The position numbers and the translations under genes were made by a program. From Anthopleura xanthogrammica (lineage: Eukaryota > Cnidaria > Anthozoa > Actiniaria > Actiniidae): 64,000 nucleotides of DNA. The notes beneath the pieces are model-generated. The model had not been told where the DNA came from. It was given only the letters and a program-made list of their open reading frames with translations, and did not search any database. How positions within the stretch are numbered: the first letter of the stretch is position 1; every line of letters begins with the position of its first letter. The stretch is taken from NCBI GenBank assembly GCA_964019055.1, contig OZ025213.1, forward strand, positions 6,498,472 to 6,562,471, read 5' to 3'. This document shows positions 1 through 64,000 of the stretch, one piece after another.

Positions 1-289
1 TGGTTCATTTTATAATGCTATTAGAGAAAATTTCGTATGAAAAAGTCACGGTGTGAACATAGGGTGCCGTGACCGTGACGGTACCGTGTACCAGCATTTT
101 CTTTTTGGATGAGGTTTGATAACGCATTCAGTTATTGATTTTCAAAGGATGAATCAGGATTGTCCAGCTATTACTAGGCCCAGTAGCTGGTCTTCCAGGG
201 AACTTAGGTTTCCATCAGTTCTATTTCCCAGTGTCTCTTCTACTTTCTTGTCTTGTAACGACTGGGAACGATCATGACTTTCTCATTTC

Positions 290-403
290 GACCACGTGTC
301 ATTCCCTAGAGTATCATTTCTTTGTTTAACGGTTGCGCATGAGAACACACACGAATATGAATACAACTCAAACAAAGAATCTTATTCGGAATGACACGTG
401 GTC
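290..403. repeat. Foldback repeat, ACCACGTGTCATT family
   Basis: The ends are inverted copies of GACCACGTGTCATT. The interior is shared with units at 16607-16725 and 46315-46483 (same TATCATTTCTTTGTTTAAC and TTGCGCATGAGAA stretches), so this is a dispersed short element with at least three copies in the window. Confidence 0.75.
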
Positions 404-963
404 TAAAAGGAGTAAACACGTCTAAGCTAAAATTGCCTATTCAAAATCGTGTTACTATTTTTTTCCATAGCGTGAAGAAGAAGAGGAACACTATAAACTA
501 CCTGGGGGAATTTACACCACAGCTGAGCCACGACCCAATGCCTACATACCAGACGATGACTCCGAGTTACCAATTCCCAGGCCATACGGGTCACTCGCGC
601 CATTCAAACCGACGGAGCCTGGATCTACTATGCGACATATTCGAAAACCTGTTATTAAACCTATTGAAATATAACACGAATGAAATACAAACTATTGAAA
701 TTACAGCTCACTGCATGGGTTAAAAGGTTGGATAAAAATATAGAAATATTGTTGTAAATACTTGTCATGCCAGGACATTAATAAAAATTGGTTGAACGAA
801 AGTTTACGAAATTGAGTTTTATTTTGGGTCCATAAAAAGGCGAAATGATCGGATGGACGGACAAAATGGTGTCTTCCATTATTTGAGCGCAGGGCAGAAA
901 CTTCAGTTGCTAAACTTAACGTCTGGTGGATAGCCAATGACGAATTAATTTAGATTGGATTAT

Positions 964-1367
964 GGACTGGTCATAAAGTAAAGGGGGGCTGGGCCAGCAA
1001 AAACAGGTGGTGGGCCACAATTTTTAAAAATAAATAAAAAATAAAAATAAATGAGAATTAACAGTGGAATCCACCGAGTGGCTCTTCCTCCACTGCATTC
1101 CAATTGGAATTTAGAAGTTGATTTTTGAGGAGGGAGGAAAAATCGGAGAACCCGGAAAAACCCTCGAAGCACAGGAGAGAACCAATTTTGAGCTCCTTGA
1201 AAGGGGTAGGCTATCTATAAAATGGAAAACCTAACATCTATGCAATCTTACTTCAAAATTGGGGGTGGTTCATCACTTTTTCAGCCCCATTTAATAATGG
1301 GCCGGCATTAAAGAATGTTAATATAATTCAATTCTAGTTTTGCCCCCCTTTACTTTATGACCAGTCC
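964..1367. repeat. Foldback element, about 404 bp
   Basis: The left end GGACTGGTCATAAAGTAAAG reappears as its reverse complement at the right end, followed or preceded by a G6/C6 run. No coding capacity is visible inside. It looks like a non-autonomous DNA element (MITE); no target duplication was identified. Confidence 0.75.
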
Positions 1368-1403
1368 CTTAAATGAAATAATTAAAAGTCTTCACCTATA
1401 ACA

Positions 1404-1568
1404 AGAGTGATGGCACTTAACCCGTGAAATACTGAGATATCAGTCTAATACACCTAAGTACGTAGTCTTTGCTTCCATGCATTGTTTTCTTTTGTGTTGT
1501 CAGTATCGAGTATTAGACACTGAGTATTATATATTCGTGCGCGGGTTAAGTGCGCATGCCATCACTCT
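1404..1568. repeat. Foldback element, about 165 bp
   Basis: Imperfect inverted arms begin AGAGTGATGGCA and continue through CTTAACCCG and CTCAGT..CTAATAC on both sides. The arms cover most of the element, so a long hairpin is possible. MITE-like. Confidence 0.7.
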
Positions 1569-1862
1569 ACATCAAGGCTAGCGCTATTTTAAAGATATCA
1601 AAAGTTATCGGAGAAAACATATTATACAATTGATTTAATTTTAAATGCGCTGCAACCCAAGAGGAGAGTTATTTGTTAAATCGAAGTGTTGTATATAGCT
1701 GAGATACCCAATAGTCTTCCTGTATATCTATAAGATTTTATTTCAAACATTTTAACTTCATTTTATTCATGATCAAACAGTATTTTACAAAGTACGACAT
1801 GCTGTACGTTCATTGGAAAAGTGACAAAAAGTTCAAGACACTAAAAGTTTTTCAGACAGAAA

Positions 1863-1911
1863 GAGATTACTATATGTTAGCATGACATGCCATGCTAACA
1901 GTAGTAATCTC
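1863..1911. repeat. Short palindrome
   Basis: GAGATTACTATATGTTAGCATG pairs with CATGCTAACAGTAGTAATCTC across a 5-6 base loop. It is too short for a typical MITE; it may be a remnant or a structured 3' UTR element. Confidence 0.55.
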
Positions 1912-2116
1912 ATGCATTCGGTATAAAGAAAAAGAAAGACATCGGGAACAGAAAGAAGCAAGTACTGATTATGTGTAAGAAAAGGAATGTTCAGTTAAGG
2001 AGTCATGATCAAATCTGCTTGTTCAGTTCTGTTTTCTCAGGAAGACGGAGTTCACGAGCTAAGATCTTTTTTTCCGCCACATGGCAGGATAGATTCGTTC
2101 CACCTTGGTGTCTCGT

Positions 2117-3235
2117 TCACGTGATACCAAACTCCTTCTCGATCTCATCAATCAGAATCAACTCCGCTTCATCGTAAGACATGTTTTCTGGAGCAGTGAT
2201 CCTTTCATCCAAGCAGCTGCCCTTCTCTGGGCCATCACTCACGTCTTCAGCAAGTGATTGGACATCTGCTGGAACATCCACGAACCGTACACATTTCTTT
2301 GCAGCAACGGCCGTGGACTTGTCCAGCACATCACGCCCAGGATCTGTGGAAATTTTCTGTTGTTTGTTTCCACCTTCAGGCTGCAGGCCTTTGATGTTGT
2401 TCTCCTTGTCACCTGGCAACGCCTTGTTCAAAGAACCCACTTGACTGGGAACTAATGCTCGACCTCTCCTGGTCTTTGGGCGTGGTAGCTTGCATCTGTA
2501 TGCTGATACGCTATCTTGGCTACCAGGGATGATCTCATCCAATTCATATAGGAGAAGGTCAGCTTCGTCCCCCAGAAGCACCTTATTCACCTCGGCGGTC
2601 CATGTCTCGAAGGCTGTTTCTGGTTTCCTTTTGTCTCCGACTATGAAAGGATCAGTGTAAACTGGTACGCGCCAGATGTTTTTCTTGGGTCGTTGTGGTT
2701 TGTGTACAACGACATTGCGAGCAATCCCAACACAGGACTGACCATCATCTTCATCGAACTCACAGGATTCTTCAGACGCATCAGTTTTCTTGGGTTCTGG
2801 TTTGACAACATCGTCAGAACGAAATAAAGAATTCGAGGATCCTTGAGATGACTCGTCACTTGTTTGCCATGGAGTGGAACTGGATTCCACAGTTATCTCG
2901 CTGCCACTTGATTCGCGCAGCTGTTGTTGTTGGCGTAGAAGAGATTTCTCATACGGTACAATAAAAGTACTGGTGGACAGTGGCCTCTTCTTTGGCTCAC
3001 CCGAGGTGTTTGTAGATGGTTCACAGTACACTTCATCAACCTCATGCTGGCTTGCCGTTAGTTGACAGGCTGCCGGCAGTTCCACCTGACATTTGCTGTT
3101 GTTCGTTCCATTGTTTGTGTTTTTTCTCCCGAAGAATGAACATCGGCGACTCTTGTTTTTGGCGGGAGATGACGTCACTGGTTTTCCTTCTGGAGAAACT
3201 TTGTTTTTCTTCAAATGAGAAAAACAATTTCCCAT
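2117..3235 (-). CDS. Predicted N-myristoylated Ser-rich protein, intronless
   Basis: I do not recognise the family. The open frame extends upstream, but the first in-frame ATG is at 3235, giving a 372-residue protein starting MGNCFSHLKKNK. Gly2, Ser6 and nearby Lys match the eukaryotic N-myristoylation pattern, Cys4 could be palmitoylated, and the following basic stretch would aid membrane binding; this is known chemistry applied by inference. The body is low complexity: Ser/Glu/Lys-rich, a QQQQ run, and an acidic CEFDEDDGQSC patch. Two better ordered parts are seen, around WRVPVYTDPFIVGDK plus FETWTAEVNKVLLGDEADLLLYELDE, and the acidic, helical C-terminus YDEAELILIDEIEKEF. No TM segment and no catalytic motif is seen. 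A membrane-tethered adaptor is possible but unproven. Confidence 0.65.
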   Translation of the reverse strand: MGNCFSHLKKNKVSPEGKPVTSSPAKNKSRRCSFFGRKNTNNGTNNSKCQVELPAACQLTASQHEVDEVYCEPSTNTSGEPKKRPLSTSTFIVPYEKSLLRQQQQLRESSGSEITVESSSTPWQTSDESSQGSSNSLFRSDDVVKPEPKKTDASEESCEFDEDDGQSCVGIARNVVVHKPQRPKKNIWRVPVYTDPFIVGDKRKPETAFETWTAEVNKVLLGDEADLLLYELDEIIPGSQDSVSAYRCKLPRPKTRRGRALVPSQVGSLNKALPGDKENNIKGLQPEGGNKQQKISTDPGRDVLDKSTAVAAKKCVRFVDVPADVQSLAEDVSDGPEKGSCLDERITAPENMSYDEAELILIDEIEKEFGIT

Positions 3236-4154
3236 TTTCGTTTCTATTTTCACATGTATTATTTCAGTATTTGTTTTGAGAGCACAACTTTAGACATCAA
3301 TCAAATTGATTTCAAGTTGATAATGAATCAATTATACGTCACAATCGATGATAACGTAATCAGCGCGTGATGATTAAGAATCGATTAACCTTATTAGGAA
3401 ATCCACCACAGGAAACCCACCCGCTCGATAGAGAATTCTGCGCGCGCAATATTTGAAACTGAAAATGTTTGCTAAAAATATAGAAAAATTGTAAAAATAG
3501 AAAAGATTCAAAACAAAAATAAGACTGTACATTATGAAATTAGATTCCCGTCATTCTTAGCCTGAGTTTGCAAGACATAGTAGAGTGAAATGGCGTCTGA
3601 GAACAAGAAACTGTGCACAGTGCATGGAAATTGCATTTTTAGCATTTTTAATAATGTATTGCCCAAGTTTAGCATGCTTGTTTAACTTTAATTAAGGCTT
3701 GAAATTCAACTACTGAGAAAAGTATGAGGGGTCTAGCTACCTGTAGTTAACCTTAAACCATTCTTGCCTGTAGCTATCCATGTATAGATAAACATTTAAT
3801 TAATTTCCCATTCAGTTCCAGAAAGGCAGGAAAAAAATATTGAAAAACGCTTACGGTACTTCCATGGGTGCATTAGTGTTAGATTTGGTGCAATAGACAG
3901 CTAGTAAAGATATATACCTCAGGGCGCTGAGAAAGATGCAGATTTTCACAGCCAACTAACAATAAATTCAACGTCTCCTCCTTTGGTATCATGGAGACCG
4001 AAAGAAAAGGTTCAGATATCCTGTGAAGCCCCACAGTAAGAAATATGTCTGTTGCTGATATGATCTTTAGATTAAAAATAAGAATTTGAGTGGACTAACC
4101 AGATAGGTGGTACTTTTTCTATTTTATAAGCGTTGTTTTTTTACGTGGGTTTTT
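3236..4154. other. Intergenic, nothing recognised
   Basis: About 0.9 kb between the GPCR stop codon and the next minus-strand gene start. It should hold the GPCR 3' UTR and the promoter of the downstream gene. No ORF, repeat or clear core promoter element stands out; a TTTAAT (ATTAAA on the minus strand) near 3795 is a weak polyadenylation candidate. Confidence 0.4.
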
Positions 4155-5135
4155 TCATGTTTTTGCGGCTTCAATACACAACTCTTCACAAGCTGTAGTA
4201 TTCTTCCCCTGACATATTTTTTCAGGTAATCTTCCTCCCAAGCGTTGTCTGACTGAGCTATTTTGATTTTCAGACTGAACGGTTTCTTGACAGCAGCAGC
4301 AGACCGTTTTCAAATGTCGCCTGAAGTCAGCACTATGAAGCGAATATATTATTGGGTTCACACAAGTATTCAAATGAACCAAGGCTGCACTAGTTGTCTC
4401 GAGAGGCTGCGGAACTGCTTGGTCAAACAAAATCAACAACTGAACTACACAAGTGGTTAACCAAGAAACGACAAAAATACTGGATACAACTACTAACATC
4501 TGGGCTAATTTACGTCTAGCCTTGACACGAGCAGCAGTTGCTACACTAGAAGCTTTAGTAGCACACCACAGAGTGTAGACTATTCTGTTATAGCAGTAGA
4601 TTATGATGCAACTTGGAAGAAAGAGAAATACAACAATAATAAAGAAAAAGTAAAGTCGCCTTTGTGGCGAGTAGGACTTCAGTATTTTGCATTCATAATC
4701 GCCTTTTTGATAGGTCCAAGGATAAAACAATGTTGGCGACATGAAAATGAGAATTGCCGTCCAAAGAATGACCAAGAGTAAAGATGCTTTTCTTCGTTTC
4801 TTGGAATTGCGAGAAAATGGTTTCACGACTGCAAAGAATCTCTCGATTGAGATGACAGTGAGGGTTGCAATGGAGACACCGCATGTCACATGTACTGCGT
4901 AATTTGCGCTCTTACAGTAAGCCGTCCAGTCGAAGTCTCTATCAGAAAGATGAACAATCATTCCTAGAGCTTGAAGAAGACCGTACGCCAAGTCAGCTAC
5001 TGCCAAGTTAACTAATAAGTAGTTAGTGAATGTCCTCATTGAAATGTCCTTCAAAACAATAGCACAAACCAGGATATTCCCCACGATATTGAACGGACAA
5101 GTCAACAGAAGAAACCACACATATATCCTTGACAT
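4155..5135 (-). CDS. Class A (rhodopsin-like) G-protein-coupled receptor
   Basis: A 326-residue, seven-TM receptor in one exon. Landmarks in order: TM1 GNILVC (Asn1.50); TM2 NLAVADL (Asp2.50); the TM3 Cys in the extracellular half and IERFFAVVKP at its cytoplasmic end, an ERF triplet instead of DRY; a TM4 Trp; TM5 FLPSCIIIYCY with the conserved Pro; a basic third loop (RVKARRKLAQ); TM6 VVSWLTT, where the usual WLP proline is Thr; TM7 NPIIYSLHSADFRRH, the NPxxY motif plus helix 8; then a CCCC palmitoylation cluster. The set resembles peptide/amine receptors, but the ligand cannot be assigned. The only in-frame ATG before TM1 leaves almost no extracellular N-terminus; the frame stays open upstream to a stop near 5241, so a spliced 5' exon is possible. 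Intronless receptors are common in cnidarians. Confidence 0.85.
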   Translation of the reverse strand: MSRIYVWFLLLTCPFNIVGNILVCAIVLKDISMRTFTNYLLVNLAVADLAYGLLQALGMIVHLSDRDFDWTAYCKSANYAVHVTCGVSIATLTVISIERFFAVVKPFSRNSKKRRKASLLLVILWTAILIFMSPTLFYPWTYQKGDYECKILKSYSPQRRLYFFFIIVVFLFLPSCIIIYCYNRIVYTLWCATKASSVATAARVKARRKLAQMLVVVSSIFVVSWLTTCVVQLLILFDQAVPQPLETTSAALVHLNTCVNPIIYSLHSADFRRHLKTVCCCCQETVQSENQNSSVRQRLGGRLPEKICQGKNTTACEELCIEAAKT

Positions 5136-7486
5136 GTTGCTAATTTCCAAAACCTTTCCAAGGGATCGAACTTCAGTGAAGATGAACCTGAGTTTTCGCT
5201 TGACAGAGACGAGATGTTTCCTGTAGTTTCTTTCGTGAGGTTAATGATTATGTTAATTATTATTCATCGTACACCAACGCATTCGTCATCTGTACCGATA
5301 ATGAATGAAAAACAATTACCAAGACTGGGGATTGACTCGATCCGGCTGACACTAAACATGACTAACCACTAAACAGACTTAACCCCTCCAAGACATGAAT
5401 ATGTAACAAAACGAATAACATAAATAAATCATACTTCAACTCTCCCAGTCATGTTTTTACTTCAATTACCTTCTCGAGCAATATTAAAAAAATCTTTTCG
5501 CTCGAACCCTTTATGGAGTAAATTTGAAGCAATAGGTGTCAAAAACGTGAAGGGTTTGTAATGATTTCCTAAATTTCTGAAGGACATGTTTATTATCAGG
5601 CAACTGGCTGGCGAATCAAAAGCTTCGGAATTCTAGACTTGAAAACAAAAATCGCATCAGTGATGATATCTTTTTCCCTATTTAGTTTTGCTTTGATCAG
5701 AGACTTTAATTTCCGGTCAAATATTTCAAGAAAGTGAAGTTAATTCCGTCTCCAAGCTAAGATTTCAAAAACCATCCTTCGTCGATGTTCTTGCTTTTGT
5801 AAACGCGTACTGCAGGTCTGAATCTTCCCAAAATCTCTTACAAATGCGAATGACAAGTAACGGGGAATTTCCCCACATTATTATTTTTCTATCTAGCTTT
5901 TCTGGCCCTTTCTATTGACTTATTACCACAACTCAAAACCTCGACTGATAACTCAATTTCATCGCATCTCAACTAATCAAGCACCCTTTGGTAATTCACC
6001 AAGATACAACATTAGTGATAAATCTTTCTAAGCCCTCCTTAGAAAAAGGTCTTATTATTGATTTTTATCGATGTTCTATTATTCATGATTTGAGATGCTC
6101 AGAAATAGTGACAAAGGAATCCTTTTACAGATAGTTATCGTATTAAATGGTCAACTCGGAATATGTGCCGATGACAAAGCTGTATTTGAACATCTTAATA
6201 TTTAATATAACAATACTTGTGAATTATACGCGCGAGTCTGACTATGACCAGCTGCGGACACTCTTTCCAAGTCGTGTTGTGATCATGACTTGCTTTATAT
6301 ATATATCTTCAGTCACTGAACTTTATTTAAGAAGGCAAATCTCCCATCCTCAATTCTTAGAGCCTTGGAATTTAAGAAAACCTTTAATAGTGATTTTCGT
6401 GTAACACCTGCTAGCTATCGCACGAGTGCAATCCTGTGAACGAAATGCTGTCCCAAAAAATCTGCGAAAATGCATCGTAAACTCACTACCTTAATTGCTT
6501 ATACGAGCCTAGGAGATCCACTATACAAGTGACAAATATAACACTTGTGTGTAAATTAAACGATCGACAATAATCCTAGCTTTTCAACAACTAGAATGAG
6601 AAGAATTAAAGCGTAAGTCGAGGCAAGAAAGATCATCCATGAAAGAAGATTAAATTTAGAGATGTTATTTTCTACTGATGGATGAAACATTTATTTTAAT
6701 TTCCTAACTTCGCGTCAAATTGAAACGGAATTCAGGAAAGCTGCAAGTACGACTCATAAACCTATTATCTTGGAAGCAAGGCTAACATCAACTGAATATG
6801 AGAAATAGTCAGAAATGGCAGAAAATTCCTTCAGGAAAAGTGTGATTTCTTTTGAATTTCCAGTTGGCCTCGCATTGAATATATTTTGAACGGGGCAATG
6901 CAATTCAGAGATCTGTGTGGAAATTTTTGGTCATTTCTTATAAGAATTTTGTTTGTTTGAAATAATCAGCCTTTAAATGTATTTTACAGCCTATATTTAT
7001 CGTCTTATATTTTTAGTTATACATTTATTGAAGATGTATTTTTATTAACAAATATCAAAATATAATTCAATGAGAAATGACAGGAGGAGCATATGTTTGG
7101 GCGAATTTTATTCTACCGGCTCTCCAGAAAAGCAAAAAGAGACAATGTAACGTTAGATACGTCCTATATGTCAACTCACCGGATGACTGCGCCTGTTGCA
7201 ATTGTGAGATCTTTCTTATACACAAACAGCTATTTCAAAAAAGGGTTGCGTTATGAATATTGATTACTGCATGATGGCTGGATTGTACAGCTCGAGTTGT
7301 CACAGTACACTATAACAAGGAAGATAATCAGTCAGATTAAATGGAAATATTTGCTTCGGTGGCGGCCAGGCGTCTGTTTTTGTATAAATACAGAGTTCAA
7401 TTCTTTCAGCCTCAACATGCTAATATGCTGCTAACTAGGAACACTAGCCGTCTGGCTGTTAAGAGCTTCCTACTAGATTCATCGAT

Positions 7487-7570
7487 TTTTCCTTCCTTTA
7501 TTCCTTCCTTCCTTCCTATCTTTTTTTCTTTCTTTTTAATTTTTTTTCTTTTTCTTTTTCTTTTATTATG
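7487..7570. repeat. Pyrimidine-rich microsatellite
   Basis: Irregular CCTT, CTTT and TTTC units form an almost pure pyrimidine run. Simple sequence, no coding interpretation. Confidence 0.7.
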
Positions 7571-8166
7571 TCAGTTGTTATATCGGTTGAGAAAACTTTA
7601 ATTTACTTTACTTTAATTTGATTTACCAAACCGCATCCATCACTGACCTCCTTAGCTTGAACAAAATGCTCTTAATTTAATTTTAGTCGACAAAAATATA
7701 GATTTAAGAGGATAAGAATTCATGAGATATTCGGCATAAAACGAAAATTTGTTCGATTCTTAAGTTTGGAATTTTTTGATGCATTTAAGAATACATCTGA
7801 TATTACTTTTCTGAGTCGAGAATATAGTCTGAATACAATCGTTTATTGGTTATGATTGCTTTAAACTTTTTAATATCTGTTTGTTGATAATGGATGAGAC
7901 GGAGATAGACGGGATTGAGGGAGTGAATGGAAGGGAAAGGGATGGGAAAGAAAGAGATGAAAAGGGAGAGGGATACTGAGAAGAAGATAAGAAACACCTG
8001 TTTTGTTTAATGTTTCAACCTCATAATTTATTTGTCTCATTGAACTACTTTAAATTCTAGTCGAAATTTATTTCATTTTCATTTCCATTTGGGGTTAACA
8101 GCGCATCAGCCATATAAACGTTTATCGGGAAAATATCTCAAATATACCTTATCACTTTCGTTTGTA

Positions 8167-8510
8167 AATAGCCCAATTCAAACCACGTGATGTTTACATA
8201 ATGTTCCCAGGAGAATTGCTCCTTTAATTTTCTGAAATTTATTCGTTCATATTCATTTGGATATGAAAACATTATAAAGAAACAATAGTTCAATTCAAAC
8301 TTCCCTGCGCCATCTTGAAAGGTAGCCGTGCCTTTGCATTGAAGCGAGACGAATGGTGAGCTTGCAATGATGGAGACATGTGAATCATTGTCCACGGTAT
8401 TAATAAAGGTCTCTATCATTGCAAGCTCACCATTTTTCTCGCTTCGAACTGTGAAGCGGACTATTCTCCAGAGAATATCATGTAAACATCACATGATTGG
8501 AATAGGCCTT
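8167..8510. repeat. Nested foldback, AATAG family related
   Basis: The outer arms share CACGTGATGTTTACAT with its inverse at about 8483-8498. The inner arms (GGTGAGCTTGCAATGAT... and its inverse) are the same sequence as the element at 16227-16450. It is best read as one short element disrupted by, or recombined with, another of the same family. Confidence 0.7.
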
Positions 8511-9020
8511 TTGCATGAAGACGTCATTTTACTACTACTACCACAATGCTTCGCGAATTTTCTTTCTTATTTATATTTTGATTTCCTCGTGACAATAGTA
8601 AGACAATTGGTGCTAATTATCTGAACAAAGAAAGTGTGCAAGGGATTCTGATAGTTGTAGTTAATAACGCCATAAAGCAATTGCCTATTGGGCAAATTAC
8701 ATACGAAAATTGAAATTAGGTCTATTTTTAACTCGTTTGAAAAAATATATATATACGGGTTCTTTTACAGTTCTTTATCATGGTCATTTTAGGCCTTCTT
8801 CATGACTTGTTCAAGCTTTCGTAGTCTGACGAATTTAAGCTGATTTTCGTCAATATTTTAGTGGGTTGTGATTGAGTTTGATGGCATAAAACGTGGTTTG
8901 GATGTTAGTGAGGTTTATGAAATACCTTATCCAAGTTTTAATCTAAATTGAGCGTTGTGTTATTTAAGGTAAAGGTCACTATATATATGTTTTATAATTC
9001 TGAATGGATTGTACCGATGG

Positions 9021-9189
9021 AATAGTCCGCTTTCGATATTCTGGTTGAGTGATCACGCACAAAGAAATTCAAGGCGAGGCTCCGGGGAAACAAAGGAATA
9101 TATTAGGGTTACTCTATTGTTTCCCCGGAGCCTCGTCTTGGATTACTTTGTGCGTGATCACTCAACCAGAATATCGAAAGTGGGCTATT
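9021..9189. repeat. Foldback MITE, AATAGTCC termini, 169 bp
   Basis: Near-perfect palindrome. The left arm AATAGTCCGCTTTCGATATT, running on through GTGATCACGCACAAAG, is repeated inverted at the right end (...AATATCGAAAGTGGGCTATT). Arms of about 70 bp surround a short loop. The termini AATAG..CTATT match the elements at 13845, 16227 and 47459. Confidence 0.85.
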
Positions 9190-9541
9190 GCATTAATTAG
9201 GTTAGTGTAGCAGAATTTCATACATTATGGTATGGTAGAGTATGTAATAGAGTATGTACGTTATGTTATGAAAAATTAAGTGTATTATTTACTCAAGGGC
9301 ATGTCAAAGTAAGCCTGAGACAGTGCGTTTAGCCTTTGCGTGTTTTTTTTTTTAACGCATGTATCAAATTCCAATTCGATCTGTGAGTTTGCCATGCCCT
9401 GACCATGAGAGTGTTTCAGGGCATCAATAAAAAAATTGAAAGTTTAACTCTTATGTGAGCTTTAAGATTAGTTTTAGGGTTTTTACAACAATTGAACGTA
9501 GGTCATGGTAGGGTACGGTTTTTCGTAGTACCTGACTGGTT

Positions 9542-9657
9542 CTAGTCATATCGTCCATAGGTGATCTGTGCTCTCTTAAGAACATTCTCTCTGTGAGGCA
9601 CAGTAGCGATGTTGGAGCGTCTTCTCTTGAGTTCGGTAGAACACTTCCCTTGATTAT
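9542..9657 (-). CDS. Copy A exon 32: basic C-terminal tail
   Basis: Last coding exon, entered in phase 1 and ending in TAG at 9542. It encodes about 38 residues rich in Arg/Lys ([18 protein letters not shown]) with one Cys. There is no domain match; the C-terminus is not a GPI signal or TM segment, which fits a soluble secreted product. Copy B's counterpart (41329-41444) is the same length and nearly the same sequence. Confidence 0.8.
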
Positions 9658-12115
9658 CTAATGAAAAAAGGGTTTCGAAAAGGTTAGGATGCAAGAGCAG
9701 TGAGTACGCTGCCACCAAAGCAAGATGTCGGTATTTCGACCTTTGATAATTTTTGCAGGAAGAATGCCAGAATCCTGAGTTTTCCAGCTTACCTTTTCTG
9801 GCAAAGACAGCTACTTCACAGAGTGTCAAATGTGTCGTTTCAAAGGCCTGCACAGACACGTACCGACCAGGGATGGCTGGATCACATGTGGATGTCCACA
9901 GCTCACCCAGGTGAGTTGCTGCCACTCTTTCACCACACATTGGATTTTTCTGGAATTCTTGTAGGATACCAACACGAATTTCGAAGTTGTTCAGTGAGTC
10001 TACTTTGGTACCCTCTGTAGAGATGGCATAGAAGAAGATATGCAATTATAAGTTAGGAAAACTTTTTAGTTTTGCAGGCATTGTTTTCCATATATAGGAA
10101 GGAAAAAAGAAAGAAGGAAAGAACTGAGGAAGGAAAAATAATAGAAAGAAAGGAAGGAGTGAAGGAAGGAAGGAGGGAAGGAAGGAAGGATAATGGAAGG
10201 AATGATCGAGGAAGGAAGTACCTACTCTTGGAAAAACCACTTATGTTAAACCGTCTTTACATTACATTAGATAGTGAGATTGCCATTTGATAAAAATTCT
10301 TCCTAAGTGAACTTACCGCTTGTAGTTTGAATGCTGACATCAGTAATAATGTGCTCAGCTTGAAGGTCCACTTTCCACCAGGGATCCTTACTACGGGACG
10401 TATGTGAACAGGATCCTTCTCGCAGGGCAAAAGACATGTCCCCATTTACAGCTAGCCCAGCACCGGAATTGGCAAATATTATATTTCGCTCATCTTCATT
10501 AACGTTTTTCAATTCTTCTGCCGTAAGGTCTTTTTGGTTGAACGTACTTGATTGCGTAGCGGGTTTATTGAGTGCCAAATCTAGAGACAAAAAAAGTTAT
10601 TTAAGACAGGTAACGATTATCAAGTTTCTCTTTGCTAGTCGGAGAAAACGCTACGGCTACCGCTACGGCTACCATTACCACTACTACCATTACCACTAAC
10701 ACTACTCTACCACACACTTTCAGTCTAGGATCATCATCAACCCATCACCCTTCTGTAGCACCACCCCTCCCTTGTTACTCAGATCTTACCTTGTACATAG
10801 TTATCACACACTTTCAGTCTAGGATCATAATCTACAACCCATCACCCTTCTGTAGCACCACCTCAGATCTTACCTTGTACAAAGTTATCGCACACTTTCA
10901 TTCTAGGATCATCTTTTACTTCCCATTCTTCTTCTGGTGGCACATTAAAGTCCTCAGTCTCATCTTTTGGTGGAGGTGTACAGGCAGCAGCAGTAACCAC
11001 TTTTCCACCTGTGCCAGCTATAAAACAATACAATAGTTGATCATTCTTACAGAGTCAAGATCGTCAAAGAATAGGTCAGTCTTGAGCCTACAGCTACAAT
11101 ATTGGACAAAGCTGTTGAGGCACTTTGACATGTTTGAATGATTTCAAAGCATACAAACGCAAATGTTGTTCCTCCCTTCCCCTTCACCCCACTACACAAT
11201 GTTGGTTGCGCTCAAAAATCGTGGCTGGCATATTAGCAAACCTTCTGGAGCAAAATTGAATCGAGGGGGAGGGGAGGATCACAAGCAAGTTTTTTTTTTT
11301 AGATACATGAGTTTCACAAATGCTATACAGTGCGAAAGGCTACTGTCTCAACTAGTTTTGTCCACGATTGTAGCCATTTAATTCCAGCCCGATCATATTC
11401 AAGTAAGAGAGCAAAACGTACCTTTTTCACTCAAGCAGTCTGTTTTACTTTCACCCAAGAAGATTCTGTTATGTTCACACGTGAAGTGTTGGTTCTTGTT
11501 ATTGATCTTACAGTCTTCTTGAACGATCTTGAGGTCTTTACCTGTACCAGTGAACGACAGGCATAGTCCACTATACAAGTTCTGGATTCATAGCAGTATT
11601 AATTAGCAAAAATGAATTGAGATTAGAAAAATTAAATTATCAAACTCATTAATATTCATAAGGCCAAACACAATAGAAAATTACAACCATGACCGAGTTT
11701 TTAAATCGGCAAGAGATTTGTCCTGGTTTGCATACAACTTTAACTCAGATTTTCTCGGCGAAAAGTGCTTTTATCTTGAAAATTTAAGTAACACATGACC
11801 TAACTATCCTAAACCTTTGATAAGTGAGATAAAACATTCGCGTCCGACCTTTATGGGGCTAAAAAGGCCCCATTTTAAATCCCCATAAAGGTCTCCCGCT
11901 CATGTTTTATCTATCACATAAACATTTATGTATGTGGTTTAAAAGAGACACACAAAGCAGCAGCCATGACAACCCTAACAGCAAATTTGGGACAGAAAAT
12001 TAAATGATTTGATTTACTGCCATCCCCCCCTCCCCCCCCCCCCCCCAACGATGAAAGGAGACAAGTGAAAAGAATTGAAACCAAAAAATGACAACAGTGT
12101 ATGCTTTTTATTTGC

Positions 12116-12193
<78 letters not shown>

Positions 12194-15100
12194 GATGATG
12201 ACGATGATGATGATAGTAATGATTACGAACTTAATGATAATAAATTTGCTTGAAGAAACAAATAATATCAACTTCTAAGTGATAGATAAAACATGAGCGG
12301 GAGACCTTTATGGGGATTTAAAATGGGGCCATGCGAATGTTTTATTTCACTTATCAAAGGTTTAGGATAGTTCGGTCATGTGTTACTTAAATTTTCAAGA
12401 TAAAAGCACTTTTCGCCGAGAAAATCTGAGTTAAAGTTGTATGCAAATCAGGACGAATCTCTTGCCGATTTAAAAACTCGGTCATGGTTGTGATTTTCTA
12501 TTGTGTTTGGCCTTGTGAATATTAATGAGTTTGATAAGAAATGATAATGATGATAATATGATGACATTAATGAGTAATGATGGTGATGATCGATGGTGGT
12601 GGTGATGATGATGAAGTTGGTAAACTACATACAGTAATTTGACAACGAGCCTTAATGTAACGAGTACATCACTGTTTTCATGGATTAATCTGCACTTACA
12701 AGTAACTGGCCAGTCAGCGTGTAGACCCACTGGGAATCTGCACTAGAGCAGGCGCTCATCCCGATGGAAGATCCTTTGATAAGAGCAGGGCTCGAGATAC
12801 ACGTCTGACACTTGCTTCCGGAGTTACAGATTCTGAATGGAGCTAGAAACAGCAATAAGGTTTAGATGCATTGAAAATGAAATTAAAGGAGCGGATACAC
12901 GTTGCAGTAATCGATTTTGCAAACCATATCACACAGGGAGCCCACAGCCACTGGTAGAATCTGTTTTAGTGATTATAATAAAATATATCATGCGTAAATG
13001 GCACGATCTCGGCGGCGTTTCTGGATTGGTTGAAGTTCAAGTCTAAATATATTTTCAGCTGCTTACGTTCCTAGTGTAGGATGTAGTGACAAGGGACGGC
13101 GTGTAGTAAACCACTGTAGGTGTACTTGTATTATCAAATGGTACTTGTGTTGTGTTGTGTTGTGTTGTGTTGTGTTGTGTTGTGTTGTGTTGTGTTGTGT
13201 TGTGTTGTGTTGTACAGTGGTATGGTATGGTAGGAACCGTTGTTGTGCATGTTGCGTGAGGTGGAGTTTACCACGTGGTGTGATCAAGGTGTACTTGTCG
13301 TATTATCAAGTGGTATAGTACATGCATCAATCAAGCATAAGCAAGCTCTAGCCTTACCTCCAACCACCACATCACCAACATTGTTCGGCTTGTCGTACGT
13401 TGTATCCGTATATCTCTTACTTATCATCTTCTTGAGCTCAGCTATAGCTTTGTCAGCGATTGCTTTACCTAACTTGACCAGCTCGGCCAACTTAATACTC
13501 AAGAGACTGATTTTTCTGCGAACCTTCATAATAGTGATGTCAACTGAAATATCGGCGCTCATCCATACAGTTGGAGAAAGTTCAAGCTCGAAAACAATAC
13601 CATGGACTTTGAGCAGATCTTTTAAAAGAACGTCGTGGATGCGCTTTGCCCAGTGAAAACTGTCTTCTACCAGTAAAAGAGACTTGTGAGCCAGATCGAG
13701 CCCTTTGCAGACACCTTTTATAATGTGCTGTGGGAGTAGACAGGACGCTAGAATAAAAAAAATACAGATGAAGATATCATACTTATAAATACTATGGGCT
13801 TGAATATGACAATTAAACAAATAGAAAGAGAACTCATCCAATCAAATAGTCCAATTCACGTACGGTTTTCGGCAGCCATTTTGAATTTGGGCAAACCCGG
13901 CAAAATATATACCAGATATCTGGATCACTTTGACTTCCCGTAACTCCGCTCAATTTTGTCGGATTTTCAAAGTTTAAACTTTTTTCAAAAGATATTATCG
14001 TTGTTATTTATGACCCGATATTGAAAAGCTACAAATTGAGAAAATGAGATTTTTTTGTTTTCATAATAAAACGATCGGCACGATTGACACGTGAATTATG
14101 GAAATTATAGAAAAAAGAGTGACTCGTAAATGATCTTATTGATCTTATTGATCTTATTGATCTTATTGATCTTATTTTCAGTCTGACAGCTGCTGTACAT
14201 CCCTGCTGGTTATTGAATTTTAACTTTTGAAAATCCGACAAAATTTCAAAGTAATCCAGATTTCTATATATTTTGCCGGGTTTGCCCCAATTCAAAATGG
14301 CCGCCGAAAACCGTGAAATGGTCTATTAAAATTCTTGACACGACAATGCACGTGATGTTGATATGATTGTGGCGTCAAAATAATATATTAAGACGCTTCT
14401 TGAATTCTGACCAGAACAACCAATAACTTTGTTGCCGGAATGTTAAATATAGCTACATCCAACAGTTGGACACCGCCAAGTCATGTGAATACAAATTGCA
14501 GTTGTTTAACTCACCATCGCAGAAAGACCTTGATCCTTTACAGATGGCCGGAGCCAACGTCTTACAAAGATAATTGCCAACGAATCTCTTGCGTCTCAAA
14601 CGTGTCATCATCTGAGCTCGACCCGGAAAGAACTCGACGCTTCTGCGCTCTCGTTGCTTCTTAAATGTTGACGCTATTTTCCTTGCAACACCGATGAACC
14701 ATCCGCCTGTTTAAAGATAGAGAGATCATGCAGGACAACGTACCAGTAAATAATGTATTCCACAGTTTCTTATCATCAGGCATACATTACAGCCTAGGTC
14801 TTTTCAGTGGTGTGGAATACATAATGGTTTTGAGTGGCTTACCATATCCCGCTTGTCACTCGTATATATTTTCTTGTATGGTTAACTCGCCTGAAGGCTC
14901 GTGTTTACATTAGAGAGTTCAAGTGCCTTGTGGGATAGTCCATTTTATTATATGAAATAGAGTGTGAAATTGAGTGACAGCAAAATGATAAAATTGATAT
15001 CCCCACTCCCACCAGTGGCCAGTTGGGATACGATTTTTATCAACACTGGTGGTGTCAAATTTCGACCAAAGTCAAATTCTCCATTATTTTTCATTGAAGA

Positions 15101-18100
15101 TTTCATATAATAAACCGAACATTACATGGCCGCTTGGAGTTACGAATTTTATCTTCTTGTGCTGACATTAATTCTCTCACTCGTTCGCTGCGCTCACTCG
15201 TGAGAGATAATAGCAACACTCGAAGATAAAATTCGTATCTTCGCGCGACCATGTAATATATCCTCTATGAAATCCACTCAAAACCGTAAATGACTGGGAT
15301 ATATTGATCAATAACTTACCAAATTTGTTTGCCGCTCCACCTATATAGTTCTTGAACTCATCCAGTGCTAACTGACAATTTAACCGGACCTGGAAATTGA
15401 GAGAAGATTAGAGTAGATATACATAGCTACTATAGCCGCCTGGAGACATTGTAATCATCATCAGTCATCAGTACTATTATAATCACCGCCGTTATCATCA
15501 TCACCAACATCATAAAGTTATGCGTCATCATCACAATCATTTTGTTATCAATGGTTATCATCACCATCATCACCATCACCATCATTATTCTCCATCATTA
15601 GTCATCATCATCATCACTATCATCACCGGATCAGTGTTTGAAAATCAGCTAGCAATAATATTTTTAACATCGCTCATCATCATCATCATTTTTACGTTAT
15701 CATCATTGTGTGTGTTTTACCCGTCACATTATCATTACATAAAGTCTGCCCTTATCTCGACTTTAGTATTAGAAGATAATTCAGTTTGATCTTCCTCAAT
15801 GAGCTGTTTATCGGCTCTTGAAGAGAACACGGAAAAAATATGTAAAATAAAAATACCCCAGATAATTCTTACCGTGTCGCAAACAATGTCTTTGCACTTG
15901 CCGCAGTAATTAGTTACTTTTTTCTTACATTCGTCTTTCTGTTTCTTAACTTTGTCTCTTGCTTCCTGAATCTTAGTTCTTGCCCGATTGACAAGGTTTC
16001 CAATCGTTGCAGAGGCATCTTTATTAATCTAAAGTAACAGCAAAAGGGGAAAGAAAAAAAGAAATGTTTAATCATTATGATATAAGACACAATTTGCAAA
16101 CCTTTTCGCTTTCGCTTCGACTGAGAAGAACTGGATTTTAATTTCTTCTTCGGTGTAAATAAATGGGTAACAAAACCATTCTTGTATGAGGAATGTACAA
16201 ATGAAATAAAACCCCTACTACAGTGGAATAGTCCCTTTCACAGTTCCCTGCGCCATCTTGAAAGGTATAGTAGCCGTGCCTTTGCATTAAAGCGAGACCA
16301 ATGGTAAGCTTGCAATGATAGAGACCTTTTTCAACGCCTTGGACAGTTATTCACATGTCTCTATCATTGCAAGCTCACCGTTCGTCTCGCTTCGATGCAA
16401 AGGCATGGTTACCTTTCATGATGGTGCAAGGAACTTTGAAAGGGACTATTGGTAGCTGAAACGTATGGTTAACATACGAGAAAACTGCCACCAGGGACAT
16501 TACCCGGCGTTATAGGCCCGTTGCGGGACACAATCACGTGCGACAAAACCAAATTGGGTCACATAGAATAGACTATATTCTTTGATTTCAATGTTTTCAC
16601 GTTACGGACCACGTGTCATTCCCTAGAGTATCATTTCTTTGTTTAACTGTTGCGCATGAGAAGACACATGAATATGGATATAGATCAAACAAAAAGTCTT
16701 ATTCTCAAGAGAATGACACATGGTCTGAAATGGGAAACTATTGTAACGCCACAAATAAGGCCTATTGAACTGAAAACCTTTACCTCCATGTGTCCACTTG
16801 TCACATTCAACCTAGCCAAGAAGCCATAGTCGTTCAGTTTAGTTCCATAGGTACCTTTGATATAGACTTCGACTTCTAATTTGATACGTGGCAGGCCCAG
16901 CCTAAAACTAGCTTCGATTAATTTGGGCTTGAAATGAAACATGATCTCCGTTTCCACGTCGAAAATCTTGGTGGCTCCTTTAAGGTAAATCTAAATAAAA
17001 ACATGACATCAGATTTTAATTATTTTTAAAGACTGAGTAATCAGGCATGATAATTTATAAATTTAGTCGAGTTGTCTCTGATTTTTGAATTTGAAAAATC
17101 CAAACGTTTCAACCGAGGTACTACGGTCTTCATCAGTGGTCTAATGGTTGGCTGTATGCAAAACGTCAGTTCAATAGATTCTCGTACACCGTAGGGAATT
17201 GAATGTGTTCGTTCATTGTGTTTTTAACACGCATCGAGTGCCAAGCCTCTAAAAATAATCTTTTGTTCCAATCGCTTTCTCGGTCAATGATTTCGGTGTT
17301 TTTTAAGGACTTCAATTTCAATTTATCATTTTAATTTGATGTCACTCAATATCACACTCTATTTCATATAATAAAAAGAAATATATTAAAGCTGCAGAGC
17401 ACGAGAAGGGCAACAGACTTGGCTGCGTATGGTTTTGTAATCCTAAGTTGGCCAAGTAGAATCGAGATCTACTTCTACAACGTTGCGCGCAACTAGTTTC
17501 ATATCGCGTAACACGACCTGCAGAGGTTGCGCAATACGTTGGCCAAGTAGAATCGAGATCTACTTCTGCAACGTTGCGCGCAATGTGTGAACACGGCCTG
17601 CAGAGGTTGCGCACAACGTTTACCAAGTAGAATTTAGATTTACTTGTGTAACGTTTCACATAACAACTTTCCGGCATCGTTTGAACACGTCCGGCAACGT
17701 TGCTGGAAATATGAAGCGTATAGTTGTGGTCAGAATTGGGTGTGAAATCCTTTGAAATTCTGTCTTCAACAAGGTCGCACTCAACACATCAGCTGCACCG
17801 TGTTCGATTCTATCGAGAGAATCAGTGCTGCCCTATGTGGAAACCTACCAGGCGCACGCTTGGAAAATTGGCGGAGAAAATTTTCCTAGCGCGCGTTTAA
17901 AAGGGTGGGACTTTTACGTACCTCCAATGATAGTGGGTCTATACTAGCGTCTACAGAAAAGACCGGTCCAAGGTTCTTATTAGCCAACGACTGAAAGAGC
18001 TCAATCTTGCCCAACTTGAATGGAGATAGTTCCACTTTGAAATACACTCTCTGTTTGAAATATACACAGTAAGTTATACCAGTCATGTCTCTTATTTAAT

Positions 18101-21100
18101 TAAAGTTGGTAAAGAACAGTTTTCACCATCATGCGATGCAAAATGTTTCATGTTTCTCTGGTTTGTACGTACTTTTAAGTACCAATTCAAATTCGTTTAA
18201 CGCAAATAGCGCGTGCATATAGTCTTTGCTATTTCAATCCTTGTAATTATCTACTTTTAATTTTGCACTGAAGATGCACTAGAAGTGCAAAAGCTCAGCA
18301 TTTGAATAATCGTGGAAGAAACAAGTACCGAGATTTACTCAGTAAAATCCTGTGTAATAAATTTTCGTTCGTTCACTTTTCCCAACCAATCACAATGCGC
18401 GTATCGCTTTTTCACGTGTGAGAAAAACGATACGTCCAATCAGAAGCCACGTACGGCTTTTCTTCACGTGTGAGAAAAACGATACGTCCAATCAGAAGCC
18501 GGCCGCAACGGGCTCCACTGCTCTTTCGTGTGAGGCTTTCGACTAAACTAGAAAGTTTTTATTTCAAAACATGAATGAAACTATATTTTAGACGACAAAA
18601 CCAAAGGGAAAATCGATAAATTACCTATAGTAAAGCGGAGAAAAAGCTGCCTGAGATGTAAATCTACTGGAAAAGTTCTTTAAAAGTACTGAAAACTTGA
18701 ACAACAACAAGGAAAGTCAGCTTCAGTTACTTTTGTAAGAAGACGACTTCAGTTCGGTGATACCTAAACTAGAAAGTTTGAGTTCAAAACATGGATGAAA
18801 ATATAATTTAGACGACGAAACCAAAGAGAAAATCGATGAAATACCAATAGTAGAGCGGAGGAAAAGCTGACCGAGATGTAAATCTCGTGTAAAAGCTCTT
18901 AAAAATGTATTAAACAACAACGAGGAATTGAAAGGCAGCTTTGTCGTGTAAGAAGGCGACAGAAACTTCGGTAAGCTTTCGCAATCATTTTTAGTGTAAA
19001 CTAAAAGTCTAGAAGTTGAAAAGATTAAACTTAGAAACCAGGCCCGTAACCAGGGGGGAGCACAGGGTGCACGTGCACCCCCCCCCCCCCCCCATCAGAC
19101 CAAAAGGTCCGCTTTTTATCAACATTTGTTTGTTAAAGTTAATAAAGTTCATTATTATTATTATTGCTTGAAAATAAAAAAAAAATACAGATTTAATGTA
19201 AATCAAAACTATAACGGCTACTTCTATTTTCTATACTACACTTAGGTCCATTTTTACTTGATGTGCACCCCCCCGGTAAATGTTCTGGTTACGGCCCTGG
19301 AAACCGAATTAGAATTTAATAAGAATAAGTTTTTATTATGCTTGTAAAACAGCGTTGTAAAATAAAGAATTATTGCAATATAATTTTTAGTTTGGAAAAT
19401 GAGCTTTGTTTACAAATTTTTTCAAACTAAAATAGTCTCTAATTCAAACCAAATTGAAAATCTCGGTATGAATATAATAAAAAGAAAACACCATGGAAAT
19501 TGCTTTGTACAGTTTTTATTCACTCGTTGTTTCGTATCATAAAACTCACGCGCTCGAAGACTCGCTTGTTCGTTTTATGATACTTCACAACTTGTGAATA
19601 AAAACCGTACGCGCGCACTTTCCATGAAGTAATCTCTATATATTATATTCCATGCAAATGACCAATGGCGTTGCTCATTAAAAACTACCAAAAGCTATCC
19701 TGCATTAAAATTGTCTTATTTTCATTTTCATTCAATATATCGCTAGACAAACAGTCTTAAATATTTTAATTTCACATCGATATTAACATCCAACCTTATC
19801 CCTCTAGCATTAATTATATAGGTATAAATACTCGTTTTTCTTACCTTCAAGTCGAGTACAATTTGTGTGGCTATTCTAAATCCAAGGATTGTGAGTGCAC
19901 CATTGATGCTCAGTCCTTGTTTGAGCTCCTTTTCAACCCCTTGGTATTTAATAACTTGCTTCTTTGAAGCAAACGAAACCTTAAGGAAGAAAAAGAAAAT
20001 AGTTGAATAAGCAAGAAGGCTGATCAATCGATTCTTATCTCAGGTACGATTCCTGGACTCGGCATCACATGTGAGTAGAGTTTGTTGGGTCTCTCCCTTG
20101 ATTCAAGGGTTTTTGTCTGGGTTCTCCATGATTTTCCTCCCTTCAGTATGCAAAACTCTTGATCATGATTCGATGGTTTTTCTCCGGTTTTTCTCCCTCC
20201 ACAAAATCTAACAAACCTAACACGCTAAATTCCAACTCGATCTGTGAGCTAGTCGTGCCCTGCCTTTGATCAGCCCAGAAGTTGTTTCAGGGTATCGATA
20301 ACTTATGTAAGGGTTAGAGAATAAACGCGAGTGCTTTATGGGATTTAGAGCTCCGGGCATTGCAAGTTAGACATTAGTATTCCCTATATAGTGAATACTA
20401 ATAAGACCTTGAAACAAAAAGAAAACAAAAGGCCTTATTAGTATTCTCTATATAGGGAATACTAATGTCTAGCTTAGAGAATACTAATTAATAACCCCGT
20501 ATTTTCCCTGTGCTTCAAGGCCCCCACCACTTGACACCCTAGTTTCTCTATGGGATATAGAGCATTGAAATACTGATTGCTGATTGGTCGAGTGAGTATG
20601 ACTATATTCTAATGAAGGTTATAGTTTATCATCCTTTTCCTGTGTCCTTTATTCACCTTAGGCAAATAATTGTGCTTTAAAAAAGCTAGAAACGAGTGAG
20701 CCCTATTTTTCTGACTCCAGGCACAAACAAAAACACTTTCAATGATAATAATTACCGTGACTTCCTTCTCAAAACCACTGTTTGCTATCTTCTCCGGTAA
20801 CTCAAGCTTTGAATTAAACATTCTGAAGATTTTCCCAACAGTTACTGGAGACAGCGAGCCATACACGTAGTTTGCTTCCATTCCTACGCCCAGGTTGAAG
20901 TCCACTCCCGCTTTGATGCATCTCCCCTATCAAAACAAAGAGAATTGTTGATTCTTGTTTTCAGACAAGGTTCACACAGAACTTAGGGGGGGGGAGGGGG
21001 ATTGTATGACGTCCATCTTATTCCATTCCATGATCTCAAAATTAATCACAAGTAGAGTCACAATAAGAATGTATTTCATTTTAATGAAACTCGTCACAAG

Positions 21101-24100
21101 TAGTTGGGCTTTGCAAAGGTTCTTTGGGTGTTTGAGGAGTTCAGTCCAGCTTGGATAACTGCGTAACTATGGCAACCCTGTCACGTCCCCCCGACCAACG
21201 TTATGTTGAGAAATTCCATTATTTTCTGAATAAGACTGTCTTTTTGTTGTACCCTGGATCGAGATATCAGACCAAATAAACATGTACACTCAGAACTGGT
21301 AAGCCTGTGCCGTTTGCGCAAGATAATAAATAACAAAACACAAGAGAATAATGGCAAATATTTTGTTAAATTCAATCAAGATAACGGCTATGAAAACAAG
21401 CCATACTGTCGATAAATGCTGGGATTCTCATTTTACTTACGTCGTTTTCAAAATCTTTTTCTTCATAACAATCTTTTCCTAACTCTAATATACCAGCAAA
21501 CCCAAACTGTGATAGCACTCCAACAGCAGATATTTTAAATCTAGGAAAAAAAAAAACCAGTTTTGTTACTCAACTGACTTCTGGTTGACTTTTTGACTAT
21601 TCATACGGACAAGATAGTATGAAGTTAGGAAGTACATCTCCCATACATACTAGTTATACAATCATTTTGAGTGGCATACCGTGGAATATCCCACAAGTCA
21701 CTTGTAGTTTCTAGTAAACACACGAGCCTTTAGGCGAGTGTGTATACAAAGAAAATACAAGTGACGAGTGGAATATTCACGGTATGTTACGAGAAACCGT
21801 TGTATAACTGTTTTATCCCACACCATAGAAAATACAAATGCGTAGATTCAACGCGCAGTGCATGATGGGAAGGAAGAGTGAAATACCGACGAATATACAA
21901 CGGCGTTCCTGCTTTCTGATTGGCTGTATTTTCTATGGTGTGGGATAAATAGGTATATCCCCATGAAAATTATTTGAAAATCTATTTTCAGCTGCGCGCG
22001 CAACTGAACTGAATCAGGAATCCCATGATGAAATATTTCAGGCTGTGCTTGGAGCTAAAAATAGATTTTCAAATAATTATCAAAGGGCACGGAGATGTGC
22101 TCTCTTACTTCATGCTCTCTTGATAGGAACCATTCATAATTTATGCTGGGGGAGCTAGTTATTGTTATTTGCAGTTGGACCAAACAATTAAAAAATTATC
22201 AATAATAAATTTAAAAACGTTTTGAGTCGCATGTTCTTCCAGCTGATCTGAAATAGTGACGTATAGAAATGACGTCACTGCAAAACTGAAGTGTCATGAA
22301 GCATACAAAAATTGACTTATACAAGTTTATATTTTCAGCAGAGGTTTTTGATATTGTGTATACATTTACTATGATATACTAAAATAAGGAAAAGATCCTT
22401 CCCGAGTTGCTGGGCTACTAAGACTGACACCTCAGTTTTGCAAATTTTCTCGGTTTTGATTGGCTGATACTAGATTTTTTCAGTCTCAGATCAACTGGTT
22501 AATGATCAATAATAATAAAAGCTTAAGATCGATAAGGGATTCGACTAATGTATGAATGAGGTTGCCCTTATATGCAATAGAGAACCTACTTAAAACTAAG
22601 GTCTCTTATAGCAAGGAATGGAATCAAAAATGCTCTTCTCCAAACTCCGTCCATTAAAAGTTTGATTGTCAGCAATTCTGTCGGAACAGTAGAAAAACCG
22701 ATGTCTCCTTCGAAAGTCATCTTTTCCGTGGGCTGCTTGATATTGCCAATGTAGATATCACCATTGGGACTAGGAAACGTGATGGCGATTTTAAATCCAA
22801 TCGTGAATGTCGGAGGGAAAAACGTTCCCTGGAAGACGAAAAGTACCATGTCATTTGACGTCAATGAGAAAATTTCGTATTCAGTCATTTGAAAACACGT
22901 TGTCGCTGACCAGCTCCGCGACTATGCGACTGGACCGAAACGGAGTATGGGTAGAAATCGCTAAAGCGCTTAGTTATTCGCTCTGAAGAAGTTGTTTTTG
23001 CTTGTTAATAAGATAATATGAGCAGCAACCCCTTAAATGTATGTCTTCGGGTTTTGCGAAAGGAAGGCATAAGTCGATATCACTAATATTCAGTCAAAGA
23101 TGTTCCCAATTTTGAAACTGTAAGTCATTAAAATACTATTTCGCCAGCGAATTTTCGTACTGTAAGCCCGGCGCATATTTAATCAGTGAAGAATTCAACC
23201 GCTTCAGTGATTTTTACCCATACTCCCGTTCACGCTAGTCGCGTAGTCGCGGAGCCGGTCGACGACAACGTTTTTTCAATTGACTCTATATAACTCAGTA
23301 CGGATGTATACCGTGCAGTGACCGTGCTGGTAGCGTGTCTAAGCATTTTCATTGGCTAAGCAGTGGCCTCTCATTCTGTGATTGGTTAATAGAATGTCGA
23401 CACTGACAGTGCCGTTTGATGTACCGTTTACAGTATTGCGAGTCTGTGCACAATTTCACATAGTAAATGATTCAGTGTAAGAAACAATGGAAGACTCAAA
23501 AGTGGGTAGTTTGAGCTACATACATTCTTCAACTATACCTCTAAATAGAACTCTATCTTCGAAAGCTCGACTTTCTCCGTGATCTTCCGACCAAGAATAG
23601 ACGCTGTAAGCTTCAACTTGTTCTTGCTTCCATAAATTGAAAACGAGAGCCAAGTGTCCTTGGCCTTTTCGGGATTTCCAATAATACCCCTGAAAAACTT
23701 ACAGACATTGCTCTTGCATTTTTCAGGGAGTTGTGTACGCATGACTATGAAGACACCCTCTTTCATTCCGTTTCCAGAGAAGGCGGATTTTAAAGGTTCT
23801 GTCACGAAGCTGGTTTCTGCATCGACTATGAAACCTTTTTGAGCGTAAGCTATCCCGACCTGAAGATAAAATTGTGGTGATAAGCGTATTCTAGTAAACG
23901 GCACTATGTATATATAAGCCGTGCTATACTTATTATTATATCACAGCTTAGATAGTGCGCGCGCTCTGATTGGTTGAAAACTGTGTTTTATTAGTGAACG
24001 GAGCACGGTTGCTGACGCCATCCGCGCGTGCAGCAAACTTTGCAAAGAAGTGTTTATTTTTTAATCTGTTTTTTATTATACTCTTTATTTTACGAGGGTA

Positions 24101-27100
24101 ACATAATTAACCTCTCAGTTAATGTAACTTATGGCCCTCGAGAATTTAAAAAACCCTATATGACTTGAAAAAAATACAAAAATAATATACGATAATAGAT
24201 AAACGATAAACAAACATTTATCTAGTTACACATTTACAGTTTATAAGATTGACGCCGCGTGCGTAGAGCAGGTCTTCAAGGTGAGTTACGGAGTTTAGTT
24301 TGTCGAGGAAAAGAGAGCTTAAAGTGTAAGAAAACCGCATTGAAAACTACGACAAGTACGGAGTGCGGAAAAAACTGTTTTATTTGTTAAAAAGCGTTTT
24401 GTCGTCCTAGCTCTATATAATGTAATTTAGAATGGTAGTAGTAGAGTTTTCAGTTGCCGGATTAGCTGTACATAATGTAACTAAAATGATAGTTGTAGTC
24501 AATCTAGAATAAGAAAAAGACTATGAAAGAGATCTACGATATACGCACGTATTATGCAATAGGTCTGTAGCTGCTGACAATGTAATAACAATTAATGATA
24601 TCGATGAAGATGATGACTGACTGATCATGACTTTGATGACTGATGATGCTGGTAATGATGATGATAACAATGATGATGATGATGATGATGACAATGATGA
24701 TGATGACAATAATGATGATGACGTTGATGCTGCTTGTAATGATGATGATGACAATGATGATGATGATTATGATGACAATGATAATGATGACGTTGATGAT
24801 GACAATGATGATGATGACAATGATGATGATGACAATGATGATGATGACAATGATGATGATGACAATGATGATGATGACAATGATGATGATGACGTTAGTG
24901 ATGACAATGATGATGATGACAATGATGATGATGACAATGATGATGATAATGATGGCGATGACAATGATGATGCATGATGATCATGACAATAAATCTCACC
25001 TGTGTATTAATCATAGAGCCAAAGATATTCACCCCCTCGGGCTTTGCACGCTTGATCTTGGCAAGCAGCTTATCCATAATTCCCTGGATAGATGCTTGGT
25101 CAGAAGTCAACCCAATCGCAAAATTTGTCTGCTTGATAACTTCCACATTAAACGTTTCAGTAGCACCAACTTTGACGGTGCCAGAGATTCTCTTAGTTGT
25201 TTTTCCGAGTGCTTCCTTGAGATCATTTACCTTGACTTTAGAAAGACCGAGGCTCACCAGGTAATCGATTAAGATATTTTTAAGAGCATCTTGGGCGAGC
25301 ACAGCTGGGCTTCCAACCAAGGATGTTGCTTGTGGAAGAGATAACGCGTTGATGATAGCCTCTGTGACATTTAAAAAAATTAAAGTCAGGTTAGGTCTGT
25401 CGATCTCTTTTTAAAGTCGGATTTCATTTAGTTCATTCCCTTCATCAGTGACTACTTTTTTAATCTGTATATATAGAGTCGAGAAGTCGTTTTCGGGGCA
25501 AATAAATCGTCAGAGTAAGGCCCCGTTTACATATAGGTAGGTTGACCCTACTGCTAGGGCCAACTAGCTCTTTGGTTTTTGGTGTCCCTTGGAGATATAC
25601 AAAAGAAGACTTGTCCCTAGCACTTGCCAGATGGATGAGTAGGACAGTAATGTCTTTACACTTAGAGTTTGTGGAAAATTAACAGGGTATCTTACCTAGG
25701 TCTGTTTTGCTGTTACTTGTACCAACCATTACCGGACCTGATTTTAACTTGAATTCCACATCGAAAATGCTATTAACAAATTCGTGTTGGCCATACGCTA
25801 TGATGCCTCTTTCTCCTGGCTTTTTTTTGAAGAAGAACTTGACATTTCTAATGACGACGTCTTTGACGGGTGCGTACTGATCTGCGTCTCCAAGGCTGAA
25901 CTCCACTAAAAAAAAAACAGTTAAGAAAAAAGAAAGAAACGAATAAAGTCAAATGGCACTATAATGCAAACGGCTAAAAGAAGGATTTCTCGGCAGCCGT
26001 GGTTTAGACCAGGAACTAAATAAAATGTCTTCGCTTATAACTATTAACAAGATATTTCATTTCTCAAAAACAAAAATGGGATGGGTAGTCAATAAACCTT
26101 TTTACCGATACGGTGGGCATCTTCAATTCTATTGTTTTAACTAAGACACTTTTGGATGCCGAGGGGGCAAACGTGAAAATATCTATAAAGCAGAGAGTGG
26201 CGGTGTTACTTTCTCAAATAATTTTACACTTTGGTGTTTCACATATCGCTATTTAGATGTGTTTCACATTGGATAACGTTAAATTATATAAAAAGACACC
26301 CTGACAGCTGTGCATACTATAAATTTTCCAATAATTGCCCCCTCGGCATCCCATAATGTCTTACTTAAAACAATGGAATTCTAGATGGCCGCCGTATCGG
26401 TAAAAAGGTTTATTGACCGCATAATTAATGCAATCGGCCATTAAAGGGACAGAGCTTTACCGGACTTGCTCAACACAACTCGCATGTTGATTTTTACGGT
26501 GTGAGAAAAAAAAAGGAGAACCCTCGTGTCAAGGGTGAAAACAACACAATCAAACAAACTCAACTAGCTCACATTTGGGTTCAGTCGAGACTCGAACATG
26601 CAACACAGGGGCATGAACTTCACAGCGGTGAAAGATAGTGGCGTAGCAGCGCATGTCATCCATGCCACCACAATATTGCACAACAATAGTTTTTCCCCAT
26701 TATCCCCCCTCTAACATAGCTGATGTGAAACGCCTCTTAAATCTTTTCATATTTTCGACTAATTTGCAGTTTGAATTTGCCTGAGTCACTTATTGGGAGT
26801 CTTACTATACCTGCATGTAGATTTCCATCACTTTTCAGCGATACAGACAGGCCAGCGGTATTCTCAGTCCCAGTAGGCTTTGTAAATTCAGGTAATGATG
26901 TCGCCTCAAGATACCCAGGGAAAGTCTTTTCAAGCTTCTGCATTGTCAAAGGAGCCTTTGGTTGAAAGCAAAACTTCGTGACAATTTCATCATCTTGCTT
27001 TTCTTCTATCTTGGCAAAGTAGCTGGTTGTGATGATGTCTTTCACTCCCGCCAAGATCTTGTCGGCGTAAATCGACTGTGGAATGTCTTTGGAGTTCAAA

Positions 27101-30100
27101 GCGAAGGTAGCAGTTTTAGCTTTGCATGACTCGGTGATGAATGACGTTGGCTTGAGATTAATCGTTTCTCCCTCGAGAGCTAAAGTGAAACAACAGAACA
27201 GATCTCGTGTGAGTTTGAGGGTCACATGCTAATGAAAACTTGCGATTCAGCTGATGAATATTCCGCACGAGGCAGGAAATGACGTCAAAAAAACTGGACA
27301 ATCTAAAGGCTCTGACACAGGGTGCAACATTGCGTGCAAAACCACCCTAACATTATTTAAAAAAAAAAAAAAAAACCGAGTTTTTCTCAGATTTGGCTGC
27401 TAAAAATGATACTGTGATCTACGACACCGTAGTAATCATGATGCTGTAACCGTGTATCTGAACCTTAACCTAATATGAAAGCCAAGTATGTAACGTGTAT
27501 ACTCTTGCCGCAGAGATCACATAGCTTCCAAGAGCGATATCATCCATCATCCATCAATATATTAAAAAAAAATGTAATGCAAAAGTGGAACATATTTTGG
27601 GGAATCAAATGTGGTGTAGCGTGTTCCTTGACTTGGCACTGATCACATGTGATCATGAGTACAGTTTGTTAGGTCGCTCCCTTGATACAATCTATGGTTT
27701 TTCTCCGGATACTTCGGTTATTCTCCCTCCGCAAAACCCAACACGCCAAATTCCAATAGCCAATGAGCATGAGCATAAAATTATAGCACAAACCATGATG
27801 GGAAAGTGAGTTCCTACGCTTTTTTGGCTCCTCTAAAAATTCATCTGATAATTTTTCCTTCGACATTTTCTATGGAAATAAAAGGATTTCAGCGAACAAA
27901 AATAACAGAGTAATTTTTTTCGGATAGTTCCTTTGATTTCCCTGTTACATTTTTAAAGAACTCACTTTCACAGAGTGCTTTGATCCACATTGCCTATTAG
28001 ATCTGCGAGTTAGCTATGCCCTGACTTTGATTATCTCAGAGGATGTTTCAAGGTATAAATGAAATTTGAAGGTTTTTTCTTGCATCTTAATAATAACTTT
28101 GTATGTCTAAAATCCTTACGTTTGCACTTGTCTTTCGGGCACAGTTCATCTTCAGTGTCCAAGCCAATGCATAGATCACCCCCCTCGGCAGGGGCCGGAT
28201 TGTCACATTTACGCTTACGATTCTTTTCGCCCTGGTCACAGAACACTTTCTCAGTGCATGCTGACCATGCGCCCCATTTGCCCCAGTTACCATTCACTGC
28301 ATCTAGAAACAGACAAGTCAAATACAAACATTATTATTATACAATTTACTCATTATCTCGCTTCTGATTGGCCGAGAGCCCTCAGCCAATCCCTGATATC
28401 GTGTGAGCTGTGATAAAACATTCATCAGATAATACATTTATCATGTCGAGTTCACTCGAGGTCACAATGAAAATGGAAATACGTTCGCTATTTTTTCGAA
28501 AACAGAATTAAATCTTTATTCTTAGTTTACAAAATGTATAATAAAACAATTATTGAATTCCGTTTTCGCAATATATCGTAACGGATACGGCTTCGGCAGA
28601 TAACGTGGCCTTGGTCTTGGTCAATAATTGTTTATGACCATGCAAAAAAAGAGCATCGTTAGCCACAAATGCACATGGCGTATTTTACTATAGCAATCTA
28701 CTAAGATCATCTTCCGCCATTTTGAAAAATCTGTTTTAAGAATTGTCTTTGAACATGTCATCCAACATGACTGCTAAGTCGCCAAATTTCACCCCCAAGA
28801 ATAAATATACCATAGTATGGTGTAACTTTAAGCACTGTCGTTGCTTGAGCTACCTTATTATAGGAAATTAAAGCTCCACGAAATTTAAGTATTGGAAATT
28901 AGTGCAACTTAAATTAACGCGGATTGACGGCGAAAATACGTCCAAATGAAGAAAATTAACGCGAAAAACAAGCCAAAATTTCCGTTTAAATGAAATTTAC
29001 GCGATGTACACAAAGAAATCTCATATGAAAGTGAAAACGAAAAGCTTGTAGACTAAAAAACCAAAAGAACATTTCTCACAAATATTGAAGTGTTGTAGTT
29101 AATGTTTTAAAAGTGACTAGCTGTAATGTTCAGTTTAAAAAATTTTTTTTCAAAAGTAGATTTAAGATAATATTGCCACAAATTCATATCGTGAAAATTA
29201 ACGTTTCAATTTATTAATGATATGGAAATTAATATTTAAAAAAAATAGCACGCCTTAAATAACGCGATTTTTTGAAATTTGCGTGATTTTCATGGAGCGT
29301 AAATTTCCTGTAATAAAGTATACTCAGGAAGAACCGACGATGCTGCAGGTCGCTTCACAATCAAACGTAAAGTCTACAGTCGGGGAAAAAATTAATAAAG
29401 GGAGCAAATAATCACGTGAAACTATTATCCTATTTATATATCTTATATATCTCTTTTGTCAAAATACCATTTTAAAATATATTTTGAGATTCGAAACGAG
29501 ATAACAATTTTGAAACAAGACATGTTTCAGCAGTACGTATCTAATTCTTATACTTCCAAAACTTTTTTCCCACTCACTTGGACATTTTACCAAATTGCAA
29601 TTTTCGACTTCCTTGCCGTCCTTTTCTGGACACTCTTTCCCGCCAAAAGCAGCAGGGGGGTTGGTACAGCTTCGTTGACGTGTCTTTTGTCCTGGACCAC
29701 ATGTTGTGCTACATTCACTCCATGGTCCCCAGTCGGTCCATGCTCCATCAACTATAAATTGAACAATGTAATGAGCACTCTAGAATCACAGGAAGGCAAG
29801 TTTAGCTAATATTTTTTTCGGACTACTTTTGAACACATCAGCATCATCCTACTCCTACCCACTCCCCTCTCCCGGTCCACCAGGGACGAATATTTATGTT
29901 TTTAGTAATTTTAAAGCTAGTAAATAAAGCTTTTGAATAAATATAAATCCTTGAACCAATCCGTCTGGTAAAAATTATTAGAAGCAAAACAACTTGGTTT
30001 TGGCCATACTCGTACCCAGTTCCTTCTCAGCTGCGGAGAAGGGTTTGGGTACGAGAATGGGTTCTGGCCAACTACGTCTCATTGACAAGGAATAAAGGTT

Positions 30101-33100
30101 CATCATTAAGTTATGAATGAGTTATCATTACTTACTTGGACAATGATCAGTACAGTCTGTTGCAGTATCGGTATCATCTCCTTCACAAGGTAAACCATTT
30201 CTCAGTGGAGCAGGATTGGTACACGTTCTCTTACGAGTTACAACACCTCCACCACAGGATTTTGAACATGGACTCCAAGCTCCCCATTCAGCCCAGTTAC
30301 CATTGACAGGCCAATCTGGAAAAAATAAAAGAATTATAATTAAATAAAAGGAATAATTGTGCGTAAAATAGGAATTGATGGCCAATAAGATGTACGTTGG
30401 TTAACAGTAGAGAACCAACGAGCAACTCAACTCACATACAATATACCCATGTTAACCATTGAAAAAGTAATCAATGGTTTGTAAATGGAGCAGCATGGCA
30501 CGCAAAATAACTATTAACTGCAGGGTGTTCTGACACAGATGCGTGAAACGCGAATATCTGGTGGAATAACATTGACAGCAGAAGTGATAAAATTTATAAA
30601 TGATGATGCTGGTGATATTATTGACTCATGATTATAGAGTGACACCAAGAGGAGAGGATTATACCTTCACATTCTTGGGTACAGTCCATTTTTGTCTCTT
30701 GTTTTGGTCCCACGCAGTTTTTCCCATTGGTTTTGGGAGCCGGGTTGTCACATATCCTTGTTCGTGTCACTTTAGATCCACCGCAGATCTTATCACACTC
30801 TGACCAGGGAGTCCAAGCTCCCCAGTTACCATCAACTGCACAGAAAGAATAAGACAATAAGAACTGTCGGTCTGAGGACCGAGACCTGATGAAGACTAAC
30901 TTCTCATCACTCCACCTGGCGAAATCCTAGTCTTCAATACAAGCGACGATATACGGTGATTGAGGAGGTTGGGAGAAATCTAAGAGGACTATGCTTGGTC
31001 AAGAGACCATGAAGGCTTGGTTTGGTTAAACACCCAAAAAGTCGTGGTGGCGGGCTTTTGGTGATAGGGCAGACAGACGGGAATTCCAAAAAAAGTGTCG
31101 TTGTGCGTGTAGGGTAAGCGGGGTCTCTAGATCCCCCTCCTTCTCCCCCGTTCCCAGCTCCCCGGCAGCCGGTAGTCTTTTGGGACTTGTAAATCAAATT
31201 AATGGCTTGACAATAAATCTAATGATTCTAAACTTACCTGGGCAGAGTGCTTTTTCATTATCAAAAGTAGTAAAACTCTTGTCTGTCAACATGCATTTTT
31301 TCCCTCCTTCAGAAGGCACAGGATTCGTGCATGCTCTTGTTCGAACCTTTATGTCTCCGCCACACATTCCTGCACCGCATCCACTCCACTCCGACCAGGC
31401 TGACCAACCTCCGTTTACTTGTTGCCATGGTAAAAGAGATAAATAGAGTTAGAAATTCCTTGACTGAACAGTGCAGCAGTTGTTTCAGGGTATCAATAAA
31501 ATTTGACAATCTTAAACGAAAGTTCAGACAAGTACTTGATCAGCATGAAGTTGTGTAGCTCTAAGAAGGTTGTAAGTAAATAAAGATAAGCAATACCTAA
31601 AGCAGTGGCATCTATGAATTTCTGCAGCGTGGTCTTGTCAGACAGTCTACAGTTACAATCGAAATCATAGACCTTGCCAACTTTTGGCATTGATTCGACG
31701 CTAATGGTGATCTGTGGGGAAAAAAGAGGTGACATTTTAGACCAGCTTACATCGACAAAACTTAACGGACATATCCAGGCAATCAATATCACATAAGTGA
31801 AGTAAGGGGGTCCATGTTTCCAGCCCCGTCAGGGCGGCCGGAAAATGTAAATGAAAGGTCTCCAATTTTTCTCCCTCCTCAAAGCCTCATTATGACAAGC
31901 AAAGTACCAATTCGATTTATTCGACTTATTAGCAGTGCCCTGACTTTGATCATTCTAGAAGTTGTTTCAGGACTCAATCTGTTAGTTAGCCGTGCCCTGA
32001 CTTTGATCATTCTAGAGGTTGTTTCAGGACTCAATCTGTTAGTTAGCCGTGCCCTGACTTTGTTCAGCCCAGAAGTTGTTTCAGGGGTTGATCTGTTAGT
32101 TAGTCGTTTCCTAACTATGATCAGCCCAGAGGTTTTTTCCGGGAACCGAGTCCTGACTTTGATTAGCCCGGAGGCTTTTCTAGGGTATTGATAAAATTTG
32201 AAGAGTTTTTCCTTGTATTCCTGCTTGCATCGTTTCAATCAATAAGATATGACGGATGATACTTATGTTTTCGATTCCTATTTTACTGTGTGGCTTCTAG
32301 CAGTATGTACGAGCACTAAAGACGCGTTACCTTCTCAAGAAGCCAGTCTTTAAAAGCAACTCCTGTATCGTCCTTCCTGATACTAATCTTTTGAATTTTA
32401 CCAACATAAGGACCATAGATGGTGATGGCTGTGCCACTAAAGCAAACAAATAACATGCACTTTTAGAATTAAATAAAACAGAAAAAGGAATAGGAAAAGA
32501 AAGCAATAACATGGTCCTGATGGCGTAAATGACAAGGAAAGGTCGATTGATGAAACACAGTGTTCTTACCACCCGGAGGAAAAACTGCTTCCAAGTTTGA
32601 CTTCCCCAAACTCGCCTTCTTCCCCGACTACTTGTAAGTAGGCGCCTGAGGTTGTTCCTGAACCTAGCTTGTCTCCAGAACACACGGTCACCAAATATGA
32701 TATTTCTGTTGAGAAAGGTAACGATTAGAACAACAAAAAGCTTTAGGAGGAAGGACAGAGGACAGAGGGAGGAGAAGAATAACAAAAGAACAAGAAGAAC
32801 AAGAAGAACAAAAAAAAAAAAACTAGAACAAAAAGACAAACAAGAAGGGAGAAAATTTTCACAAGGCGACCTTTAACACAAGTTTCAGCCAAAAGTTTCA
32901 CCGTATACAGCGCGTTATCGATCATCTTTACCTCCATTTTGTGGCTTGCACTCCAAGTAACTGGTTCTTATCTGCGCGCTCTCGTAGGCTTTTGTTATGA
33001 ATCGCATGTCCATCATTCCACCAAGAAACGTGAAGGTAATTTTGCCGGCTGCGTCTGTTAAACCTCCGATCACAATATCGTTCCCCCACACCAAATCTTT

Positions 33101-36100
33101 GCCTGGTGGGACATCTTTATTCTTGATTGCTTTGTCGGTGTTTACAAAGAGGTACGCTTTTCCCTGGTTTCCATCGTATTTGGCAGTCACGTGAGTCCAC
33201 AGTCCTGTCGCATGGTAAAAATACATCAGTATTTATAGCTGCCTCCGTCCGATGTACTACGGAACTTTTTTATTTTTTTATTTTATCTCATTTATAAAAA
33301 GTATAACAGAATATGATCTGTAGGAAGGAATCTCGTTGCTCCACAAAGAAGGGTGGTTTATTGCCCCCCCCCCCCTTGTTTGATCACGCCGTCACATCAC
33401 ACACGCGGCCTAACTGCGCAACCAGAGTGAAGCTAGAGATAGCTAACATACCTGAAGGAATGATCTCGACCGTCTGTATGGTGAAAAGGTTATTGTTTTT
33501 GGCAGTATCAACCTTCCACCTTAGAATAGAGCTCAACATGTTGGTTGCCGGGATCACCTCAAGCAACTGAAGACCTCCACCAGGAGCGGCCGTCGAGTAC
33601 ACTGTCGTTCGAGGGACAGTTTTACGAACACGAATCCAGGTCATGAATGTCATTTCGCGTTTAGGTAATGGTGTAAGGGACTTGCTACTAATTTTGACAT
33701 GTCCACCATCGAACACGAGCCATAGTCCTTTACAGTCTCCTTCATACTTTGGTGTCGTAACTTTGCCTTCGATCTTGATAATGTTCTGTTGAACCAATGT
33801 GTCGCTGAAAATTTCGTTATCCAAGATCAATTCTAACAAAAGAAATAACCAATAAGAATCCCGATTAACAAGAATCCCTATCGAAGGAAATTAGGGAAAA
33901 ATATATTCTAGTTAAAACTAAATTCTGGTTTTAGGGATAAATGAGTTAAAATTTTTGGTGGATATTTATCATTACGATAGCGGATCCAGAATGATTTCAA
34001 CGGAGTAGCTGTTACCTAGCTATAGAAAGCCATAAAGTCATTTTGCATTACTCATGCAGTTATCCTTGTTTTGAAAAAATTCCAATGGAGTGGCTAGCCA
34101 TCCAATCCATACTCCGGGGACACTAGAGAAAAACGTTTGCGCATGCGTGCCTTTCAGCACGCTTTCCAAGAATTTATAGAGTTTTAGTGAGAAAATAAAT
34201 GGAATATTTGTCAGCAAATAGAATTTTTATGCTCTTCCTCTAATTGTTATTTGTAGTATTTTATTTACAATAATGATTTAAGAAGTTAACTAATAATAGA
34301 TTATAGTTTTATTGTTATATAATAATGCGACTCACGTGGCCGGTGGGCAGTGGTGCGTTTAATATGCCTATGTTGCTATGGGCAACTGGTTTGGTCACGC
34401 GACACCACCTTTTGGATCAGTTGCTTCACGGCGCCGACCAGCAAAGTCCAAAGTTTCCCTCCCACCCTGCCCATTTGCTATTGTGAGGCGTTTGTTGTTG
34501 CCCTCACCTTTGCTGGGCTAAATTTTAGTTCTATGAAATTATTGTATTTATATGGATTGAATTTATTCACTTAATAAATCGGCTTTGGGTTTTTAACCCT
34601 TAGCCCTTATCGTTCAATCCTGTATTCTTCATTGTCTTCTTAGCCCAGTAAACAGAGCTACGGTAAAGCAGCACACAAAGTATTAATTGATGATTTAGGT
34701 GTGCAATATGGGGGATGAGCATAAATGCCTGTTTTCTCCAAGTATACAAAACAATTCGTGGGTATACTTTTGTGAGGCCAAGATAATGTGTTAATAAAGA
34801 CAATATGAAAGAATTAGCCTTAAGTTTCAAGAACTGATCTTAAGTTTTGGCATTTTGTAAAGATTATTCTTCAGGCAAGTGTGAAAGTCAAATTTGCATA
34901 TTTTAACAATAGCACGAAGACGCTTTTGACTAATTTGCATACGGACTTAGAGCATGCGCAGACGTTTTTCACGCGTGTCTACACCGGGTTCATCCCCAAA
35001 ATCGCCCTTGATTAACAAAATGTCGTACTTTGCCTTAATTTAGTTTCAGTTAGTAGTTGTCCATAATCTATAGCGACTAGCATTTATTGTAATACCCCTC
35101 TTTTTTTGCCCTCTTTCAGTTCTTTATTGTCGGTATAATCTTTTGTTTCTTCCATACCTTGTTGCCCCTTGCTTTCTTCCATAGCATTTACATTCGTCGA
35201 ACCTTTGACTCCGCTGTCTAAGACGTTGTCTGTACCTTGGCTGACAGATCCTACATGATCCGGAATAATAGTGCCAGTACTTCCCGCGGTCACGCCTTCA
35301 TCGGGCAGCGTCTGATTAGGTTCAAATACTAGTCCTTCTTCTGTATAAAGAACACGCGTTCAGAAAAGTTAAGCGATTTGCCTTAGTGGGACAAACATGC
35401 ATTGAAACCCTTAGCCGGTCAACACTGGCTGAGTGTATGGTTCAGCTCTTAGACTGTCAACTAAAGGCTTATGATTAACTCAACTGGTATCACTACAAAC
35501 TTGGATCCGGGGTGTAGGGAAGGTCGGGATCCCCTTTTCCTTTTGCACCTTTTTAACATTGCCGCTATTCTCAGTACCGGGAATAGAACATGAAATTAAC
35601 ATAACAATATATATCCCACAATCCTTTGCGTTGTATAAATTAGAGCTAAATCCTGTCTTCGCACGCAGTCGGCACGCAGACCCGTCAATGCATTGATTTT
35701 GTGAATGGGATCATTGTCCAACATAAGAATAAATATTATTTAAGGTGCGGTGAAACAAGATTCCGTTGCAAAATATAATCTATAATAAGAATTTATTGAT
35801 TAGTTTATTGGGTAAAAAAGAGGACGATATATACCTGTATGAAAGACTGGTATTCCCATGGTAATGCCTTTTTCCAATTGGTTATCTGGTAAATGATCAC
35901 TGCTACCATTAGCTGGTGCCAGTTCTTGGCTGCTTAAAAATTGGTCGGTATCAATCCCATCAATCCCTTCCTGGAAGTTGTTGCTGTTGTTAGACGACAT
36001 GGTAATGCCTTTTTCCAATTGGTTGTCTGGTAATTGATCACTGCTACCATTACCATCTAGTTCTGGCCTGTTCAAAAACTGGTCAGTACCAATCCCTTCC

Positions 36101-38156
36101 TGGAAATTGGTATTGTTGCTAGGCGACTTGGCATTAACGCCATCACTTAACAGGTTGTTTACTTGGTTACCAGGTAAGACATCATTAATGGAATCTTCCT
36201 GGTAATCTTTCTGGTTGGTAGGTGGCCTAACTTCGGAGACAAATTCCATGTTATTTTTCGGTCCACTCTCATGTACCCCGTCTTCTTGCTGGACACGTTC
36301 CTGGTCATCACTCTGCTGTGCGGTTATACTACTCGCAGCGTCGATACTATCAGTGATAGGATATGAGCTAGCTTCTAATGGCTGTGTGGTCAGCGGTGTC
36401 TGTATGGCTCCAGCATTATCCACCCGCATTCCATTATTTGAATCAAAGGAGTATGAAACAGGAATAAATTGCTTCTTGACATTTGGCTCTCTATGATAAC
36501 CTCTGTTGCTACAGACTGTATAAAAAACATAAAACATAATTAAAAATATATTAAAAACAAAAGCGCATGCGTGAACTTAATGATCCGTTTTGACTATAGG
36601 CCGAGGCTGCATGAGCAGAATGGAGAATAAACTCCGGGGAAAAATATCTGTTCACAAGTGGAAGATCAAATTGATTGTTCTTTTTAATCGGCGAAACTAA
36701 ACACTTTGATTTAATATTTCGAGTTACATTTTCGCTCCACCGCATGGTGCCATTTAATTATTGATTTACGTTGGTTTTAGTTATTTTTAGGCGGGAAAAT
36801 AGACGCGTGCGCCACTCTTATCAGACGCATGCGTTGATAATTGCAGTGCGACCAAAAATATGGAATAAAAAAATAAATAAAGAAACCTTTATTAAAAAGC
36901 CATAAAACAGAATTGGTATTCTTCTAGTCTTAAAACATAAAAGAAGAATCAAACGAGGAAAAAACCATGAGTAAGCCACCATGAATAAGATGAATAATTA
37001 ATTAATTATCTGGTTTCAAATTGTGATGTTTGATGAATCAAAAAGCCACCGAACTCGATAAAAACAACAACATATAAAAGTATTTATTTTAAAGGTATTA
37101 TATTTTCACAAATAAAGTTTTCAATATGAAAAGAAAGTGCCTTCTGCAAATCTTAGATAGAATAGATTTTTTCAATTTATTAATTGATGTGATCGCGATT
37201 AATGAACAGGAATTAATCTGCTTGGTAAATAAATATATAGTTCATGTCAAAATATATTAACATCATAGGAATATGTTGTAAGGGGAGTGGAGTAGAAAAC
37301 TAGATCGCAATGAAATTCTAGTTGGTATTATTTCAGCCAAAGCACATCTTCCCCCAAAAAAATCTTTTTTTCTTTGATTCATTTTTTTATATATATATTT
37401 ATACTACACCAGTTCCTTGAAATAAAATTCTAAATTAAAAATCATGAAGACCAAGAAGTAAAAAATCGTCCTAATAGTGAATTGATATATTAACTATAAA
37501 AAGCATTCTTGATAAAGCAAATGAACATTTTCTTTTAAGCAGAATAAACAAAAATATTTTCCTTTGTTCTTCGAATAAAGCTTGCCGCTTGCAGGTGATT
37601 TTTGTAAGTGTAAAGATCAACCCCCTCTTTTCGTAACAATTTCTAACGTATATAATGTGCCACTAAAACAACAGCTAAAAAAACCAGCTTTCTAAACCTA
37701 AAGTTCACTAAAAGTCTTTAAAAACCTTTACTTTTCTGCTCGGTTGAATGTCAGTTACTAAAAATACAAACTAATAAACAAACAAACAAACAAATCGAGA
37801 GATGGATGGTCTTGGTAATTTCAGTCTCTGAGTGAAACTGGACAGTCCAACTAATGGGACTCACCCTAATTTCCATCCCGATATTCTGTTCGTATAACTG
37901 TTCGATAAACAGTTCGTATGTAGGCCACGATTCCGGTATTTTGTTTCGTATCTCATTACATGTCAATAAAACTAGTGCAAACAAAAGATGAGAACCGATG
38001 AATTGTATAATTATATTTTAGTAAACAATTATAATCTCTCTGTGGTAATTTCTATAAATAATTTTTTTTTTAAAACACTGCTGAAAAAATCATACATGTC
38101 AACGTACCTCTTGATATAAAAGTCGTAACAATCAGAATGTAGAGAGGAAACTTCAT
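9542..38156 (-). CDS. Giant secreted lectin/PLAT/TSP1/discoidin protein, copy A (32 exons)
   Basis: Complete gene model. Exons in transcript order occupy 38108-38156, 35835-36515, 35236-35340, 33452-33832, 32932-33204, 32570-32705, 32331-32436, 31597-31711, 31238-31417, 30665-30835, 30136-30315, 29578-29751, 28120-28302, 26811-27179, 25696-25905, 25000-25361, 23539-23859, 22590-22828, 21441-21540, 20756-20926, 19845-19979, 17922-18050, 16784-16990, 15873-16028, 15320-15389, 13358-13747, 12700-12842, 11422-11581, 10874-11017, 10317-10580, 9793-10014 and 9542-9657. Every boundary is GT/AG and every phase matches, giving 6642 nt and 2213 aa. Domains: signal peptide 1-16, low-complexity 17-278, ConA/LamG-like 279-496, PLAT 497-615, five TSP1 616-911, unknown beta-rich core 912-1734, helical 1735-1864, ricin-B-like 1865-1965, linker 1966-2013, discoidin 2014-2175, tail. 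It is a secreted or extracellular-matrix glycoprotein by inference. I recognise the modules but not the whole protein. Copy B is its tandem paralogue. Confidence 0.85.
9793..10580 (-). CDS. Copy A exons 30-31: F5/8 type C (discoidin/fucolectin-like) domain
   Basis: Exons 10317-10580 and 9793-10014, both 1-1 phase. The first carries the typical opening [13 protein letters not shown], then [15 protein letters not shown] and DPWWKVDL, where the WW-V-DL strand is the family hallmark, then ITDVSIQT. The second has VRVGIL-type strands, CGERVA, the PGRYVSVQ strand and the closing LTLCEVAVF. This is the fucolectin-type discoidin layout, a fold known to bind carbohydrate or phospholipid at loop tips. 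The Arg/His residues needed for fucose could not be assigned with certainty. Phase symmetry fits a shuffled module. Confidence 0.85.
10080..10220. repeat. GGAA/GAAA microsatellite in intron
   Basis: Purine-rich tract of GGAA and AGAAAG units in the intron between the two discoidin exons of copy A. Copy B has a shorter version at about 41880-41932. Confidence 0.75.
10704..10890 (-). repeat. Tandem copies of the exon-29 end with decoy donors
   Basis: The sequence spanning the 3' end of exon 29 and its donor (minus-strand CTTGTACAAGGTAAGATC... region) is repeated at about 84-bp spacing inside the following intron. Upstream-strand copies read CTCAGATCTTACCTTGTACATAGTTATC and CACACTTTCAGTCTAGGATCAT. 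Each copy preserves a good GTAAGA donor-like site. Copy B has its own array at about 42556-42830. Confidence 0.7.
10874..11017 (-). CDS. Copy A exon 29: Pro/acidic linker
   Basis: Forty-eight residues in a 1-1 phase exon joining the ricin-like piece to the discoidin domain. The composition is Thr/Pro/Glu/Asp-rich with two Cys ([34 protein letters not shown]). It is likely a flexible or disulfide-closed spacer. The donor at 10873 is followed by a repeated array of similar donors in the intron. Confidence 0.8.
11422..12842 (-). CDS. Copy A exons 27-28: ricin-B-like lectin segment
   Basis: Exons 12700-12842 and 11422-11581 (phases 1-0 and 0-1). The first has [21 protein letters not shown] and the trefoil mark [12 protein letters not shown]. 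The second has [28 protein letters not shown] and [11 protein letters not shown]. The repeated (C)L-x-(T)-G and Q-W/Q-H-F pattern is that of a beta-trefoil (ricin B) repeat, but only about two of three trefoil lobes are present, so the fold may be incomplete or completed by neighbouring sequence. A carbohydrate-binding role is inferred. The intron between the exons carries a large inverted pair of arms in copy A only. Confidence 0.7.
11640..11928. repeat. Left arm of a large inverted pair (copy A only)
   Basis: About 290 bp beginning AAACTCATTAATATTCATAAGG and ending GCTCATGTTTTATCTATCAC, repeated inverted at 12279-12535. It contains its own internal palindrome around GACCTTTATGGGG. Copy B lacks this arm at the matching position (about 43265), although it retains the DNA that lies between the arms. 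Confidence 0.85.
12020..12210. repeat. C-tract and (GAT)n microsatellite
   Basis: A run of about 27 mostly C bases at 12024-12047 is followed by a long (ATG)n/(GAT)n array at about 12116-12205. Open frames here are translations of simple repeats. The (GAT)n in copy B (about 43424-43460) is much shorter. Confidence 0.9.
12279..12535. repeat. Right arm of the large inverted pair (copy A only)
   Basis: Reverse complement of the arm at 11640-11928, lacking a short internal piece. It begins GATAGATAAAACATGAGCGG and ends in GAATATTAATGAGTTTGATAA. It sits in an otherwise conserved intron; copy B reads straight through at about 43512. Confidence 0.85.
13142..13214. repeat. (TGTGT)n pentanucleotide array, copy A
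   Basis: About 14 units of TGTGT in the intron between exons 26 and 27. The flanks match copy B, but copy B carries (TGGTC)n at the same place (44232-44360). Confidence 0.9.
13358..13747 (-). CDS. Copy A exon 26: helical cysteine-containing segment
   Basis: A 130-residue exon, phase 1-1. It starts with two Cys ([18 protein letters not shown]) and then has a beta-like stretch ([26 protein letters not shown]), followed by a long amphipathic helix ([21 protein letters not shown]). I recognise no family. The exon and adjoining intron from 13307 to 13622 are identical to copy B at 44436-44751. Confidence 0.75.
13845..14327. repeat. Foldback element with AATAG termini, 483 bp
   Basis: The left arm (AATAGTCCAATTCACG, CGGTTTTCGGC, GCCATTTTGAAT, ACCCGGCAAAATATATA) is repeated inverted at the right end, closing in GGTCTATT. 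The middle holds five tandem 10-bp TGATCTTATT units at about 14131-14178. Copy B keeps only the right half (about 44900-45019), so the element predates the duplication and was partly deleted there. Confidence 0.8.
14440..14664 (+). other. Conserved antisense ORF in intron 25 (copy A)
   Basis: A 74-codon plus-strand frame (MLNIATS..., [28 protein letters not shown]) in the intron between exons 25 and 26. Copy B has the same frame, uninterrupted, at 45110-45334 with few changes, although surrounding intron sequence has been rearranged. It may be an exon of a nested gene, a transposon remnant or a chance survival; no domain is recognised. Confidence 0.35.
15123..15255. repeat. Foldback MITE, 133 bp, copy A only
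   Basis: TACATGG(C/T)CGC, then ACGAATTTTATCTTC, paired with inverted GAAGATAAAATTCGT...CCATGTA; the central loop is itself palindromic (TCTCTCACTCG/CGAGTGAGAGA). Absent from the matching intron of copy B. Confidence 0.85.
15320..27179 (-). CDS. Copy A exons 14-25: large beta-rich core of unknown family
   Basis: Twelve exons (26811-27179, 25696-25905, 25000-25361, 23539-23859, 22590-22828, 21441-21540, 20756-20926, 19845-19979, 17922-18050, 16784-16990, 15873-16028, 15320-15389) encode residues 912-1734. I do not recognise this region. It is built of alternating hydrophobic strands separated by Gly/Pro turns, with recurring shapes such as FxxGFxGxLxLG, GxxIxGxxxIxGF and LxPxxLGxxxLF; examples are [41 protein letters not shown]. 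That suggests repeated beta modules, perhaps an amphipathic sheet, an inference only. Exon 24 is different: a Lys-rich coiled-coil-like helix ending in a Cys cluster (CGKCKDIVC). Exons 17-24 are mostly phase 0, unlike the 1-1 exons around them. Confidence 0.75.
15500..15770. repeat. (ATC)n imperfect microsatellite
   Basis: Irregular ATC/CATCAT-rich tract in the intron between exons 24 and 25; copy B has a shorter version at about 45645-45785. Open frames over it are simple-repeat artefacts. Confidence 0.8.
16227..16450. repeat. Foldback MITE, AATAGTCC termini, copy A only
   Basis: Left arm AATAGTCCCTTTCACAGTTC through GCGCCATCTTGAAAGGTA and GAGCGAGAC, repeated inverted to ...GGGACTATT. Copy B has the empty site at about 46190-46215 (CAGTGGAATTGTTAGCTG). 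Filled site GGAAT-AGTCCC...GGGACT-ATTGG implies a 2-bp AT duplication. Confidence 0.9.
16607..16725. repeat. Foldback repeat, ACCACGTGTCATT family
   Basis: Inverted ends GACCACGTGTCATT / AATGACACATGGTC, with the same interior as 290-403. Present in both gene copies beside exon 23, so inserted before the duplication. Confidence 0.8.
17440..17706. repeat. About 88-bp minisatellite, three units (copy A)
   Basis: Units begin GTTGGCCAAGTAGAATCGAG, pass through TACTTCTGCAACGTTGCGCGC and end CTGCAGAGGTTGCGCA; the middle unit is shortened and the last diverges. Copy B has five units of the same family at 46945-47385. Confidence 0.85.
18365..18960. repeat. Tandem direct repeats in copy A intron
   Basis: Two sets: an approximately 55-bp unit containing TTCACGTGTGAGAAAAACGA and CCAATCAGAAGCC repeated at 18405-18505, and a roughly 220-bp unit beginning AACTAGAAAGTTT repeated at about 18547-18755 and 18768-18960. 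Neither is present in the shorter matching intron of copy B. Confidence 0.7.
19038..19300. repeat. Foldback element with CCAGGGCCGTAACCAG termini
   Basis: Left end CCAGGCCCGTAACCAG, right end inverted CTGGTTACGGCCCTGG; both are followed inward by GTGCAC and a C/G run (17 C at 19078-19094). MITE-like, copy A only. Confidence 0.8.
19509..19614. repeat. Short foldback, 106 bp
   Basis: CAGTTTTTATTCACTCG...CGTATCATAAAAC pairs with GTTTTATGATAC...GTGAATAAAAACCG. Located in a copy A intron stretch missing from copy B. Confidence 0.7.
20365..20476. repeat. Short foldback, TAGTATTCCCTATATAG arms
   Basis: AGTTAGACATTAGTATTCCC and the ACTAATAAGACCTT portion are repeated inverted after an A-rich loop (GAAACAAAAAGAAAACAAA). 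A strong hairpin of about 45 bp arms. Confidence 0.8.
21652..21809. repeat. Foldback 1 of three consecutive units
   Basis: AGTTATACAA...GGCATACCGTGGAATAT pairs with ATATTC/ACGGTATG...TTGTATAACT. A related but partial sequence occurs at about 14815-14935 and, shorter, at 45420-45490. Confidence 0.75.
21812..21949. repeat. Foldback 2 of three consecutive units
   Basis: TTTATCCCACACCATAGAAAATACA is inverted at the right end as TGTATTTTCTATGGTGTGGG. The interior is GC-richer and also partly palindromic. Confidence 0.85.
21968..22079. repeat. Foldback 3 of three consecutive units
   Basis: AATTATTTGAAAATCTATTT is inverted at the right end as AAATAGATTTTCAAATAATT, then AGCTG/AGC inward. Arms of about 25 bp. 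Confidence 0.8.
22891..23277. repeat. Foldback element, 387 bp, copy A only
   Basis: Left GAAAACACGTTGTCGCTGACC..CTCCGCGACTA.GCGACT, then GTATGGGTA; the right end carries the inverses (TACCCATAC, AGTCGCGTAGTCGCGGAGC, GACGACAACGTTTTTTC). It lies beside the acceptor of exon 18; copy B passes directly from the exon flank to TATAACTCAGTACGGA at about 50404. Confidence 0.8.
24625..24975. repeat. GATGATGATGACAAT minisatellite
   Basis: A 12-15 bp (ACAATGATGATGATG) array of about 350 bp lying only a few bases past the exon-16 donor. Long Asp/Asn or Met/Thr open frames here are artefacts. Copy B carries a less regular version at about 53060-53395. Confidence 0.95.
26088..26417. repeat. Foldback MITE, 330 bp, copy A only
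   Basis: Left GTCAATAAACCTTTTTACCG, then ATTCTATTGTTTTAA and ATGCCGAGGGGGCAA; all are repeated inverted on the right, ending CGGTAAAAAGGTTTATTGAC. Copy B has no equivalent at about 54370. Confidence 0.9.
28120..31417 (-). CDS. Copy A exons 9-13: five thrombospondin type 1 repeats
   Basis: One TSP1 per exon, all 1-1 phase: 31238-31417, 30665-30835, 30136-30315, 29578-29751, 28120-28302. Each has the W-x-x-W ladder (for example [50 protein letters not shown]), the Arg strand (VRTRAC, TRTRIC, TRKRTC, TRQRSC, KRKC), an N-P-A/P motif and six Cys. WxxW tryptophans are usual C-mannosylation sites. Repeats three and four have the C-x-x-S/T-C-G O-fucosylation motif (CSKSCG, CSTTCG); two and five lack it (CDKICG, FCDQG). 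TSP1 arrays bind glycosaminoglycans and matrix partners in known proteins; the ligand here is unknown. Confidence 0.92.
28853..29318. repeat. Foldback element, 466 bp, copy A only
   Basis: CCTTATTATAGGAAATTAAAGCTCCACG at the left is mirrored by TGGAGCGTAAATTTCCTGTAATAAAG at the right, and the interior has many inverted AATTAACGCG-type blocks. Not present in the matching intron of copy B. Confidence 0.8.
31597..32705 (-). CDS. Copy A exons 6-8: PLAT (LH2) domain
   Basis: Exons 32570-32705, 32331-32436 and 31597-31711 (phases 1-2, 2-0, 0-1). The first reads [20 protein letters not shown], the PLAT opening (Y-x-V-x-V-x-T/S-G-D-x-x-G-S-G-T), then [16 protein letters not shown]; the second is [19 protein letters not shown] and the strand FKDWLLEK, equivalent to the W-x-L-E motif; the third continues ITISVESM and a short Cys pair (DCNC). 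The longest open frame over the first exon is a different, shadow frame; splice phase picks the PLAT frame. PLAT domains bind lipids or proteins; here an extracellular partner is inferred. Confidence 0.85.
31920..32190. repeat. About 54-60 bp minisatellite in intron 7 (copy A)
   Basis: Units read GTTAGCCGTGCCCTGACTTT, GATCA-CCCAGAAGTTGTTTC and AGG-CTCAATCT, about five copies. The same unit occurs singly elsewhere (for example 9370-9430, 20225-20300, 28005-28075) followed by TATCAATAAAATTTGAA. Copy B's array is at 58880-59105. Confidence 0.85.
32932..33832 (-). CDS. Copy A exons 4-5: concanavalin A/LamG-like lectin domain
   Basis: Exons 33452-33832 and 32932-33204, both 1-1 phase. Jelly-roll landmarks appear in order: [45 protein letters not shown], then [43 protein letters not shown]. 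The W-T-H-V...G...LFVN and IxDMRF-type ending are those of LamG_3/ConA-like lectin superfamily proteins. Two Cys (GDCKG, LECKP) could form the usual bridge. A Ca-dependent glycan-binding role is typical of the fold, but no ligand residues are assigned. Confidence 0.88.
34077..34995. other. About 0.9-kb insertion in copy A intron 3
   Basis: Copy B reads directly from ACTCAGTTATTCTTATTTG to TTAACAAAATGTCGCACTTTG (about 62130-62160); copy A has about 0.9 kb between the same points. The ends contain GAAAAACGTTTGCGCATGCGTG and its loose inverse CATGCGCAGACGTTTTTCACGCG, consistent with a degraded mobile element. No coding sequence is recognised. Confidence 0.55.
35236..35340 (-). CDS. Copy A exon 3: short linker
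   Basis: Thirty-five residues in a 1-1 phase exon ([28 protein letters not shown]). I chose the donor CAAG|GTACAG at 35235 because it is also usable in copy B; a second phase-compatible donor CAAG|GTATGG at 35157 would add 26 residues (exon 35158-35340) and is equally plausible in copy A. Confidence 0.65.
35835..36515 (-). CDS. Copy A exon 2: acidic Asn/Gln/Ser-rich region
   Basis: A 681-nt exon, phase 1-1, encoding about 227 residues of low-complexity sequence with almost no Cys after the initial VCSNRG. It includes a tandem repeat of about 45 residues: [33 protein letters not shown] is followed by a second [32 protein letters not shown]. Copy B has one unit. Several N-x-S/T sites (NNT, NGS, NNS) could be glycosylated. 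Likely disordered. Confidence 0.8.
38108..38156 (-). CDS. Copy A exon 1: signal peptide
   Basis: ATG at 38156 opens [16 protein letters not shown] followed by a GT donor (AGAG|GTACGT), phase 1, joining in frame to exon 2 (36515). A short positive start and an unbroken hydrophobic stretch are those of a secretory signal peptide. The copy B equivalent would lie past 64000. Confidence 0.8.
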
Positions 38157-39283
38157 GACCTCGCCAAGCAAATCAACCGACTTTTGAATGTCTGATGTTC
38201 CGTGGCGCCGCGAGCTATGAACGATTGATTTTCGGGCTTCAGGTTGATTACTTATTCATTGAACTACCACGTTGAATTTGTGACCCCGATTCATGTTAAG
38301 TGTTTGAGTTCTGGTTCTCGCAGGTTTCGATTTAAAAGAGTACCTAGTACTTATGTAATGCATTCTTACAGTTCTTAGGCCCAGTTCAAACGATGTGGGC
38401 GGAAGTTGTGAGTTTTCTTCGTCACAGGACGCACGCAAAAGAAAAGTACATCCGTAGACCTTTTTAGCTTGGGCGTAATGTTTTTCGATCTCATTCCGAG
38501 TATCTAGACAATAAGAATATGAATACAACTTTTAAGCAATTTTATTCCCGAAGGAATGTACAAAAGTACGAAAGACGAGAAGGGCCTTCAGACTTCAGAC
38601 TGGCCGGGTCTGTCGAGTTGATCTGGTGCCAAAAATGAATGAATGATGAATGAATGAACGCTTGGCGCACATTTTGTTTGGTCAAAACACTTTTACAGGC
38701 TTCTTGGTGTCTTTTTTTTTCACTTTGTTTCTGGTCTCAACCTGCTTAAGCGAAATAAAATTTTTTAGTTGAAAACGCACCCTAAGACATTATGAAAACG
38801 GTTTTTGACATTCCTTGTTAATAATTTTGACAACTAGATTTGGTACTAGATTGCACAACTTGCAATAGTAGTATGTGGAGACTATGGATAGACCACTCAA
38901 TTTATTCATAGATTCACCATGCAACCATGGAAACAGGAGAAAAGGGAAAGGAAGGGAGGGGAGGGTATGAAAGAGAGAGAAGAAAGCGGACAGGCAGAAC
39001 GCCAAAGGTAAAAAAAGTTAAAGCGTCCATATTTTACGTCGGTAGCTCGTAGTAGTCAGTAATTAATAAACTTGAGGCCGACGGTGTGTTCATTTTACCC
39101 CCCCCCCCCCCCCCCTTCCCCTTCTCTCCTTCAGTGCCTCGTTTTACGGGTATTTAAAGCTAATTAAAGCAACACAGAAACGACGTCAGTGACGTCACCT
39201 AATGTGCGCGCAAGTGAAAACGTAAATGAACATCACAACATGCGCGCGCAAGTCAAATCGTGAATGAACGTCAGGGCACGCGC

Positions 39284-40082
39284 CAATCTCGTTCCCAGAG
39301 CCCTTATTTCTTACTGCGCATGCTCGACGAAATAAATAGGCTCTGGAAAACTCCAAACCGGAAGAGCCAGAATCTGGTTGTCTCGGACATGCGCATTATG
39401 AAAACCGGAAGTTAACAAGACCAACTGATAAAAACAAAATGGCCGACTGTTGAGGGTGCTATCATGCCATTGCTCTCAATTAAATTGGCTTTGATGATAA
39501 GTTAAACTCAGATAGAAACAATACCGAAGCCATTATTAATATAGGTAGGCTAAAAATGGTACTTTAGTTGTGTTGCCAACTGGATACGACGGGGATACGG
39601 CAAATTGTAAGTGTATCAGTGCTTTCCACTCGCGATTGTGTGTACGATTACATTTTCCGAGTCTACCAATGTAATATTCTTAGTTCTTAGTTCACTTTTA
39701 AATAGCTTACGCTAATACTAGAAGGAATATGTAATGTCCTTGTCGTCTCTCCCTTGAATTCACTAATGTTAGACTAAGTAATAGATTGAGACAAAGGGAT
39801 CACAGGGATGGATGTGCGTTAAAAATTGCATTAAACTGAATTGTATCAACTACTTTACTACAAAATTAAATAAAATTGAATAACCAAATACGAGAAATAC
39901 GTGTTTTTTGATGATATTTTTTCATGCGATCAAGTTTATTTACTAGTAAAACTTATACTTCCGGTGTATTGCTTTGTTATTTTGAGGGCCAATCAGGAGG
40001 CAGGATATATTGGAGTTTTCCAGAGCCTATTTATTTCGTCGAGCATGCGCAGTAAGAAATAAGGGCTGTGGGAACGAGATTG
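39284..40082. mobile_element. 799-bp terminal-inverted-repeat element
   Basis: The left end CAATCTCGTTCCCAGAGCCC continues through TTATTTCTTACTGCGCATGC and TCGACGAAATAAATAGGCTC to CTGGAAAACTCCAA. The right end is its inverse over about 75 bp with only one or two mismatches. The interior (about 650 bp) has no long frame, so it is non-autonomous. Such high arm identity indicates a young insertion. Confidence 0.9.
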
Positions 40083-40509
40083 GGCACTCGCAAGCGACAG
40101 CATAAATTGACGTAATGCCCGCGAACAACAAACAACAAACATACACGAAAAAAGGCAAGTCTCAAGAAAAGTTTTTATTTTGTTAATGAATAGCCATCAG
40201 TGATTGCAAAGATTAAGAAAATTCTTGGAATTAAGAGTTCATTCATGTTTTATACGGAAATTAAAGATTATTCTTGCGGTGTACATGCCATGAGGTTTTT
40301 CTGGTCTATAGCCCACTTTTTCTCACAGGTTCACAGCCAGGAAGTAAATCTGCTTTCGGTAAAGTCGAAAAATCGTTTTCAGGCTTTTAAGACAGCAGGT
40401 ACGACTTCTGTGATAACTTGCATGGTATACTACATTGTTGCTGTTGTTATATTTAGCGCGGTTTTCTTTGCATTTGTAAGTTTTGCTTTTAAATCAAGCG
40501 CGCGGGAAC

Positions 40510-41113
40510 CCTGTGGTGGTACAATCTACCTAAACACTTACGACACTCACCTTCTGTCGATGCTTTCAAGAAGGGACTAAAGACCTATTTATTTAACCTA
40601 TAGTCTATATATACCTAGCCTGCTTATCTATAGCTGAGTTCTATTTATATTATTATTTATTTAGGTCTATCCCTATTACGTACTTTTCTTATACACCTGT
40701 TTCGGTTGGCGTTCGTGGCGGGGGATCTGGGGTGGTCGGTCTGAGACCTGTGGGAATTGTGACATCGTCGATTCCTGTTGGCCTTGGATCGGCCGTTCCG
40801 GGTCTCCCGTTATCGGCGTTATGTGACGGAAATAGGTGTATACCTAGCCTGCTCATCCAACTTTCTTTATGAGTTTGAATTTCGTAAAGTTTTATTTATT
40901 ATCGTATTATCTTTAGTCCATTTATAATTGGCCTTCATATCTAGTTTCAATTAGTTTTAGTTTCGCTGAGTTTTTTATTATCGAGGATTTTTTATTTTAT
41001 TTTATTTTATTTTATTTTTATTTCTTTATTTACTAGTTTTAATTGTTTCGTGATTGTGAGGGCACTGAGACCCAGTTGTGGTGCCCTAGAACTGTTCATT
41101 ATTATTATTATTA
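40510..41113 (+). mobile_element. LINE-like 3' end with (ATT)n tail
   Basis: A short plus-strand frame ends with the peptide FKKGLKTYLFNL followed by a stop, the C-terminus typical of reverse-transcriptase ORFs of CR1/L2-type LINEs; about 500 bp later the DNA ends in GTGGTGCCCTAGAACTGTTC and (ATT)n. The reading is inferred from the conserved tail; nothing of the RT core is present, so it is a 5'-truncated copy. Confidence 0.5.
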
Positions 41114-41328
41114 CATGCCCGGACGTCGTCGTATGTATATATGGACAATACGATGGCGTAATCAAGCCATGAAAAATCAACTCGATGGGTTACCATTTTT
41201 TGTTAAGTATGGTGCTCCGCTCGCGCGGGCCGAAGGCTGCTTGCTCAAAAGCTTAGTTTTATAGTTTTTTTTACAACAAGTGAACATAGGTATGAGGTAT
41301 GATTTCTTTTCGTAGTACCAGACTGGTT

Positions 41329-41444
41329 CTAGTCATATCGTCCATATGTGATCTGTGCTCTCTTGAGAACACGCTCTCTGTGAGGCACAGTAGCGATGTT
41401 GGAACGTCTTCTCTTGAGTTCAGTAGAACACTTCCCTTGATTAT
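41329..41444 (-). CDS. Copy B exon 32: basic C-terminal tail
   Basis: Same length as in copy A; Arg/Lys-rich, ends ITYGRYD and TAG. The coding end is more conserved than the downstream flank, which separates from copy A within a few tens of bases. Confidence 0.8.
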
Positions 41445-44400
41445 CTAATGAAAAAAGGTTTCAAAAAGGTTAGGATGCAAGAGGAATGAGTTGCCACCAA
41501 AGCAAGATGTTCGGTATTTCGACCTTCTGTAATTTTTGCAGGAAGGATGCAAGAATATTGAGTTTTTCAGCTTACCTTTTCTGGCAAAGACAGCTACTTC
41601 ACAGAGTGTCAAATGTATCTGTCCAAAGGCCTGCACAGACACGTACCGACCAGGGATGGCTGGATCACATGTGGATGTCCACAGCTCACCCAGGTGAGTT
41701 GCTGCCACTCTTTCACCACACATTGGATTTTTCTGGAATTCTTGTAGGATGCCAACACGAATTTCGAAGTTTTTCAGAGAGTCTACTTTGGTACCCTCTG
41801 TAGAGATGGCATAAAAGAAGATATGCATTTATAAGTTAGGAAAACGTTTTAGTTTTGAAGGCATTATTTTTACATATATAGGAAGGAAAAAAGAAAGAAG
41901 GAAGGAGTGAAGGAAGGAAGGAAGGAAGCACCTACTCTTGGAAAGACCACTTAGTTTAATCCGTCTTTACATTACATTAGATAGTGAGATTGCCATTTGA
42001 TAAAAATTCTTCCTAAGTGAACTTACCGCTTGTAGTTTGAATGCTGACATCAGTAATAATGTGCTCAGCTTGAAGGTCCACTTTCCACCAGGGATCCTTA
42101 CTATGGGACGTATGTGAACAGGAGCCTTCTCGTAGGGCAAAGGACATGTCCCCATTCACAGCTAGCCCAGCACCGGACTTGGCAAATATTACATTTCGCT
42201 CAGTTTCATTGACTTGTTTTAATTCTTCTGCCGTTAGCTCTTTTTGGTTGAAGGTACTTGATTGTGTAGCGGGTTTATTGAGTGCCAAATCTAGAGACAA
42301 AAAACCGACGTGTTTAAATAAAGGTATTGATTATCAAGTTTCTCTTTGCTAGTCGGAAAAACGCTACCGCTACCATAACCACTACTACCATTACAACTAA
42401 AACTACTCTACCACCCACTACCACTAGTACCTACTACCACTAACTATCACTAAAGTACCAGCCACTACCACTACCACTATACCACTACCACCCATAACCA
42501 CTACTTCTCTCTAGCTCTTTCTCCGCCATCTACAACCCTTCCCCGTTTTGTACATAGTTATCGCACACGTTCAGTCTAGGATCACCATCTACAACCCATT
42601 ATCTTCTGTAGCACCTACACTCCCCTGTACCTCATCTACAACTAACTTTCTGTAGCACCACCCCTCCCCTGTTCCTCAGATCTTACCTTGTACATAGGTA
42701 TCAGACACACACTATCAGTCTAGTATCATCATCTACAACCCATCACCCTTCTGTATGCACCACCCCTCCCCTGTTCCTCAGATCTTACCTTGTACAAAGT
42801 TATCGCACACTTTCATTCTAGGATCATCCTTTACTTCCCATTCTTCTTCTGGTGGCACATTAAAGTCCTCAGTCTCATCTTTTGGTGGAGGTGTACAGGC
42901 AGCAGCAGTAACCACTTTTCCACCTGTGCCAGCTATAAAACAATACAATAGTTGATCATTCTTACAGAGTCAAGATCGTCAAAGAATAGGTCAGTCTTTA
43001 TCCGGGCTATCCATTTAATCCCTGTCCGATGAAATATATATAAAAGGGCAAAACCTACCTTTTTCACTCAAGCAGTCTGTTTTACTTTCACCCAAGAAGA
43101 TTCTGTTATGTTCACACGTGAAGTGTTGGTTCTTGTTATTGATCTTACAGTCTTCTTGAACGATCTTGGCGTCTTTGCCTGTACCAGTGAACGCCAGGCA
43201 TAGTCCACTATGCATGTTCTGGATTCATAGGATTAATTAAAAAAAATGAATTGAGATTAGAAAAACGAAATTTTTTTATGCTCGGTCACACAAAGCAGCA
43301 GCCATGTTGGATGACAACCCTAACAGCAAATTTGGGACAGAGAATTAAATGATTTGATTTACTGCCATCCCCCCTTACCCCCAACGATGATAGGAGATAA
43401 GTGGAAAATAATTAAATTAAAAATATGATGATGATGATGATAATGATGATAGTAATGATGACGACATTAATGATAATAAATTTCCTTGAAGAAACAAATA
43501 ACAAATTCTAAGTAATGATAATGTTGATAATATTATGACATTAATGAGTAATGATGGTGATGATGATGGTGGTGGTGATGATGATGAAGTTGGTAAACTA
43601 CATACAGTAATTTGACAACGAGCCTTAATGTAACGAGTACACTGTTTTCATGGATTAATCTGGACTTACAAGCAACTCGCCCGTCAGCGTGTAGACCCAC
43701 TGGGAATCTGCACCAGAGCAGGCGCTCATCCCGATGGAAGATCCTTTGATAAGAGCAGGGCTCGAGATACACATCTGACACTTGCTTCCTGAGTTACAGA
43801 TTCTGAATGGAGCTAGAAACAGCAATAATGTTTAAATTGATTGAAAGTGAAAATAAAGGTTGGATTCACAGTGAAGCAATACGGCACAATTTGTTGCACG
43901 CAATATTGCGGAAGTAGAAAACCATCCTACTTCAGCAACATTTCCTGCAATATTGCGCGCAATGTTGCACCGTGTGTTTGCGACTTACAGTTTTCAAGAA
44001 ACAGAAAACGCACACACACACTGCGTTCAAAAATTAATGCGAGATTAATAATAATTATATGATGATTATTATAAGAGTATCTATAAAATGACACTGAAGT
44101 AAAGATTTGTTAAAGATTTTTTTATATGATATAGATAGAAGTAGGATTTGGTGTGGAGTGGTGTTTGTATGGTGTAGACTTGTAGGTCGGTATACCACGT
44201 GGTGTGATCAAGGTGTACTTGTATTATCAAATGGTCTGGTCTGGTCTGGTCTGGTCTGGTCTGGTCTGGTCTGGTCTGGTCTGGTCTGGTCTGGTCTGGT
44301 CTGGTCTGGTCTGGTCTGGTCTGGTCTGGTCTGGTCTGGTATGGTCTGGTATGGTATGGTGGGAACCGTTGTTGTGCATGTTGCGTGAGGTGGAGTATAC

Positions 44401-47400
44401 CACTTGGTGTGATCAAGGTGTACTTGATGTATTAACAAGTGGTATAGTACATGCATCAATCAAGCATAAGCAAGCTCTAGCCTTACCTCCAACCACCACA
44501 TCACCAACATTGTTCGGCTTGTCGTACGTTGTATCCGTATATCTCTTACTTATCATCTTCTTGAGCTCAGCTATAGCTTTGTCAGCGATTGCTTTACCTA
44601 ACTTGACCAGCTCGGCCAACTTAATACTCAAGAGACTGATTTTTCTGCGAACCTTCATAATAGTGATGTCAACTGAAATATCGGCGCTCATCCATACAGT
44701 TGGAGAAAGTTCAAGCTCGAAAACAATACCATGGACTTTGAGCAGATCTTTGAAAATAACGTCGTGCATGCGCTTTGCCCAGTGAAAACTGTCTTCTACC
44801 AGTAAGAGAGACTTGTGAGCCAGATCGAGCCCTTTACAGACACCTTTTATAATGTGCTGCGGGAGTTGACAGGACGCTAGAAAACAAAGAAAACAAACTT
44901 TTGAAAATTTTGGTAAAATTTAGCGGAGTTACGGGAGGTCAAATTAATCCAGATTTCTATATATTTTGCCGGGTTTGCCCCAATTCAAAATGGCCGCCGA
45001 AAACCGTGAAATGGTCTATTAAAATTCTTGACAAGACAATGCACGTGATGCTGATTTGATTGCGGCTTCTTGGATTCTGACCAGAACAACCAATAACTTT
45101 GTTGCTGAAATGTTAAATATAGCTACATCCGACAGTTGGACACAGCCAAGTCATGTGAGTACAAATTGCAGTTGTTTAACTCACCATCGCAGAAAGACCT
45201 TGATCCCTTACAGATGGCCGGAGCCAACGTCTTACAAAGATAATTGCCAACGAATCTCTTGCGTCTCAAACGTGTCATCATTTGAGCTCGACCCGGAAAG
45301 AACTCGACGCTTCTGCGCTCTCGCAGCTTCTTAAATGTTGACGCTATTTTCTTTGCAACACCAATAAACCATCCCCCTGTTTAAAGATAGGGAGATCAAG
45401 CAGGACAACGTATTTACTCGTGTTTACATTAGAAAGTACAAGTGCCTTGTGGGATATTCCATTGAATGCCACTCAAAACCGTTTATGACTGGTATATATT
45501 GATCAATAACTTACCAAATCTGTTTACCGCTCCACCTATATAGTTCTTAAACTCATCCAGTGCTAACTGACAATTTAACCGGACCTGGAAATTGAGAGAA
45601 GATTAGAGTAGATATACATAACTACTATAGACGGGTGAAGACATTGTAATCATCATCAGTCATCAGTAGTATTATAATCACCGCCGTTATCATCATCACC
45701 GGATTAGCGTATGAAATTCATCATCACTATCCTTATCATCGCTCACCGTCATTATCATTATCACCATTATCATCATTGTATGTTTTACTCGTCACATTAT
45801 TATAAAGTCTGCCCTTATATCGATTTTAGTATTATAATTCTTACCGTGTCACAAACAATGTCTTTGCACTTGCCGCAGTAATTAATTACTTTTTTCTTAC
45901 ATTCGTCTTTCTGTTTCTTAACTTTGTCTCTTGCTTCCTGTATCTTAGTTCTTGCCCGATTGACAAGGTTTGAAACTGTCGCAGAGGCATTTTTATTAAT
46001 CTAAAGCAACAGCAAAAGGGAAAAGAAAAAAGAAATTCATAATAATTATGATATAAGACATAATCTTTACACCTTTTCGCTTTCGCTTCGACTGAGAAGA
46101 ACTGCATTTTAATTTCTTCTTCGGTTTAAATAAATGGGTAACAAAACCATTCTTGTATGAGGAATATAAAAATGAAATAAAACCCCTAGGACAGTGGAAT
46201 TGTTAGCTGAAACTTATATTTAACATACGAGACAAGTGCCACGAGGAATGTTACCCGGCGTAATAGGCCCGTTGCGGGACACAATCACGTGTGCATGCCA
46301 CGAGGGATATTCGTGGCGTTACGATAGTTTCCCATTACGGACCACGTGTCATTTCCTAGAGTATCTTTTCTTTATTTAACTATTGCGCATGAGAAGACAA
46401 ATGAATATGGATATAACTCAAACAAAGAACCTTATTATCTAGGTAACGACATGTGGTCTGTAATGGGAAACTATTGTAACGCCTCAAATAAGGTCTATTG
46501 AACAAGTTTTACCTCCATGTATCCACTTGTCACATTCAACTTAGCCAAGAAGCCATAGTCGTTCAGTTTAGTTCCATAGGTACCTTTGATATAGACTTCG
46601 ACCTCTAATTTGATAAGTGGCAAGCCCAGCCTAAAACTAGCTTCGATTAATTTGGGCTTGAAATGAAACATAATCTCAGTTTCCACGTCGAAGATCTTGG
46701 TGGCTCCTCTGAGGTAAATCTAAATAAAAATATGACAATAATTTTAATCATTTACCATGCTTGTTGTGATCTGCTTGATTAGAAAAGTTCACGTGCGCTC
46801 TCATGCAGTTCATAATTGTTCACGAAATTTCATAAATGTTGGACTGTAAATACCTTTTGCAAAGGGTTATAAAGGGTTATATGTGATATAAAGATATTAA
46901 AGCTGCATATGGTTTTGTCATCCTAAAACGTCTTATTGACAGCCTTTGGCCAAGTAGAATCGAGATCTACTTCTGCAAAGTCATGCGCAACAAGTTTCTT
47001 TGTGTGAAACAACTTGTAGAGGTTGGGCACAACGTTAGCCAAGTAGAATCAAGATCTACTTTTGCAAAGTTGTGCGCAACAAGTTTAATGGTATGAAACG
47101 ACATGCAGAGATTGCGCACAGCGTTGGCCAAGTAGAATCGAGATCTACTTCTGCAAAGTTGTGCGCAACAAGTTTCATTATGTGAAACAACTTGCAGAGG
47201 TTGCGCACAACGTTGGCGAAGTAGAATCGAGGTTTACTTTTGCAACGTTGCGCTTAACTAGTTTCGTTTCGTGAACTCGACCTGCAGAGATTGCGCTCAA
47301 CGTTGGCCAAGTTGAATCAAGATCTTCTTGTGTAACGTTGCGTGTAACAACTTTCCGGCATCGTTTGAACACGTCCTGCAGCATTGATGGAAATATTGTA

Positions 47401-50400
47401 ATCTTCTCAGCCTAATGGAATGCGACGTTTATTAATTTAGCGTATAGTTCTGGTCAAAATAGACGATTTTCGAGATGCGCGAGCGCTTTCAAAAATATCG
47501 CAGGCGCAGACATAAAAAAGAGACATTTTCGGGCACGATCACGTGCGCTATTGACACTGCCCGAAAATGCCTCGAGATCATGTACGCGCCTGCGATATTA
47601 TTGAAAGCGCTCGCGCATCTCGAAAATCGTCTATTGGGTAATTGTAATTTATAATTTTGTTGCAGAAAACATTGCCACGTACGAAATCATTTTAAACTTT
47701 GTCTTCAGCAAGGTCGCACTCCACACATCAGCTGCACCATGTCAAAGCCTATTGAGAGAATCAGTACTGAACCACGTGGAAACCGTACCACCGCAAACTT
47801 GGAAAATTGGCGGCGAAAATTGTCCTAGCGCGCGTTCAAGAGGCTGGGACTTTTACGTACCTCTAATGATAGTGATGGGTCTGTTTTAGCGTCTACAGAA
47901 AAGACCGGTCCAAGGGTCTTATTAGCCAACGACTGAAAAAGCTCAATCTTGCCCAACTTGAATGGAGATAGTTCCACTTTGAAATACACTCTCTGTTTGA
48001 AATATACACAGTAAGTTATACCGTGCCAGTCAAAGTTGATAGAGAACAGTTTTCACCATCAGGCGATGCAACATGCTTTATGTTTCTCTGAAAGCTACCG
48101 AATGCTATCCCGTATAATTAAAAACAATTATTCAATATATCGCTAAAGAACAGTCTTAAATATTTTAATTTCAAATCAATATTAACGTTTCAACCTAATC
48201 CCACTAGCATCAATTGTAGGTATGGTAAATAATCGTTTTTCTTACCTTCGGCAATTCGAGTACAATTTGTGTGGCTATTTTAAATCCAAGGATTGTGAGT
48301 GTACCATTGATGCTCAGTCCTGGTTTGAGCTCCTTGTCAGCCCCTTGGTATTTAATAACTTGCTTCTTTGAAGCAAACGAAACCTTAAGGAAGAAAAGAG
48401 AATATTTGAATGAACAAGAAAACCAATCACTCGATTGTGATCGGCTCGATTCATGGACTCGGTATCACATGTGAGTAGGCATCAATAAATTATTGAAGGT
48501 TGTAAATTATCACCCTTGTCCTGTATTCCCCTTAGGCGAATGGGTCCAAATGGTTGTAATTTAAAAAAAGATAGGAACAAGTGAACCCTATTTTTTTTCT
48601 GACTCCAGGCACAAAAAAAGACACTATCAATGATAATAATTACCGCGACTTCCTTCTCAAAACCACTGTTTGCTATCTTCTCTGGTATCTCAAGCTTTGA
48701 ATTAAACATCCGGAAGATTTTTCCAACAGTTACTGGAGACAACGAGCCATACACGTAGTTTGCTTCCATTCCTACGCCCAGGTTGAAGTCCACGTCTGCT
48801 TTGATACACCTTCCCTATCAAAACAAAGAAAATAGACCAACGATCGATTCGGCTTGTTTTCAGGTCAAGGTCCAAGCAAACTATGAATTGATTCATATCT
48901 TGAAATCGAAAGTATCTTAAAAGAGAAAAACATTATTTTGGAAAAGGTCTTGGATATTACATTCGTAATCATGCGAAAGTTTTTTAAAGAAAGAAGTCCG
49001 ATTTTTTTGCTATCCAGTAACAGTCACGTGAATGCTTGTTGTAAAAGACCACACTGAAGAAAACTCAAACTTGGCGCCGTATGTTGATCCCTGATTAGTC
49101 GTTCATAGCCATATACAACATGTGCTTTAAGAAGATGTGACTCATTGACATTATTTAAGTCTCAACTAAAGACCCACTTATTTAATATAGCGTATTTTCG
49201 CTAAGTACTTGATATTTCTATTCATCTAATTTAACTTTTTATTAATTTTATTTAATTTAACTTTTGTTATTGTAAAGCGCACTTGAACATTCCATGAAAT
49301 TTTGCGCTATATAAATACAGATTTTATTATTTTATTTATTATATGATTAAGGTCAGGGTCGTTAGGCCTGGTTTTCACTACCACGCAAACACAAGCACAA
49401 GCACAAGCGCAAGGATCAAAAAAATTTGATACTTGTGCTTGCGTTTGTCCTTGCGCTTGTGCTTGCGTCGTAGTGAAAACAGTATTCCTGCTTGTGTTTT
49501 GTGCTTGCGCTTGTGCTTGCGTCGTAGTGAAAACTAGGCTTTAGTGTTACTTGACTTTGCATACCCAAAGCTTGATATCGGCTGATGATGTCCTTGGATG
49601 AGAAAAACTAACTTCGCTTCTCGGTCAAATGTTCTTTTTTTGGACCATTTATCATTCTCGGATATTATAAGCCGATATCCCAGCCGCCAGAAGGGGTTTA
49701 ATTTACTAAATGTTTTGATAATTTCAGCCAAGATGACGGCTATAAAAACCAATAATTGAAAATGGCAGATCATTGCTGGGAACGAATCTCATTTTACTTA
49801 CTTCCTTTCCAAAGTCCTCTGGAAAATAACAATCTTTCCCTAACTCTATTCCGCCAGCAAATCCAAACTGTGATAGTATTCCAGCAGTAGATATTTTAAA
49901 GCTAGAAAGAAAAACAGTTATGTCACTTTATGTCAGTTATGTAACTGTCTCCTGCCTGGTTGACTTTAATAATTTATGTTGGGGGAGCTAGTTATCATTA
50001 TTCACAGTTTAGCAAATGAAAATTGAAAAGGTCGAATGTTGATGATCAAAAATAAAAGATCAATAAGGGATACGAGTAATACATAAAAGTCGCCCTCAGT
50101 ATGCGATAGCGCACCTACCTAAACTTAATGTCTTTTATAGCAAGGAATGGAATCAAAAATGCTTTTCTCCAAACTCCCTTCATTTTAACTTCGATTCCCA
50201 GCAAATCTGTCGGAACAGACGACAAACTGACCAATCCTTCGAAAGTCATCTTTTCCTTGGGCTGCTTGATATTGTCGATGTAGATATCACCATTGGGACT
50301 AGGAAGCTTAACGCCGATTCTAAATCCCATCGTGATCGACGGAGGTTTAAACGTTGCCTGGAAGACGACAAGTACCATGTCAGGTGACGTCAATGAGAAC

Positions 50401-53186
50401 ATTTTGTATATATAACTCAGTACGGACGTATACTGCAACCCGTGCCTTGACCGTGCCGGTAGCGTGTCTAAGCATTTTCATTGGCTAAGCAGTGGCCTCT
50501 CATTATCATTCTGTTATTGGTTCATAGAATGTTGACACTGTGACAGTGCCGTGTTATGTACCGTTTACAGTATTGCGAGTCAGTATTGTGCATAATTTCA
50601 CATAGTAAATGATTCAGCGTGGGAAACAATGGAAGTCTCAAATGACATTTTGTTCTACGTAGTTTAAGCCACATGCATGCATGAACTATACCTTTAAAGT
50701 CAACTCTAACTTCGAAAGCTCGACTTTCTTCGTGATGTTCCGACCAAGAACAGACGCTGTAAGCTCCAACTGTTTCTTGCTTCCATAAATTGAGAAAGAC
50801 AGCCAAGTGCCCTTGGACTTTTCGGGTTTACCAACAAGAGCCCTGAAAAACTTACAGACTTTGCCCTTGCAGGTTTCAGAGAGTTGTGTACGCATGGCTA
50901 TGAAGACACCCTCTTTCATTGCGTTTCCAGAGAAGGCGGATTTTAAAGGTTCTGTCACGAAGCTGGTTTCTGCATCGACTTTGAAACCTTTTTGAGCGTA
51001 AGCTATCCCGACCTGAAGTTAGATAAAATTGTGATGATAAGCTTTGAGCGTATTCAAAGTATAAACTGCAGAATAAGCTGTGTTACCTAATAGAGTTTTG
51101 CCGGCTATACATAATTTAACTAAATATGGTAGTAGTCAATCGAGAATAAGAATAAGGTCCGGTTTAGACGTCGAAGTTCACATGGGTCGAATCAAGAGAC
51201 CATGAAGGACAGAGAGGGACTTTACCAGTATAAGCTTTGGGATATCGGTATTCCTCGAAAGTTATTTTTAGATTTTGCGTCAGCATGCCCTTGCGCTTCC
51301 GGTTACTAGTCGCAAGGATCCTTGAAGCAATATGGCTGCCGGTGGTGAAGTGAAAACTATTTTGATGACTGAAAATCATTTCAAAAACATATGAAAATAC
51401 TATTTTTATAGATAGTCTAAGGAAAGGGGTCACTGTAGATAAATTACAATCAAGTTGCGATGATAAAATGTCAAGTTTTATCCATGAATTTGATTCCGAG
51501 TCCGACTCAATTTTGAAGTGCGAAATAATACTTCCAGTAATATTAGCGACAACTAAATTGAAAACTGAGGAATAAAAAACTTCATTGGAAAAAGGAAAAG
51601 GGGAAAAATATCAAGACTCAAAGTATAAAGAGCCTGTCGCCCAAATTTAGATAAAATCTAACTGCGAGTCCAAAATACACAGCGACTAGATTCACTGATT
51701 ACACAGCCTACTAAAAGTAACTGAAAAAGGAATAAATACCTTTTTTGTATGAAAAATATAGCACATTTTACCTCTAAGTTGGCCTTTTCAAATATCTTTT
51801 CCAGCTTTGAAAGACTTTCGTAACTGATTAAGTCAGCAACCAACAAAATTTTAGTTTAGCTGTTGTATTTTAAAGCAACTTGTGAGATGACAAGACGATG
51901 ACAACTCAGTTAAAAACAGAGATTTTTGTACTGAGGTTTGTACTGCTCTAATTGGCTTTGCTTTTCTTGTCTGGTAGTAGAAACAAAAAACTCCAGATGC
52001 AGAGTCCAAGCTTGTGTTTTCAGTCAAACCCTCCTGATTAAAAGCATTTGGTTTTTCTGTTTTCATTCATCTTGTAGGAGCCGCTCGTCGTTTTCATTCA
52101 TGTCAAATAAATTCAAACTCTTGTAAAGTCTTTTCCTTTCGTAAATCATGATCAGTCGATGTACATGTGTACTTCTAAGAGTGATTGAAAAATGTTTTAA
52201 TCCCTTAGGCCTGTGGTCCATGACATTCAAACTCTTGTAAAGTCTTTTCCTTTCGTAAATCATGATCAGTCGATGTACATGTGTACTTCTAAGAGTGATT
52301 GAAAAATGTTTTAATCCCTTAGGCCTGTGGTCCATGACTTAAAAAGAAAGAAATTTCTTCTTTACTCAGAGTAAATCAGGTGTTTTCTTGTCTTTTTTAT
52401 CGTTTTCTTGGAAAAGTTTGGTGATTTCAGCCGAAATCTTTCACAAATTTTGATTGGCTTAAACATTGAAACACTTGGGAGAATTCAAAACTTGATCTTT
52501 ACATAATGTTAAAAGAACTTGTGTTTTAGTATGTCTGAAAATAAAGAAAGATCGATTTTCTTGATTTCTTAAAGAAGCGAAAAATCGCCGGCTAGGGATA
52601 AGCAGGAACCATTGCCGACAACTTGTGATTTTCAAATACTTTTCTTACTCTACCAGACATGAAATATGTTTTATATAACATTTCGAAAAAAGGGTGAAGT
52701 GTCTCGTATCGTTAGGAAAATTCAACCCGGAAAAATGGGGTTTCAATTCGGTTTTTATAGTGCGATAATTAAAAGCTTTATTCTCTGTATTCTCTTTCGC
52801 TCTCTTTACAAAAGCCTTCAACCGGAACCGGAAGCGCAAGGGCATGCTGACGCAAGATCTAAAAATAACTTTCGAGGAATACCGATATCCCCAACCCTAA
52901 TGCGAGAGTCCCTCTCTGTCCCTCATGGTCTCTTGGTCGAATCTAATGCAAATGAGCAAAACCTATTGTTTGAGTTCATTTGCATTAGATTCGGCACATG
53001 TGAAATTCGAGGTCTAAACCGGATATCACGCAGTAGATCTGAAGCTGCTGACACTGATAATGACAATGAGATAATGATGGTGATGATGACGTTGATGATG
53101 CTGGTGATAATAATAATGACTGATATAGGTGACGAGGATGATGATGATATGATGATTATGATGACAATTCTATGATATTGATATTG

Positions 53187-53217
<31 letters not shown>

Positions 53218-56200
53218 CGATGACATTAAAGATGATGATGACAATGCTTGATGATGAAAATGATGTTGATGACAATGATAATGATAACAATGATGATGAC
53301 AATGACTATGATGACAATGATTATAATGACAGTGATGATGATGACAATGCATGATGGTGATAATGATGGCGATGACATTGATAATGATGATGATGACAAT
53401 AAATCTCACCTGTGTATTAATCATAGAGTGAAAGATATTCATCTCCTCGGGTTTTTGCTTGATCTTGGCAAGCAGCTTATTCATAATTCCCTGGATAGAT
53501 GCTTGGTCAGATGTCAACCCAATCGCAAAATATTTCTGCTCGATAACTTCTACATTAAACTTTTCATTAGCACCAACTTTGACGGTACCAGAGATTCTCT
53601 TAGTTGTGTTTCCGAGTGCTTCCTTGAGATCATTTACCTTGACTTTAGAAAGACCGAGGTTCACCAGGTAATCGATTAAGATATTTTTAAGAACATCTTG
53701 GGCGAGCACAGCTGGGCTTCCAACCAAGGATGTTGCTTGTGGGAGAGATAACGCGTTGACGATAGCCTCTGTGACATTTAAAAAAAATAAAGTCAGGTTA
53801 GGTCTGTCGATCTCTTTTTAAAGTTGGGTTTCCTTTAGTGCAATTCCTTCATCAGTGACTACTTTTTTAAGCTGTATATATATAGAGAGTCGAGAAGTCG
53901 TTTTCGGGGGCAAATAAATCGTCAGATTAAGGCCCCGTTTACATATAGTTATGTTGACCCTACTGCTAGGGCCAACTAGCTCTTTGGTTTTTGGTGTCCC
54001 CTGGAGATACAAAAGAAGACTTTCCTCAAGCACTTGCCAGATGGATGGGTAGGACAGTAATGTCTTGAAACTTAAAGTTTGTGGAAAATTGACAGGGTAT
54101 CTTACCTAGGTCTGTTTTGCTGTTACTCGTACCAACCAATACTGGACCTGATTTTAACTTGAATTCCACATCGAAAATGCTGTTAACAAATTCGTGTTGG
54201 CCATACGCTACGATGCCTCTTTCTCCTGGCTTTTCCTTGAAGAAGAACTTGACATGTCTAATGACGACATCTTTGACGGGTGCGTACTGATCTGCCTCTC
54301 CAAGGCTGAACTCCACTAAATAAAAAACACAGTTAAAAAGATGAAAGAAACGAATAAAATAAAATGAGATGGGTAGTCAAAGCAAACGGCCAAACGAGCT
54401 AAGGATTTCCAGACAGCTATGTTTGAGGGCAGGAACAATGCAACGTGGGTCTTCGGTTTACAATGGATTTAATTTCTCAAAACGAAACGAAACGAAACGA
54501 AATGAAGCAAAACGAAACGAAGCAACAAAAAAAAATGGGATGGGATGGGTAGTCAAATTACAGAAAGTCAAATGCTCAGAAGGTTTCTTTCTTGCTTACT
54601 ATCACTACACTCATTTTTTACAGCACAAAACACAACTTTAACTTTTGCAAATCTTCTCAACCAAGACAAATATTCTTTGATTTATCTACAACGTGAAGAT
54701 GTTTCCGATCCTTTTTCACTAATTTTAAATGATATGTGCTTGTCAACTGAAGTTTTACGTTTCCTATCATACCTGCATGTAGATCTCCATTACTCTTCAG
54801 CGTTACCGACAGGCCAGCGGTATTCTCAGTACCATTAGGTTTGCTAAATCCAGGTAATGATGTCGTCTTATCATACCCAGCAAAAGGTCCTTTAAGTTTC
54901 TCCATTGTTAAAGGCGTCTTGGGTAGAAAGCAAAACTTCGTGACATTTTCATCATCTTGCTCTTCTTCTACCTTGGCAAAGTAGCTGGTTGTGATGATGC
55001 CTTTAACTCCCGCCAAGATCTTGTCGGCGTAAATCGACTGTGGAATGTCTTTGGAGTTCAAAGCGAAGGTAGCAGTTTTGGCTTTGCATGACTCGGTGAT
55101 GAATGACGTTGGCTTGAGATTAATCGTTTGTCCCTCGAGAGCTAAAGTGAAACAACAGAACAGATTTCGTGTGAGTTTGAGGGTCACATACAAATTGCAT
55201 CTACAAAAGAAACCTATTGCTTGGTAGGTTTCAATCAGCTATAATAAAAGTCTTTGAATTAAGTCTTTGAATCTCATATGCTCCAAACGATGGTTAAACC
55301 CTAATCACTATCACTATGTGGCTGTGCTGTCCAATAATAGAAAGCTTGCGATTCAGCTGATAAATATTTCGCACGAGACAGGAAATGACGTCAAGTGAAT
55401 TAAACTCAACAATCTAACCTAATATGAAAGCAAAATATATGTAACGTGCTCTTGCAACAGAGATCACGTAGCTTCAGTTCCAAAAGTGATATCATTCATC
55501 AATTTACCTGACTTTGATTATCTCAGAGGATATTTCAGTTTTTCTTTCCACTTTTAAAAGCGTAAAACTTGGTAAGTTTTTTAAATACTTACGTTTGCAC
55601 TTGTCTTTCGGGCACAGTTCATCTTCAGTATCCGAGCCAATGCATGGATCACCCCCCTCGGCAGGGGCTGGATTGTCACATTTACGTTTTCGTTTCATTT
55701 CGCCCTGGTCACAGAACACTTTCTCAGTGCATGCTGACCATGCAGCCCATTTGCCCCAGTTACCATTCACTGCATCTGGAAATAGACAAGTCAAATACAA
55801 TCATTATTTAAGCAATAGAAAATAAGTTCCTATGACTCAACCGCGGGGAAATAGAGCACGCGGGATGTTAGGCCGAAATGTGTAACAGATAAAACTGACA
55901 AACTTGAGTCTGACAAAGTAGTTTTCACTGAAGGAATTGTATTGAAAAAACCTCATATTCATTATGTAAACATTAACATTTCTGAAAACAATTTGGTGAA
56001 TCCAACTTAAAAGCCAAATAGAAGAGAAAATCCCTCAAGATTTGATTTGAAAAGTTTGCAGCGCGCGCGGATGTCGTTAGTAACGTACCGTGCTTCGTTC
56101 ACTAATAAAGCACAGTTCCCGACCAATCAGCGCGTTTGTACTGGCTATCCAAACTATATAGTAAAATCATGTAGAACAATAAAGTTTGCACATGGTGTAT

Positions 56201-59200
56201 TTCATCATAGAAATCTGATATCCTTTTCCGTCGTTTTCGGCGGAAAAACAGACAGTTCGACAGTTAAAACAGATGTGGGAAGTTCCTTGACAATTAAATG
56301 TATTTCTACAGTTGCAGAGAAAATAATCACGTGACCCGATTATCCTTCAATATCTTCTAATGTTTTTGCTTGAATTTGATTTTGCTCAACTTGTTCGTCA
56401 ATTTTTTTTTTCTTATACTTTCAAATTTTTTTCCCACTCACTTGGACATTTTGCCAAATTGCAATTTTCAACTTCCTTGCCGTCCTTTTCTGGACACTCT
56501 TTCCCGCCAAAAGCAGCAGGGGGGTTGGTACAGTTTCGTTGACGTGTCTTTTGTCCTGGACCACATGTTGTGCTACATTCACTCCATGGTTCCCAGTCGG
56601 TCCATGCTCCATCGACTATAAATACAACGATTTAATAAGCACACGAGAATCACAGGAAGGCTAGGTTTAGACCTACTAAAGCTAGTTGATAAATATAAAT
56701 CATTGAACCATTCTCGTAACCAGGCCCTTCTCAGTTTCTGACAAGGGTTTGGGTACGAGAATGGGTTCTGGCCAACTACGTCTCATTGACAAGGAATAAA
56801 GGTTCATCATTAAGTTATGAATGAGTTATTATTACTTACTTGGACAATGATCAGTACAGTCTGTTGCAGTCTCGGTACCATCTCCTTCACAAGGTAAACC
56901 ATTTCTCAGTGGAGCAGGATTGCTACACGTTCTCTTACGCGTTACAACGCCTCCACCACAGGATTTTGAACATGGACTCCAAGCTCCCCATTCAGCCCAG
57001 TTACCATTGACAGGCCAATCTGGAAAAAATAAAAGAATTATAATTAAATAAAAGGAACAGGAACTGATGGCCAATAAAATGTTGATTAACCATCCTGGAA
57101 ACAGAATTTTAAAAAAAATTAGAAATATATATTTTACATATAGGCTTTGGCAACAGAGCTAGGATCCAACACACCATGTGATGCCACTCTTGGGAGTTGA
57201 TTCTTTCATATGTGTAAATATTTTAATAAAAAAACATTTCTCAACGGAATGTACATGTCATGTGGTCTGAAATGGACAATTTGCATACGAAACTAAAGAG
57301 GTCTACTAGTTGAAAGTCTAAGATCGAATTGGAATTTAGAAGTTAGTTGTTAAGAAATACCCAACTTACATACAACATCGATCCCGGAAATCGAGCCCAG
57401 GTTCCATGATTGAAAGGCAGCGATTTATCAACGCCTACTACCCATGTTACCCAACGAAAAAGGAATAAATGGTTTGTAAATGGAGCAGCATGGCACGCAA
57501 AATGACTATTAACTGCAGGGTGTTCTGACACAGATGCGTGAAACGCGAATATCTGGTGGAATAATATTGACAGCGGATAAAATTTTAAAAATGGTGGTGA
57601 GAGTAGTGACACTAAGATGATAAAGGAAGAGGATTATACCTTCACATTCTTGGGTACAGTCCATTTTTGTCTCTTGTTTTGGTCCCACGCAGTTTTTCCC
57701 ATTGTTTTTGGGAGCAGGGTTATCACATACCCTTGTTCGTGTCACTTTAGATCCACCGCAGATCTTATCACACTCTGACCAGGGAGTCCAAGCTCCCCAG
57801 TTACCATCAACTGCACAGAAAGAATAAAACAATTAATGAGAACTGTCTGTCTGAGGACCGAGACGTGATGAAGACTAACTCCATGCAGTTGGCCAAATCC
57901 TAGTCCTCAATAGAGGCGACGATACGGTTTTCGAGTAAGGAGAAGGGGAGGAAGCTAAAGCGAATGAGCTTGGTTAAATAGCCAAAAAGTCGTGGGGCGG
58001 CCTTTTTTGTGGGTGTTGTGGGTGTAAGGGACATGGACAGACATTCCTGAAAAATGAGGTTTGTGTGTGTGTGTGGGAGGGGGGGGGGGGGCTCATTATC
58101 CCCCTCCCTCTCCTCCGTTCCACTTCCCCGGGCAGCTTATGCAATTTCTCTTGGGACTTCTAAATCAAATTAACGGCTTGACAATAAATCTAATGATTCA
58201 AAACGTACCTGGACAGGGTGCTTTTTCATTATCAAAAGTAGTAAAAATCATGCCTTTCAACATGCATTTTTTTCCTCCTTCAGAAGGCACAGGATTCGTA
58301 CATGCTCTTGTTCGAACCTTCTGGTCCCCACCACACATCCCCGTACCGCATCCACTCCACTCCGACCAGGCTGACCAACCTCCGTTTTCTTGTTGCCATG
58401 GTAAAAGAGATAAATAGAGTTAGAAATTCTTTTACTGATCAGTGCAGCAGTTGTTTCAGGGTATCAATAAAATTTGACAATTTTAAACGAAAGTTAAGAC
58501 AAGCACTTGATGAGCAGGAAGTTGTGAAGTTCTAAGAAGGTTGTAAGTAAATAAAGATAAGCAATACCTAAAGCAGTGGCATCTATGAATTTCTGCAGCG
58601 TGGTCTTGTCAGACAGTTTACAGTTACACTTGAAATCATAGACCTCGCCAACTTTTGGCATTGATTCGACGCTAATGATGATCTGTGTGGAAAAAGCGTC
58701 AAGTTTTTAGATCAGCTTACATTACAAAATCTAAAGTGCCTATCAATTTTGACGGTTCAGTTTGAAAATTACTTCTGCATGTAGGGTATAATACGATGAC
58801 ACAGTTTCACAGGATATGGATTTCTCACTTCAGAGATATAAAGGATTAAAATTTCAAAATGCAAATCCGAAAAATAGCAATTCGATATGTGAGTTAGCCG
58901 TGCCCTGACCGCTTTGATCAGCCCAGAAGTTGTTTCCGGGCTCTATCTGTGAGTTAGCCGTGCCCTGACCGCTTTTTTCAGCCCAGAAGTTGTTTCAGTG
59001 TTCAATCTGTGAGTTAGCCGTGCCCTGACCGCCTTGATCAGCCCAGAGGTTGATTCCGGGCTCGATCTGTGAGTTACCGAGCTCTGACTCAGTTGATTAG
59101 CCCATGGTATTTCTTGCCTGCTTGCGTCGTTTCAATTCTCACAAGATATGACTGAGGATACTCATGATTTCGAATCCCATTTTACTTAGTTTCGATTGTG

Positions 59201-62200
59201 ATGCTATTAACACTAGTATCAACGTGCCCTAAAAATCCATATACCTTGTCAAGAAGCCAGTCTTTAAAAGTAACGCCTTTATTGTCCTTCCTGATACTAA
59301 TCTTCTGAATTTTACCAACAAAAGGACCATAGATGGTGATTGTCTTGCCACTAAAGCAAACAAATAACACTTTCAGAATAATAATCACTATGTGAATAAA
59401 ACAAGGCAGATAGAGCAATAGGAAAAGAAAGCAATAACACGGTACCAATAGAGTAAATGACAAGGAAAGGTCGATTGATGAAACACAGTGTTCTTACCAC
59501 CCGGAGGAAAAACTGCTTCCAAGTTTGACTTCCCCAAACTCGCCTTCTTCCCCGACTACTTGTATGTAGGCGCCTGAATTTGTTCCTGAACCTAGCTTGT
59601 CTCCAGAACACACGGTCACCAAATATGTTATTTCTGTTGAGAAAGGTAACGATTAGAACACCAAGGCAACAATTAAAAAGCTTAAAGACAGGGAGAACAA
59701 GAAGTACAAGAAGAACAAGAAGAACAAGAAGAACAAGAGACACAAGAGACACAAGAACAGAAAATAAAATTGTCACAATTGACACAAGTTTCAGCCAAAA
59801 GGTTCACCGTATAAAAGCAATTAGAAAAAACCTACTAATGGTCTATCACCAATCGAGCCCTGTGATTGGCTGAGCTACTAGGGGTCTATTAGTGATAGAC
59901 CTCTAGTAGCGAAAAGCGCCGGTTTTGAAAACCAAAAAATATATATTTAAAGCAAAATCCAAAACTTTTTGCATCCATTTATTGGACCGATTAGTAGGTT
60001 TTTACTAAAACAATTAGACCTCTCGCCCTCATGGCCTACGAGTCAATAGCCCATTCGGCCTTCGGCCTCATGGGCTATTGACTCGTAGACCATTCGGACT
60101 CGAGGACTAATTGTTAAGTATACAACTTACTATATTAACGAGGAAGAAGCCTTGTTAAATTCAATTATGATTCCCACGTACAAAGAAATTTTAGATTTAG
60201 TTTCAAGTATACAGCCATTTAAAAATAAAAAAGTTGGTGAAGGTTTTGTTGCTTGTTGCATACCAAGCCCCAAATGCACTATGGGTGATGTGAATCCAAG
60301 CAGCAAAAGGTCAAAACGATACGGAAATGTTTCCAAACTTTGTCTGCAGGTTTTCCCAGCATATTTTATTTTGTGCTGCATATTAATATGATGCATTTCA
60401 ACCTTGTTAAACAACAAGCAAGATGCAGCATGCAACATGCAAAAACTTTAAACAACCATTTTTTTAAATAGATGTATGCAGCACGTGCACGTAATCGTCT
60501 TTACCTCCGTATTTTGGATTACACTGCAAAGACGCTGTTTCGACCTCCATATGCTTGTAGGCTTTTGTTATGAATCGCATGTCCATCATTCCACCAAGAA
60601 ACGCGAAGGTAATTTTGCCGGCTGCGTCTGTTAAACCTCCGATCACAATATCGTTCCCCCACACCAAATATTTGCCTGGTGGAACATCTTTAATCTTGAT
60701 TGTTTTGTCGCCGTTTACGAAGAGATATGCTTTACCCTGGGTTCCATCGTACTTGGCAGTCACGTGAGTCCACAACCCTGTCACGCGGTAAAAATATATA
60801 AATATTATAGTTGCCGGCATAGGGAACTTTTGCACCGTACAATGTATTACTAGGGAATGTATTTCAGGCCAAAGCAGAAATAGGATAAAAATATCGAAAA
60901 AAAAATCAAATAGTCAGCGACAACCCTTTTCATTCAAGATCAAAATTCTCATTTGGTAGTTTGATAGTTCAAATACTGTAATTTTTTGGCCGTTTTCCGA
61001 ACCGGTCGTTGTTGTACCTTCAATATATAAGATTAGCAGCTACTGCCCGTTTTCCGGAAAACGGTAGGAGCTGGTCTGGATCCGTGGCTGTATTTTGTAT
61101 GAAATACTAGAAAAAATATAACAGAATAAGATGTGTAGGAAAAAATCTCGTTGCTTCACAAAGAAGGGTGTTTTATGGCCCCCTTGTTTGTTCACGCCGT
61201 CACATTACGCACGCAGGCTAACTGCGCAACCAGAGTGAAGCTAGAGAAATCTAACATACCTGAAGGAATGATCTCGTCCGTCTGCATGGTGAAAAGGTTA
61301 TTGTTTTTGGCAGTATCAACCTTCCACCTTAGAATAGAGCTCAACATGTTGGATGCCGGGATCACCTCAAGCAACTGAAGACCTCCACCAGGAGCGGCCG
61401 TCGAGTACACTGTCGTTCGAGGGACAGTTTTACGAACACGAATCCAGGTCATGAATGTCATTTCGCGTTTAGGTAATGGTGTAAGGGACTTGCTACTAAT
61501 TTTGACATGTCCACCATCGAACACGAGCCATAGCCCTTTACAGTCTCCCTCATACTTTGGTGTCGTAACTTTGCCTTCGATCTTGATTATTTTCTGTTCG
61601 ACCAATGTGTCGCTGAACATTTCGTTGTTCAAGATCATTTCTAACAAAAGAAAAGACCAATAAGAATCACGATTGATAAAAATCAATGAATCAAAAAAAA
61701 TTACGGGAAAATACCTAATTTCAAGAAGGTTGTCATATAAAAAATAATTAAAATTACCAAATAGGAATTAATTATTTTTGAAAAACATTATTTCACTGTA
61801 CATGTTTTGAAGTATAGACTGATACTTTTGAGAATATCTTGTTGGTATATTACTAAACATTTAACATCAATCAATCTAGGGGGCTTTAGAATCAAAACGA
61901 AGAAAATATTTCTAATTAATTCTAATTTGTTATTTGTTATTTGATATTTCTATGTGACAACGTTCTTGCAAGTTAGGTGTATCCAAGATGAAACTAAATT
62001 CTGGTTTTAGGGATAAATGAGTTAATTTTTTTGGTGGATATTTATCCTTACGCGATAGCGGATCCAGAATGATTTCAACGGGGTAGCTGTTACCTAGAAA
62101 GCTTCCCCAACATTTTGCATTACTCAGTTATTCTTATTTGTTTAACAAAATGTCGCACTTTGCCTTTAGCTTAGTAGTTGTCCATAATCTATATAGCGAC

Positions 62201-63475
62201 TACCATTCAGTTCTTTAATGTCGATATAATCTTTTGTTTCTTTCATACCTTGTTGCTCTTTGCTTTCTTCCATAGCATTTACATTCGTCGAGCTTTTGAC
62301 TCCGCTGTCTATGAAAATGACAATGACAATGTATTTGATTTAATTTGTGCATATCTATACACATTTATACAATCATTTTGATAAAGATTACACCATGTCT
62401 GTACCTTGACTGACAGAAATACTTTTTACATGATCCGGAATAATAGTGCCAGTACTTCCCGCGGTCACGCCTTCATCGGGCAGCGTCTGATTAGGTTCAA
62501 ATACTAGTCCTTCTTCTGTATAAAGAACACGCGTTCAGAAAAGTTAAGCGATTCGCCTTAGTGGTACGGACAAGCATTACAACCCTCAGGCGGTCAACAC
62601 TGGCTGATTGTATGGTTCAGCTCTTGGACTGTAAACTAAAGGCTTATGAGTAACTAAACTGGTCTCGCTGCAAATTTGGACCAGAGGTGTAGGGAGGGTC
62701 GGAAGGTCTTTTTGCATCTTTTTAACATTGCCGCTATATCATTCGTGCATGGGATGAGGTTGCATGATCATTTGTCGGCATCTAGACCCCCTTAACCCGT
62801 CAATCGGCATTGATTTTGTATGTGCATGGATGAGATCATTCTCCAACATAGAAATAAATATTATTAACAAGCTTCCGTTTATCGAGTGGAAAAAAGACGA
62901 AGATATACCTGTATGAAAGGCTGGTATTCCCTTGCTCATGCCTTTTTCCAATTGGTTATCTGGTAAATGATCACTGCTACCATTACCAACTAGTTCTGGC
63001 CGGCTCAAAAACTGGTCAGTACCAATCCCTTCCTGGAAATTGGTATTGTTGCTAGGCGACTTGGCATTAACGCCATTACTTAACAGGTTGTTCACTTGGT
63101 TACCAGGTAGGACATCATTACTGGAATCTTCGTGGTAATCTTCCTGGTAATCTTCCTGGTTGGTAGGTAGCCTAGCCTCGGAGTCAAATTCCATGTCATT
63201 TTTCGGTCCACTCTCGCGTTCGTCTTCTTGCTGGACCCTTTCCTGGACATCACCCTGCTGTGCGGTTATACTTTGAAAATTATCGTTCTCATCTCTAATC
63301 ACAGCGTCGACACTATCAGTGATAGGATATGAGCCAGCTTCTAATGGTTGTGTGGTCAGCGGTGTCTGTATGGCTCCAGCATCATCAACCATACCATTTG
63401 AATCAAAGTAGTATGAAACAGGAATAAATTGCTTCTTGACATTTGGCTTTCTATGATAACCTCTGTTGCTGCAGA
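41329..63475 (-). CDS. Giant secreted lectin/PLAT/TSP1/discoidin protein, copy B (partial, exons 2-32)
   Basis: Tandem paralogue of copy A, open at the window edge. Exons: 62909-63475, 62405-62515, 61260-61640, 60505-60777, 59498-59633, 59245-59350, 58568-58682, 58209-58388, 57640-57810, 56840-57019, 56442-56615, 55593-55775, 54773-55141, 54106-54315, 53410-53768, 50692-51012, 50119-50357, 49802-49901, 48644-48814, 48246-48383, 47861-47992, 46513-46719, 45845-46000, 45515-45584, 44487-44876, 43670-43812, 43059-43218, 42789-42932, 42027-42290, 41576-41797, 41329-41444. All have GT/AG borders and the same phases as copy A, and no internal stop, so both copies look functional. Length differs only by whole codons: exon 2 is 114 nt shorter, exon 3 +6, exon 16 -3, exons 21 and 22 +3 each. 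Exon 1 (signal peptide) lies beyond base 64000; with it the protein would be 2178 aa if exon 1 is unchanged. Confidence 0.85.
41576..42290 (-). CDS. Copy B exons 30-31: discoidin domain
   Basis: Exons 42027-42290 and 41576-41797. All landmark strands of copy A are kept ([35 protein letters not shown]). Differences sit mostly in surface loops ([16 protein letters not shown] against [16 protein letters not shown]). Confidence 0.85.
42556..42830 (-). repeat. Array of exon-29-end copies with decoy donors (copy B)
   Basis: At least three diverged copies of GTACATAGTTATCGCACAC, TTCAGTCTAGGATCA and CCCATCA-CCTTCTGTAGCACC follow the true exon end; two retain a CTCAGATCTTACCTTGTAC block identical to the exon-intron junction. 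Longer and more irregular than in copy A. Confidence 0.7.
42789..42932 (-). CDS. Copy B exon 29: Pro/acidic linker
   Basis: 144-nt exon, 1-1 phase, essentially the same protein as copy A ([19 protein letters not shown]). The last codons and donor lie at the edge of the array of duplicated exon ends. Confidence 0.8.
43059..43812 (-). CDS. Copy B exons 27-28: ricin-B-like segment
   Basis: Exons 43670-43812 and 43059-43218. Motifs [20 protein letters not shown] and [11 protein letters not shown] match copy A. The intervening intron keeps the conserved middle stretch but has no inverted arms. Confidence 0.72.
44232..44360. repeat. (TGGTC)n pentanucleotide array, copy B
   Basis: About 22 units of TGGTC ending in TATGG variants, flanked on both sides by the same sequence that flanks (TGTGT)n in copy A. 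Flanking direct repeats of about 30 bp (ACCAC-TGGTGTGATCAAGGT) are also present. Long frames across it are artefacts. Confidence 0.95.
44487..44876 (-). CDS. Copy B exon 26: helical segment
   Basis: 390 nt, 1-1 phase. Changes from copy A are confined to the first third (for example MHDVIFKD against IHDVLLKD); the rest is identical at the DNA level, continuing into the intron. Confidence 0.75.
45110..45334 (+). other. Conserved antisense ORF in intron 25 (copy B)
   Basis: Counterpart of 14440-14664: the same 74-codon frame survives, with six amino-acid changes seen (for example SELDPE to FELDPE). The frame is open further upstream in copy B (from 45056). Function unknown. Confidence 0.35.
45515..55141 (-). 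CDS. Copy B exons 14-25: beta-rich core of unknown family
   Basis: Exons 54773-55141, 54106-54315, 53410-53768, 50692-51012, 50119-50357, 49802-49901, 48644-48814, 48246-48383, 47861-47992, 46513-46719, 45845-46000, 45515-45584. Strand and turn patterns are those of copy A ([37 protein letters not shown]). Exons 18 and 19 are among the more diverged parts: the end of exon 19 reads [10 protein letters not shown] against [10 protein letters not shown]. Cys positions are conserved, including the CGKCKDIVC cluster. The intron after exon 16 holds a 1.87-kb insertion. Confidence 0.75.
46315..46483. repeat. Foldback repeat, ACCACGTGTCATT family, longest copy
   Basis: The inverted ends extend further than in the other copies: GGCGTTACGATAGTTTCCCA, then TTACGGACCACGTGTCAT; right end ACATGGTGGTC-type inverse then AATGGGAAACTATTGTAACGCC. 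It probably shows the true termini of the family. Confidence 0.8.
46945..47385. repeat. About 88-bp minisatellite, five units (copy B)
   Basis: Five units starting GTTGGCCAAGTAGAATCGAG and containing TGCGCAACAAGTTTC and GCAGAGGTTGCGCACAACG. The last unit matches the last unit of copy A (CTTTCCGGCATCGTTTGAAC), so the array expanded or contracted internally. Confidence 0.88.
47459..47635. repeat. Foldback MITE, AATAG termini, 177 bp, copy B only
   Basis: Near-perfect palindrome: AATAGACGATTTTCGAGATG and GCGCGAGCGCTTTCAA, then ATATCGCAGGCGC, mirrored to ...CGTCTATT. Copy A keeps the empty site at about 17730 (GTCAGAATTGGG), so insertion followed the gene duplication. Confidence 0.92.
49139..49345 (+). 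mobile_element. LINE 3' fragment (CR1/L2-like)
   Basis: The plus strand encodes [12 protein letters not shown] then a stop, the usual end of CR1/L2-type reverse transcriptases, followed by TTGTAAAGCGCACTTGAACA and TTGCGCTATATAAATACAG and an (ATTTT)n tail. GCGCTATATAAAT is a common 3' signature of these LINEs. Only about 200 bp remain. Confidence 0.7.
49372..49541. repeat. Foldback MITE, CCTGGTTTTCACTA termini, copy B only
   Basis: Left GCCTGGTTTTCACTACCACG and CAAACACAAGCACAAGC; right inverse GCTTGTGCTTGCGTCGTAGT, GAAAACTAGGC. The middle is made of repeated CTTGTGCTTGCG blocks, with an extra internal copy of GTCGTAGTGAAAAC. Confidence 0.85.
51158..53023. mobile_element. 1.87-kb element with about 150-bp inverted repeats, copy B only
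   Basis: The left arm TCCGGTTTAGACGTCGAAGT..., CAAGAGACCATGA.GGACAGA, GATATCGGTATTCCTCGAAA, GCGTCAGCATGCCCTTGCGC, CTTCCGGTT is present inverted at about 52819-53023. The right arm has an extra 56-bp hairpin (CGAATCTAATGCAAATGA and its inverse). The interior carries a 114-bp tandem duplication and no recognised transposase, so it looks non-autonomous. Copy A lacks it at the same intron position (about 24500). Confidence 0.88.
52111..52338. repeat. 114-bp perfect tandem duplication
   Basis: Two head-to-tail copies of a unit starting ATTCAAACTCTTGTAAAGTC and ending CCTGTGGTCCATGAC; I see no difference between them. It lies inside the 1.87-kb element. An apparent 90-codon minus-strand frame with a duplicated peptide is a by-product. 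Confidence 0.92.
54478..54530. repeat. (GAAAC)n microsatellite
   Basis: Units of AACGA/GAAAC with a few changes, in the copy B intron between exons 14 and 15. Absent from copy A, which has the 330-bp foldback in the same intron. Confidence 0.8.
55593..58388 (-). CDS. Copy B exons 9-13: five TSP1 repeats
   Basis: Exons 58209-58388, 57640-57810, 56840-57019, 56442-56615, 55593-55775, all 1-1 phase and the same lengths as copy A. All W, C and R landmarks are preserved. Small changes: the first begins [11 protein letters not shown] and has [15 protein letters not shown]; the fifth has [10 protein letters not shown] and GEMKRKRKC. The fucosylation motifs in repeats three and four are kept. Confidence 0.92.
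58568..59633 (-). CDS. Copy B exons 6-8: PLAT domain
   Basis: Exons 59498-59633, 59245-59350 and 58568-58682. The frame fixed by phase again gives [21 protein letters not shown] sequence (here ITYLVTVC...), [18 protein letters not shown] and FKDWLLDK. Same exon lengths and phases as copy A. Confidence 0.85.
58880..59105. repeat. About 60-bp minisatellite in intron 7 (copy B)
   Basis: Four units of GTGAGTTAGCCGTGCCCTGA, CCGCTTTGATCAGCCCAGAA, GTTGTTTCCGGGCTC. The units carry a shared CCGC insertion absent from copy A's array, showing that the arrays evolved separately after duplication. Confidence 0.85.
59823..60113. repeat. Two foldbacks in copy B intron 5
   Basis: 59825-60006 has ends AACCTACTAATGG and CCGATTAGTAGGTTTTTAC plus an inner GGTCTATCAC/GTGATAGACC hairpin. 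60011-60113 is a strong palindrome (CAATTAGACCTCTCG, TACGAGTCAATAGCCCAT, then the mirror ATGGGCTATTGACTCGTA). Neither is present in copy A. Confidence 0.8.
60505..61640 (-). CDS. Copy B exons 4-5: ConA/LamG-like lectin domain
   Basis: Exons 61260-61640 and 60505-60777. Exon 4 is nearly identical to copy A; exon 5 differs mostly near its end ([19 protein letters not shown] against [19 protein letters not shown]), keeping the final Cys. Confidence 0.88.
62405..62515 (-). CDS. Copy B exon 3: short linker
   Basis: 111 nt. It includes two extra codons (HVKSISVSQ against HVGSVSQ) before the shared donor CAAG|GTACAG. Reading on past this donor meets a stop after GTDMV and an approximately 80-bp insertion, so the second donor available in copy A is not usable here. 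Confidence 0.65.
62909..63475 (-). CDS. Copy B exon 2: acidic Asn/Gln-rich region
   Basis: 567 nt, 1-1 phase. It starts [15 protein letters not shown] and contains one copy of the [12 protein letters not shown]...DNQLEKG unit and a local [12 protein letters not shown] expansion not in copy A. It also has [10 protein letters not shown] in place of a shorter Ala/Ser stretch. Low complexity, likely disordered. Confidence 0.8.
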
Positions 63476-64000
63476 CTGTAAGAAAACATAAAAATTAATA
63501 GATATTAAAACATAAGCGCATACGTGAACTTTCCTCGAGATCCTTAGCTTGATGACCCTTTTTGATGCCCCATCGGGCCGAGGTTCCATGAGCAGAAGGA
63601 AGAATAAACTCCGGGGAAAAATAACCGTTTAAAAGTGGAAGATAAAATCGATTATTTTTTTAATCGCCGAAATTAAACCCTTCGATTCGATATTTCGTTA
63701 ATTATTGGTTTACGTTGGTTTTAGTGATTTTTTTTTTGGCGGGAAAATAGACGCGTGCGCCACTCTTACAAGACGCATGCGCAGATAATTGCAGTGCGAC
63801 AAAAAGGAAAAAAAATGGAATAAAAAAGGTAGGAAAGAAAGAAACCGTTACTAAAAAGCCGTAAAACAGAATTGGTATTTTTCTAGTCTTAAAAGACTAA
63901 AAAAGAATAAGACGGGAAAAAACCATGAGTAAGCCACCAGAAATAAGATGAATAATTAATTCGAAATCTGGTTTCAAATTGTGATGATTGATTTATCAAA
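63476..64000. other. Start of copy B intron 1
   Basis: Matches copy A 36516-37040 closely (shared GACGCGTGCGCCACTCTTA and GTAAGCCACCA stretches). No exon is present before the window ends; by analogy, the signal-peptide exon should lie about 1.1 kb further on. Confidence 0.6.

Follow-up and report, generated by a model that had tools for sequence, protein, structure and literature searches.

Tandem genes for giant predicted secreted mosaic proteins in Anthopleura xanthogrammica, with paired furin-type sites and a core without an assigned family

What kind of protein is encoded by the long, many-exon genes that lie side by side on the minus strand of a 64,000-nucleotide stretch of the Anthopleura xanthogrammica genome (hereafter the window)? 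Cnidarian matrix, mucus and recognition surfaces are built by large secreted mosaic proteins, and the initial annotation of the window described a tandem pair of genes for such a protein, of a domain order that could not be named.

Gene models and copy number

Gene models were built from open frames, copy-versus-copy comparison and splice scoring. Copy A runs from 38156 to 9542 on the minus strand and encodes a product of 2,239 aa, and copy B, with exons 2 to 32 at 63475-41329, encodes 2,202 aa (Table 1); the product of 2,213 aa proposed at first is slightly off both models. The count of 31-32 exons proposed with it settles at 32 in both copies, exon 1 of copy B having been missed beyond the window; the interval originally marked ended at the stop codon of copy A (9542) and the start of copy B exon 2 (63475). 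In each of copies A, B and C, a third intact gene just downstream of the A/B pair, 31/31 donors are GT and 31/31 acceptors are AG, the intron phases of A agree with those of B and of C at 31/31 positions each, and there are zero internal stops, bearing out the earlier statements that phase is unbroken and that neither copy is disabled. At the level of sequence, copies A and B are intact 32-exon genes, and a pseudogene reading is opposed by the open frames and by the existence of a Nematostella relative.

The supposed tandem pair is actually a trio, and at least three diverged paralogues, which keep most of the module string, are found on two other contigs of the same genome, giving a family of at least six genes. 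Since coding dS between A and B is 0.108 and the far more diverged copy C adjoins them, A and B are likelier to be real tandem copies than one haplotype falsely duplicated. From copy to copy, the TSP1 exons and those of the C-terminus appear to have been homogenised.

Table 1. Features of copies A and B in window positions; spans follow the exons in parentheses
Feature	Copy A	Copy B	Strand	Basis
Exon 1, signal peptide [16 protein letters not shown]	38108..38156	65216-65264 (counterpart; outside window)	-	A: GT donor, hydrophobic start
Exon 2, low-complexity (A: N/D/S/Q-rich)	35835..36515	62909..63475	-	A: 18% identity to Nematostella
Exons 3-4, LamG/ConA-like	33452-33832, 32932-33204 (32932..33832)	61260-61640, 60505-60777 (60505..61640)	-	Pfam Laminin_G_3 on model B
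Exons 5-7, PLAT	32570-32705, 32331-32436, 31597-31711 (31597..32705)	59498-59633, 59245-59350, 58568-58682 (58568..59633)	-	Pfam PLAT on model B
Exons 8-12, five TSP1 (A: one per exon)	31238-31417, 30665-30835, 30136-30315, 29578-29751, 28120-28302 (28120..31417)	58209-58388, 57640-57810, 56840-57019, 56442-56615, 55593-55775 (55593..58388)	-	Pfam TSP_1 on model B
Exons 13-23, core (order in A: N part, conserved amphipathic beta part, helical part)	26811-27179, 25696-25905, 25000-25361, 23539-23859, 22590-22828, 21441-21540, 20756-20926, 19845-19979, 17922-18050, 16784-16990, 15873-16028 (15873..27179)	54773-55141, 54106-54315, 53410-53768, 50692-51012, 50119-50357, 49802-49901, 48644-48814, 48246-48383, 47861-47992, 46513-46719, 45845-46000 (45845..55141)	-	No Pfam family above cut-off; P0002-family homology (A); amphipathic beta signal
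Exons 24-26, Cys-rich helical part with paired furin-type sites	15320-15389, 14515-14706, 13358-13747 (13358..15389)	45515-45584, 45185-45376, 44487-44876 (44487..45584)	-	
Exon 25, furin-type sites (residues)	RERR/S (1718-1721), RRKR/F (1737-1740)			
Exons 27-29, ricin-B-like lectin and linker	12700-12842, 11422-11581, 10874-11008 (10874..12842)	43670-43812, 43059-43218, 42789-42923 (42789..43812)	-	Pfam Ricin_B_lectin on model B
Exons 30-31, F5/8 type C (discoidin-like)	10317-10580, 9793-10014 (9793..10580)	42027-42290, 41576-41797 (41576..42290)	-	Pfam F5_F8_type_C_2 on model B
Exon 32, conserved basic tail (A: ending [11 protein letters not shown]) and stop	9542..9657	41329..41444	-	

Modules, relatives and furin-type sites

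A domain search, which the initial annotation had suggested, was run on model B and found five module kinds above the curated Pfam cut-offs, namely TSP_1 (4.4e-43, in five stretches), Laminin_G_3 (1e-11), PLAT (1.1e-10), Ricin_B_lectin (1.4e-11) and F5_F8_type_C_2 (9.8e-12), together with a core without a family. These modules uphold the order first given (signal, low-complexity, LamG, PLAT, five TSP1, core, ricin-B, discoidin), and the hydrophobic start in exon 1 agrees with a secretion signal. Unlike thrombospondins proper, neither type 3 repeats nor a C-terminal TSP domain were found by Pfam in model B, the Nematostella protein or P0002, an unnamed relative of the core, TSP1 repeats being the only thrombospondin element. 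Members of the cnidarian TSR superfamily, according to the parts of PMC5446238 consulted, are likewise secreted with several TSP1 repeats and have astacin, VWA, trypsin, ShK and Ig as partners; the LamG-PLAT-core-ricin-F5/8 combination is not among the partners described in those parts.

Among named proteins, a single full-length relative was found, LOC5511196 (P0001) of Nematostella vectensis, an uncharacterized sea-anemone protein of 2,297 aa without an assigned function, which aligns with 41% identity and 1108 bits across all 1,381 residues searched (100%). It shares the modules and their order, the paired furin-type sites, the C-terminal KRA.xTYG.Y tail and 62 of the 67 cysteines, but its PLAT falls just under the Pfam cut-off (21.4 vs 23 bits) and its low-complexity N-terminal part is unrelated (18%). 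Because this protein aligns throughout the searched length and shares the module order, the module string is more than chance, and by this comparison the copies belong to the orthologous or paralogous family of LOC5511196. The closest named relative being of this kind fits both the earlier guess of an anthozoan source and the earlier view that the protein has no name. The literature searched, comprising PMC12549020, PMC4890752 and PMC5446238 among others and taken apart from supplementary gene lists, names no such protein in the parts consulted, and LOC5511196 is not mentioned in it. In the tail encoded by exon 32 of copy A, 38 of 39 residues are the same in B and in C, and 15 of 35 in Nematostella.

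Paired R-x-[KR]-R sites, 18-21 residues apart and matching the consensus of furin substrates, are present in the Cys-rich part of 7/7 sequences (6/6 of the first set and paralogue F), and are followed by a stretch of hydrophobic character, F[VI]..x[LI]C. From this conservation, the family product is predicted to be cut into two chains by a furin-type protease. The signal peptide would bring the chain into the secretory pathway, and cleavage at the two adjacent sites would release a peptide of 18-21 residues and leave two chains, probably joined by disulfides. The N-chain would consist of LamG, PLAT, the five TSP1 repeats and the core, and the C-chain of the Cys-rich helical part, ricin-B, F5/8 and the basic tail.

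The core domain

The 1,018-aa core of model B gave four Pfam families, none of which reached its cut-off (the best being ApoLp-III, E 0.0086), and NCBIfam gave 0 families for LOC5511196 and P0002. A six-row core alignment (A1) found zero sequences with E <= 0.001 among 7,994 candidates limited in length around the query of ~1,000 aa, and PDB searches by sequence returned chance-level rows only (E 0.19 and 0.28 for the core, 0.45 for P0002). The weak apolipophorin-III likeness of the helical part, seen in the best Pfam row and in PDB 1eq1 (E 0.28), may reflect nothing more than amphipathic helices. No internal repeats emerged when each core was compared with itself by BLASTP.

In the same genome, the core domain is also found close to Ig and Frizzled exons, and 74 unnamed giant ORFs (P0002-P0075) from ENA assemblies carry it too. 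These ORFs, 1,527-3,948 aa long, share the conserved core domain of ~450 residues and the helices following it (BLASTP of P0002 against the cores, E 1e-20 to 1e-30), but Pfam searches of P0002, P0009 and P0042 found no LamG, PLAT, TSP1, ricin or F5/8. Patterns matched 66 stretches in prokaryotic genome contigs and 45 in IMG/VR contigs, none of them confirmed as a relative, so that within the sensitivity of the patterns nothing points to an origin in bacteria or viruses.

About 430 core residues (~1191-1620) have the pattern of a long amphipathic antiparallel beta-meander, with a signal greatly exceeding the one given by the soluble beta domains elsewhere in the chain; residues 877-1190, the core's N part, lack this signal (z -0.0 to 0.7). 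Strand parity agrees in 22/22 cases between Nematostella, where it had letters, and the P0002 family, a comparison biased by the alignment itself, and 17/23 strands alternate at permutation p < 0.1, which is likewise alignment-biased and not the main evidence. Core models resemble membrane barrels and the apolipoprotein B belt only weakly in structure, with no match reaching E 1e-3. The barrels (VDAC, Tom40, porins, BamA) equal or surpass apoB as matches and supply the best rows, but at large rmsd, and at the TM-scores obtained (0.06-0.30) Z can mean just a common arrangement. The predicted model of the whole Nematostella protein is poor (pLDDT 57.7, pTM 0.43).

Possible functions and significance

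The explanation given most weight, though held tentatively and with somewhat less than even confidence, is that the tandem copies belong to a cnidarian family whose members are giant secreted mosaic proteins and that the product is a furin-processed matrix, mucus or surface protein binding glycans and lipid or membrane. The core would be an extended antiparallel sheet, hydrophobic on one side, with amphipathic helices after it, a combination that suits lipid or membrane binding in secreted proteins, and LamG, TSP1, ricin-B and F5/8 would dock onto glycans and surfaces. The protein would most likely coat or link surfaces in matrix or mucus, or foreign cells, and carry or contact lipid there; the glycan or matrix role suggested in the initial annotation is plausible from the modules alone. 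Counting against this explanation are the faint structural matches, which barrels share, the poor whole-protein model, the missing amphipathic signal in the N part of the core, the sub-threshold PLAT of Nematostella and the absence of a lipid-carrier family. Apolipoprotein B and the large lipid transfer proteins resemble the product in being secreted giant chains and in the extended antiparallel beta sheet of amphipathic pattern predicted here, and the weak structural match to them is shared with barrels, but here no sequence similarity to them was found and adhesive modules are added. Pfam gave neither Vitellogenin_N nor another lipid-carrier family above cut-off in model B, Nematostella or P0002, and Vitellogenin_N was absent even at E up to 0.5 and 1.

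Furin cuts mature other matrix proteins too. A structural scaffold of matrix, mucus or skeletal matrix, matured by furin, with the core as a rigid or self-associating beta spacer free of lipid and the lectin-type modules cross-linking glycans, is unlikely but carries real weight, since the module set is typical of matrix proteins, the N-terminus is low-complexity, the cysteines are conserved and greasy faces can also pair with one another. Against it stands the excess of the amphipathic signal over the soluble beta domains, and, as weak evidence, its absence by name from the consulted parts, supplements aside, of a sea-anemone matrisome (PMC12549020) and a study of coral skeletal proteins (PMC4890752). 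Rather improbable is an innate-immune or predatory effector, whose lectins would recognise foreign or symbiont cells and whose beta core, activated by furin, would insert into membranes as a barrel or sheet. It would account for the barrel-like matches of both models, the activation-type paired sites with the hydrophobic stretch behind them, and recent tandem copies with raised dN/dS (A-B 0.51 overall and 0.60 in the core; A-C core 0.17), and TSP1 proteins are linked to symbiont uptake in anemones in the parts of PMC5446238 consulted; however, no toxin or pore family matched, and the raised A-B ratio may equal relaxed constraint.

A nutrient protein like yolk or lipid carriers, distinct from the vitellogenin family, made in the gut and taken up via the lectin end, would fit the apoB-like belt and the faint apolipophorin-III likeness, but adhesive modules are unusual in yolk proteins and Vitellogenin_N is lacking, leaving it quite improbable. 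That two or more adjacent genes were wrongly threaded as one is barely credible, since a single Nematostella protein covers all modules and the reading frame is maintained across 31 of 31 introns in each of three copies. A bolder and doubtful proposal, rated a little below the effector, is that the core represents a eukaryotic superfamily not described before, whose members would be secreted amphipathic beta-belts resembling that of apoB, though independent of the vitellogenin/apoB family, and joined to varied recognition modules, forming a second class of extracellular carriers of lipid or lipid-modified ligands in animals. Its partners would be lectin and TSP1 modules here and Ig and a Frizzled cysteine-rich domain in another gene, with stand-alone giant arrays elsewhere, and furin excision of the short peptide would switch the family to its active state.

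Copy B exon 1, the two furin-type sites and the amphipathic beta core with its wider family go beyond the initial annotation; the furin-type sites, the core, its wider family and the apparent exon homogenisation are new here. The family is long and kept between Anthopleura xanthogrammica and Nematostella, and its core, which is without a curated family, merits a domain family entry of its own. A core that binds lipid would be an unrecognised animal route for handling extracellular lipid, and one that inserts into membranes would make the protein an effector of a new kind; in both cases, the two furin-type sites and the almost unvarying tail are clear, testable handles. The family may be a sign of an unstudied class of extracellular proteins that bind lipid or membrane.

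Organisation of the tandem copies and their paralogues

Copies A and B, the giant modular secreted protein genes of the window, were modelled by comparing open frames between the copies and by a splice-aware chaining script, and every junction was checked. The 31-32 exons in unbroken phase of the initial annotation are upheld, with 32 exons per copy: in each of copies A, B and C, all 31 donors are GT and all 31 acceptors are AG, and the phase is equal in 31 of 31 introns, exon 1 of copy C having been picked from four candidates. The predicted module order also stands, since Pfam detects one Laminin_G_3 (LamG), one PLAT, five TSP_1, one ricin-B and one F5_F8_type_C_2 (discoidin) domain in model B, all above the cut-off, and finds no family above the cut-off in its 1,018-residue core. 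Each TSP1 repeat has an exon to itself. Tandem units of about 89 bases with an inner palindrome occur in an intron of copy B (five units) and in the corresponding intron of copy A (three).

The genome of the window (289.8 Mb, 125 contigs) was searched with single exons. Besides A and B, contig C8 yielded a third copy 4 kb beyond them, and contigs C6, C10 and C13 yielded weaker matches. The initial description as a tandem pair is thus replaced by three tandem copies, the third intact, and the diverged paralogues D, E and F. F5/8 was not seen within the region of D examined. More F5/8-type exons lie upstream of F on the same strand. Elsewhere in the window, Pfam gave no match for a 390-aa open frame, which contains an MGNCFS start resembling a myristoylation signal.

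Coordinates of the features (window numbering, extended past the window end where stated, unless a contig is named)
Feature	Position	Strand	Description
Copy A	38156-9542	minus	32 exons, 2,239 residues
Copy B	63475-41329; first exon beyond the window, at extended 65264-65216	minus	32 exons, 2,202 residues
Copy C	C8:6566128-6585632		2,125 aa, intact, 64% identity to A
TSP1 exons 9-10, A	30136-30835
TSP1 exons 9-10, C	extended 81221-81844 (C8:6579692-6580315)
C-terminal tail, A	9542-9657
C-terminal tail, B	41329-41444
Palindromic tandem units, B	46946-47347
Palindromic tandem units, A	17422-17663
Paralogue D	C6, from about 404.5 kb		five TSP1, core, ricin-B-like, LamG- and PLAT-like exons
Paralogue E	C6, about 437-456 kb		in the part modelled, five TSP1, core, ricin-B-like exons, F5/8
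Paralogue F	C13, about 520.8-540.7 kb		exons for five TSP1, core, F5/8 (clear) and ricin-B-like (weak); furin-type sites
F5/8-type exons	C13:508300-511220	same as F
Core-like locus	C10:138500-148200	one strand	Ig I-set, Frizzled-type, core-like exons
896-aa open frame	C13, near 5.06 Mb	minus
Rhodopsin-type GPCR	4158-5240	minus	single exon; 7tm_1, 3.3e-46
390-aa open frame	2120-3289	minus	MGNCFS start

Divergence of the copies and relatives of the core

Between A and B, dN is 0.055 and dS 0.108 (dN/dS 0.51), the ratio being 0.86 in PLAT, 0.60 in the core and 0.31 in TSP1. Between A and C, dS is high in the core (1.66) and LamG (1.39) and low in TSP1 (0.24), the furin-site region (0.37), ricin-B (0.40) and F5/8 (0.50). 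The A and C versions of TSP1 exon 9 share 97% identity and those of exon 10 share 95%, whereas the core exons mostly show 54-75% identity. The high-identity stretches of at least 150 bases stop close to exon borders and the introns do not align. The simplest reading is that gene conversion limited to exons has homogenised them; strong constraint on silent sites may also account for their likeness.

At least two proteins match at E <= 0.001 among 7,988 scored candidates. The uncharacterized Nematostella protein LOC5511196 (2,297 aa) is 41% identical across the entire searched part, whereas the match to P0002, an unnamed 2,766-aa ORF, is limited to the core (E 5.6e-10). The core-matching domain of P0002 retrieved 74 proteins including P0002 among 7,989 scored candidates, all 74 unnamed and from ENA assemblies. 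These ORFs (P0002-P0075; 1,527-3,948 aa, several per contig) carry repeated beta modules with the same core domain at the end, and a conserved cysteine motif is followed by ragged ends, suggesting that each may be one giant exon whose open frame runs on into an intron. An open frame on C13 weakly resembles P0002 of this family (E 0.002). On C10, an Ig I-set exon (1.5e-21) and two Frizzled-type exons (4.2e-12 and 6.6e-7, the second slightly below the cut-off) precede core-like exons (tblastn with the Nematostella protein, E 2.4e-9 to 3.3e-4). Their order suggests one gene, which would place the core in a second, receptor-like setting.

Predicted processing and mode of action

Copies A to C, paralogues D and E and the Nematostella protein each carry two R-x-[KR]-R furin-type sites at corresponding positions of the Cys-rich part. 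From the spacing of the sites, cutting at both would release a peptide of 19 residues from the three tandem copies and of 21 from the others; in F the sites are RRKR and RRRR and the peptide would have 18 residues. Composition-shuffled proteins contain 0.27-0.61 of these motifs, and lone extra ones occur at Nematostella 349, D 740 and E 1778. The second site is followed by F and then V or I in all seven sequences; the near-identity of A, B and C around the sites reduces these to about five independent lines. The 67 cysteines of copy A are largely retained (62 in Nematostella, 52 in D, 56 in E). Copies B and C each match A at 38 of the 39 residues of the C-terminal tail, of which Nematostella retains KRA..TYG.Y. 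A dibasic KR precedes the conserved nine-residue end, which is possibly a released peptide.

The most likely, though tentative, way of working is that the protein is secreted and cut at the two furin-type sites, that the chains on either side (N-chain and C-chain) would remain linked via disulfides, that the lectin-type and F5/8 modules would anchor it to glycans or surfaces, and that the amphipathic sheet and helices of the core may touch lipid or membrane. Sequence motifs underlie the early steps; the core pattern and a weak structural likeness point to the lipid or membrane contact. A plain matrix scaffold is rather unlikely by comparison, and an immune or membrane-attacking effector is less probable again. 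A nutrient lipid carrier seems quite improbable, and a wrong joining of separate genes into one is hardly credible.

Thrombospondin identity and membership of the vitellogenin/apoB family were rejected, the defining domains of each having been sought and not found. Searches of domain families and of article text found no described family combining these modules with this core. The modules are already known and the protein is already present, unnamed, in Nematostella; it is filed as a secreted mosaic adhesion/lectin protein.
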